Shown here one piece after another: positions 1 to 42,773 of a DNA stretch of 42,773 nucleotides. Numbering within the stretch: position 1 is the stretch's first letter; each line of letters opens with the position of its first letter. The translations under genes were made by a program, and so were the position numbers. Where the stretch lies: contig CAMEFI010000026.1 in the NCBI GenBank assembly GCA_945915475.1, forward strand, positions 1 through 42,773, read 5' to 3'. The DNA is from an uncultured Clostridium sp. (GTDB taxonomy: Bacteria; Bacillota; Clostridia; Lachnospirales; Lachnospiraceae). The notes beneath the pieces are model-generated. The model made no database searches. It was not told the DNA's origin and saw nothing but the letters and a program-made list of their open reading frames with translations.

Positions 1-1
1 G

Positions 2-1099
2 GCAGCCAACGGAACAAACAGTGAGTCTGACCGTTCTTCCATCCAGGATGAGATCGATCAGTTAACAACTGAGATTGACCGTGTATCTGAGACAACCAAG
101 TTCAACGAGACTTACCTGTTAAAGGGTAATGGAAAGACTGCAACTGTTCAGATCCATGCACAGGATGCAGGTATCAAGGGAACATTGACTGGTATTGGAA
201 CCGGTACAGCAACCTTCAAGATGGATGCTTTAAAGTACGGCGAGTCTATCAACATTGGTTCAAAGGGCTATACCATTGGTGCAACATTAGCTGATACAAA
301 GACTGCAGCAGGTTCTGTTGCTGTAAACAGTACATTAACAATCAATGGAACGACTTATACAATCAAGGCAAAGACCAACGAGATTGACAATGAATATACA
401 AGTGCTGATATTCAGAAGCTGATCAAAGATGGTGACAAGGTCGTAGCAGGAACCCAGACATATGTTGTTATGGGTAAATCTACAGATGGTGTAAGTGACA
501 GTGATGCATCTGTTATCTCTGCAACTAAGGCATACGAGCTGATCAAGGGCGAGCTTCAGAAGGCAAGTTCTATCGGAACGGATCCGGGAAAAGAAGCTAA
601 GTCCGCAGCAGTTGGAAATCAGGCTGTTTATTCTAAGACACAGACACAGGTTTCCTTCACTATTACCGAGGGAACTGTTAAGACAAAGCAGGGCTTACAG
701 ATGGGCTTACATGTAGGTGCTGATGCTGATGGAACCAACAAGATCACATTCAAGATGGATGCCATGAGCTCTGCAGGACTTGGTATCAAGGGTCTTAACA
801 TCGTTGACAACACTGGTGCAAAGGCTACATATGCAATTGATGCAATTGCAGATGCAATCTCAAAGGTTTCTGCACAGAGATCTTCACTCGGTGCTGTTCA
901 GAACAGACTTGAGCACACAATTAACAACCTGGACAACGTAGTTGAGAATACTACAAGCGCTGAATCACAGATTCGTGATACTGATATGGCTGAGACAATG
1001 GTTGAGTACAGCAAGAACAACATTCTTGCTCAGGCCGGCCAGTCAATGCTCGCTCAGGCGAACCAGTCAAATCAGGGTGTACTGTCCTTACTTGGTTAA
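2..1099 (+). CDS. Flagellin, C-terminal part (5' end outside window)
   Basis: The reading frame is open from base 2, so the gene starts before the window. About 365 residues remain. Flagellin polymerises outside the cell into the filament after export by the flagellar type III apparatus. The first residues (AANGTNSESDRSSIQDEIDQ) belong to the N-terminal D1 helix. A variable middle region of some 220 residues follows. The end carries the D1/D0 signature with SAESQIRDTDMAETMVEYSK and a C-terminus in LLG. It is closely similar along its whole length to the next gene, so the two are tandem paralogues. A strong hairpin follows the stop, so it forms its own transcription unit. The N-terminus and promoter cannot be assessed. 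Confidence 0.96.
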   Translation, partial: AANGTNSESDRSSIQDEIDQLTTEIDRVSETTKFNETYLLKGNGKTATVQIHAQDAGIKGTLTGIGTGTATFKMDALKYGESINIGSKGYTIGATLADTKTAAGSVAVNSTLTINGTTYTIKAKTNEIDNEYTSADIQKLIKDGDKVVAGTQTYVVMGKSTDGVSDSDASVISATKAYELIKGELQKASSIGTDPGKEAKSAAVGNQAVYSKTQTQVSFTITEGTVKTKQGLQMGLHVGADADGTNKITFKMDAMSSAGLGIKGLNIVDNTGAKATYAIDAIADAISKVSAQRSSLGAVQNRLEHTINNLDNVVENTTSAESQIRDTDMAETMVEYSKNNILAQAGQSMLAQANQSNQGVLSLLG

Positions 1100-1135
1100 T
1101 TGCTGTTTGCTATTCATTGCTATACTACTATTACA

Positions 1136-1178
1136 AAACAGGCGACGGGGTGCTCCCGCCGCCTGTTTGTGTTCTTGA
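1136..1178 (+). terminator. Rho-independent terminator after flagellin 1
   Basis: Bases 1136-1149 pair with 1155-1168 (14 bp, one mismatch) around a 5-nt loop. A T-rich tail follows (GTTTGTGTTCTTG). It lies 36 bases after the flagellin stop and separates the two flagellin genes. Confidence 0.85.
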
Positions 1179-1219
1179 TCAAAATCTGTAAAAAAATAGA
1201 AAAATTTTTTTTTGGGGGT

Positions 1220-1245
1220 TAAGTAATCCGTAGAAAGCCCGATAT
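1220..1245 (+). promoter_or_regulatory. Sigma-D (SigD/FliA) promoter of flagellin 2
   Basis: TAAG at 1220-1223, a 15-nt spacer and CCGATAT at 1239-1245 match the flagellar sigma consensus TAAA-N14-16-CCGATAT closely. Transcription should begin near 1250-1252. An A/T-rich block with a run of nine T (1205-1213) lies just upstream and could act as an UP element. Sigma-D control is expected for late flagellar genes. Confidence 0.88.
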
Positions 1246-1249
1246 AAAG

Positions 1250-1380
1250 AGTAACCAAGTAAAAATGGTGTCCAGCAAGCACCATTCAGACGCCTAGCAA
1301 GCGTCGTTACTAAGAGGCGTTCAGCAAGCGCCAATATTATCAAGAAAGTAACCAGGGACGTTACATAGGATTCAAGGAGG
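1250..1380 (+). promoter_or_regulatory. Structured 5' leader of flagellin 2, candidate CsrA-responsive
   Basis: The ~140-nt leader between the predicted start site and the ATG is rich in short inverted repeats. Three hairpins (1264-1286, 1289-1305, 1316-1332) share an AGCAA loop core. Four alternating 5-mers, GTAAC 1251-1255, GTTAC 1306-1310, GTAAC 1348-1352 and GTTAC 1360-1364, can pair in mutually exclusive ways. The last pair forms a hairpin whose loop reads CAGGGAC, containing the AGGGA core typical of CsrA sites, just upstream of the ribosome binding site (1374-1380). In Bacillus subtilis CsrA represses hag through one leader hairpin and one site at the Shine-Dalgarno. The same layout is inferred here but not proven. 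Confidence 0.6.
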
Positions 1381-1389
1381 AAACAAAAA

Positions 1390-2772
1390 ATGGTAGTACA
1401 GCACAATATGCAGGCGATGAACGCCAACAGAATGTTAAATGTTACAACATCATCTCAGGCGAAGGCAACAGAGAAGTTGTCATCCGGATACAAGATCAAC
1501 CGAGCAGCAGATGATGCAGCAGGACTTTCAATTTCTGAGAAGATGCGTAAGCAGATTAAAGGTCTGGATCAGGCATCTACGAATGCACAGGATGGAATTT
1601 CAGCCGTACAGACAGCTGAAGGTGCGTTGACAGAAGTTCACTCAATGTTACAGCGTATGAATGAGCTGACTGTACAGGCATCCAACGGGACTAACAGTGA
1701 GTCTGACCGTGAAGCGATCCAGAATGAGATTTCACAGCTTACAACAGAAATCGATCGTGTTGCTGAGACAACAAAGTTCAATGAGACATATCTGTTGAAA
1801 GGAAACGGTAAGGTATCTACCGTTAAGATTCATGCACAGGATGCTGGCTTAACAGGAACTTTGACCGGAATCGGAACAGGAACTGCTACCTTTAAGATGG
1901 CAGCGCTGAAAAATGGCGAGTCTATTTCAATCGGATCAAAGGGATATAGAATTGGTACAACAGTGACTGCTATTAAGGCACAGGTGCCAGGCACAACAAA
2001 TAGTATTGTGACCATTAATGGAACGGAATACAAGATTGCGACAAAGACATCTGCAGCAGATTATCAGTACAAGCAGGATGATCTGAAGCGCATCATCAAG
2101 GATGGCGATAAGGTAATTATCGGAACCCAGACTTACATTGCTATGGTGGATGCCAATAATGATGGTGTCGGTGACAATGATGGATCTGTTATTTCTGCAA
2201 ATCAGGCATATAAGCTGATCAAAGAGGAATTGAGAAAGGCAAGCTCTATCGGTGCTGATCCAGGTAAAGAAGCAAAGGTCGGAGCTGCTCCTACAGGTGA
2301 ATATACACAGACACATACGCAGGTTTCTTTTACCATTACAGAGGGATCTGTTAAGACAACACAGGGACTGCAGATGGGACTGCATGTTGGTGCTGATGCA
2401 GATGGAACCAACAAGATTACATTTACTATTGATACACTTACATCCGCAGGTTTGGGAATCCAGAATCTCGGAATCGTTGATAATACCGGTGCGAAAGCTA
2501 CTTACGCAATTGATGCGATCGCAGATGCACTTCAGAAGGTATCTGCTCAGAGATCTGCACTCGGTGCTGTCCAGAACAGACTTGAGCATACGATCAACAA
2601 CCTGGATAACGTAGTAGAGAATACCACATCAGCAGAATCACAGATTCGTGATACGGATATGGCAGAAGAGATGGTTGAGTACAGCAAGAACAATATTCTT
2701 GCTCAGGCTGGTCAGTCAATGCTTGCACAGGCTAATCAGGCAACTCAGGGTGTTATGTCTCTGTTACAGTAA
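1390..2772 (+). CDS. Flagellin, full length
   Basis: This 460-residue filament protein is complete. The N-terminal D0/D1 region (about residues 1-150) begins MVVQHNMQAMNANRML and includes LSSGYKINRAADDAAGLSIS. The segment LQRMNELTVQ matches the conserved D1 helix that TLR5 recognises in other flagellins. A hypervariable region of about 220 residues follows, then the C-terminal D1/D0 with SAESQIRDTDMAEEMVEYSK. The start is fixed by AGGAGG at 1375-1380, nine bases before ATG. It is monocistronic, with a SigD promoter before and a strong terminator after. Serine/threonine-rich stretches in the middle are plausible targets for the downstream modification enzymes, though no site can be assigned from sequence. 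Confidence 0.98.
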   Translation: MVVQHNMQAMNANRMLNVTTSSQAKATEKLSSGYKINRAADDAAGLSISEKMRKQIKGLDQASTNAQDGISAVQTAEGALTEVHSMLQRMNELTVQASNGTNSESDREAIQNEISQLTTEIDRVAETTKFNETYLLKGNGKVSTVKIHAQDAGLTGTLTGIGTGTATFKMAALKNGESISIGSKGYRIGTTVTAIKAQVPGTTNSIVTINGTEYKIATKTSAADYQYKQDDLKRIIKDGDKVIIGTQTYIAMVDANNDGVGDNDGSVISANQAYKLIKEELRKASSIGADPGKEAKVGAAPTGEYTQTHTQVSFTITEGSVKTTQGLQMGLHVGADADGTNKITFTIDTLTSAGLGIQNLGIVDNTGAKATYAIDAIADALQKVSAQRSALGAVQNRLEHTINNLDNVVENTTSAESQIRDTDMAEEMVEYSKNNILAQAGQSMLAQANQATQGVMSLLQ

Positions 2773-2791
2773 TAAGAAATATAAGCGAATG

Positions 2792-2826
2792 AAAAGAAGA
2801 GTGCCGCAAGGCACTTTTCTTTTTTA
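2792..2826 (+). terminator. Rho-independent terminator after flagellin 2
   Basis: Bases 2792-2805 pair with 2810-2823 (14 bp, one G-T wobble) around a GCAA tetraloop. The run TTTTCTTTTTT overlaps and follows the descending arm. Confidence 0.92.
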
Positions 2827-2944
2827 CTTTTTTATTTTATGGGAAAGTTTGCTGCAATGACAGCTGTTCACAATGTTTTAGTGAAAGTGCATATTACATT
2901 TCTTTCATACATAAAATATTTTGGATGGGTTTAGCAGCATTTTA

Positions 2945-2974
2945 TTGACAAGCAAGGCGTCGAAGAAATATAAT
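2945..2974 (+). promoter_or_regulatory. Sigma-A type promoter of the ATPase/STAS-like/PIN operon
   Basis: A perfect TTGACA at 2945-2950 is separated by 18 bases from a perfect TATAAT at 2969-2974. It drives the gene starting at 3013. Two consensus hexamers imply strong housekeeping-sigma transcription, independent of the flagellar sigma factor used on both sides. Confidence 0.82.
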
Positions 2975-3012
2975 CAAATGGACAGTAAGTTACAGTTTTC
3001 CAGGTGGGTTTT

Positions 3013-3951
3013 ATGTTCGAATACAATTATAATCCAAGAACTCATGAATTGTTTGTCACCTTGCCACAGAATATGAAGTTTGATTACAACTTCCATTGTG
3101 ATGTTGCAGGGTTATTGTATCATGCACTTGGAAATGACGAAGACAATGAAAAAATTGAATCAGTGATTTTAAGCTGCAAGCAGGACGTGGATTACGACAA
3201 AATGAGTAAAGCGTATTTACGTAATGTTCTTGGGTATTTGTTGTCATATAGACGTGTTAAATGGAATATGGAACTAAAAAGACAAATCATATCAACAGTC
3301 TCCATAAGGGATGGTGCAAAGTTTCAAGAGATCAGAATGGGAGATGAGTTACAGAAAAGTGATCAGTCATATTATGTGTTTCATGGGGATAAAAATGTTC
3401 AGAAGCCAGTCGATGAGATTACCAAACTTCTAGTAGAAAAGAATATCACACTAGACGAAGAAGAAATAAAGGAATTCTTGTCTACCACAATCGGAGAAAT
3501 CTTTTCAAATTCGATCAACCATAGTAATCAGGATGAAATTTCTTTCATGTTTGACATTCATTACGAAAAAGATGATTTTTATCTTTGTGTCAACGTGATT
3601 GATTATGGGACTACCATTATAACAAATGTAAAAGAATTTCTTAAAACTGAAAAAAGTAATGCGTTTTGTATGAATTGGGCAATTCAGTCAGGAAATACAA
3701 CGAGGGCGGGATCTGGAGGATATGGACTTCCGACACTGATCAGTTACATTCAGGAGACCAAGGGAACACTTTATATAGTATCTGGAGATACGATTTATCA
3801 ATTTGAAAATAGTAATGCTGCTGTTCAAACGGTTAAAGGCTTTTTTTATGGAACCAGCATTACATTCATGGTCAAGCTTTACAACGATGAAATTATGAGA
3901 TTTGATAAAGAGCATCAGAAGATCAAAAGTATCAGCTTAGACGATATATAA
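3013..3951 (+). CDS. GHKL (HATPase_c) ATP-binding protein, partner-switching type
   Basis: This 312-residue soluble protein has a C-terminal HATPase_c fold of the anti-sigma/histidine-kinase type. The N box is GEIFSNSINHS near residues 161-171. The G1 box is VIDYG near 195-199, and the G2 box is GSGGYGLPTL near 233-242. No dimerisation/phospho-acceptor histidine, membrane segment or sensor domain is visible. The N-terminal ~130 residues are unassigned. ATG 3013 is preferred over GTG 3004 because AGGTGG lies five bases before it, as in the next gene. It is the first gene of a three-gene operon with a STAS-like protein and a PIN protein. By analogy with SpoIIAB/RsbW it may bind or phosphorylate the STAS-like partner; that is inference. 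No specific family name is recognised. Confidence 0.8.
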   Translation: MFEYNYNPRTHELFVTLPQNMKFDYNFHCDVAGLLYHALGNDEDNEKIESVILSCKQDVDYDKMSKAYLRNVLGYLLSYRRVKWNMELKRQIISTVSIRDGAKFQEIRMGDELQKSDQSYYVFHGDKNVQKPVDEITKLLVEKNITLDEEEIKEFLSTTIGEIFSNSINHSNQDEISFMFDIHYEKDDFYLCVNVIDYGTTIITNVKEFLKTEKSNAFCMNWAIQSGNTTRAGSGGYGLPTLISYIQETKGTLYIVSGDTIYQFENSNAAVQTVKGFFYGTSITFMVKLYNDEIMRFDKEHQKIKSISLDDI

Positions 3952-3981
3952 ACTTAGCGAGCATAACAATGAGGTGGGAAA

Positions 3982-4281
3982 ATGACATTATATATCAAAG
4001 ATTTTATTCAGGGTGACACAGCAATATCATATGATGATGGAAACACATGCTTAAAAGAAATATTGAAAGCGGTTGATAACCAGGAAGAAGTAACACTGGA
4101 TTTTTCTGGAATAGATTACGTTATTACAGCGTTTCTTAATCCGATTATCGGAGATTTGATCTTACAAAAGGGAAATGAAATCATGAAGTCAATTAAGATT
4201 GTTAATGCAAATAAAAGGACTATTGAGAAAATAAAAATGGTAAAAGATGGTGCTTTGTTAAAAAGAGAGGACATAGAGTAA
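3982..4281 (+). CDS. STAS-like small protein (DUF4325-like)
   Basis: This 99-residue soluble protein has the order expected of a STAS-like fold. The strand VTLDFSGIDYVITAFLNPII is followed by helix GDLILQKG and strand IKIVNAN. The FSGIDYVITAFLNP segment corresponds to the 'F-x-x-v-x-x-i-x-s-x-F' region of DUF4325 proteins, which often neighbour GHKL ATPases. The family assignment is from memory. GAGGTGGG lies shortly before the ATG. It starts 30 bases after the ATPase stop and ends one base before the PIN gene start, so translation is probably coupled. Its role as the ATPase partner is inferred. A conserved phosphorylatable serine cannot be pinpointed. Confidence 0.72.
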   Translation: MTLYIKDFIQGDTAISYDDGNTCLKEILKAVDNQEEVTLDFSGIDYVITAFLNPIIGDLILQKGNEIMKSIKIVNANKRTIEKIKMVKDGALLKREDIE

Positions 4282-4282
4282 A

Positions 4283-4783
4283 ATGGTATTTTTTGACACC
4301 TGTATTTGGATTGAGCTTTGTAGTGTGAAATCACCTTCGACTGCAAATGAAATCAGGCAGGCGAAGGAAGCAAGCGCCCTTCTGAAAGAATGCATGGATA
4401 AAGGAGAAAAGATAATTACGTGTGATGAGCAGCTTTTAGAAATCATATCATCTGTGCAAAAGATTCGAATGAAAGAATTTAATCGCAATGCTAAAGCGAA
4501 TGGTAGCACGGGATGCGGAAATGTTAAAGAATACAGAATGCAGAATGATTTTGAATTCACGCAGAATTTATGTAAATCCGTAATACAAGATGTTATGTAC
4601 TTCTCAGAGGAAAGTGCTGGTCCGTGCGGTTATTCAATTGATGACGTGCTTGCACAGATTCATCTTGCGGATATCAATGATTGTATTTATTTTGAATATT
4701 GTCAGAAGAATAATATTGAGTTTTACACTTTTGATAAGGACATAACAAATTTGGGAACAAATTCGCATATTCACGTAATATAA
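4283..4783 (+). CDS. PIN-domain protein, putative ribonuclease
   Basis: This 166-residue protein has the acidic residues of a PIN nuclease in the right order: D5 in FFDTCIWIEL, E53 in LLEII, D130 and D133 in LADINDC, and D151 in TFDKD. PIN domains are metal-dependent RNases and are common as VapC toxins. At 166 residues this is longer than a typical VapC (~130), with an insertion around residues 60-115. No classical antitoxin with a DNA-binding domain is adjacent; the upstream partners are a STAS-like protein and a GHKL ATPase. It starts one base after the previous stop and is followed by a terminator, so it is the last gene of the operon. Confidence 0.78.
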   Translation: MVFFDTCIWIELCSVKSPSTANEIRQAKEASALLKECMDKGEKIITCDEQLLEIISSVQKIRMKEFNRNAKANGSTGCGNVKEYRMQNDFEFTQNLCKSVIQDVMYFSEESAGPCGYSIDDVLAQIHLADINDCIYFEYCQKNNIEFYTFDKDITNLGTNSHIHVI

Positions 4784-4787
4784 TGTG

Positions 4788-4820
4788 GTCTCGGAGTTGT
4801 AACTCTGAGACTTTTGTTTT
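4788..4820 (+). terminator. Terminator closing the ATPase/STAS-like/PIN operon
   Basis: Bases 4788-4798 pair with 4801-4811 (11 bp with one G-T wobble; the innermost pairs are likely open), followed by TTTTGTTTT. The stop of the PIN gene is five bases upstream. It isolates the triad from the glycosyltransferase block. Confidence 0.85.
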
Positions 4821-4841
4821 AGGGGTTGCCATATAGAAAAC

Positions 4842-4865
4842 TAATGGAAACAGTAATGGAAACAG
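4842..4865 (+). repeat. Perfect tandem 12-bp repeat at the island promoter
   Basis: TAATGGAAACAG occurs twice back to back (4842-4853 and 4854-4865). It sits directly upstream of the CCGATATA element of the first glycosyltransferase gene and overlaps its presumed -35 region. Confidence 0.9.
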
Positions 4866-4882
4866 ATGACATAACCGATATA
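4854..4882 (+). promoter_or_regulatory. Candidate sigma-D promoter of the modification island
   Basis: CCGATATA at 4875-4882 is a perfect flagellar -10 element. The nearest -35-like TAAT (4854-4857) gives a 17-nt spacer, slightly long, so the -35 is weak. If real, the downstream glycosyltransferases are co-regulated with flagellin. The only alternative seen is readthrough from the preceding operon, which a terminator opposes. Confidence 0.6.
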
Positions 4883-4924
4883 AACTATGAATGATAAAGA
4901 AGGATGTAAGTGGGAGAAACCTGG

Positions 4925-6979
4925 ATGCAAAAGGAAAAAAAAGTGTTACTTACAATTTCGTTATTGGTATCAGGAAGAGAAGAGACAACCATCAAGTGTC
5001 TTGATTCGCTGACCCCAATTATGCAGGAGATACCATCAGAACTGATTCTTGTTGATACCGGCTGCAGTCAGGAATTAAAAGCAAAATTACAGGAATATAC
5101 ACAGCAGATTATACCATTTACCTGGTGCAATGATTTCTCGAAAGCAAGAAATGCTGGATTAGAGCGTGCAAACGGTGAATGGTTTCTTTATTTGGATGAT
5201 GATGAATGGTTTGTCGAATGCGATGAACTAATCGATTTCTTCAAAAGTGGAGAGTATAAGGAATATCACCGTGCGAATTATATTCAGAGAAATTTTCAGG
5301 ATACCTTGTTGACGTATTACAGTGATTCATGGGTTTCCAGAATGATCCGAATGGAAGAAGACACACATTTTGAGAGTAAAATTCATGAGTATCTGGCACC
5401 GGCACGTGGAAAGTGTAAGCATCTGAAGGCAATAGTCAATCATACGGGATACATTTTTCAAACAGATGAGGACCGCCAGCGTCATTTTGAGAGAAACAGC
5501 GTTTTGCTTCTGGATATGATTCAGGAAGAACCTCAGAGATTACGCTGGAAAGTGCAATTGGTTCAGGAGTATCGCGGAATTAAAGCATGGAACGATTTGT
5601 ATTCTTTCAGCAGGAAATGTCTGGATGAAACGAAACAGATGGATTCGCTAGGGCAGAACAGAGATATTGGTACTTTTTATGTGGGAGCAGTCGAGGGACT
5701 TCTTTTTCTGGAGAAGAATAAAGAGGCAGAAAAGATTGCAAATCAGGGATTGGCAGATGAGAGAATGAGTATGTTGTGCAAAACGCATCTGCTGTTGCAG
5801 CTCGGTGTTGTATATTATCGGGAAGGTAAATTGCCGGAAGCAAAGAAAGCACTTATGCAATACCTTGACCATTACCAATATCTGATCGATCATGAGGAAG
5901 AATTGTATGTACAGCAGGGCGTATTGCTTGTGGAGGAGGCGGTGGATGTCATCTCTGTCAAGAAAGCCTACTCGATTTTAATCTGTTGTGGATTAAAGAA
6001 AAAGAATACTTCCTATCTAAAAAAATACTATCACAAACTGGAATGGGAAAAGAATGTTATCTATGTATGTGATGATCTGATACCGGTTCTTTTGGAAGCA
6101 ATGAGCAGTATGCCGGTAGAAGATATCTTTGTATCAGTATGGAGAGATGGCTGGAAGAATGCAGAACTTCGAAATACCTTTATGGCATATATTAATGAAC
6201 AGAAAGATACCAATCAAGATGCGTATTATCAAATGCTGGAATTGGTTTCAGTGGCAGACATCGAGGATGAATATACCTTATATGCAAATCTGCTGTTGAT
6301 TCAAAAGGAGAGCAATCCTCAGAGACTGTTTGCCTGCCTGCAAAACAGAAGTATTTCAACCTTAGAACAGATGATTCCAGATGCACTGGCATGCATGGAT
6401 GAACGGCAGCTTACGGTATTAGAAAAAATGTGTGAAAACGAGGAGCCTGAAAATGCCGAGCAGTTATTTCTCATCTTATTGCAGCGGGAACTTCTGATAA
6501 GAAGTGACCAGGCAATGGAATTTGAAGCACTCAGAGAAAGATTTGCAACCTTTTCAAGTCGGGCACTGGATCTGCTGACACGATACTATCAACCAGTTGT
6601 TTTTGAAACGTACTTGGAGCTTCTCCCTGCCTTTGGTCAGGCTGCCCAGCTGCTTGCAACAGCATTGCAATTGGAAGAAACCGATATGCACAAGGCATTG
6701 GAGATATACAGGGAAGTGGTGGCAGTTGATGCTGCATATGCCAATACAATCTCCTGCTATATGCGTCTGCTGGGGGACAACTTCTCACCAGAGAAGGCGC
6801 AAAATGAACTGGAAGAATTGAAAGAAAATGTCCTGCTTAAAGTATATGAAAAAGTAAAAGAGCATCAGTTTCAGGATGCAATAGCAATCCTTGTGGAGCT
6901 GAAAAAAGTCATACCGGACGATCTGAATATCGCAATGATGGCTCTTGAAATCCGACTGTCATTGTTGCAATCAAAATAG
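4925..6979 (+). CDS. GT2 glycosyltransferase with C-terminal TPR-like region
   Basis: This 684-residue cytosolic protein has an N-terminal GT-A/GT2 domain (about 5-210). It shows the nucleotide-binding start LLTISLLVSGREETT, ELILVDTG and the metal-binding LDDDEWF with the acidic triad at 91-93. HFESKIHEYL near residue 150 is typical of GT2 enzymes related to SunS-like peptide glycosyltransferases and TPR-containing GT2 proteins. The remainder (~220-684) is helical repeat, probably TPR for substrate binding. ATG 4925 is chosen over GTG 4910 because MQKEKKVLL aligns with the start of the next paralogue and GGGAG precedes it. It is the first gene after the flagellins and a good candidate for the enzyme attaching the first sugar to flagellin; acceptor identity is inferred. 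Confidence 0.88.
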   Translation: MQKEKKVLLTISLLVSGREETTIKCLDSLTPIMQEIPSELILVDTGCSQELKAKLQEYTQQIIPFTWCNDFSKARNAGLERANGEWFLYLDDDEWFVECDELIDFFKSGEYKEYHRANYIQRNFQDTLLTYYSDSWVSRMIRMEEDTHFESKIHEYLAPARGKCKHLKAIVNHTGYIFQTDEDRQRHFERNSVLLLDMIQEEPQRLRWKVQLVQEYRGIKAWNDLYSFSRKCLDETKQMDSLGQNRDIGTFYVGAVEGLLFLEKNKEAEKIANQGLADERMSMLCKTHLLLQLGVVYYREGKLPEAKKALMQYLDHYQYLIDHEEELYVQQGVLLVEEAVDVISVKKAYSILICCGLKKKNTSYLKKYYHKLEWEKNVIYVCDDLIPVLLEAMSSMPVEDIFVSVWRDGWKNAELRNTFMAYINEQKDTNQDAYYQMLELVSVADIEDEYTLYANLLLIQKESNPQRLFACLQNRSISTLEQMIPDALACMDERQLTVLEKMCENEEPENAEQLFLILLQRELLIRSDQAMEFEALRERFATFSSRALDLLTRYYQPVVFETYLELLPAFGQAAQLLATALQLEETDMHKALEIYREVVAVDAAYANTISCYMRLLGDNFSPEKAQNELEELKENVLLKVYEKVKEHQFQDAIAILVELKKVIPDDLNIAMMALEIRLSLLQSK

Positions 6980-6990
6980 GAGACACATTC

Positions 6991-9960
6991 ATGGCAAAAG
7001 AAAAGAAACCTGTGCTATCGATATCATTGCTGGCATCTGACCGGCCGGATACGATCCGTAGATGTCTGGATTCTCTGAAACCAATCATGGATCAGATTCC
7101 CAGTGAACTGATTCTGGTCGATACGAGTGAGAATAGCGAAATTCATGAGATTTTAACTGAATATACCGATCAGGTCATTACGTTTCACTGGTGTAATGAT
7201 TTCGCCAGGGCAAGAAACACCGGGCTCAAAGCCGCAAAGGGAGAATGGTTTCTGTTTCTGGATGATGATGAATGGTTTGCAGAACCAGAACCATTAATTA
7301 CATTCTTTCAAAGCGGAGAGTATAAGAATTATGGTTGTGCAAACTATCTGGTCCGGAATTTTTATGATGCAGGTTATGAGCACTATTCAGATTGCTGGGC
7401 ATCGCGCATGATCCGACGATATGAGGACACGCATTTCGAAAGCCGAATCCATGAGTATCTTGTTCCTGTCCGTGGAGAATGTCAGAATATTCCAGCCAGA
7501 GCCTATCATTCTGGGTATATATATAAGACAAAACAGGAGAGAGAGGACCATTTCAAGCGGAACGCAACGCTTCTGAAGGAAATGATAAAGGATGAGCCGC
7601 AGCGTATGCGCTGGAAAGTGCAATTCGTTCAGGAATACCGTTCAGCGGCAAAATATGATAAGGTCTTTATACTCTGTGACGAGTATCTGGAAGAATGCAA
7701 GGCTGTGACAGAAGAAATGGACCTGATGGATTATGGTACCTTTTATGCCGCAAAAGCAGACTGCAAAATCCGTGTGGCAGAGTATGATGAGGCCATTCGC
7801 GCAGCAGATCAAGGAATTGGCGATGAGAGAATGAATGAATTGTGCAAAGCCTATCTGTATCTTCAGAAAGCAATCGCATATGACAGGCTTTGGAAGTGGG
7901 ATGAAGCTGGGGACGCAGTGTTACATTATATGAAGTTGTTTGAGGAACTGCATAATAACTCCCGAAGGCTGCAAAGACAGCAAAGCTCATTAATTGTGGG
8001 AGATGCATTTGAAACCCAGTATCTCAAGCAGGCAAGGGAGATTTTGTCGAAGGCAGAGAAAAAGAGGAATTGTATTCTCACAATCTCTATGCTGGTATCA
8101 GGAAGAGAAGAGACAACCGAGCGTTCCCTGCAATCGCTTCTTCCTCTGTTGGAAGGTATTAACAGCGAATTGATTCTGGTGGATACCGGTTGCCCGGAAG
8201 ATATGCGCAAACGGCTGGAGCTGTATACCAAAGATATTATGGATTTCGACTGGTGCAATGATTTCGCAAAGGCGCGGAATGCTGGATTAAAGAAGGCATC
8301 TGGCGAGTGGTTTATGTTTCTGGATGATGACGAATGGTTTGAGGATGTGACACCTATCCTGGAGTTCTTCCGCTCAGGGGAATATAAGAATTACCAACAG
8401 GCGTTGTACAAAGTAAGAAACTATTCCAGACTGGATGGATCGTTATATGAGGATGACTGGGTGTCCCGTTTGATAAAGAGAGAGAACGATACTCGGTTTG
8501 AGGGAAGGGTACATGAATCTCTGGTGCCGGCGGTCGGCGTGTGCAAACGGATTGACGCATTTGCACACCATTTCGGATATGCGTATGCAACAGAGGAAGA
8601 AAGAATCGCTCATCGGAAGAGAAATGTTTCCCTGCTTCTTGAACTGATAAGGGAGGAACCGGAGAATATGCGTTGGCCGCTGCATCTTCTGAAAGAATAT
8701 TTAAGTGAAGAAATGTGGGATAACCTTGTAGAGCTTTCTCTACAGACACTTAAGAAGATGGAAGGCTATGATGAAGCATATGCAAATCAGATCCGGGGTT
8801 CTTTTTATACGGCAATCCTATATGCAGAGTATCAAAAGAAACAATATGATATGGTTCATGATTCCTTCGCACAGTTTATTCAGGACTCCAAACTGAATGA
8901 CATTGGAAAGTGCAGTGTGTATATATACGAAATAGAAGCACTCTTTGAGCAGATAAATGAAATGGATGATATCCATAAGTTGGACGAGCTGGTGAAATAC
9001 TGTCAACGGTACATTTCTTGTTACAAACAGCAGGAAAATGCACACCTGGATGAGCAGAGCCAATCCGTTCAGGACAGTCTTGTCCTGGTCAATCATTCTG
9101 TAAACCGGGACTGCTACAGCAGAGTCCGCAATATGTGGCTTCTCGCACAGCGCCAGATGCAAAGTAAAGAGCCAGAATTTGAAATACTTGCATCGGAGGC
9201 ACAGGAAGATCTTCAGCAATGGCTGCAGGGAAGAGGAGAGTTCCTGTCATTTGACAAAACCTACTGGGCGCTTGCGAAAACAAATATTCTGCCATTGGAA
9301 GATATCCTTTTGGCACTTCCATTGTCACAGTGGATGGCGCTCACATATGTGCTCTGGAACAAAGGAAAAATCTCCGATTGGGAGGAGATCTGTTCGTATT
9401 TGCAGGGAATCAGTACAAAAGATGATATTCGATATAGCTATTTTTTCATGAACGACTATAATTATATCTTAGAGCAGGATGTTGAAGTAACCAGTGCGAA
9501 ACAGATGGAAAGTCTTATCACAGAATTTTGTGCATGGAATAAAAAGTACGCAAAGGAAGTGTATACGGATCTGGCATTTGAAGGGCAGATGGATATGCTT
9601 CCGGACAGCTGCAGGGCTGCAATCTATCTGGAGCAGGCAATTCATTGCAGGCGGGATGAATGGAACAAAAAACTGGAATTACTGGGATTTGCGGTGAAAG
9701 CACAGCCAAAGCTGGCCGCTTCCATTAAGTCCTATGCAAATCTTCTTGGAGAAGAAAAGGTGCAGCAGGAAGAGACTGCAAAACGGGCAGATCAGGAGCT
9801 TCATCAGATGGCGGGTGAAGTATTGAAACAAGTGGATATTCTGATGCAGAACGGAATGTATACAGATGCCCTTGCGATTGTCCGTCAGATCCGGCAGATG
9901 CTCCCGGAGGAGGAAGAAATCCAATCTCTGGAAGAAGAATTAGAAAAGGCAGGAAAATAA
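6991..9960 (+). CDS. Large protein with two tandem GT2 domains and a TPR-like tail
   Basis: This 989-residue protein carries two complete GT2 domains. The first spans about 5-215 (DDD at 91-93) and the second about 358-570 (DDD at 445-447). Both show ELILVDT, the block WCNDFA-ARN-GL and LDDDEWF. Short helical repeats lie between the domains and at the C-terminus (~590-989). Each domain resembles the single GT2 of the preceding gene, so domain duplication plus gene duplication is likely. It starts eleven bases after the previous stop. Two active sites in one chain could add two sugars or act processively on a flagellin glycan; this is inference. No membrane segment is visible. Confidence 0.88.
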   Translation: MAKEKKPVLSISLLASDRPDTIRRCLDSLKPIMDQIPSELILVDTSENSEIHEILTEYTDQVITFHWCNDFARARNTGLKAAKGEWFLFLDDDEWFAEPEPLITFFQSGEYKNYGCANYLVRNFYDAGYEHYSDCWASRMIRRYEDTHFESRIHEYLVPVRGECQNIPARAYHSGYIYKTKQEREDHFKRNATLLKEMIKDEPQRMRWKVQFVQEYRSAAKYDKVFILCDEYLEECKAVTEEMDLMDYGTFYAAKADCKIRVAEYDEAIRAADQGIGDERMNELCKAYLYLQKAIAYDRLWKWDEAGDAVLHYMKLFEELHNNSRRLQRQQSSLIVGDAFETQYLKQAREILSKAEKKRNCILTISMLVSGREETTERSLQSLLPLLEGINSELILVDTGCPEDMRKRLELYTKDIMDFDWCNDFAKARNAGLKKASGEWFMFLDDDEWFEDVTPILEFFRSGEYKNYQQALYKVRNYSRLDGSLYEDDWVSRLIKRENDTRFEGRVHESLVPAVGVCKRIDAFAHHFGYAYATEEERIAHRKRNVSLLLELIREEPENMRWPLHLLKEYLSEEMWDNLVELSLQTLKKMEGYDEAYANQIRGSFYTAILYAEYQKKQYDMVHDSFAQFIQDSKLNDIGKCSVYIYEIEALFEQINEMDDIHKLDELVKYCQRYISCYKQQENAHLDEQSQSVQDSLVLVNHSVNRDCYSRVRNMWLLAQRQMQSKEPEFEILASEAQEDLQQWLQGRGEFLSFDKTYWALAKTNILPLEDILLALPLSQWMALTYVLWNKGKISDWEEICSYLQGISTKDDIRYSYFFMNDYNYILEQDVEVTSAKQMESLITEFCAWNKKYAKEVYTDLAFEGQMDMLPDSCRAAIYLEQAIHCRRDEWNKKLELLGFAVKAQPKLAASIKSYANLLGEEKVQQEETAKRADQELHQMAGEVLKQVDILMQNGMYTDALAIVRQIRQMLPEEEEIQSLEEELEKAGK

Positions 9961-9964
9961 CAGA

Positions 9965-12505
9965 ATGAGTAGAGAAGTTCGTAAGCAGTTATTACAGGCA
10001 ATTGAATTATTGGAAAAGGGAACCTGTCAGATCAGAGAACTGGTAACAGATTGTCATGTGGAAGAATGTATCGGGCTGCTTACGGACTGCCAGGACCTGG
10101 CAATTGCAATTGGAACCAGGATTGAAAAGATTCGCGGAGAAGGAACTGCTACGGTCAGAGAACTGGAAAATTATTGTGAGGAACTCTACCATGTAGGGGA
10201 AGATGTCCAGAGAGAGGAAGCCTTGAAAGAAGAAAGTTCCCGTTCCCTGGAAGAAAGTATGCAGAACGTGAAAGCGGTATTCGAAGAGGAATTTCCGGAC
10301 AAGCTTGAGGTGGTCTTTCTTCCGTACAAGGCGAGTATGTGGGATTCTCTGGAGAGCGTGTGGATGGCCGCAAGGGATGATGAGAACTGCGAAGCATATG
10401 TGATTCCCATTCCGTATTATGACAAGAATCCGGATGGTACATTTCGGGATTTTCATTACGAAGGGGATTTGTATCCAGACTATGTGCCGGTTACTGATTA
10501 TAAGAACTATGATTTTGAATCGCACAGACCGGATGCGATATTTATCCACAATCCATATGATGAAGCAAATGCCGTTACTTCCGTGGTGCCTTTCTTTTAT
10601 TCGGAAAATGTGAAAAAGTATACAGGCTGTCTTGTGTACATTCCATATTACGCCACGACGGGAGGTATGTCTGAGGGACAGTCTTTATGTCGGGCGTATC
10701 TGAATGTGGACTATATTGTGATTCAGCATGAAAGTTATCGGGAATTTTTTGATGCACGAATACCAGATGAAAAATTTTTAGCAATGGGTTCACCGAAATT
10801 TGATCGAATAATACATATGTGTCAGAATCCGCCAGAGGTGCCAGATGAATGGAAGAAAATGATGCAGGGGAAAAAGGTATATTTTTATAATACAAGTATT
10901 GGTGGAATGTTGGAAAATACAGAGGTTTTTCTGAAAAAGATGACCTATGTTTTCAAGCAATTTCAAAATAGGAACGATGCATGCTTGTTATGGCGTCCCC
11001 ATCCATTATTGGAATCTACATTTGCATCTATGCGGACTGAGTACCAGGCACAGTATGAGGCTGTCAAGCAGAAGTTTTTAGATGAAAAAATAGGAATTTA
11101 TGATGATACGCCAAATATTGAAACCAGTATTGTGTTATCAGATGCATATATAGGGGATGATGGAACTTCGGTTACTTCTTTGTTTGGAGTAGTGGGAAAA
11201 CCGATGTTTATTCTAAATAATGCAATTCATGATTTCCCGCAGGAAAACGATTGGAAAGGTGTTATGTATTATACACCGAGGTCAGATTATAAGGATCAAT
11301 ATATCGTGACCTATGGTAACCAGCTTTTTTATTCACCTCGTAATGATTGTAAATATGAATTTTATTGTAATTTACCGAAATACTCAAATCCGGGGTATTA
11401 TCAGCGTGCATTTGAAAAAAATGAGAAAATATATGTGTTTCCACGGGACGCGGAGAATATCTTGATCGTGCAGCAGCACAAGGTTGTTCGAGCAATCGAG
11501 TTTCCACATAAGACAGAACGAGGGGCAGCCTTTCATGATGTCCTGATTGATGGTGATTATGTATTCCTTCTTCCAGGAAAATATCCTTCGTTGATTCGAT
11601 TTGATCTACGAACAGAAGAATATAACATGATTGATGGCATAAGTTCTTTCCACAGCGGTTATGTTAATGGAACATGGGAAGTATCAGGTGCATGCATTAA
11701 TAACGGCGTATTGTATCTGATGAGTTTTGATGGAAAAAATCTATTAAAAATTGATGTTTCTACCATGAAATTCGAGGTAGAAGACACCGGACTTTCACAG
11801 CATTACGTTGCGATGTTCCCAGAAAAAGAGGGAATGGAAAGGTATTGGCTGCTTCCTTATGAGGGAACTGTTGTGACTTGTCTGGATCTGTCGATTGGGG
11901 AAGCAAAGGAATACGATCTTAAAGTAGAAGGACTTAAGGCGTTTTATCCAGGTAGGAATGTAGAGTGTGCAGAACACTTTTTTTCATCAATTGCAGAATA
12001 TGATGGATGGGTATATTTTGCTCCGGCATATGGAAACAAGTTTGTGATGCTGAACACTGGTAATGGAGAGGTAAAAGAGTGGAAATCTCCATTTACGTTT
12101 GAAAATAAAAGAAGTGGATATTATTATCTGCTTGGAGACCATGGCTGGTTTATAGGCGATAGTTCGAATCCGAAGCATTGGAGATATTTTAATACTCATG
12201 AGAGGAAAACCTATGATGTGGATTTTCTTTCTGATAAAGTAAAAGAATGTGAGATTCTATTTGATGAACAAGATGTAAGAACACATGTCAGAGGATATGG
12301 AGCTAATTCACAGTGGATGCGCTATTGCTGCAACGAGGATGCATTTCATACACTGCAGGATTTCCTGGATGGAAGTCTTTGTGGTAAACCATTTAGTAAA
12401 AAGGAACAGTTACAGGAATTTGCGAACATCAATGCCAGTGTTGACGGAGATTGCGGTATGAAAGTATATCAGTTTGTAAAGAGACACATAGGGGAAAAAG
12501 GATGA
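9965..12505 (+). CDS. CDP-glycerol-phosphotransferase-like enzyme with C-terminal beta-propeller-like region
   Basis: The 846-residue protein has three parts. Residues 1-100 are acidic and helical, probably coiled coil. Residues ~105-480 resemble the GT-B fold of CDP-glycerol:glycerophosphotransferases (TagB/TagF/TarL type), with LWRPHPLLES near 340 and the late motif SDAYIGDDGTSVTSLFG near 395. Residues ~490-800 are short strand repeats such as GDYVFLLPG, NGVLYLMSFDG and DGWVYFAPA with D/G-rich turns, suggesting a beta-propeller. No membrane anchor is seen, unlike many wall teichoic enzymes. Its stop overlaps the start of the cytidylyltransferase fusion by four bases, which could supply the CDP-alcohol. 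The C. difficile flagellin island also contains a CDP-glycerol phosphotransferase-like gene, a useful parallel. Confidence 0.78.
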   Translation: MSREVRKQLLQAIELLEKGTCQIRELVTDCHVEECIGLLTDCQDLAIAIGTRIEKIRGEGTATVRELENYCEELYHVGEDVQREEALKEESSRSLEESMQNVKAVFEEEFPDKLEVVFLPYKASMWDSLESVWMAARDDENCEAYVIPIPYYDKNPDGTFRDFHYEGDLYPDYVPVTDYKNYDFESHRPDAIFIHNPYDEANAVTSVVPFFYSENVKKYTGCLVYIPYYATTGGMSEGQSLCRAYLNVDYIVIQHESYREFFDARIPDEKFLAMGSPKFDRIIHMCQNPPEVPDEWKKMMQGKKVYFYNTSIGGMLENTEVFLKKMTYVFKQFQNRNDACLLWRPHPLLESTFASMRTEYQAQYEAVKQKFLDEKIGIYDDTPNIETSIVLSDAYIGDDGTSVTSLFGVVGKPMFILNNAIHDFPQENDWKGVMYYTPRSDYKDQYIVTYGNQLFYSPRNDCKYEFYCNLPKYSNPGYYQRAFEKNEKIYVFPRDAENILIVQQHKVVRAIEFPHKTERGAAFHDVLIDGDYVFLLPGKYPSLIRFDLRTEEYNMIDGISSFHSGYVNGTWEVSGACINNGVLYLMSFDGKNLLKIDVSTMKFEVEDTGLSQHYVAMFPEKEGMERYWLLPYEGTVVTCLDLSIGEAKEYDLKVEGLKAFYPGRNVECAEHFFSSIAEYDGWVYFAPAYGNKFVMLNTGNGEVKEWKSPFTFENKRSGYYYLLGDHGWFIGDSSNPKHWRYFNTHERKTYDVDFLSDKVKECEILFDEQDVRTHVRGYGANSQWMRYCCNEDAFHTLQDFLDGSLCGKPFSKKEQLQEFANINASVDGDCGMKVYQFVKRHIGEKG

Positions 12506-13857
12506 AGAAGGTAATTACATATGGAACATTTGATTTGTTTCATCAGGGACATTACAATCTATTAAAGCATGCCAAAGAGCTTGGAGATTATCTGATCGTT
12601 GGAGTGACGACAGAGCATTTTGACGAGGCTCGTGGCAAGGTGAATGTTATCGATCCAATTGTGGAGCGTATTGAGAATGTCCGTAGAACCGGGTTCGCAG
12701 ATGAAATCATTGTCGAGGATCATGAGGGACAGAAAATAGAGGATATTCAGAAGTATCATGCGGATATTTTTACGGTAGGATCAGATTGGACGGGAACCTT
12801 CGATTATCTAAAACAATTTTGTGATGTCGTATATCTGGAGAGGACACCTGACATTTCATCAACGATGCTGAGAAAGAACCAATTTCGTATTGTGAATGTC
12901 GGCGTTGTCGGAACCGGACGCATTGCACCCCGATTTATTTCAGAAGCTAAATATGTCAGTGGTATCAATATTGTATGTACGTATAATCCGGAACTGGAAA
13001 GTGCGCAGGCTTTCCGAAATCGGCATGACATACCGAATTACAGTGATTCCTACGAAGATTTTTTGGAACAGGTGGATGCAGTTTATGTGGCATCTCCGAA
13101 TGAGACACATTATGAATATACGAAGCGGGCTTTGGAAGCGGGAAAACATGTATTGTGTGAAAAACCGGTTGGATTCACAAAGGCAGACTCTGAAGGATTA
13201 TATGGATTCGCAAAACAGCAGGGTCTTGTGTTGATGGAGGCTGTTAAGACGGCATATTGTCCGGGATTTCAGCAGCTGATTAATGTGGCACAGAATGGAA
13301 AAATCGGAGAAATCCGTGATGTTGAGGCGTGTTTTACCAGACTGGCCAACCTGGAATCCAGAGAGAGAACGGATGCACGATATGGAGGAAGTTTTCTGGA
13401 GTTTGGTAGTTATACGCTTCTTCCGATTATCAAGCTATTGGGAAGTGATTATAAGGATTTGCAATTTCAAACTTTGTATGGGGAGGATGGAGTCGATTTG
13501 TACACGAAAGTGGAATTGACTTATTCCAATGCGATGGCGACAGCAAAGAATGGAGTTGCAGTCAAATCAGAGGGACAGCTTGTAATTGCAGGAACAAAGG
13601 GATATATATTGGCTCCATCTCCATGGTGGCTGACAAAACGATTTGAGATTCATTATGAAGATCCTAATCAGATAGAGGTATATGAGCCGGTATTTCAGGG
13701 AGATGGTTTCCGATATGAAATCAGTGAGTTCGCGTGCAAAATCAATGGGATGGAACGAAATGGATATAAGTTGACGGCTGAGGAAGCAATCGCTATGGCA
13801 GAGATTACAGAGGCCTATATGAACAGGAAAAGGCTGGATAATAAACAAGAAAGCTGA
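12502..13857 (+). CDS. Fusion: TagD-like cytidylyltransferase + Gfo/Idh/MocA oxidoreductase
   Basis: This is a 451-residue bifunctional protein. Residues 1-130 are a glycerol-3-phosphate cytidylyltransferase-type domain, with YGTFDLFHQGHYNLL carrying the catalytic HxGH (14-17) and RTPDISSTMLR near 114. Residues ~132-451 are an NAD(P)-dependent Gfo/Idh/MocA oxidoreductase with GVVGTGRIA and the catalytic-loop motif CEKP (EKP at ~220). The start is the ATG in the ATGA overlap with the previous stop, because the family begins MKKVITYGTFD; a longer frame upstream has no support. The fusion implies that a reduced or oxidised polyol phosphate made by one half is activated with CTP by the other. The substrate could be glycerol-3-P or another polyol-P and is not determinable here. 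Confidence 0.9.
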   Translation: MKKVITYGTFDLFHQGHYNLLKHAKELGDYLIVGVTTEHFDEARGKVNVIDPIVERIENVRRTGFADEIIVEDHEGQKIEDIQKYHADIFTVGSDWTGTFDYLKQFCDVVYLERTPDISSTMLRKNQFRIVNVGVVGTGRIAPRFISEAKYVSGINIVCTYNPELESAQAFRNRHDIPNYSDSYEDFLEQVDAVYVASPNETHYEYTKRALEAGKHVLCEKPVGFTKADSEGLYGFAKQQGLVLMEAVKTAYCPGFQQLINVAQNGKIGEIRDVEACFTRLANLESRERTDARYGGSFLEFGSYTLLPIIKLLGSDYKDLQFQTLYGEDGVDLYTKVELTYSNAMATAKNGVAVKSEGQLVIAGTKGYILAPSPWWLTKRFEIHYEDPNQIEVYEPVFQGDGFRYEISEFACKINGMERNGYKLTAEEAIAMAEITEAYMNRKRLDNKQES

Positions 13858-13880
13858 AAAAGAGAAAAGGTCAATGATTT

Positions 13881-15611
13881 ATGATAAGACTGGGAATGAT
13901 AGGAACAGGAAGAATTACGCACCGTTTTGTAGAGGCTGTAGAGAAAGTGAAAGAATTACAGCTGGTGTGTGTATATAATCCACATGAGAAAAGAGCAGAG
14001 CATTATGTGCAGTCGGTCTGGAAAGAATGCGGGGGGGAGCAACCGGTTGCAACTGATTCATGGGAGCAATTGATGGAACTGACCGATGCAATTTATATTG
14101 CATCTCCACATGAGACACATTATGGGTATATGAAGAAGGCACTTTTGGAGAATAAACATGTGCTGTGTGAAAAACCTATGTCTTTGCAGGCTGAGGAAGT
14201 AGAGGAAGTTTATGATCTGGCGGAAAGACAGGGCTGCATTTTATTGGAAGCGGTTAAGACAGCCTATTGTCCGGGATTTCTTGCCATGATGAAAATGGCG
14301 CATAGTGGAGCAATTGGTGACATATGTGATGTGGAAGCTTGTTTTACCAGATTGACACCAACAAATTTGCGGGAATATACCGATGCAGCATATGGTGGAA
14401 GTCTCACAGAGCTTGGAAGTTACACGCTTCTTCCGATTATGAAGCTTATGGGAACGAAATATCAGGATGTGAATTTTCAGTCCGTATATACACCAAATGG
14501 AGTAGATAAGTTTACAAAGATGAGTCTGACTTATTCCAAAGGTACAGCTCTTGCAAAAGTGGGAATTGGTGTGAAATCAGAGGGTGAGTTGATTATTTCG
14601 GGAACCAGGGGATACATTTATTGCGAGGCACCATGGTGGCTGACAAAGAGCTTTGAAGTCCGCTATGAAGATCCAAATAGACGTGACAGGTACGAATTTG
14701 AATACGAAGGTAGTGGACTTCAGTATGAACTGGAATATTTTGTCCGCAAGATTCTGGGACAGGAAGTTGATGTCTATGCAGGGGTGACGCGTGATGAGGG
14801 CGTGATGGCTTCGGTCATCATCCAAAAATATTTAGAGATAAATCAGACTCGAAGAAATGTAGACTATTCAGAAATTCAGAAACAGGTAAAGATATGGGCC
14901 CACAGGGGATGCAGTATGGCATATCCGGAAAATACACTCCCTGCGTTTGAGGCTGCGGCAAAAGTGCCAGGGATTATAGGGGTTGAATTAGATGTTCAGC
15001 TTACCAGAGATGGAGAAATTGTTGTATTTCATGATGAGAATGTCTCAAGAGTAACGGATGGAAATCTCAGAGTAGTGGACTATTCTTTTCAGGAATTAAG
15101 GCAGCTCCGCTTTAAGAATGATGATACACAAACCGTAATACCAACGCTGCAGGAAGTTCTGGAATTATTAAAACCATATTGCAGGCAGCAGGGGCTTTTG
15201 ATTAATATTGAGTTCAAAACAAGCATGATTCATTACGCCAATATTGAAAAAATGACGATTCAGCTTGTAAAAGAATTAGAAATGCAAAAGTATATCATTT
15301 ACTCGTCTTTTTGGGCTGAATCCATAAAAGCAGTAAAGAAATATGATCCGTGTGCGCATACAGGAATGCTGGCGTCAAGCCTTTCCGATTGTATCAAATG
15401 GGCGCGTTTTGCAAATGCAGATGCTCTCCATCCATGGATAGGAGGGTTTGATTGCAGTATACCAGATGAGATGCGCCAATTCCCGGTTCGTGCATGGAAT
15501 GTAGAGGAGCCATTTTATCGGGATGGACGAGTGCTCAAGGAGACAAAGCTGACAAAATATGCAATGTATGGAGTGACGGATATATTTACCAATGTCCCAG
15601 AGCAATATTAA
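13881..15611 (+). CDS. Fusion: Gfo/Idh/MocA oxidoreductase + glycerophosphodiester phosphodiesterase
   Basis: This 576-residue protein has an N-terminal Gfo/Idh/MocA half (~1-315) with GMIGTGRITHRF and CEKP (E97). That half is strongly similar to the oxidoreductase half of the preceding gene (shared LLEAVKTAYCPGF and the PWWLTK region). The C-terminal half (~334-576) is a GDPD-family TIM barrel with WAHRG (H341), PENTLPAF, ELDVQLTRDGEIVVFHDE and IEFKT, so the metal and acid/base residues are intact. GDPD enzymes cleave glycerophosphodiesters. Here it may provide glycerol-3-phosphate or edit a phosphodiester on the glycan; both are inference. A run of seven G (14031-14037) lies early in the coding region. 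It is co-oriented in the same operon. Confidence 0.9.
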   Translation: MIRLGMIGTGRITHRFVEAVEKVKELQLVCVYNPHEKRAEHYVQSVWKECGGEQPVATDSWEQLMELTDAIYIASPHETHYGYMKKALLENKHVLCEKPMSLQAEEVEEVYDLAERQGCILLEAVKTAYCPGFLAMMKMAHSGAIGDICDVEACFTRLTPTNLREYTDAAYGGSLTELGSYTLLPIMKLMGTKYQDVNFQSVYTPNGVDKFTKMSLTYSKGTALAKVGIGVKSEGELIISGTRGYIYCEAPWWLTKSFEVRYEDPNRRDRYEFEYEGSGLQYELEYFVRKILGQEVDVYAGVTRDEGVMASVIIQKYLEINQTRRNVDYSEIQKQVKIWAHRGCSMAYPENTLPAFEAAAKVPGIIGVELDVQLTRDGEIVVFHDENVSRVTDGNLRVVDYSFQELRQLRFKNDDTQTVIPTLQEVLELLKPYCRQQGLLINIEFKTSMIHYANIEKMTIQLVKELEMQKYIIYSSFWAESIKAVKKYDPCAHTGMLASSLSDCIKWARFANADALHPWIGGFDCSIPDEMRQFPVRAWNVEEPFYRDGRVLKETKLTKYAMYGVTDIFTNVPEQY

Positions 15612-15634
15612 GAGACTAAAGATAGGTGAGGAAA

Positions 15635-16723
15635 ATGCTGTTAGGTGTACAATATCATGATTTCCTAAATCCACAAAGCATTATCAAAGGTGGGTTTCAG
15701 TATATGGAAATTCCGTATTCGGTCAATATCAAGAAAGGTTTGTTGCAATATAAACAAGAAGCGGCTGATTATGAACTGAAAGTGTCTGGATTGGTTTGTG
15801 AATTGCAGGACTTGACAGAAGACAAATTAATTGAGTTGATCGAAGCCTGCAGGGGCTGTCAAGGGCACTATATTGTGTTATCGACGATGAATTGCGAAGC
15901 GGGAGTATTGGAGAAGATTATTGCAAATTGTGCAATGAAGCTTGCGGATTATAAGGTGCCGATTTTTATTGAAAATGGATGCAGGGGAAATGATATATCT
16001 GGATATTTTTATAATGCATATTCAGATGTTTCTGATCTGATCTCGATCATAGATTACTGCAAATCATTTTGTAAAGAACTTACGATGGGGATTTGTTATA
16101 ATATTGGATATGCCAATTTATTAGAAAAAAACATCAGCAGTCAGTTGCGCCAATGTGGAGAATATCTGTGTATGGTCCATGGTAATGATAACGATGGCCG
16201 GAGAAACGATAAGCAAATGCCATATACGTTCACAAAAGGACGTGGAGATTTAACAACGGACTGGTATCATATTATAAGAGAATTGATCCATTTACAATTT
16301 CACGGTTGGTTTGTTTTTGATACGGCAGGATTATTTGGGCGGTGTCCGGAAAGGCTGCATACATACTTTATCCGACTTTTACATGCGATAGCTGTTGAGT
16401 GGGAAAAGCAATATACATTTGCAGAGCGTGTGTTAGCTATTCCCGGAAAGAAATTGATACTGTTTGGTGCGGGACAGATGTTAAAGGACTATATGCGGGT
16501 GTTTGGAGAAAAATATCCACCATATTTTGCAGTGGATAATGGACCGGACAGATGGAATACGGAACAAATGGGGGTATCAATTAAAAATCCTCAGGAAATT
16601 CTAAGTGTGCCGGAAGACGAAAGAAATGTCGTGATCTGTTGTATGTATTATGATGCAGTTGGGGCACAGTTGCGCAAAATGGGTGTAGCCTACGAAGAGT
16701 TTCATGATAGATACTTTGTATAG
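15635..16723 (+). CDS. Divergent sugar isomerase-like TIM barrel + FGAG Rossmann-like module
   Basis: The 362-residue protein has an N-terminal xylose isomerase-like/AP-endonuclease-2 type barrel (~1-260), paralogous to the next gene. Shared landmarks are MLLGVQ versus MIKVGVQ and QMPYTF in both. Metal ligands look eroded: the paralogue's CLDIGH reads CYNIGY, MHEND reads VHGND and SFETF reads VFDTA. The C-terminal ~272-362 is the recurring module, LILFGAGQMLKDYM then FAVDN and a late VVICCMYYDAVGAQLRKMG. ATG 15635 is preferred over GTG 15626 by alignment with the paralogue; AGGTGAGG precedes it. It may be non-catalytic or have altered chemistry. Confidence 0.72.
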   Translation: MLLGVQYHDFLNPQSIIKGGFQYMEIPYSVNIKKGLLQYKQEAADYELKVSGLVCELQDLTEDKLIELIEACRGCQGHYIVLSTMNCEAGVLEKIIANCAMKLADYKVPIFIENGCRGNDISGYFYNAYSDVSDLISIIDYCKSFCKELTMGICYNIGYANLLEKNISSQLRQCGEYLCMVHGNDNDGRRNDKQMPYTFTKGRGDLTTDWYHIIRELIHLQFHGWFVFDTAGLFGRCPERLHTYFIRLLHAIAVEWEKQYTFAERVLAIPGKKLILFGAGQMLKDYMRVFGEKYPPYFAVDNGPDRWNTEQMGVSIKNPQEILSVPEDERNVVICCMYYDAVGAQLRKMGVAYEEFHDRYFV

Positions 16724-16738
16724 AAGAGGAATAGGCTT

Positions 16739-17671
16739 ATGATAAAGGTTGGCGTACAAACAAAAGGAATATTGCCGGAAATGGATTTACAAAAAGGAGT
16801 AGAATTAATAGCTGCAGCTGGATTTGAGAAAGTTGATTTTAATTTGGACGCTTTTTTGAAAAATTCGGATGTGTATGCCGGAAAGATCAATACCTTCTTT
16901 GATGAAGATTTGGCGCATTTGTTAGAATATTTCCGTGAGTACAAAGAAATGTTTCAAAGATATGGAGTAGAACCATCACAGATGCATGCACCCTACCCAA
17001 TTTTTGTGCCGGACAAACCAGAAGTGACGGAGTATATGCAGCAAGTTGTCATCCCCAAGAGTATTGCGATTGCAGACAGCCTGGAAATACCATGGGTAGT
17101 TTTCCATCCATTCAAATTGCAGTATACGTTAGGAATTGAAGCCGAACGAGAAATGAATCTGGAATACTTTAAGTCGCTTATTCCGATGCTTAAGAGGTAT
17201 CAAGTGGGTGCATGCGTGGAAAATTTGTATGAGAGCATAGGAGGAAGAATTACAGAGGGTACATGTGCAGACCCAAAGGAAGCAATCTATTATGTAGATA
17301 TATTAAATAAGACAGCGGGGGAAGAAATTTTTGGGTGTTGCCTTGATATTGGGCATATGGAACTGGTTCATAGAGAACCGGCAGAATATATTCGACAGAT
17401 AGGAAGCAGACTCAAAATTCTGCATATGCATGAGAATGATGCAATAGGAGATTTGCACCAGATGCCATATACATTTGGAACAAAGCATGGGGATGGTGTT
17501 GAGTGGGATGAATTTTGTAATGCGTTGCATGAAATAGAGTTTGACGGAACATTAAGTTTTGAAACTTTTCCTTGCATGAATAGTTTCCCAAGAGGAATCC
17601 GAAAAGAAGTGTTGAGGACGATAAGGATGATTGGAGATAGTTTATCAAAGGTGTTAAATAAAGCTGAATAG
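16739..17671 (+). CDS. Sugar phosphate isomerase/epimerase family TIM barrel
   Basis: This 310-residue soluble protein of the xylose isomerase-like family keeps candidate metal ligands in four expected places: E in CVENLYES, D in CLDIGH, H in LHMHEND and E in SFETF. Such enzymes isomerise or epimerise sugars and polyols through a bound divalent metal. It begins 15 bases after the previous stop. With the upstream oxidoreductases it could supply an unusual sugar or polyol. A SigD promoter lies over its last codons, so it is the last gene of the first block. Confidence 0.85.
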   Translation: MIKVGVQTKGILPEMDLQKGVELIAAAGFEKVDFNLDAFLKNSDVYAGKINTFFDEDLAHLLEYFREYKEMFQRYGVEPSQMHAPYPIFVPDKPEVTEYMQQVVIPKSIAIADSLEIPWVVFHPFKLQYTLGIEAEREMNLEYFKSLIPMLKRYQVGACVENLYESIGGRITEGTCADPKEAIYYVDILNKTAGEEIFGCCLDIGHMELVHREPAEYIRQIGSRLKILHMHENDAIGDLHQMPYTFGTKHGDGVEWDEFCNALHEIEFDGTLSFETFPCMNSFPRGIRKEVLRTIRMIGDSLSKVLNKAE

Positions 17672-17681
17672 TGACCGATAT
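17655..17681 (+). promoter_or_regulatory. Sigma-D promoter at the junction of the two island blocks
   Basis: TAAA at 17655-17658, a 16-nt spacer and CCGATAT at 17675-17681 fit the flagellar sigma consensus. It straddles the stop of the isomerase gene (17669-17671). The transcript would start near 17688. It meets a terminator at 17774-17798 before the next gene. Confidence 0.75.
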
Positions 17682-17687
17682 ATACAA

Positions 17688-17798
17688 TATATAGAAAATA
17701 GGATTTATCGAGAGTACGAATGGAGTCGCTTGAAAGCTATATCGGATATATCGTGGAAAACGATTGATGGATGAGCCCTGCGGTTGTGCAGGGCTTTT
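17688..17798 (+). ncRNA. Candidate SigD-driven small RNA (~110 nt)
   Basis: A transcript starting at the SigD promoter would run about 110 nt to the hairpin plus TTTT at 17774-17798. No open frame with a ribosome site lies inside. Short self-complementary segments occur: GCTT/AAGC near 17728-17737, and ATCG/CGAT near 17750-17764. It could equally be an attenuated leader of the downstream operon. No known RNA family is recognised. Confidence 0.4.
17774..17798 (+). terminator. Terminator or attenuator between island blocks
   Basis: AGCCCTGC (17774-17781) pairs perfectly with GCAGGGCT (17788-17795) around a GGTTGT loop, followed by only four T. The short U tract suggests partial termination. 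Confidence 0.65.
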
Positions 17799-17856
17799 GA
17801 TGTATTAAGCACATTTTGAGAGACTATGTGATAGGAAATAGATTAAAGGAGCGTTT

Positions 17857-18588
17857 ATGAATTCAGCAATCATTCTTGCAGCAGGTGTAGGACAACGAAT
17901 GAGAAATGGGGGATTACCCAAACAATTTCTTAAATTAATGGGAAAACCAATCGTTGTATATACAATAGAAAAATTTGAAGAATGTAACGATGTAGACCAA
18001 ATTGTAGTTGTATGTCATAGTGGATATGTTGATTATATGACGGATCTGGTTAAATTGTACAATTTGAAAAAGGTAGTGAAAATCATTGTAGGTGGTCATG
18101 ATAGACAAAGTAGCGTGAAAAAAGGTCTTGATACAATTGCTGAAAAATCATATAAAAAAGATGATATCGTGGTTATACATGATGGAGTCCGACCGTTAGT
18201 GGATGTTTCAACGATCAGTGAAAATATAAGAGTTGCCATACAATATGGTTGTGCGGTTACGGTTCATCCAGTGACGGAATCCGTAGTCATCACCGATGCT
18301 GATAGTGCGGGAATCGAAAACTTTAAGAAAAGAGTAGACACATATTCTATGACAGCACCTCAGTCTTTTCGATTTGGTGAATTATATAAGGTGTATAGTG
18401 AAAAAGTACATTATGAAGATAGAGATATACCATTATTAGATGCAGCAATGGTGTATGCGGATGCTGGAAATGAAGTGCATCTTGTAAAAGAACAGGGAAT
18501 AAATATAAAGATAACAACACCAGAGGATTTTTATTACTTAAAAGCAATTCTTGAGTTGGAAGAAAATAAGTACATTTTTGGATTATAG
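17857..18588 (+). CDS. IspD/TarI-family cytidylyltransferase
   Basis: This 243-residue enzyme has the family landmarks: IILAAGVGQRM and PKQF for CTP binding, GGHDRQSSVKKGL, VIHDGVRP, a central Thr-Ala-Pro-Gln segment (SMTAPQSF) and the C-terminal NIKITTPEDF lysine. IspD activates methylerythritol 4-phosphate, whereas TarI activates ribitol 5-phosphate to CDP-ribitol. The neighbours (an SDR enzyme and a CDP-polyol phosphotransferase) favour a TarI-like polyol role. Sequence alone cannot exclude IspD activity. AAAGGAG lies five bases before ATG. It opens the second, more AT-rich block. Confidence 0.87.
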   Translation: MNSAIILAAGVGQRMRNGGLPKQFLKLMGKPIVVYTIEKFEECNDVDQIVVVCHSGYVDYMTDLVKLYNLKKVVKIIVGGHDRQSSVKKGLDTIAEKSYKKDDIVVIHDGVRPLVDVSTISENIRVAIQYGCAVTVHPVTESVVITDADSAGIENFKKRVDTYSMTAPQSFRFGELYKVYSEKVHYEDRDIPLLDAAMVYADAGNEVHLVKEQGINIKITTPEDFYYLKAILELEENKYIFGL

Positions 18589-18602
18589 GAGAAATTTGTT
18601 AG

Positions 18603-19640
18603 ATGGTTGAAAGCAGAGATATAGACATCATATTGAATAACCCAATAGATTGGGAAATCTTTAGAGATAAAACAGTGCTTGTTACGGGGGCAACCGGTAG
18701 ACTGGGAATGTATATAGTCGAGACAATTAGCAAAGCAAATATTGATTGGAATCTGAATATCACAATAATTATTTTAGCAAGGAACCTTGACAAAATTAAG
18801 AAAGTTTTTGGAGATTCATTACAGCTTCCGTATATCCATACATTAGTTCAGGATATTACAGAAGCGATAACTTGGGAGGGGGATGTGGATTATATATTCC
18901 ATACTGCAGGGTTAGCTAGTCCAAGGGATTTTACCCTATCTCCAGTGGATACCTTATGGGGACATGTGCAGGGAACCAGAAATGTATTGGAACTTGCGAG
19001 AACCAATAAATGTAAAAAAGTTTTATATGTATCAACGGTAGAAATATATGGAGAGTGGACAGCGGAGACGGGGATAAAAGAAACCGACATGGGTCCTCAG
19101 AAGTGTGATAATGCCAGAGCATGTTATCCGGAAGCAAAGCGTGTATGTGAAACAATGCTTGCAGCATATGAGGAACAATACGGGATTCACTATGTGGGTG
19201 TGAGGCTATGTCATACATTTGGCCCGGGAATTGTGCTGGATGATGGAAGAGCGTTCTCAGAGTTTATAAGAAATGTAATAGAGGGAAAAGATATTATTCT
19301 TCAGACAGATGGAAGTGCAATGAGAACATACACATATGTTGCGGATGCAATCGCTGCAATGTTGATTGCATTTACTAAGGGGCGAGACAGCTATTACAAT
19401 ATTGCTAATTTAGATAATTTGATTAGTATAAGAGATTTGGCAGAGTTGATAGCCGGATTGGATACAACTGGAAAAACTCATGTAAGGTATGCTGTCAACA
19501 GTGAACAAAAATTAAAGTATCTTCCCTTTAAACTCGGAATTATGAATGTGGACAGAATCACAGAATTGGGTTGGAAACCTCAGGTTGGTGTAGAGGAAGC
19601 ATTTAAGTATACATTGGAGTCATTTCAGCAGAATATGTAA
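18603..19640 (+). CDS. Extended SDR: NAD-dependent epimerase/dehydratase
   Basis: This 345-residue Rossmann enzyme has TGATGRLG for NAD(P) binding near residue 24, a catalytic STVEIYG segment and YxxxK as CYPEAKR. Extended SDRs of this kind epimerise, dehydrate or reduce nucleotide-activated sugars. It is placed between a TarI-like cytidylyltransferase and a CDP-polyol phosphotransferase. It therefore probably acts on the phosphopolyol precursor or its CDP-linked product, in the position that TarJ holds in ribitol teichoic acid loci. TarJ itself is a zinc alcohol dehydrogenase, so this would be a non-homologous substitute. That role is inferred. Confidence 0.85.
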   Translation: MVESRDIDIILNNPIDWEIFRDKTVLVTGATGRLGMYIVETISKANIDWNLNITIIILARNLDKIKKVFGDSLQLPYIHTLVQDITEAITWEGDVDYIFHTAGLASPRDFTLSPVDTLWGHVQGTRNVLELARTNKCKKVLYVSTVEIYGEWTAETGIKETDMGPQKCDNARACYPEAKRVCETMLAAYEEQYGIHYVGVRLCHTFGPGIVLDDGRAFSEFIRNVIEGKDIILQTDGSAMRTYTYVADAIAAMLIAFTKGRDSYYNIANLDNLISIRDLAELIAGLDTTGKTHVRYAVNSEQKLKYLPFKLGIMNVDRITELGWKPQVGVEEAFKYTLESFQQNM

Positions 19641-19670
19641 TGGAAAAGTGCTGAAATGTGGAGAAAGAAT

Positions 19671-20885
19671 ATGTCCAAAGAATCATTATATATATTCAAA
19701 AGAATTATGAAAGCCAGGGTGCAGAGTATCCTATTTTATTTCTTTCGAATTATCCCGATTAATACAAGAAAAATAGTATTTTGTTGTATAGAAGGAACAA
19801 CAGGATATAGTTGTAATCCCAAATATATAGCGGAAGAATGTATACGAAGGAATCAAATTGGCAAAACAGAGTTTAATCTCGTGTGGTTAGTCAATGACAC
19901 AACGAAGGAGTTTCCGCATGAGATTAAAGTTGTCAAAAACACATTGTGGAATAGAGCATATCAATTAACTACAGCTCATATTTGGATTGATAATAGCAGA
20001 AAACAGTTAGAAGTGCGAAAAAGAAAAAAACAGATATATATTCAGACTTGGCATGCAAAGTTAGGATTCAAGCCTACAGGACTTGACAGGGGAGCTTCAT
20101 TTTCGCGAATCGCGTATATGGTTAGTAAGCATGATTCTGATATGGTAGATTATTGGTTGTCGAATTCAGACTGGTACGATAAGACGCTTAAGACAGGCTC
20201 TTTGTATGAAGGAAAAACCTTAAGAACTGGTTCGCCACGATGTGACATTTTAACGAATAGTTCGAAAGTGGACAGGCAACGGGTTCGCGAGAGATTTCAT
20301 TTGCCTTATAATGCAAAGGTCCTTATGTATGCACCGACTTTTAGAGGCGGAAGTCAGGGGACAAATCGGAAAATTGAAGCAGGCAGCCATATGCCGGATT
20401 TTAATCAGTTAATAGACAATATGGAAGGAAAATTTGGAGGTAAGTGGTATATATTTCTTAGATTGCATCCTCAATTGACTGCCAGGCATATTAACAGTAA
20501 TGTCACGAATGAATGTCTTATAGACGTAAGTAAGGAAGAGGACATGTATGAAATTCTTGCAGGTTGTGATGCATTTATGACTGATTATTCAAGTGCCGCT
20601 TTTGATGCAATGATAATGAGGATACCGGTTTTGTTATATGCAGATGATTATGCGGAATATGAGGGAGAGCGTGGACAGCTATTATGGGATTTGAGGGATG
20701 AAAAGTTCCCATTTTCTCTTTCTGAGAGTAATCGTATGTTAGAAGAAAATATTAGAAGATTTGATAAGGTAGTTTATAACGCCAAAATAGAACAACTCTG
20801 TAGGAATACCAACATGTTAGAAAGTGGAAAAGCGGCAGAGAATGTAGTTGAATTTATATGTAGTTGTGCAGATTGCCAGGGATAA
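19671..20885 (+). CDS. CDP-glycerol/CDP-ribitol phosphotransferase-like protein (TagB/TagF/TarL family)
   Basis: The 404-residue GT-B protein shows typical family motifs: QTWHAKLGFKPTG, YAPTFRGG, LRLHPQL and DAFMTDYSSAAFDAMIM followed by PVLLYADDYAEYE. The family transfers a phosphopolyol from a CDP-polyol to an acceptor. ATG 19671 is preferred over ATG 19656 because GGAGA lies six bases upstream. With the two genes before it, it forms a self-contained 'activate, reduce, transfer' set. It is a second member of this family in the island, after the propeller-bearing protein. A weakly hydrophobic N-terminal stretch (VQSILFYFFRII) may bind membrane but is too short to call an anchor. Confidence 0.88.
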   Translation: MSKESLYIFKRIMKARVQSILFYFFRIIPINTRKIVFCCIEGTTGYSCNPKYIAEECIRRNQIGKTEFNLVWLVNDTTKEFPHEIKVVKNTLWNRAYQLTTAHIWIDNSRKQLEVRKRKKQIYIQTWHAKLGFKPTGLDRGASFSRIAYMVSKHDSDMVDYWLSNSDWYDKTLKTGSLYEGKTLRTGSPRCDILTNSSKVDRQRVRERFHLPYNAKVLMYAPTFRGGSQGTNRKIEAGSHMPDFNQLIDNMEGKFGGKWYIFLRLHPQLTARHINSNVTNECLIDVSKEEDMYEILAGCDAFMTDYSSAAFDAMIMRIPVLLYADDYAEYEGERGQLLWDLRDEKFPFSLSESNRMLEENIRRFDKVVYNAKIEQLCRNTNMLESGKAAENVVEFICSCADCQG

Positions 20886-20918
20886 GGATCGAATTTGATT
20901 GGAGGATAAGGGATTAAA

Positions 20919-21980
20919 ATGAATGAAAGACTGATATTTCCATATAAAACGAAAAATGAGCAACAACAATATTATGAAGCATTGCATCTAGTATATTCCC
21001 GATTAGAAGATGAAACTTCTAAGGAAATTTTTCAGAGTAGATTATTAATGAGTCTGACTGGCAATATTGGTGAGATAAGAAAACTGGTTTTGAAAACAGA
21101 AGCTGGTAGATCTTTAAAGACGCTTTTACAAAAACAAAATAAGATATATTTGTACGGAGCAGGGATCCGGGGACAAAGGATTGTTCAAATGTTTCCTGAA
21201 ATGAACTGGGAAGGTTATATTGATCGTAAAAAAGACGGAACTTGTAACAATATAAAAATTATTAAGTTAGAAAATTTGAAACCGGATGAAGAGGCAATCA
21301 TTTTAATAACAAATTTTGAAGAGTACAATGAAATAAGAGCGGATTTAATAGCACATGGAATTCCGCAGGCTCTCATATATATATTGAATGATTTTGAGGT
21401 GAAAGCACATCAGAATCAGTATTTTGAGAAGCGTTGTATCGACCATTTTTCGGACAAACATGGAGCGTTTTTAGATGCCGGAAGTTTTGATGGAGCAGAT
21501 TGTGTGAAATTCATCAACAGTAGTCTGTATCATAATAATGCATTGTATGCATTTGAGCCGGATGAAAAAAATTATATTATGTGCAAAAAGAAATTAGAAG
21601 AGTTATCCAATGTGGAAGTGTTCAATGTTGGATTAGCGGCAAGTGCTCAAAAGGCATATTTTTTGGCTGATAAGGGGGTGTGTTCTCGAATTACAGATGA
21701 AGGTGATGATGTTATTAATATTGACACGATTGATTCTGTTATCGGGGAAAACAGCATTGGATATATTAAAATGGATATTGAAGGAAACGAACTGGAAGCA
21801 ATACGAGGTGCAGAAAAGCATATTAGAAGAGATCAGCCGAATTTGATGATTAGTGTTTATCATAAAATAGATGACATCATAGAAATACCAAGGCTATTGT
21901 TAGAATATAATCCTGATTACAAATTTTTATTAGGGCATTATTCGGTGTGTAATGCGGATACAGTGCTTTATGCGTTTTAA
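20919..21980 (+). CDS. FGAG module + FkbM-family methyltransferase
   Basis: This 353-residue protein has a helical start, then the recurring module at ~73-165 (KIYLYGAGIRGQRI, then YIDRKKDGTCN). A SAM-dependent FkbM-type O-methyltransferase follows (~180-353) with FLDAGSFDGAD, ALYAFEPDEKN and IGYIKMDIEGNELEAIRGAE. FkbM enzymes methylate hydroxyls of sugars and polyketides. A methylated flagellin sugar is plausible. In its order the module precedes the catalytic domain, unlike the GT2 proteins where it follows. Confidence 0.86.
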   Translation: MNERLIFPYKTKNEQQQYYEALHLVYSRLEDETSKEIFQSRLLMSLTGNIGEIRKLVLKTEAGRSLKTLLQKQNKIYLYGAGIRGQRIVQMFPEMNWEGYIDRKKDGTCNNIKIIKLENLKPDEEAIILITNFEEYNEIRADLIAHGIPQALIYILNDFEVKAHQNQYFEKRCIDHFSDKHGAFLDAGSFDGADCVKFINSSLYHNNALYAFEPDEKNYIMCKKKLEELSNVEVFNVGLAASAQKAYFLADKGVCSRITDEGDDVINIDTIDSVIGENSIGYIKMDIEGNELEAIRGAEKHIRRDQPNLMISVYHKIDDIIEIPRLLLEYNPDYKFLLGHYSVCNADTVLYAF

Positions 21981-22046
21981 TTTGAAAGGACAAAATGCAA
22001 ATATTAGGTTTATGGCCTTAGTGATGAATTGTGGGGAAAGAGGTAT

Positions 22047-23231
22047 ATGGATACAAAAAAAGGAATTACTGTTTTTACACCAGTTTTTAATCGGGCATAT
22101 TGCATAAAGAATGCTTATGATTCTTTGTTAGAGCAGTCATATCAAGATTTTGAGTGGATTATTGTGGACGATGGTTCGACAGACAATCTTCAAAAACTGG
22201 TCAATGAATGGATTTCAGCGCGACAAATAGACATAAAATATGTAAAGGTTCCGAATGGAGGTAAAATGCGGGCGCAGAATCTTGCGGTAAAGATGGCATC
22301 AAAGCCCGCGTTTTTCGTATTGGATAGTGATGACAACTTAAAACAGAATGCGTTGGAATTGGTTTGGAATTGGTTTGAAGAAATACAATATGATACAGGA
22401 TTTGCAGGAGTATCAGGATTAAGAGATTGCACAACGGTTAGGACAGATTTAGATTATGAATATGTGGATATAACAAATTGTCAAAGAAGACGATTTGGGC
22501 TGGCGATGGACACAGCTGAATGTTATAAGACGGATATTTTAAGGAAGTATCCGGCTCCGGAGCATGAGGGAGAGAATTATATTTCACCGGCTATTGTTAC
22601 TAATGCAATTGGTTTAGATGGATATTTAGTGAGATGGTACAATCAGAAAATTTATAATTTTGAGTTTATGGAAGATGGATTAACAAAAAGTGGAGATACA
22701 AAATTCTACAAGAATTATAGAGGATGGGCAGACACCATTCAATTAAATTCGAAGTGCAAAGCAGATGAAGATTATAGAGATTTTGCATATTATAGATATG
22801 CAAAATTTGAACAGGAGAATTTGTCATTGAATGAAATGGCAAATTATTTAGGCACAAGTATAGAAACTCTGGAAAGAATTGTAAAAAAGAAACCATATGT
22901 AATAGAAAAAATAAATTCATTTTTTGAACAGAGAAATATAAAAAAAATTGCAATATATGGATTGGGTCAGGAAGCGAAGCGATTTATCAGATTTACAGAG
23001 GATTACAAGTTTGAAATCACTTGTGGAATTGACAGAGTAAAAAAGAATTTGGGGATACCATGTTTTTCTCCAATGGAAGATTGGGGAATGGTGGATGCGG
23101 TATTGATTACAAATAAGTATTTTATAGATGAAATCAGAGAAAATATTCTGACAAAATCAAATATAGCAGTGTATTCCTTGCAACAAGATATTTTGCCGAT
23201 GCCTTGGAACTATTATTTTTGTGATTTGTAA
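22047..23231 (+). CDS. GT2 glycosyltransferase with C-terminal FGAG-type module
   Basis: The 394-residue protein has a GT2 domain (~1-220) with ITVFTPVFNRAYCI, WIIVDDGSTDN and the metal site VLDSDDN. The C-terminal ~298-394 is the Rossmann-like module in a GLG form (KIAIYGLGQEAKRFI, CGIDR, AVLITNKYFIDEI). ATG 22047 is chosen over TTG 22029 because AAGAGG precedes it and MDTKKGITVFTPVFN is the usual GT2 beginning. It lies in the co-oriented second block. Donor and acceptor are unknown. Confidence 0.85.
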   Translation: MDTKKGITVFTPVFNRAYCIKNAYDSLLEQSYQDFEWIIVDDGSTDNLQKLVNEWISARQIDIKYVKVPNGGKMRAQNLAVKMASKPAFFVLDSDDNLKQNALELVWNWFEEIQYDTGFAGVSGLRDCTTVRTDLDYEYVDITNCQRRRFGLAMDTAECYKTDILRKYPAPEHEGENYISPAIVTNAIGLDGYLVRWYNQKIYNFEFMEDGLTKSGDTKFYKNYRGWADTIQLNSKCKADEDYRDFAYYRYAKFEQENLSLNEMANYLGTSIETLERIVKKKPYVIEKINSFFEQRNIKKIAIYGLGQEAKRFIRFTEDYKFEITCGIDRVKKNLGIPCFSPMEDWGMVDAVLITNKYFIDEIRENILTKSNIAVYSLQQDILPMPWNYYFCDL

Positions 23232-23297
23232 AATATGATAAAACAGACCGACTAAGGAGCTAATTGTAGTCATATCGAAGGTTATTGGGAGAAAAGA

Positions 23298-24542
23298 ATG
23301 ATAAATAAGATATATACAATAGAACAATTAAAACGAAAGATAGAAATATCTGATTTAGCCATTTGGGCAAATGATTGGATTGGAGAACTATTAAAGCAAT
23401 ATGTATACTGTGAGCTGAATATGCAGATTCAGATACATGCTGTAGATGAATACTATTTTGCAAAGCACATTTTGCTTGTTGGGCATGAAATGGAAATGGA
23501 CAAAATTGCTAGGAATGTTTGTAATCAGCCGGGGGTAGAGAGCATAACCGTATTTTCAGACGAACTGAAAGATGCTTTGGATGAATTCATGATGACAAAA
23601 TATCCTATTCCATATGAGGGCAAAATTCTATTTTCGCGCAAAGAAGAAATGGATTTGACAAAAACGGAGGAATTTAAGAAAAAGATAGGGGAATTACTTG
23701 AAAATGAAAGTTTTCCTATTTTTGAAAGCATAGAAATAGAGACGATTAATCGGTGTAATGGTACATGTTCGTTTTGCCCGATTAATAGGAATGATGATGT
23801 TCGAGTATTAGAAAAAATGAGTAGTAAATTATTTTATTCGATCATTGATCAGTTAGCGGCAATTCAATATCGCGGAAGAATAGCATTGTTTTCGAATAAT
23901 GAACCATTCATTGATGATAGGATATGCGAATTTGCACGTTACACTGCTGAAAAGCTGCCAAATGCCTGTAAAATTATTTTTACAAATGGAACATTGGTAA
24001 AAGAAGCTACATTTCGTCAAATTATCAAATATGTGGATGTTTTCAATTTTGATATCTATTATGATAATTCAATCAATGAAGAATTGCCAAATGAGGTAAG
24101 AAAAATTTTGAATGAGTGCAAAAGTAATGAAGAAATTAAGAGGAAGGTAATGATTCAAACGATAAATAGATCTGCTATACGAAATAATAGAGGGGGACAG
24201 TCAAAGAATCGGAATAGGATATATAAGGTGAAAGCCCCATGTATGCTTCCGTTTATCCAGATGATAGTCAGACCGAGTGGCAAAACATCGTTGTGCTGTA
24301 ATGATGCACTTGGAAAATATACATTAGCAGACCTAAACAAAGAAAACTTGGTTGAAGCATGGAATAATCAGAACTATATGCTTATCAGACAAAGCATAGA
24401 GGATACCAGGCAAAATGTTGAAATGTGCAGACTGTGTGATAATTTCGCAAGTACTAATACATTGGGGAATGATTTTTTTACAGATAAACAGATACAAGAT
24501 GCCTGGAAACGGATTGAAAAAATAGTAGGTGGGATGAAATAG
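23298..24542 (+). CDS. Radical SAM/SPASM-like enzyme
   Basis: This 414-residue enzyme carries the radical SAM cluster motif CNGTCSFC (C153, C157, C160), a TNGTL strand and C-terminal cysteines (PCMLPF, CCND, CRLC) that could bind an auxiliary Fe-S cluster as in SPASM proteins. Radical SAM/SPASM enzymes modify peptides or dehydrogenate sugars such as in aminocyclitol pathways. The N-terminal ~100 residues (LAIWANDWIGELL, IHAVDEY, ILLVGHEMEMDKI) look like an eroded version of the FGAG module without its glycines; this is tentative. GGGAG lies before the ATG. A second radical SAM gene lies two genes on. Confidence 0.85.
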   Translation: MINKIYTIEQLKRKIEISDLAIWANDWIGELLKQYVYCELNMQIQIHAVDEYYFAKHILLVGHEMEMDKIARNVCNQPGVESITVFSDELKDALDEFMMTKYPIPYEGKILFSRKEEMDLTKTEEFKKKIGELLENESFPIFESIEIETINRCNGTCSFCPINRNDDVRVLEKMSSKLFYSIIDQLAAIQYRGRIALFSNNEPFIDDRICEFARYTAEKLPNACKIIFTNGTLVKEATFRQIIKYVDVFNFDIYYDNSINEELPNEVRKILNECKSNEEIKRKVMIQTINRSAIRNNRGGQSKNRNRIYKVKAPCMLPFIQMIVRPSGKTSLCCNDALGKYTLADLNKENLVEAWNNQNYMLIRQSIEDTRQNVEMCRLCDNFASTNTLGNDFFTDKQIQDAWKRIEKIVGGMK

Positions 24543-24572
24543 AGAGAATTGAGCAGACTGGTGGAAGATAAT

Positions 24573-26036
24573 ATGGATTTAGTTATTTTTGGAACTGGGA
24601 TTAATGCACAGAGGGCAATACATTTTCTGGAAAAAAGATATAATATATTGTGGTGTGTGGATAACAATGAGAGCAAAACAGGGAAATATATTGATAAATA
24701 TATTATAAAATCAGTACAATCACTAAAAAATTATAAGGGATATATTGTAATCTGTGCTGTAAATTATACGTATGAGATAGTTAAGCAGCTGGAAGAATTG
24801 GGAATAGACAGATTACATATGTTATCGTTAGTGTGTACCTATGCGGATGGAGCGTATAATTTTGATGTATATCCGATTGAGAAAACAAATTATTATATCT
24901 GTGACCAAGTGCTCCAACAATACGATTTACTCAAAAGAACTGAAAAAAACAATACCAGGAAGGTGCTAATTTTTGCTAAGTTCTATTCTGTATATACAAA
25001 ACAACTGGTAGACAATCTTCATGCCAGATATCCCGATATGGAATTAAGCATTTTAACTTCCGCGAGCGAAACAAAGGATATGATAGATAATCAAAGTATT
25101 GCTCATATATACTATTTTGAGACGATGCAGGATTTGTATAATATTCTTTGTAAACTTCCACAATACGATGTGGCGCAGCTGCTTTGGATAGAGGAGATAT
25201 GGGTATACTTTACGGAAGAAATCCGCGCAAAGTTTAATCGGTTGAATTTGTGTGTCGGTGGAAGTGATTTTTATAGAGCGTCAAGAGACGATTTAATGCA
25301 TAAGAAAAAGCTGATTGATGTAGCGGATAATATTAGTGCGGAAACGACACAGACGATCGAAGATTTTGCAGGCTTTTACGGTATTGATATTGCAAAAATG
25401 AAACTGATTCCGTTTGGATTAGAGGTCATTAATCATATAGATGGCATCGATGTTTCCCAAAATAGAATTAGAGAAAGATTTGGAATTCCATCAGGAAAAG
25501 TAATTGTAACCTGTGGACATAATGCAATACAGGCACATCAGCATTTGAAGCTTATTGAATGCTTAAAGAATGTTTCCAAAGAAATTATGGATAAGGTAGT
25601 ATTTGTTTTTCCTATGACATATCCATCTGGCAGAGATGAATACATAAATCAGGTCAGGCAGAAATTGCAGGAATATAGTCTGCCATATAGAATACTCACC
25701 GATTTCATGGATTTTGATTCAATGGCACAATATGCGTTAATCTCAGATGTGATGATTCATGTGCAGACAACAGATCAGCTCAGTTCTTCCATGTTGGAGG
25801 AGATGTATACGGGAAGCGTTATAATTGCAGGAGAATGGTTGCCATACAAGATGCTCCATGATAGCAATATATATTTCCTTGATGCGAAATCAATTGAAGA
25901 TGCAGTAAACAAGGCGGAAATGGTTGTAGCACACCTTGATGACTATCGGGCAAGATGTGCTGGTAATAAAGAAATTATATGGAAAAATCATTCATGGGAT
26001 TCTTTGATATCAAGATGGCATGAGTTGATGGAATAG
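24573..26036 (+). CDS. N-terminal FGTG module + GT-B glycosyltransferase
   Basis: In this 487-residue protein the module is at the very N-terminus (~1-95: MDLVIFGTGINAQRAI, CVDNNESKTG, YIVICAVNY). A GT-B (GT4-like) catalytic region follows (~130-487) with KVLIFAKFYS, KVIVTCGHNAIQAHQH and SSMLEEMYTGSVIIAGEWLPY, the last being the donor-binding acidic region. ATG 24573 is preferred over TTG 24549, with GGTGGAAG five bases upstream. It shows that the module can sit at either end of different transferases. Sugar specificity is unknown. Confidence 0.8.
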   Translation: MDLVIFGTGINAQRAIHFLEKRYNILWCVDNNESKTGKYIDKYIIKSVQSLKNYKGYIVICAVNYTYEIVKQLEELGIDRLHMLSLVCTYADGAYNFDVYPIEKTNYYICDQVLQQYDLLKRTEKNNTRKVLIFAKFYSVYTKQLVDNLHARYPDMELSILTSASETKDMIDNQSIAHIYYFETMQDLYNILCKLPQYDVAQLLWIEEIWVYFTEEIRAKFNRLNLCVGGSDFYRASRDDLMHKKKLIDVADNISAETTQTIEDFAGFYGIDIAKMKLIPFGLEVINHIDGIDVSQNRIRERFGIPSGKVIVTCGHNAIQAHQHLKLIECLKNVSKEIMDKVVFVFPMTYPSGRDEYINQVRQKLQEYSLPYRILTDFMDFDSMAQYALISDVMIHVQTTDQLSSSMLEEMYTGSVIIAGEWLPYKMLHDSNIYFLDAKSIEDAVNKAEMVVAHLDDYRARCAGNKEIIWKNHSWDSLISRWHELME

Positions 26037-26057
26037 ATAAGCAGGAGAAATTAGTAC

Positions 26058-27098
26058 ATGGAGAATTATTGGGATGAATTTGAGTATAGCAAATTAAAAT
26101 TAATCATGCATAAGGAAAAAGTTGATTCCATATTGAACATGAAAAAGGGAATCATTGGAATGGATGAATTATTTCCAATTAGTGTTGAGATGCATTTGAC
26201 AGATTGCTGTAATCTGAGATGCGAATGGTGCACAGACAAAGAATTGAGGAAGAACGGTGCAACTATGCATTATGAGGATGTTACATCTTTGCTGCTTGAA
26301 ATGAAAAACCACAAAACAGGTGTAACTATAGAAGGGGGAGGAGAACCAACACTGCATCCGAGATTTTGTGATATTGCTCGATTTGGAAAAGAAAATGATG
26401 TTGACCTTGGTCTTATAACGAATGGAACTAACGATATCAGTAACTGTATATCAGCATTTAAGTGGGTAAGAATATCACTTGATTCAAGCAACGCTAAAGA
26501 ATATATTGGCGAAAAGGGTGTCGATAAATTTGACCTCGTATTAGACAATATAAAAAAATTGTGTGAAAAACGAAATCCGAAAGAAACATTTGTCGGTGTT
26601 GGATATGTATTGACGAAACGAAATCAGAAAAGCTTATTAGAAGTTATTGATATATTAGATGCATTAGGAGTTGATTATATATATTTAAGACCTGTTGAGG
26701 AAGCACCGGATATTAAACCTTCTATGGAGAGCTTATTAGATTTAAGAAAACTATTAGCTGAGTTTACGAAAGATAAAAGAATACGGTACATGCTTACAAT
26801 TGCAGACCGGGTAGTGGATGAAAATGCAGGACTGCCTTGTTTTGCGCATACACTGACTTCAATTATACACGCGAATGGTGACGTTGCTTTATGTGAAAAA
26901 AGAAGACAGGATCCGATTATATTAGGAAATATTTGTAATGCTTCATTTGAAGAAATTTGGAAGTCTGATTACCATAAGGAAATCAGCAGGAAACTATTAG
27001 ATCCATGTTCACAGAAGGGGTGTGCCACTTGCAGAATAACTGGATTTAACATGATTTTAGAGCAGCTTAGCAAAGTTCATACGGACAAATTCATATAG
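26058..27098 (+). CDS. Radical SAM/SPASM-like enzyme
   Basis: The 346-residue enzyme has CNLRCEWC (C51, C55, C58) for the 4Fe-4S cluster, GGGEPTLHP, LITNGTN and a C-terminal SPASM-like region (LPCFAHT, VALCEK, DPCSQKGCATCR). It differs from the other radical SAM protein of the island. It lies directly before a DegT aminotransferase with a 12-base gap. Pairs of radical SAM dehydrogenases and PLP aminotransferases convert a sugar hydroxyl to an amine in aminoglycoside pathways such as BtrN with its partner. That chemistry is a reasonable inference for an amino group on the flagellin glycan or polyol. Confidence 0.88.
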   Translation: MENYWDEFEYSKLKLIMHKEKVDSILNMKKGIIGMDELFPISVEMHLTDCCNLRCEWCTDKELRKNGATMHYEDVTSLLLEMKNHKTGVTIEGGGEPTLHPRFCDIARFGKENDVDLGLITNGTNDISNCISAFKWVRISLDSSNAKEYIGEKGVDKFDLVLDNIKKLCEKRNPKETFVGVGYVLTKRNQKSLLEVIDILDALGVDYIYLRPVEEAPDIKPSMESLLDLRKLLAEFTKDKRIRYMLTIADRVVDENAGLPCFAHTLTSIIHANGDVALCEKRRQDPIILGNICNASFEEIWKSDYHKEISRKLLDPCSQKGCATCRITGFNMILEQLSKVHTDKFI

Positions 27099-27110
27099 GG
27101 GGGATAGAAA

Positions 27111-28145
27111 ATGGTTTTACCTTTTGAAAAAGAATACAGGGAGAAATACTATAAGAAATTAGATGAGATATTTGATTCTAACTTTTGGTCAGATGGAAAA
27201 GTGACCAGGGAATTTGAAGAAAAGTTTGGTGAATATACAGGACTCAGTGCTTGTGCAGTAACGAGCGGTGGTGCCGGCTTATTATCAATATTGGATTATG
27301 TGGATGTAAAGGGCGCAGAGGTTATTGTTCCGGCAAATACATTTTGGGCAACTGCACAAGCTGCTAAGAAGGCCGGAGCTAAAGTTGTATATGCGGATTG
27401 TAATAAAGAAGATCTTTGCATGAGTTACGAAGACATGGTTGGAAAAGTAACAGAAAGGACGAAGGCTATCATTGTAGTACATATAGGTGGACATATTGCC
27501 TTCGATATTGAGAAAATTGCCAGCTTCTGCAAAGAAAAAAATATTGCGTTAATTGAAGATTGTGCACATGCGCACGGAGCGGTTTGGAACGGAAAGGCTG
27601 CAGGTAGTTATGGTATAGCAGGAAGCTATAGTTTTTACGCGACAAAAACCATGCCATTAGGTGAGGGCGGAATGGTCGTAAGTTCCAACAAAGAAATCAT
27701 TGATTGGATTAAAAAGTACAGAAACTATGGTAAGGAAGTCATTAATGGCAATGTTGTAACTTATCCGTTAAAAGAAGGATTCAATTTTAGAATAAGCGAA
27801 TTCACAGCAGCATTAGGATTGGTACAGCTGGAGCATCTTCCGAAAATATTAGAATGGAAGAGAGCACTTGCTAAAAAATATGATCAGATTTTTGAAAAAC
27901 ATGTGGTATTACCGGAGGGGATGGAATCGGGATACTATAAATATATTGTTTTTGATGAAAAGCTAAAAGAGGAAACCGGAAAGGTGTTTAACGATACTGA
28001 TTTTGGAAATGAAATAGAAGGAATTCAGGTAGATTTGCCAAACAGCTACTGGGTTGCAAAGCATCACAAATGTGCACCAATCTACTATGGCTGGGATAAA
28101 GCTGAATGGTCGGTTGAAGAGATTAAAAAATATTTGTTAGGATGA
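27111..28145 (+). CDS. DegT/DnrJ/EryC1/StrS PLP aminotransferase
   Basis: This 344-residue aminotransferase shows TSGGAGLLSIL, EVIVPANTFWAT, IEDCAHAHGA with the PLP-nitrogen aspartate, SFYATKTMPLGEGGM with the Schiff-base lysine, and the late NFRISEFTAALGL. The family transaminates keto-sugars, usually NDP-linked, from glutamate or glutamine. GGGGGG lies just before the start. It is translationally close to the upstream radical SAM gene. Together with the SDR enzyme it would yield an amino sugar or aminopolyol. Confidence 0.93.
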   Translation: MVLPFEKEYREKYYKKLDEIFDSNFWSDGKVTREFEEKFGEYTGLSACAVTSGGAGLLSILDYVDVKGAEVIVPANTFWATAQAAKKAGAKVVYADCNKEDLCMSYEDMVGKVTERTKAIIVVHIGGHIAFDIEKIASFCKEKNIALIEDCAHAHGAVWNGKAAGSYGIAGSYSFYATKTMPLGEGGMVVSSNKEIIDWIKKYRNYGKEVINGNVVTYPLKEGFNFRISEFTAALGLVQLEHLPKILEWKRALAKKYDQIFEKHVVLPEGMESGYYKYIVFDEKLKEETGKVFNDTDFGNEIEGIQVDLPNSYWVAKHHKCAPIYYGWDKAEWSVEEIKKYLLG

Positions 28146-28165
28146 AATAAAAGTAGAGGAATAGA

Positions 28166-29326
28166 ATGAATAAACCGCGTATAAGCATTGTTGTCCCTGT
28201 ATACAATGTTGAAGAATATCTAGAAGAGTGCATAGAGAGTATTATAAAGCAGAGTTATCCAAACATTCAGATCATTTTGGTTGATGATGGATCTACGGAT
28301 TCATCAGGGCTCATATGTGATAAGTATGCTCAAAATGACAGCCGGATAGAAGTGATTCATCAGAATAATGCTGGATTAGTTGAAGCAAGAAAAGCTGGAT
28401 TAAAAAGGACCATTGGCGAATATGTTGGTTTTGTTGACGGCGATGATTACATTGATGAGAATATGTATGAGAGACTACTTGAATATGCGTTGCAAGAAAA
28501 TGTTGATATCGTACATACAGGGTATTGGTATGAAACTGGAAATCAATCATATGCAAAGATAAATTATGACGCTCAGGTTTTATGTTCTGAAAAGGACCGA
28601 ATTAGGCTGGTAGAAGCCATATTAAATATGGTGACAAATATAGAACCAAGCATCTGGTCAAAGTTGTTCAAGAGAGAAGTAGTAATCGATTCATACAAAA
28701 ATGTAAAATCCAGTTGTTCATATGGAGAAGATCTGGTTTGTTTTATTGCCTCAATTATTAAATCAGAAAAAATATATCTTGCTAATAAAGCCTATTATCA
28801 TTATAGAATAAGAAACACGTCTTTGTCACATGGCATGGGAATCGGTGGGATCGATAAAGAAGTGATTCTTCGAGATAATATGAAAGAAGTTTTGATAAAG
28901 AATAATTTATACGAAAGATATAAGGATAATTTGGATTATTATTTTGGAAGAAATATTGTCAAGCAAATGAAAAATATGTGTTTCAATGCATTTGCATATG
29001 AGACGTATTATTTTGGCAAACCACAATTGCTGCAAGATAAGAGAATAGTCTTATATGGAGCAGGTGCTGTTGGGAAAGATTATTATTCACAGTTTTGCAG
29101 ATATACACATTGTCATGTTGTTGCGTGGGTTGATAAGAATTATAATAAAAAGGACTTTGCCTATATTGATGTTATCGCACCAGAACAGCTTCAAACCCTT
29201 GCGTATGATTATGTAGTGATGGCTGTATCAGATTATAATGTCGCAGTCCACATTGCAGAGTACTTAAGGACAATAGGGGTATCAAAAGAAAAGATTGTTT
29301 GGGAAAGACCTTGTCTGTACCAATAG
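28166..29326 (+). CDS. GT2 glycosyltransferase with C-terminal FGAG module
   Basis: The 386-residue protein is a classical GT2 at ~1-230 (ISIVVPVYNVEEYLEECI, ILVDDGSTDSSG, FVDGDDYID). The recurring module occupies ~291-386 (RIVLYGAGAVGKDYY, AWVDKNYNKK, YDYVVMAVSDYNVAVHIAEY). It sits between the aminotransferase and a methyltransferase in the operon with short gaps. A soluble GT2 without membrane helices is consistent with cytoplasmic addition of sugars to protein. Donor and acceptor cannot be read from the sequence. Confidence 0.88.
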   Translation: MNKPRISIVVPVYNVEEYLEECIESIIKQSYPNIQIILVDDGSTDSSGLICDKYAQNDSRIEVIHQNNAGLVEARKAGLKRTIGEYVGFVDGDDYIDENMYERLLEYALQENVDIVHTGYWYETGNQSYAKINYDAQVLCSEKDRIRLVEAILNMVTNIEPSIWSKLFKREVVIDSYKNVKSSCSYGEDLVCFIASIIKSEKIYLANKAYYHYRIRNTSLSHGMGIGGIDKEVILRDNMKEVLIKNNLYERYKDNLDYYFGRNIVKQMKNMCFNAFAYETYYFGKPQLLQDKRIVLYGAGAVGKDYYSQFCRYTHCHVVAWVDKNYNKKDFAYIDVIAPEQLQTLAYDYVVMAVSDYNVAVHIAEYLRTIGVSKEKIVWERPCLYQ

Positions 29327-29338
29327 AGGAGAATAAGT

Positions 29339-29998
29339 ATGAATAGAATTGAGTATTATAACACGGTATATGACAAATTCTGGCAGAGACAGACACACAG
29401 ATACGGATGTACCGGGTATGAAGAAATTATAATTAATAATATTGTCTCTCGCAATGCAAAAAAAGTGTTTTCATGTGGAATAGGGACAGGCTGGCCGATT
29501 GAGAGTGAACTTCACAAAAAGGGAATCATAGTTGATGGTTGTGATGTGGCAGAGAAATCTGTAAAATTAGCGCAAAAAAATCTGAGCAATCCAGCTGGAA
29601 TATATACAGGGATAATTCAGGATTGTAAAAGCAGAAAAGAATATGATGTTGTTTATTGTATGAGGGCAAGCTGGCTTATTCCGCAATTTAAAGATGTAAT
29701 TACTAAAATGATGGATATGTGTAAAGAAAACGGAACTATCATATTTGATATCATGCCAATTGGGAAATATGATAATTTCAAGGAAATAGTCAAACAGATT
29801 TTTTTGAAATGGGTTGGGGTTGAAAAATCGGATGTTCCTGAATTCTGTTACTATTCTGCATGCAAAATGGCAAGATTATTGCGTGCTAACGATTTCAAAG
29901 TTAAGGTAATCAAAGAAGAAGATATTTTCCATCAAAAAAATAGATTCAATTCCCATAAGCTGATATTGATTGCAGATAAGAAAGGAGAAAAAGCATGA
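29339..29998 (+). CDS. Class I SAM-dependent methyltransferase
   Basis: This 219-residue protein carries the SAM-binding glycine motif FSCGIGTGWP near residue 45, the acidic VDGCDVAEKSV and a late FDIMPIGKYD. It is a small-molecule methyltransferase by size and fold; O- or N-methylation cannot be distinguished. N-methyl amino sugars are known on some flagellins, which fits the neighbouring aminotransferase, but this is inference. GAGGAG precedes the start and its TGA overlaps the ATG of the next gene by four bases. Confidence 0.83.
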   Translation: MNRIEYYNTVYDKFWQRQTHRYGCTGYEEIIINNIVSRNAKKVFSCGIGTGWPIESELHKKGIIVDGCDVAEKSVKLAQKNLSNPAGIYTGIIQDCKSRKEYDVVYCMRASWLIPQFKDVITKMMDMCKENGTIIFDIMPIGKYDNFKEIVKQIFLKWVGVEKSDVPEFCYYSACKMARLLRANDFKVKVIKEEDIFHQKNRFNSHKLILIADKKGEKA

Positions 29999-30459
29999 TT
30001 TGGATTATGATATTCGGTATCTTAATCTCCTTCATAGGTGGATTATATTGTGGTGGAAGAATTGTTGCAAAAGATATTAACGTAAGATTAAAACAACTAT
30101 CGAAGTTAAGGCAGATGAATAGCATATATGAGGATTGGATAAAGTATGAAAACACGGGGAATTCTTTAATTAATTACTTTAAGCATAATGGTTACAATTC
30201 TATTGTGATTTATGGTGGGACTGCAATTGCAGAGTGCCTGGTCGGCAGGTTACAGGACGATATTAATATTCTCGCTATTATGGATAGGGATGATTCACTT
30301 GATTTTGGTGTAATACCGACACTGAAACCCGGTGCAGCACCTGCGGGAGCAGAGTGTATTGTCGTGACAACAATTGGACAATTTCAAAATATAAAAAAAG
30401 ATTTAGAAAAAAGTAATAATATACCGATGATATATATTGAGGATATACTGAAATATTGA
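29995..30459 (+). CDS. Membrane-anchored stand-alone FGAG-type module
   Basis: This small protein of 154 residues begins with a hydrophobic segment (MIWIMIFGILISFIGGLY) ending in glycines. A basic stretch (VRLKQLSKLR) follows, as expected of an uncleaved N-in signal anchor. Residues ~66-154 are a bare copy of the recurring module (IVIYGGTAIAECLV, IMDRDDSLD, CIVVTTIGQFQNIKKDL). No catalytic domain is attached. It is translationally coupled to the upstream methyltransferase by an ATGA overlap. It might tether the cytosolic enzymes to the membrane or scaffold them; this is speculative. No named family is recognised. Confidence 0.75.
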   Translation: MIWIMIFGILISFIGGLYCGGRIVAKDINVRLKQLSKLRQMNSIYEDWIKYENTGNSLINYFKHNGYNSIVIYGGTAIAECLVGRLQDDINILAIMDRDDSLDFGVIPTLKPGAAPAGAECIVVTTIGQFQNIKKDLEKSNNIPMIYIEDILKY

Positions 30460-30474
30460 AAAGAGACCAGCTAT

Positions 30475-31731
30475 ATGAGAAAAAAACTTTTAACAATATC
30501 CATAGCAGCATATAATGTTCAAAAATATTTGGAAAAGACATTACAATCCTTAGTATGTGAAGCTGATGTAATGGAACAGCTAGAAGTATTGATTGTGGAT
30601 GATGGATCTGTTGATCAAACAAGTATTGTAGCACAGAAATATGTAGATTTGTATCCGGATACATATGTGTTGATAAAAAAAGAAAATGGTGGACATGGTT
30701 CCACATTGAATGTTGCTGCAAGTGTTGCGCATGGCAGATATTTTCGTATGCTGGATGGGGATGATTGGTTCGATACAGAGGCTTTGGTAAAATATATACG
30801 TGATCTCAGTTTGATCGATGCAGATTGTATCGTAACACCATATTGCCATGTTTATGAAGACCATATGGTATCTATAGATGTGCATAACTGGATCAATCAT
30901 AGAAAATATAATTTGCCGGAAGTTATGGATATCGTTCAAAAGGATGGACAAATGACGGAAATCCAGGCGCATGAATTGACAGTCAGGACGGATATATTAC
31001 AGCAGAATGGCATGGAACTGTTAGAAAAATGTATGTACACAGACAAAGAATATGTGTTGTTTGCAATTTTATATGCTCGTACATTTATTAAATTGCCCTA
31101 TTCTATATATCAATATCGCTTGGGAGATGCAGGACAATCGGTTGGTAGTGAAGGAAGAAGAAAGCATCTGTGGGATGCAAAAAGGGTCGGCTTTGCTATG
31201 CTGCATGAGTTACAGAATCGTGAAGAATATATTATCGGTGGTAAACATAAAAATTATTTGTATAATTATGTCCTTTATTCACTCCTTTTTTTCTGTGACA
31301 GCCTGATTTACTCTGATGAGATCAAAAATGCGGAGAACATCTTGTCAACGCTTATTACGGAATTAGGAAAGTATGATCAGAAGTTTGCAAAGACATTAGA
31401 ACAAACGGCTATATATAATTGGTGGAAAACATTTTTTGCATTAGTGGAAGATTATGAATTTGTTATTTTTGGAGCTGGACAATATGGTGAGTGTGTCATA
31501 GAATATTTGAAATATTGTCATAAGCAGCCCGTAGCAGTTTTAGATAATAATCAGCAGCTTTGGGCTGCGACAAGGTATGGAAATGTAATTCATTCACCAG
31601 AGATATTGTTGTCCCAGCATAGCAATGCGAAGGTAATAATTGCAATTAAAAATCAGCCTGAAACAATAGAAAAACAGCTTATCGCAATGGGGGTATCCTC
31701 AGATAGAATTCTTACTTTTAGAAGGCAATAA
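30475..31731 (+). CDS. GT2 glycosyltransferase with C-terminal FGAG module
   Basis: The 418-residue protein has GT2 features at ~1-230 (LLTISIAAYNVQKYLEKTL, LIVDDGSVDQT, RMLDGDDWFD). The recurring module is at ~326-418 (FVIFGAGQYGECVI, VAVLDNNQQL, VIIAIKNQPETIEKQLIAMG). It is the third GT2-module fusion of the island. It ends three bases before the next ATG, implying a single mRNA. Acceptor and donor are unknown. Confidence 0.88.
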   Translation: MRKKLLTISIAAYNVQKYLEKTLQSLVCEADVMEQLEVLIVDDGSVDQTSIVAQKYVDLYPDTYVLIKKENGGHGSTLNVAASVAHGRYFRMLDGDDWFDTEALVKYIRDLSLIDADCIVTPYCHVYEDHMVSIDVHNWINHRKYNLPEVMDIVQKDGQMTEIQAHELTVRTDILQQNGMELLEKCMYTDKEYVLFAILYARTFIKLPYSIYQYRLGDAGQSVGSEGRRKHLWDAKRVGFAMLHELQNREEYIIGGKHKNYLYNYVLYSLLFFCDSLIYSDEIKNAENILSTLITELGKYDQKFAKTLEQTAIYNWWKTFFALVEDYEFVIFGAGQYGECVIEYLKYCHKQPVAVLDNNQQLWAATRYGNVIHSPEILLSQHSNAKVIIAIKNQPETIEKQLIAMGVSSDRILTFRRQ

Positions 31732-31734
31732 ATT

Positions 31735-34011
31735 ATGAGAGAAAAAAATATAGAGAATTTCTTGAAATTAGGACTGATTAATTGGCTCCCTATGAAATCG
31801 GGCTCTATGGTATTAGTGGTTGGCGGCTGCGCAGAATTTGTGCAGGATTTCCAACGACGCGGGCTAAAAGCATCCGGTATCAATAATGTACATGAGTTAG
31901 TCGATATCCAAACGCAATATGATTACATTTTGATTTGTGATGGGGATAGTTTTTTGGTGGAAACGGATAAAAGGCATATCGATATCAAACGGATGTTGAA
32001 ACCAGCGGGACATCTTTTTTTGGCGTGCACAAATAGACTTTCACTGAGAAATTTTGTTGGAGATGCTGATCCTTATACAACTGGGACATTTGATGGAATT
32101 GAAAATTATTGCAATTACAGTTCACTGGAACTGCAGAATTTTTCTGCAAGAAGTTATGCTCGAAATGAAATAGAAGATCATATAAAGGAATGGGGATTTA
32201 CCGGAAAGCAGTATAGAGGATATTCGATTTTTCCTGGATTGGAAATGCCGCAGTTGATTTTTGCGTGGGATTATCTTCCAAAGGAGGATTTGGAAACCAG
32301 GTATACTCCATTGTATAATAATGCAACAAGAATCTTTCTCAACGAATCCAAAATTGTAAATAGTCTTGTAAAAAATGGAATGTTTCATGCTATGGCAAAT
32401 GCATATCTGCTGGATTGCTCGGTTAATGAGAACTTTTATGAATTTAATCAGGTCACTACATCCATGGAACGTGGCGAAGAGCATGCTATGGCTACAATAT
32501 TACAAAAGAACGGAAAGGTGATTAAAAAGGCGTTATATCCAAGAGGAAATTCTACGATCAAAAATTTGGTGGCAAACATGCTGGAATTAAAGCAGAGAGG
32601 CATTGCTACGGTCGGGTTGGAACAAATGGAAATAGGGAACTGTGATGAAACTATGTTATTGGCGTGCCAAATGGACTACATAGATGCTCCTTTAGCAATA
32701 AAGTATTTGCAAAATTTGTTGTATGAAAATAAAGAAAAATTTCGACAAGCTGTGTGCAAATTCCTTGATACAATCATGGATTCTGGTGATGTCAAGGAAG
32801 GGGAAAAGACAGAATTGGGACCTATTTATAGGCGGGTTTATTTTGATCTGGTTCCCATTAATTGTTTTGTAATTGATGGAGAGTTTGTTTTCTTTGACCA
32901 GGAATATGTAATTGAAGATTATCCTATCAATGCCATATTAATGAGAGTGTTAAACTTTTTGTATATTGGCAATAGAAGTGCTGATCAAATATTGCCAATG
33001 TCTTATTTTACAAAAAAGTATCATTTGGACAATAAGCAGCAGATATATGGCAGTATGTCTGCTGCCTATTTGGATGATTTGAAACATACTACTGAATTGA
33101 TAGGCTTTCATAGTAAGCATAAGGCTGACTTGGCAGCATTAAATGCTAACCGCCAAAAAATCCAATACGATATGGCAACATATATCTCTTTGTTTCTCAA
33201 TTATTTGCAAGGTATTCAAGGGAAAAAGGTATTCCTATTTGGAAGCGGTTTATGGGCTCAGAAATTTGTGGCAGAGTATGGAGATAGAGTGAATATTAGC
33301 GGAATGCTGGATAATAATTCTGCAAAATGTGGAACGGTTGTTGCCGGCATTACTGTAATGGAGCCTTGCGTATTGCAAGAACTTGAATCAGATACTTACA
33401 AGGTCATTATTTGTGTTAAGCAATATCCGGAAATTGTTAGGCAGTTGAATGAAATGAAGGTTAGCAACTATGGCATTTATGATCCTTACGTTGATGTTCA
33501 TGATATAATAGGAGATCGACAATCTCTGGTAATAGAAGACCCACAATTCATTGCGGAACAAGGGGCTAAAAGTGATAAGGTAAAACAGTATCATATCGGA
33601 TTTGTTGCAGGAGTATTTGATTTGTTTCATGTTGGACATCTTAACCTACTTCGGCGGGCAAAGGAACAATGTGAAATCCTAATTGTAGGAGTTGTCTCCG
33701 ACGAGCAGGCATGTAGTAATAAAAAGCATAGCCCATACGTTTCAGAGCAGGAAAGGCTGGAAATTGTTAAGGCGTGTAGATTTGTAGATACAGCTTTTAT
33801 AATGCCAAGAGTTGCGGCAGGAGCAAGAGATATATACAAAAAATATCATTTTGATGTCATGTTTTCTGGGGATGACTATAAGGATGATGCATATTGGCTT
33901 GGAGAAAGGGAATGGCTACGTTCACATGGATCGGATATCGTTTTTTTTCCATATACGCAGAGTACCAGTTCCACAAAGCTTAAGGCGGCTATAGAGCAAA
34001 ATAAGGCTTGA
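31735..34011 (+). CDS. Four-part fusion: methyltransferase-like, kinase-like, FGSG module, cytidylyltransferase
   Basis: This 758-residue soluble protein appears composite. Residues ~20-185 resemble a class I methyltransferase (VLVVGGC, LKPAGHLFLACTNR), though the SAM glycine loop is unusual. Residues ~195-430 may be an aminoglycoside/choline-kinase-like domain: DLVPINCFV and FVFFDQEYV recall the catalytic D-x-x-x-x-N and metal-binding DxE elements. Residues ~495-600 are the recurring module (VFLFGSGLWAQKFV, GMLDNNSAKCG). Residues ~620-755 are a choline/ethanolamine-phosphate or glycerol-phosphate type cytidylyltransferase (GVFDLFHVGHLNLL, TQSTSSTKLK). Kinase plus cytidylyltransferase in one chain could turn an alcohol into a CDP-alcohol. 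The kinase call is the least certain. It ends the second block. Confidence 0.75.
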   Translation: MREKNIENFLKLGLINWLPMKSGSMVLVVGGCAEFVQDFQRRGLKASGINNVHELVDIQTQYDYILICDGDSFLVETDKRHIDIKRMLKPAGHLFLACTNRLSLRNFVGDADPYTTGTFDGIENYCNYSSLELQNFSARSYARNEIEDHIKEWGFTGKQYRGYSIFPGLEMPQLIFAWDYLPKEDLETRYTPLYNNATRIFLNESKIVNSLVKNGMFHAMANAYLLDCSVNENFYEFNQVTTSMERGEEHAMATILQKNGKVIKKALYPRGNSTIKNLVANMLELKQRGIATVGLEQMEIGNCDETMLLACQMDYIDAPLAIKYLQNLLYENKEKFRQAVCKFLDTIMDSGDVKEGEKTELGPIYRRVYFDLVPINCFVIDGEFVFFDQEYVIEDYPINAILMRVLNFLYIGNRSADQILPMSYFTKKYHLDNKQQIYGSMSAAYLDDLKHTTELIGFHSKHKADLAALNANRQKIQYDMATYISLFLNYLQGIQGKKVFLFGSGLWAQKFVAEYGDRVNISGMLDNNSAKCGTVVAGITVMEPCVLQELESDTYKVIICVKQYPEIVRQLNEMKVSNYGIYDPYVDVHDIIGDRQSLVIEDPQFIAEQGAKSDKVKQYHIGFVAGVFDLFHVGHLNLLRRAKEQCEILIVGVVSDEQACSNKKHSPYVSEQERLEIVKACRFVDTAFIMPRVAAGARDIYKKYHFDVMFSGDDYKDDAYWLGEREWLRSHGSDIVFFPYTQSTSSTKLKAAIEQNKA

Positions 34012-34060
34012 TTGTATACAAAAATATGGTTTGAATAGAGAAAGTTTGAGGGATAACAAT

Positions 34061-34102
34061 ATGAAAAAGTGTTTGTTATGGGGAACAAATTATTATTATT
34101 GA
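34061..34102 (+). pseudogene. 13-residue remnant starting like an FGAG-module gene
   Basis: A ribosome-site-like GAGGGAT and an ATG open a frame reading MKKCLLWGTNYYY before a stop. The first residues mimic the beta-alpha start of module proteins (K-x-x-L-L-W-G-T-x). It lies exactly where the island ends against an oppositely oriented gene, so it is probably the stub of a deleted island gene. A chance short ORF cannot be excluded. Confidence 0.4.
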
Positions 34103-34108
34103 AATGAG

Positions 34109-35371
34109 TTAATCCTTCCCAAACAAATCTCGTGTATACACTTTATCCAATACGTCATCTAAATTAGAGTCATAGCGGTTTGCAATAATGCTATGGCTCA
34201 TTTTTTTGAATTCATCTAGATTATTTACAATTCTGCTTCCGAAAAATGTGCTGCCATCTTCAAGAGTGGGTTCGTAGATGATAACAGTAGCACCTTTGGC
34301 TTTGATTCTTTTCATAACGCCTTGAATACTGCTTTGGCGAAAGTTATCAGAATTACTTTTCATGGTAAGACGGTAGACACCAATGATGCAGGCTTTTTCT
34401 TTATCAGCAGAATATTCCCCATTATGATAGTAATCGTAATAACCGGCAAGGCGTAAAACCTGATCAGCGATAAAGTCTTTGCGGGTTCGGTTGCTTTCCA
34501 CGATGGCAGACATCATATTTTGTGGGACATCATTATAGTTGGCGAGAAGCTGCTTTGTATCTTTTGGAAGACAATAGCCGCCGTAGCCAAAGGACGGATT
34601 GTTGTAATGGGTTCCAATGCGTGGATCAAGACAAACTCCGTTTATAATATCTCGTGTGTTTAAGCCTTTGATTTCAGCATAAGTGTCTAATTCGTTGAAG
34701 TATGATACACGGAGAGCCAAGTAGGTATTAGAGAACAGTTTTACAGCTTCAGCTTCGGTAGAACCCATAAAAAGCGTTTCGATATTTTCCTTCAGGGCAC
34801 CATCCTGTAACAATGCAGCGAAAGTGTGTGCTGCTTCAACCAGATGAGAATCATTTGGATCGGTGGACACAATGATACGGCTTGGATAAAGATTGTCGTA
34901 TAGTGCTTTTGATTCGCGAAGAAACTCAGGGCTGAAGAGGATATTGGAACTATGATATTTTTCACGAATGGATGCAGTATAACCGACTGGGACAGTAGAT
35001 TTTATTACGATAATTGCATCTGGATTTACTTTCAAAACCAGTTCGATAGCTGCTTCCACTGCAGAGGTATCGAAATAATTTTTCTGGCTGTCATAATTAG
35101 TCGGGGTAGCAATTATAACATAATCAGCGGTCTTGTATGCCGATTCTCCATCCAGTGACGCAGTCAGATCTAATTCTTTTGTAGAAAGATATTTTTCAAT
35201 ATATTCGTCCTGTATAGGAGAATGTCGTTGGTTGAGCATAGCAACTTTTTCTGGGAGAATATCTACAGCGGTCACCTGATTGTGCTGAGCCAATAAGACT
35301 GCAATTGATAAACCGACATAGCCGGTCCCAGCGACAGCAATTTTCATTGGAGTTGTTATTTGTCTTTTCAT
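34109..35371 (-). CDS. UDP-glucose/GDP-mannose dehydrogenase family protein (Ugd-like)
   Basis: The 420-residue enzyme has the NAD-binding start [36 protein letters not shown], the catalytic cysteine in GGYCLPKD and a C-terminal nucleotide-sugar region ([15 protein letters not shown]). Such enzymes oxidise UDP-glucose or a related NDP-sugar twice to the uronic acid. The frame starts at 35371 (MKRQITTP...), with AGGAAA about 12 bases upstream. An internal ATG at 35347 starts the usual family sequence but lacks a ribosome site. It is convergent with the island and may supply a uronate sugar to it or to an unrelated polysaccharide. Confidence 0.93.
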
Positions 35372-35475
35372 TCGTCTTCACATTTCCTAATCTCTTAAAA
35401 GTAAGGCTCTGTATTCCGTTCTCCATTGTAATTGGTAAATAAAGGAGATATTGAGAATACCGATTTGTTACCCCA

Positions 35476-35503
35476 ATTATAGCATATGCAATAAATTAAG
35501 CAA
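35476..35503 (-). promoter_or_regulatory. Candidate sigma-A promoter for the Ugd-like gene
   Basis: On the minus strand a perfect TATAAT (35481 down to 35476) is preceded at 16 bases by TTGCTT (35503-35498). This gives a leader of about 100 nt. The -10 is convincing and the -35 is weak. Confidence 0.5.
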
Positions 35504-35581
35504 TTAGATATTAATAACAGCAGTCTAAGTCCGTCTGCATGCAATCAGCAAATGAAAACAAAGAAAAAATAAATTGCAAAA

Positions 35582-35619
35582 AGTTATAAAGAGTTATAAA
35601 AACGTGCGAAAGTTATAAA
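35582..35619 (+). repeat. Three copies of AGTTATAAA upstream of the broken ATPase
   Basis: The 9-mer AGTTATAAA occurs at 35582, 35592 and 35611, just before AAAGGAG and the ATG at 35631. The first two are ten bases apart, about one helical turn, as for a repeated operator. It could be an autoregulatory site of the now-broken gene. Confidence 0.6.
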
Positions 35620-35630
35620 GGAGAGCGTGC

Positions 35631-35999
35631 ATGACAAACCCATTTTCTTTATCGTTTGGGAAAGAACCGTTAAGTTTCATAGAGCGTGGTAGGCAGAGCC
35701 GGGAGATTACTGATAGTTTTTCGGAGGAAAATCCGTCTTGCCAGGTATATATGATTACCGGTGTACGAGGATCTGGTAAAACGGTTATGCTTACGGATAT
35801 TGCCAAGCATTTTCGCAAAGAAAAGGATTGGATTGTGGCGGATTTAAGTCCGGAAAGGGATTTGCTACAGATGCAAGATCAGAAGGTGAGTTCGATTCGT
35901 GCAAAAGCAGAAAAGAATTCGAGCAGTTTTGGGGTATATAGAGACCGGCTGATTAAAAAAGGTATTATTGTGTTTATTTCAGGATCAACTCCGGTTTGA
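35631..35999 (+). pseudogene. Internally deleted P-loop ATPase gene, fragment 1
   Basis: The 122-residue frame starts like a Firmicutes P-loop ATPase family of about 380-400 residues (MTNPFSLSFGKEPLSFI) and retains Walker A (TGVRGSGKT, ~42-50). After DLSPERDLLQ at ~80 it jumps to what looks like the family's C-terminal winged-helix end (SSFGVYRDRLIKKGIIVF) and stops. Walker B and the sensor regions are missing, so it should be non-functional. Its promoter region and ribosome site are intact. The 3' end overlaps the convergent phosphoesterase gene by 26 bases, marking the deletion edge. A second fragment of the same family lies at 37839. Confidence 0.75.
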
Positions 36000-36672
36000 A
36001 TTTCAGATAATCTCCCGATACAAGTTGGTATTCGATTCCATTTACATATCCCTTAAAGCTGTCATCGTAGCGCGCCTTGCCGTGGCAGTGGGAGTAGATG
36101 ACTTTGGATGCGCCGTATTCTTCGGCGATTCCGGTGAAGCAGCTTTCCTGCTCGCCGATGCTGGTCGGGGGATAATGCAGGAACATAATGTATTTGGTGA
36201 AGCCGGCAGACTTTGCCTGTTCAAAGGAGATGCGCAGGCGCTCTAATTCGCGGTCGCGGATCTTTTCGAAATGCTCGTAGGAATCTTTATTTTCGAAAGC
36301 ATATCCTTTTGTTCCGACCAACGCATAATCTTCGTATACATAGAAGTTGTTCTGCAGAAATTCTAATCTGCCTGCAAACTGTTGGTTGAGTTTCTCTGTC
36401 TTCTTGGCATCCCAGAACATGTCATGGTTGCCGCGGAGCAGGATTTTTCGGCCCGGAAGATTTTCGATGAATTCCAGATCCGGCTTGCATTCCTCGAGAT
36501 TGCGGCCCCAGGAGTGATCTCCGGTGATGACAACGGTGTCTGTTGCTTTCACTTTCTTATTCCAATATTTCCCGATCTTCTTTTCATGATTTTTCCACAC
36601 GGGATCAAATACTTCCATGGGTTTATCCACAAGAAAGCTCAGGTGGAAATCTCCGATTGCGTATAATGACAT
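35974..36672 (-). CDS. Calcineurin-like metallophosphoesterase
   Basis: This 232-residue cytosolic protein shows the ordered metal-binding motifs of the family: IGDFHLS (GDxH-like), VVITGDHSWG, LRGNHDMFW, MFLHYPP and SHCHG. It hydrolyses phosphomonoesters or diesters; the substrate is unknown. GAGGT lies just upstream of its ATG. It begins 14 bases downstream of the Rpn nuclease gene's end on the same strand, so the two may share an mRNA. It overlaps the tail of the ATPase pseudogene in the opposite orientation. Base composition here is closer to the right-hand core genes than to the AT-rich island. Confidence 0.9.
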   Translation of the reverse strand: MSLYAIGDFHLSFLVDKPMEVFDPVWKNHEKKIGKYWNKKVKATDTVVITGDHSWGRNLEECKPDLEFIENLPGRKILLRGNHDMFWDAKKTEKLNQQFAGRLEFLQNNFYVYEDYALVGTKGYAFENKDSYEHFEKIRDRELERLRISFEQAKSAGFTKYIMFLHYPPTSIGEQESCFTGIAEEYGASKVIYSHCHGKARYDDSFKGYVNGIEYQLVSGDYLKFKPELILK

Positions 36673-36686
36673 AGTATTTTACCTCA

Positions 36687-37667
36687 TTAAACGTTTGCCG
36701 GAAGTTTATATCCGGCCTCAATCATTGCTTTTTCAAAGTGTTCAATCGACATTTCTGCTTTTTGTGCACCGCGTGAAATTGGATAATCGCCATCCTGTAC
36801 GGATGAGAATATTTCATTAAGCCGCCCTTGAGATAATCCTTCTTCACGTCCTTGCCGGATCAAATCCGATGGTAATGTTAAAACTTTTCCACCCATAATA
36901 TCATCCATTCCTTTCCGAGCTTCGTTTTCCTTGGGAATGACATGGTCTGCAATCTCTTTGATGAGACATATCATATCTGTGTAAAGCTCTGACTTCTTTT
37001 CTTTTTCACAGGTATCTGTGAGTCGCTCATTTATCTTTCGATAGTCATCAAGAAGCTGGTTCAACCTCTTTTTGTTTGTTTTGTTGCTTTTTAAAAAATG
37101 TTCATATCTTAGGATATGATAGGGTAGCAGAATGAGAAGTTTTTTCTCGAACATGTCATTAACGGTATAGTGTTGTGCGTGAATGATCGGTATTCGGTAA
37201 TGCACCTGTTGTCCATCCGAGAAACGGACGATTGCTTCATGGTATTGCGGGAGAGAGCGGTGATTGCGGACGTACAATACGCATGACTGCGGAAATTCAA
37301 TCTCCCAGATCTCGCCTGAATCGGATGCATGTTCCAAGGCGATTGAGATATCGTACTCAAACATCCGGATTACCATCTCGGAATCCTTTTGCGACTGGCA
37401 TTCCAGGTGATAAATATGCCTGCCGATGCGGATGATCGAGTCGGTGATGATCTTGCCATACTTCTCGTAGTGCTCATTGCGTAGCTGCTCAAAATCCTCG
37501 TCCTCACTGTAATTTGTGTGGAACACTTCGTTGATCAGTGGGATGAGCAGTTGTGGCAGCTTCTGCGCGAAGGTTCGGAATACATCGTCGAACACTGTGC
37601 TGTGTGCCGCGCTTTCCTCCAGCGCTGGATTGACCGGCGTGGAAGCCTTCTCATTGGTTTGTTTCAT
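36687..37667 (-). CDS. Rpn-family PD-(D/E)XK nuclease-like protein
   Basis: This 326-residue protein has the layout of Rpn recombination-promoting nuclease/transposase-like proteins. FDDVFRTFAQKLPQLLIPLINEVF begins the nuclease part. The core then reads TDSIIRIGRHIYHLECQSQ, with the D and E-x-Q forming a PD-(D/E)XK variant. The remaining half is helical, ending in a flexible G/Q/E-rich linker (IRQGREEGLSQGRL) and a short C-terminal helix. Many paralogues occur per genome in Lachnospiraceae. It acts in DNA breakage, recombination or phage defence in the cases known. AAGGAAG precedes its start. Confidence 0.82.
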   Translation of the reverse strand: MKQTNEKASTPVNPALEESAAHSTVFDDVFRTFAQKLPQLLIPLINEVFHTNYSEDEDFEQLRNEHYEKYGKIITDSIIRIGRHIYHLECQSQKDSEMVIRMFEYDISIALEHASDSGEIWEIEFPQSCVLYVRNHRSLPQYHEAIVRFSDGQQVHYRIPIIHAQHYTVNDMFEKKLLILLPYHILRYEHFLKSNKTNKKRLNQLLDDYRKINERLTDTCEKEKKSELYTDMICLIKEIADHVIPKENEARKGMDDIMGGKVLTLPSDLIRQGREEGLSQGRLNEIFSSVQDGDYPISRGAQKAEMSIEHFEKAMIEAGYKLPANV

Positions 37668-37838
37668 TCCGTTTCTTCCTTTCTTAAATTATATCATAAC
37701 AGGGCTGTTTTACAACAAAAAACAGTCTGCCAGAATTTCAGCGTCAGAATTTCAGAATTCCAATTTCAAAAAATTCCAAAACAAGTATTCTATATTTAAT
37801 TTGTAAACTTGGGTATTGTGCACATGAATATATGCACC
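37668..37838. other. Intergenic A/T-rich spacer
   Basis: This gap is the upstream flank of the Rpn gene. It contains an 11-mer CAGAATTTCAG in two copies, 14 bases apart (37731 and 37745), and related AATTTC pieces. No promoter was clear enough to call. It ends where the second ATPase fragment begins. Confidence 0.5.
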
Positions 37839-37935
37839 ATATGATTACCGGGGTAAGAGGAACTGGTAAAATTGTTATGCTTACGCATATTGTCAAACAT
37901 TTTTGCAAGGAAAAGGATTGGATTGTAGTGGATTT
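37839..37935 (+). pseudogene. P-loop ATPase gene, fragment 2
   Basis: The 97-base segment is about 85% identical by eye to 35749-35845 and encodes MITGVRGTGKIVML followed by KDWIVVDF. It carries the Walker A region of the same ATPase family with the P-loop threonine replaced by isoleucine. Nothing of the family is recognisable before or after it, so it is a decayed relic. It stands in the same orientation as fragment 1, about 2.1 kb away, with two opposite-strand genes between. Confidence 0.75.
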
Positions 37936-37938
37936 TTT

Positions 37939-37967
37939 GTATACTTACGAGTATACTACTTATAAGT
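37939..37967 (+). promoter_or_regulatory. Two palindromes over the promoter of the DUF234-type ATPase
   Basis: GTATACT-TACG-AGTATAC (37939-37956) is a perfect 7-bp inverted repeat, followed by the perfect palindrome ACTTATAAGT (37958-37967). They cover a plausible -35 (TTGTAT, 37937-37942) and -10 (TTATAA, 37960-37965). This looks like a repressor-controlled promoter. The repressor is unknown. Confidence 0.55.
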
Positions 37968-37995
37968 ATATAAATTTACATTTGGAGGCTATACG

Positions 37996-39393
37996 ATGAT
38001 TGGACGCAAGGAAGAATTAGAGCAACTCGAAAATATGTATTGCAGTAAGCAATTTGAATTTCTGATTATGTATGGACGCAGACGTGTCGGAAAGACTACA
38101 ATTTTACAGGAATTTTCTTTAAAACATAGCTCAAATACGCTCTTTTTTTCTGCTCAGGAAAAAAATGATGCCTTAAATCTTGAGGATTTTTCGAAGCTTG
38201 TCCAAATACATTATAACGGACAATTTATATCTGATTTTCCATCTTGGGAGAATGCGCTTGATTATCTGACAAACAAATCAGGTACACAAAAGACGATAGT
38301 GATTATTGACGAATTTCCATTTTTGGCGGAGGCGAACCCTGCAATCAAAAGCATTTTGCAACATTTGATCGATCATCAATGGTCTGAGCGCAATTTTATG
38401 TTGATTCTCTGCGGATCCAGTGTGAGTTTTATGGTCAATGAAGTGATGGGCTATAAAAGTCCGTTGTACGGACGCATGACAGCATCGATGGAAGTGTTGC
38501 CGTTTGACTATTTGGATGCTGCACAATTTTTTCCAAATTTTAGCATAGAGCAACAACTGCTTGCTTTTGGAATTCTTGGTGGGATACCGCGATATTTGAA
38601 CGCTTTTTCCGATGAAAAAAGCATTAAGGAAAATATACAGGATGCAATATTACGCAATGGTGCGTTCTTGTATGACGAACCGATTATGTTGTTGAAAATG
38701 GAACTACGAGAGCCGAATGTCTATAACAGTATTCTTCAGGCGATTGCCCGAGGCTATAATAAAGTTTCGGAGATCGCAGATTGTACGCATGAAGAACGGT
38801 CGAAGTGCAGTAAATATCTTATTACGCTACAGTCGATTCGCCTTGTGGAAAAAAGGACACCGTGTGGGGAGAGTGAATCGAGCAAGAAAACAATCTACAC
38901 TTTGACGGATCATTTTTACCGGTTTTGGTATCAATTTGTATTTGCAAATAAAAGCTACTATGAGATGCTGGGAACAGGCGAAGCTGCGGATGAAATTATG
39001 ACGGATTTGTCAACCTATATGGGACAGGCGTTTGAGGATATCTGTGTGCAGTTTTTAAAAAGAAAGGCGAAAGCAAAGGAGTTGCCGTTCGTTCCTGCCG
39101 AAATGGGAAAATGGTGGGGGAACAACCCGGCGATTCGCGCGCAGGATGATGTTGATATACTGGCATACAATCGTAAGCGGACGGAGGCATTGTTTTGCGA
39201 ATGCAAATTTACCAATCGTCCGATGCCGATGGAAGAGTATGAGGATCTCGTCATTGCGACCAAAGCATTTCCGGAAGCAATTCGTAAGCATTTGATCTTT
39301 ATCAGTAAAAGCGGATATGCGGAATCGGTCCAACGACGTGCGGCAGAAGAAGGGGCGGTTTTATATACAATCGATGATTTGTTCCGCATATAA
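37996..39393 (+). CDS. P-loop ATPase with C-terminal DUF234/nuclease-like domain
   Basis: The 465-residue protein begins MIGRKEELEQLENMY and has Walker A GRRRVGKTT (~27-35), Walker B IVIIDEFPFL (~97-106) and a sensor-like LILCGSSVSFM. A winged-helix region follows (~225-310). The C-terminal DUF234-like domain contains DDVDILAYN and ALFCECKF, resembling a PD-(D/E)XK site (D, E-x-K). Members of this archaeal/bacterial ATPase family are widespread, often in mobile or variable regions, and their function is poorly known. GGAGG lies eight bases before ATG. It is unrelated in detail to the two ATPase relics nearby. Confidence 0.88.
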   Translation: MIGRKEELEQLENMYCSKQFEFLIMYGRRRVGKTTILQEFSLKHSSNTLFFSAQEKNDALNLEDFSKLVQIHYNGQFISDFPSWENALDYLTNKSGTQKTIVIIDEFPFLAEANPAIKSILQHLIDHQWSERNFMLILCGSSVSFMVNEVMGYKSPLYGRMTASMEVLPFDYLDAAQFFPNFSIEQQLLAFGILGGIPRYLNAFSDEKSIKENIQDAILRNGAFLYDEPIMLLKMELREPNVYNSILQAIARGYNKVSEIADCTHEERSKCSKYLITLQSIRLVEKRTPCGESESSKKTIYTLTDHFYRFWYQFVFANKSYYEMLGTGEAADEIMTDLSTYMGQAFEDICVQFLKRKAKAKELPFVPAEMGKWWGNNPAIRAQDDVDILAYNRKRTEALFCECKFTNRPMPMEEYEDLVIATKAFPEAIRKHLIFISKSGYAESVQRRAAEEGAVLYTIDDLFRI

Positions 39394-39421
39394 CTCGGCT
39401 TCAAATTCCCGGAATTGTATA

Positions 39422-39450
39422 TTGAAAAAACGCACTTCATAGCTTATGAT
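39422..39450 (+). promoter_or_regulatory. Sigma-A promoter of the ECF transporter operon
   Basis: TTGAAA (39422-39427), a 17-base spacer and TATGAT (39445-39450) make a good housekeeping promoter. It would start transcription near 39457 and give a leader of ~65 nt. Confidence 0.75.
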
Positions 39451-39464
39451 ATATGAGAACATGC

Positions 39465-39507
39465 GGCTGCATACAAGCAGCCAGGAGTAAAAGCTGCCAC
39501 AGGCAGC
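39465..39507 (+). promoter_or_regulatory. Twin hairpins in the ECF operon leader
   Basis: GGCTGC-ATACAA-GCAGCC (39465-39482) and GCTGCC-ACA-GGCAGC (39493-39507) form two adjacent 6-bp hairpins. The second ends six bases before the ribosome site. Their arms are related, so arms of one hairpin can pair with the other. No U tract follows. No known riboswitch class is recognised; a translational regulator is possible. Confidence 0.4.
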
Positions 39508-39521
39508 GAAAGGAGTACATT

Positions 39522-40076
39522 ATGAAAAACAAATTTGGTATCAAAGAAGTTGTTGCAACCGGTATTGGTACAGCGCTGTTTATCGTGCTGACAAACGTAC
39601 AGATTCCTCTTGGATTTATTCCAAACACATCTTTACAGCCGAGAGCTGCTCTGCTTGCATTCTTCGCAGCAGTGTTTGGCCCGGTGGTTGGCGGAATCAT
39701 GGGACTTGCAGGACATGCGATCGGAGACGCACTTTTCTACGGTAGTGTATGGTGGAGCTGGGTATTCCCGGATGCGGTATTCGGCATTGCAATCGGTCTT
39801 TTTGCAAAGCAGTTTGCAGTAAAAGAAGGCGGATTTACCAAGAAGCAGATTGTGAAGTTTAATGTGGTTCAGGTGATTGGAAACCTGATTGCATGGGTAG
39901 TTGTAGCGCCTGTATTGGATATTCTGATTTACGCAGAGCCTGTAAAAAAAGTATTTGCCCAGGGTGCAGCAGCTTTTGTAGCAAATATTATTGCAGTTGG
40001 CGTATTAGGAACGATTTTGACAGCAGCATATTCTAAGATTGGAGCGAAATCATCCAGTCTTTCAAAGGAAGATTAA
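39522..40076 (+). CDS. ECF transporter substrate-specificity (S) component
   Basis: This 184-residue integral membrane protein has about five hydrophobic segments. It begins MKNKFGIKEVVATGIGTALFIV and contains PNTSLQPRAALLAFFAAVFG and GHAIGDALFYGSVWWSW. It resembles the UPF0397 branch of ECF S components, related to the riboflavin-type S-component family. S components bind a vitamin or precursor and dock on the EcfA-A'-T module, encoded directly downstream. ATG 39522 is preferred over an upstream in-frame start because AAAGGAG lies seven bases before it. The substrate is not determinable. Confidence 0.88.
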   Translation: MKNKFGIKEVVATGIGTALFIVLTNVQIPLGFIPNTSLQPRAALLAFFAAVFGPVVGGIMGLAGHAIGDALFYGSVWWSWVFPDAVFGIAIGLFAKQFAVKEGGFTKKQIVKFNVVQVIGNLIAWVVVAPVLDILIYAEPVKKVFAQGAAAFVANIIAVGVLGTILTAAYSKIGAKSSSLSKED

Positions 40077-40082
40077 GATTTT

Positions 40083-41792
40083 ATGGAACCAATTATCGAA
40101 TTTAAGGATTATTCTTTTAAATATCGATCACAGGTAGAACCGACTCTTCTGGATATCAATCTATCGATCTATCCGGGAGAGAAGGTTTTGATTGTGGGAC
40201 CATCCGGTTCGGGCAAGTCGACGCTTGCCCATTGTATTAACGGGCTGGTTCCATTTTCATTTACCGGTGAGAGCACGGGAAGCTTGAAAATCGAAGGACA
40301 GGAGCCAAAGGAGCTTGGACTTTTTGGTCTGTCCAAGTTAGTCGGAACTGTCCTGCAGGATACGGATGGTCAGTTTATCGGACTTACGGTGGCAGAGGAT
40401 GTCGCTTTTTCTATGGAAAACGATTGTATTGCGCAGGATGAGATGTTTGAGCGTGTGGATCGTGTCGCAAAGACGGTGGATATCACGGATTTGCTGGATC
40501 ATGCGCCGAATGCATTGTCGGGAGGGCAGAAGCAGCGCGTTTCGATGGCGGGCGTCATTGTCGATGATGTAGATATCTTGTTGTTTGATGAGCCATTGGC
40601 AAATCTAGATCCGGCGACCGGTAAGCGTGCGATTGACCTGATCGATCGTATTCATAAGAAGAATAATACGACCATTCTGATCATTGAGCATCGTCTTGAG
40701 GATGCGCTATACCGCGATGTGGACCGGATTGTTGTAGTGGGAGATGGAAGGATCGTTGCCGATGTCCGGCCGGACGAGCTTTTGACGGGATCGGTGTTGA
40801 AGGAGCAGGGGATCCGTGAGCCTCTTTACATTACTGCATTAAAATATGCCGGATGCCGGATCGATAAAGCGGATCTGCCGCAGCATATTGAATCCATGAA
40901 TCTCTTGCCATACAAAGAGAAGGTACGGAACTGGTATGACAAGGTTCAGTTAACAAAGAAAACACCGAACAGGGAGCCGGCTTTAGAGATCCGTGACTTG
41001 AGTTTCTCCTATACACCGGGGCAGCCTGTTCTTTCACATATAGATTTCTCTATTTTCAGGGGAGAAATGGTGGCGCTTGTCGGCAAGAACGGCGCCGGAA
41101 AATCGACACTTGCGAGCCTGATCTGTGGCTTTATGCAGCCGGATCAAGGCGAAATTTATTTAAATGGGGATAATCTGGCGGGATATTCCATCAAGGAGCG
41201 CGGAGAGAAGATCGGTCTTGTGATGCAGAGCCCGAATCAGATGATCTCTAAGCCGATGATTTATGACGAAGTCGCATTGGGGCTTCGTGTGCGCGAGGTT
41301 GCAGAGGAGACAATTAAGGAGCGTGTGTTTGAAACCTTAAAGATCTGCGGGCTCTATCCGTTCCGGAACTGGCCGGTATCGGCGCTCAGTTTCGGGCAGA
41401 AAAAGCGTGTGACGATTGCATCCATCCTTGTGATGAATCCAGAAGTGTTAATTCTGGATGAACCGACCGCCGGACAGGATTTCCGACATTATACGGAAAT
41501 CATGGAGTTCCTGCGCAGGATTCATGAAAAACTGGGCATTACCATTATCATGATTACCCATGATATGCATCTGATGCTGGAATATACGGATCGTGCAATT
41601 GTGATCGCGGACGGCAAAATGCTTGCGGATGACACACCGGCGCATATTCTGACAAACGAGGAGATTTCCGACCGCGCTTATCTGAAGAAGACTTCACTTT
41701 ATGATCTGGCGGTGAAATGCGATATTGCGGAGCCGACGGCCTTCGTGGAGCGTTTTATCCAGTATGAGAGGGAGGTGGGAAGAGATGTCTAG
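40083..41792 (+). CDS. ECF transporter fused A-A' ATPase
   Basis: This 569-residue protein contains two ABC ATPase domains in one chain. The first (~1-245) has GPSGSGKST, signature LSGGQKQR and Walker B ILLFDEPLANLD. The second (~300-545) has GKNGAGKST, LSFGQKKR and VLILDEPTAGQD. It energises uptake through the S and T components encoded on either side. Fused EcfA-A' proteins of YkoD type commonly accompany UPF0397 S components. It starts six bases after the S gene and overlaps the T gene by eight bases. Confidence 0.96.
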   Translation: MEPIIEFKDYSFKYRSQVEPTLLDINLSIYPGEKVLIVGPSGSGKSTLAHCINGLVPFSFTGESTGSLKIEGQEPKELGLFGLSKLVGTVLQDTDGQFIGLTVAEDVAFSMENDCIAQDEMFERVDRVAKTVDITDLLDHAPNALSGGQKQRVSMAGVIVDDVDILLFDEPLANLDPATGKRAIDLIDRIHKKNNTTILIIEHRLEDALYRDVDRIVVVGDGRIVADVRPDELLTGSVLKEQGIREPLYITALKYAGCRIDKADLPQHIESMNLLPYKEKVRNWYDKVQLTKKTPNREPALEIRDLSFSYTPGQPVLSHIDFSIFRGEMVALVGKNGAGKSTLASLICGFMQPDQGEIYLNGDNLAGYSIKERGEKIGLVMQSPNQMISKPMIYDEVALGLRVREVAEETIKERVFETLKICGLYPFRNWPVSALSFGQKKRVTIASILVMNPEVLILDEPTAGQDFRHYTEIMEFLRRIHEKLGITIIMITHDMHLMLEYTDRAIVIADGKMLADDTPAHILTNEEISDRAYLKKTSLYDLAVKCDIAEPTAFVERFIQYEREVGRDV

Positions 41793-42612
41793 ATTATTGA
41801 CCTATGATCCGAAAGACACCTGGATCCATCGCCTGAGCGGTCTGACCAAACTTGTATTTTTCCTGATGTGGTCGATCGTCAGTATGATTACTTATGATAC
41901 GAGAGTCCTTCTCTTTATGCTGGTAAGCAGCCTGATCATTTTCCGGGTATCGAAGATCGAGTGGAAGCAGATTTCGACAGTGTTTAAGTTTATCTTGTTT
42001 TTCCTGTGTCTGAATCTGCTTGCAATCTTTCTCTTCTCACCGTATGAAGGTGTGAAAATTTACGGAGCACAGCACGATTTGTTACATATTGCCGGGAATT
42101 ATACGATTACGACAGAGCAGCTTTTTTACGAATTTAATATTATGATTAAGTACTTTACCGTTATTCCTGCGGTTCTGATGTTTATTCTGACGACGAATCC
42201 GAGTGAGTTTGCGGCATCTATGAACAAGATCGGCGTCAGCTATAAGATTAGTTATTCCATCGCGATTGCACTCCGCTACATTCCGGACGTGCAGGCGGAT
42301 TTTACAAAGATTAAGCATGCGCAAGAGGCACGCGGAATCGAGATGAGCTCCAAGTCCGGACTTATGGACCGGATCAAAAGCATGTCGGCGATTCTGTTTC
42401 CACTTATTTTTACCAGCATGGACCGCATCGATGTGATCAGTAACGCGATGGAGCTTCGCGGCTTCGGCAAAAACAGAAAGAGAACCTGGTATTCCGGTAA
42501 GAAACTTACAGGCAAGGATATTACGGTAATCGTTGCCGTGCTGATATTCGCTGTCGTGAGTCTGTTGATTACGTTTTCGGACGGCAGCCGATTCTACAAT
42601 CCGTTCGTGTAG
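41785..42612 (+). CDS. ECF transporter transmembrane (T) component
   Basis: The 275-residue EcfT/CbiQ-family protein has about five or six hydrophobic helices. It also carries two coupling-helix signatures containing an A-x-G-like triad, AQEARGIEMSS and AMELRGFGKN, which contact the two ATPase domains. The start is ATG 41785 inside the end of the ATPase gene, with GGGAGGTGGG immediately upstream. Longer frames to the left have no ribosome site. It completes a minimal S-AA'-T operon. Confidence 0.94.
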   Translation: MSRLLTYDPKDTWIHRLSGLTKLVFFLMWSIVSMITYDTRVLLFMLVSSLIIFRVSKIEWKQISTVFKFILFFLCLNLLAIFLFSPYEGVKIYGAQHDLLHIAGNYTITTEQLFYEFNIMIKYFTVIPAVLMFILTTNPSEFAASMNKIGVSYKISYSIAIALRYIPDVQADFTKIKHAQEARGIEMSSKSGLMDRIKSMSAILFPLIFTSMDRIDVISNAMELRGFGKNRKRTWYSGKKLTGKDITVIVAVLIFAVVSLLITFSDGSRFYNPFV

Positions 42613-42654
42613 TTATTTCGGATGACAGAGACATATTGCTTCTCAAAAATATAA

Positions 42655-42696
42655 AAGGTGTAAAGTTTTGATAATTCAACAAAGACTTTACACCTT
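42655..42696. terminator. Long hairpin, terminator best suited to a minus-strand gene
   Basis: AAGGTGTAAAG (42655-42665) pairs perfectly with CTTTACACCTT (42686-42696), and inner A/T pairs can extend the stem. On the minus strand the hairpin is followed by TTTTATATTTTT, a convincing U tract. On the plus strand no T run follows. It probably ends a gene entering from the right and may act bidirectionally for the ECF operon. Confidence 0.7.
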
Positions 42697-42704
42697 AGAT
42701 GTTG

Positions 42705-42773
42705 TTATATGGTTACACGTGCATATTCCGCAAGAACTGCGCATCCGTTCCGGAGGAACGGAGCGCCATTCCG
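42705..42773 (-). other. Possible C-terminal end of a minus-strand gene at the window edge
   Basis: The hairpin-terminator just downstream suggests a gene arriving on the minus strand. Two minus frames are open to the edge. One ends at 42705 with ...CAVLAEYARVTI, the other ends near 42714 with ...DAQFLRNMHV. Neither can be chosen, and the fragment is too short to identify. The sequence also has a perfect small hairpin (CCGTTCC/GGAACGG). Confidence 0.25.

Follow-up and report, generated by a model that had tools for sequence, protein, structure and literature searches.

Why do eight proteins encoded in one gene cluster carry the same small domain, and why is one of these copies attached to a membrane anchor? 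The question is raised by a 42,773-nt stretch of DNA from an uncultured Clostridium sp. of the Lachnospiraceae (GCA_945915475.1, contig CAMEFI010000026.1, positions 1-42,773, forward strand), referred to here as the window. The occurrence of the module on eight proteins, most of them glycan enzymes, next to flagellins, with one copy standing alone behind a membrane segment, suggests a common tag by which an entire glycosylation pathway is brought together or controlled.

Eight copies of one Rossmann-like module

Two flagellin genes, the first truncated by the contig end, lie upstream of a glycan cluster that includes all eight module proteins (Table 1). The cluster also encodes further GT2 proteins (one GT2 protein of the cluster has a weak TPR match), CTP_transf_like-MocA, MocA-GDPD, IspD-like and SDR proteins, a CDP-glycerol-type transferase, and an aminotransferase-like protein (27111), the last named from its own sequence and not from a Pfam scan. 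An Rfam search of the window gave zero matches above threshold, and PHROGs, queried with four window sequences, gave two of them a weak match to a single family whose function is unknown.

Table 1 Features of the window and recovery of the eight modules by sequence profiles
Feature	Position	Strand	Description	Profile E	Leave-one-out E
Two flagellin genes	1..2772	+	upstream of glycan cluster; Flagellin_N matches C26:2-130 and C26:1396-1806		
Glycan cluster	4910..34011	+	includes all eight module proteins		
Module 1	16418..16717	+	C-terminal, xylose-isomerase-like protein 15626-16723	6.7e-31	7.6e-8
Module 2	21126..21428	+	precedes FkbM methyltransferase domain of 20919-21980	2.2e-29	2.3e-8
Module 3	22911..23222	+	C-terminal, GT2 protein 22029-23231	2.5e-28	0.0056
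Module 4	24549..24875	+	N-terminal, GT-B-type protein 24549-26036	2.3e-31	1.1e-11
Module 5	29009..29323	+	C-terminal, GT2 protein 28166-29326	1.5e-33	1.9e-7
Module 6	30166..30456	+	solitary, in 29995-30459 (154 aa)	5.0e-27	0.0012
Module 7	31423..31731	+	C-terminal, GT2 protein 30475-31731	3.2e-32	
Module 8	33193..33483	+	internal, 758-aa fusion 31735-34011	4.0e-33	1.2e-13

The eight segments of about 90 residues constitute one Rossmann-like family, even though their pairwise identity does not exceed 30%. A profile search retrieved each of them (E 5.0e-27 to 1.5e-33), and profiles built from any seven retrieved the eighth, module 3 being recovered most weakly, while matching none of the SDR, MocA, or dehydrogenase proteins in the window. 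The GxGxxG motif and the Asp of the putative nucleotide site were conserved across the modules. A confident AlphaFold model of module 7 (pLDDT 92.2, pTM 0.83) resembled CapD/WbaP N-domains (3nkl, of CapD type), Rex, and PglD-type domains, with Rex among the nearest folds. A model of the whole GT2-module protein carrying module 5 (pLDDT 93, pTM 0.83) had a linker dip to pLDDT 62 at residues 271-280 and is compatible with either a fixed or a loose packing of the two domains. The sequence-only reading, which had proposed one nucleotide-binding-type Rossmann fold for the eight segments, thus agrees with both the leave-one-out recovery and the predicted-structure matches.

The module 6 protein has one hydrophobic segment and a stalk before the module and was found by the anchored-family profile A2 (E 3.8e-18); it represents the membrane-anchored copy. 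In the 758-aa fusion, an N-terminal part without a family is followed by module 8 and a CTP_transf_like domain, and a similar architecture was found in L114:13365-15632. A radical SAM protein (23298-24542) whose N-terminus (IWANDWIGELL...IHAVD) looked module-like was considered as a ninth copy and rejected on sequence grounds, with an HHalign probability of 2.5%; in BLASTP against a module-bearing radical SAM relative, its best match was not significant (E 1.2).

Partner enzymes, anchored copies, and genomic context

Retrieval by means of the membrane-anchored copy yielded 80 loci, which together with the window contained 523 modules. Inside the module spans, 497 of 800 genes bore a module, on up to eight neighboring genes, and the partners examined spanned 24 Pfam families with fusion at either end of the module, in line with the earlier proposal that it sits on unrelated enzymes. 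All 38 FkbM-type proteins in the spans (query, the window FkbM domain) carried it; none of the 12 SDR and 10 DegT-type enzymes found there did. Nucleotide-sugar synthesis enzymes accounted for 2 of 384 module genes compared with 28 of 290 other genes of the loci, and glycosyltransferases without a module were also present in the spans (21 Glycos_transf_1 and 14 GT2 of 130 sampled). The module was not a generic appendage: the genome has 25 GT2 domains, of which just 3 bore it, and the large glycan locus at C8 was free of modules. The module is enriched in glycan loci of this particular kind.

A solitary module preceded by a hydrophobic N-terminal segment and a stalk that varied little in length recurred across loci, and 35 of 127 stand-alone copies, by the threshold used, were without a membrane segment. 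The flanking charges of the anchored copies showed no topology preference (31/31/30), and tblastn with one anchored-protein query found no plasmid or phage record encoding the protein.

Polytopic membrane proteins were scarce: the 80 loci had 6 among 1291 genes, and the window had none between 4910 and 34011; the counter used was checked on two window membrane proteins and on other loci and worked. In the loci of relatives with few modules (L060, L061, L062, L064, and L066), 7 of 61 genes were polytopic, so the scarcity marks loci with an anchored copy and not every module. Neither a flippase nor a polymerase, whose absence nearby marks flagellin glycosylation islands that use the cytosolic route, was found at 4910-34011. 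The window and the C3 loci of this genome adjoin flagellin genes, and 9 of 27 and 7 of 45 module loci had a flagellin gene on their contig no more than 30 kb away. This proximity exceeds chance, yet the majority (18 of 27 and 38 of 45, some on short contigs) had no flagellin within that distance on their contig. We infer that the module loci are cytosolic protein-glycosylation islands, acting on flagellin in this genome, where "cytosolic" is based on the lack of transporters within about 10 kb.

In Clostridioides difficile, the locus for the type A flagellin glycan (cd0240-cd0244) is reported to encode a glycosyltransferase, a nucleotidyltransferase whose proposed product is a CDP-linked unit, an N-methylating enzyme, and a TagF-like phosphotransferase (PMC10714395). 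Comparable parts lie beside the flagellins of the window, namely GT2s, CTP_transf_like and IspD-like proteins, FkbM, and the CDP-glycerol-type transferase, although the window locus is far larger.

Candidate functions of the module

Our tentative preference, drawn from the combined analyses, is that the module may serve as a nucleotide-binding assembly or regulatory tag of cytosolic glycosylation enzymes, with the anchored copy as a platform. The loci would produce a cytosolic protein glycan, borne by flagellin in this genome; module-module contacts, probably set by a uridine or cytidine nucleotide bound in the GxGxxG...D site, would gather the enzymes acting on the growing glycan, and the anchored copy would hold them at the membrane. 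Nucleotide freed in the transfer reaction could act as a readout of flux, which is the part UMP plays for WbaP. The docking and ligand steps are modeled on the related WbaP domain (PF13727), which dimerizes by β-hairpin swap and binds UMP, full-length WbaP being inhibited by UMP with an IC50 of 4.1 µM. A locus-specific docking code was sought by comparing module similarity within and between loci, and no difference was seen (z 0.7); a universal interface would therefore be needed.

A more extensive form of the proposal is possible but doubtful: most transfer and tailoring enzymes of the pathway would be docked on the anchored module in one complex near the flagellar export site, with the released nucleotide as a switch. 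A docking domain on dozens of unrelated families would be an analog, in glycosylation, of the cohesin-dockerin or docking-domain systems. If the tag is real, it would serve as a sequence marker for enzymes of glycan assembly in the Lachnospiraceae and in bacteria related to them, help to distinguish cytosolic glycosylation islands from loci for lipid-linked export, and extend the WbaP concept, in which a nucleotide-sensing accessory domain is shared, beyond membrane enzymes to whole pathways. Because tag, anchor, and many tagged enzymes share one gene cluster, the long-standing metabolon question could be addressed directly.

Rather unlikely, in our judgment, is an allosteric sensor resembling an ACT domain, in which each module would adjust the enzyme that carries it on binding a nucleotide (UMP, UDP, CMP, or a nucleotide sugar), the anchored copy being a separate sensor or decoy. 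The retained GxGxxG and Asp, the lack of a locus-specific code, UMP binding and inhibition in WbaP, and the closeness of the redox sensor Rex in fold all fit such a role. Feedback sensors would, however, be expected on nucleotide-sugar synthesis enzymes, where the module is rare; its presence on up to eight adjacent genes would be unexpected, and the anchored copy would be left without a role.

We give still less credence to substrate handling, in which the module would hold a nucleotide-linked intermediate by its nucleotide moiety so that the attached enzyme can act on the sugar, after the model of the N-terminal domain of PglD and of the C-domain of sugar C-methyltransferases. Both kinships, suggested earlier from the sequence, were recovered at E<=0.01 among 106 modules (PglD_N, 30; Methyltransf_14, 20), and the invariable presence of the module on FkbM-type proteins points the same way. 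Glycosyltransferases, a main partner group, already possess their own donor site, the SDR and DegT-type enzymes of the spans are bare, and the anchored copy has no enzyme to serve. That nucleotide-sugar synthesis enzymes seldom bear the module also tips the balance against a simple role in handling nucleotide-sugar substrates.

History of the module and its border with known domains

The module had been described as shuffled within the locus, a view that did not hold: modules track their partner enzyme across species and not their locus. On the tree, partner labels required 78 changes compared with 227 when shuffled, whereas locus labels required 446 compared with 448, which is no locus signal. 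The nearest neighbor shared the partner in 336 of 496 cases against 53 permuted, and within-locus duplication was rejected on both grounds. A twofold excess of neighbors from the same locus persists (15 against 6.7 permuted) and falls inside the permuted range (maximum 18). A passenger role, as a mobile domain of little function spread by local duplication and recombination, would suit the broad partner range and the attachment at both ends; it is very improbable given this pattern of relatedness, the conserved site residues, and the low identity among the window modules. Mere generic Rossmann similarity is scarcely credible: a wide profile also finds Rex-like (~220 aa) and CapD-like (~630 aa) proteins, so labeled by protein length, at E about 1e-9, but the leave-one-out profiles work and pass over the other Rossmann proteins of the window, few GT2 domains of the genome bear the module, and none of 519 module proteins showed the CapD, Rex, or PglD-acetyltransferase motifs used.

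The module belongs to a Rossmann-like group with PglD N-domains, the CapD/WbaP N-domain, the sugar C-methyltransferase C-domain, and Rex, and because the wide profile reaches proteins of Rex and CapD length, the module shades into known families without a clear boundary. Sixteen Pfam families were matched by the 106 modules at E<=0.01. PF13727 (CoA_binding_3), the accessory domain of Lg-PGT and PglF-type dehydratases, was absent among them, although its fold and the predicted fold of the module are the same. Unlike WbaP-type large phosphoglycosyl transferases, the module proteins have no four-helix bundle, and unlike PF13727 proteins generally, they pair the domain with many kinds of soluble enzyme. 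Full-text literature outside subscription, searched through titles and abstract openings, gave no description of the module.

The N-domain of PglD, VioB, and PerB (PF17836) is, like the module, a Rossmann domain of the nucleotide-sugar-binding type. Its best match among 113 module proteins had E 5.2e-13, and one of the eight window proteins, 30475-31731, passed the PglD_N cut-off (24.7 vs 23.4 bits). In contrast to PglD, the left-handed β-helix acetyltransferase domain, judged by motif, occurred in none of the 519 module proteins, and the eight window proteins had no acetyltransferase Pfam match. Among the 106 modules, 12 matched C2185-like_N (PF22674) at E<=0.01; of the 113 module proteins, 8 did so at E<=1e-4, the best with E 2.3e-17. 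Matches in GT-D proteins were weak, and there were none in the eight window proteins at E<=1; the likeness is limited to part of the modules. A literature search combining C2185 and glycosyltransferase found no paper.

Most module partners are enzymes other than the sugar C-methyltransferases with PF08484, such as KijD1 and D-mycarose 3-C-methyltransferase, and the N-terminal zinc-type motif of the latter group occurred in 2 of 519 module proteins. Methyltransf_14 had no match in the eight window proteins at E<=1 and exceeded its cut-off in a LicD relative (L076:5971-7311; 38.4 vs 23.5 bits). In a check for winged helices, the GT2 protein at 22029 alone in the window had Crp-type helix-turn-helix matches before its module, all below cut-off (best E 0.0098).

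Occurrence of the module and its partner enzymes

The fold of the module is a member of a known group; a full-text literature search, covering titles and the beginnings of abstracts, returned no account of such a fold serving, together with an anchored copy, to tag many enzymes of one type of pathway. In the source genome (3.09 Mb), the module profile gave 14 matches: eight in the window, four on contig C3, one on a 3-kb contig, and one marginal. Only three of the 25 GT2 domains carried the module, all in the window, and a large glycan locus on contig C8, which provided an internal control, contained none, so the generic similarity that the sequence-only reading had named as a possible refutation was not found in this genome. 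The genome search for clustering proposed there gave clustered matches, with eight adjoining module genes in relative locus L057 and nine within 16 kb in L051. At E ≤ 0.01, the module was present in 18 of 40 genomes (the source genome and 39 relatives) and in none of the other 22. A well-conserved protein of ~775 residues with a C-terminal module recurred in the genus, its N-terminal start being HAD-like by eye.

A scan of 84,980 species genomes with the anchored-family profile yielded 141 relatives, and the best 80 of the 141 loci were used. Record names contained 'Lachnospiraceae' for 51 of the 80, the rest being genera or only 'bacterium'; two were metagenome-assembled genomes named Bacteroides and Muribaculaceae. 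Together with the window, these loci held 523 modules (iE < 1e-4), of which 229 were N-terminal, 154 C-terminal, 127 in ORFs shorter than 200 aa, and 13 elsewhere. Because the loci were chosen by their anchored protein, its presence proves nothing, but the other modules do count: at least two modules occurred in 77 of the 80 loci, and 497 of 800 genes within module spans (68 loci with at least three module genes) bore one.

Partners above the Pfam cut-off, from proteins of the window, the genus relatives, and the 80 loci scanned singly, fell into 24 families: GT2, Glycos_transf_1, GT8, GT11, GT-D, Gly_transf_sug, Glyco_transf_56, WbsX, RgpF, DUF4422, DUF268, TOD1_MUCI70, NKWYS, Capsule_synth, LicD, WcbI, FkbM, other methyltransferases, TupA-type ATP-grasp, radical SAM, polysaccharide deacetylase, aldo-keto reductase, xylose-isomerase-like, and CTP_transf_like. 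HAD and sulfatase matches in module proteins remained below the cut-off. Searches of the same spans with window proteins (E ≤ 1e-5) assigned 28 of 290 non-module and 2 of 384 module genes to SDR, aminotransferase, UDP-sugar dehydrogenase, IspD, or MocA-type enzymes (p = 4e-9); the corresponding counts were 0 and 38 for FkbM methyltransferases and 25 and 67 for GT2 enzymes. A Pfam tally of 130 sampled non-module genes agreed with this census (epimerase 9, DegT 6); for 113 sampled module genes, 25 of the 57 families were displayed, and these two were not among them. The carrier rule is not absolute, since transferases without a module were also found in the non-module sample (Glycos_transf_1 21, GT2 14, GT11 8).

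Module history and the anchored copy

In 336 of 496 cases, versus 53 after permutation, a module and its nearest counterpart in another locus shared their partner class, and the excess held without pairs of at least 35% identity (161 versus 53). In a FastTree phylogeny, the partner labels (378 rows in 14 classes) required 78 changes versus 227 when shuffled, and locus labels 446 versus 448. Because relatedness followed partner class and not locus, the modules represent old fusions gathered into loci, and the claimed shuffling of one module through the window's proteins is not supported. The 78 changes also suggest that partners were exchanged many times. Module-bearing enzymes seem to have been selected for living together, which speaks more strongly for a shared function than copying within a locus would.

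An N-terminal hydrophobic segment was found in 92 of the 127 stand-alone module proteins, 48-53 residues from the module (10th to 90th percentile). The stalk pattern N-x-W and K-Q in 86 aligned anchored copies is partly ascertainment: N-x-W was the criterion for choosing these copies, and it also formed part of one search pattern in the 84,980-genome scan. The stalk-module unit also ended 11 fused enzymes; a twelfth listed ORF (210 aa) was an anchored-type protein. In a sample of 200 genomes belonging to the taxonomic family, 25 matched the anchored-family profile, some in longer, fused proteins.

A candidate assembly function

WbaP offers the best precedent for the module's mechanism. Its PF13727 domain (PMC10942596) accounts for the majority of inter-chain contacts and is stabilised by UMP, UDP, and UTP, UMP inhibits the full-length enzyme (IC50 4.1 uM), and the authors propose nucleotide feedback via PF13727 domains. 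The module may serve as a common assembly tag that carries a nucleotide switch, a reading to which we give slightly less than an even chance. This reading is favoured because nucleotide-sugar synthesis enzymes largely lack the tag, many neighbouring enzymes bear it, and one form consists of the tag on its own following a membrane segment. For the same three reasons it is preferred to a pure sensor, which we consider unlikely, and to a role in substrate handling, which we consider less likely still.

Membrane proteins, flagellins, and neighbouring features

Polytopic membrane proteins were few in the 80 loci, at 6 of 1291 genes; by the same counter, which was checked for validity, the C8 locus without modules had 8 among its 47 genes. 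This pattern belongs to loci with an anchored copy, because five relatives' loci with few modules had 7 in 61 genes. In the source genome and its 16 relatives, 9 of 27 module loci had a flagellin gene no more than 30 kb away (1.15 expected); for the 19 genomes to which 20 of the 80 loci led, the count was 7 of 45 (1.91 expected, p = 0.003). The remaining 18 and 38 had no flagellin at that distance on the same contig. Both multi-module loci of the source genome adjoin flagellins, and we read the window as a putative flagellin glycosylation island. Its CTP_transf_like and IspD-like proteins, FkbM, and CDP-glycerol-type transferase are alike in kind to parts of the Clostridioides difficile type A locus, for which PMC10714395 describes a proposed CDP-linked amino-acid unit; this is a working analogy, and no membership is claimed.

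Locations of the features discussed
Feature	Location	Remark
Flagellins	window 1-2772	
Two large GT2-domain proteins	window 4910-9960	after flagellins; neither with module
Unusual fusion	window 12451-13857	CTP_transf_like + MocA-type oxidoreductase
Unusual fusion	window 13881-15611	MocA-type oxidoreductase + glycerophosphodiester phosphodiesterase
758-aa fusion, first ~490 residues	window 31735-33190	
Transporter set	window 39453-42612	downstream of glycan cluster
C3 modules	C3:140.2-144.6 kb	
C3 flagellins	122.2, 128.2, 130.3, 152.9 kb	on either side of the modules (140-145 kb)
Separate glycan locus	C8:28-93 kb (L157-L160)	12 GT2 domains, 8 polytopic proteins
~775-aa proteins	L047:9141-11474, L054:5272-7608, L056:419-2734, L058:9435-11768	
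Module protein near ~775 aa	L077:6465-8882	sub-threshold HAD match
243-aa protein	L086:14042-14770	two modules in tandem
Protein with two adjacent modules	L118:14273-15871	

The second of the large GT2-domain proteins had two such domains, and the first had a weak TPR match. By eye, the N-terminal region of the 758-aa fusion seemed to comprise a methyltransferase-like and then a kinase-like part, a layout reminiscent of WbdD; it matched no convincing Pfam family and no solved relative by sequence. The transporter set is presumably of the ECF type, with a substrate-binding membrane protein, a double ATPase, and a transmembrane protein.
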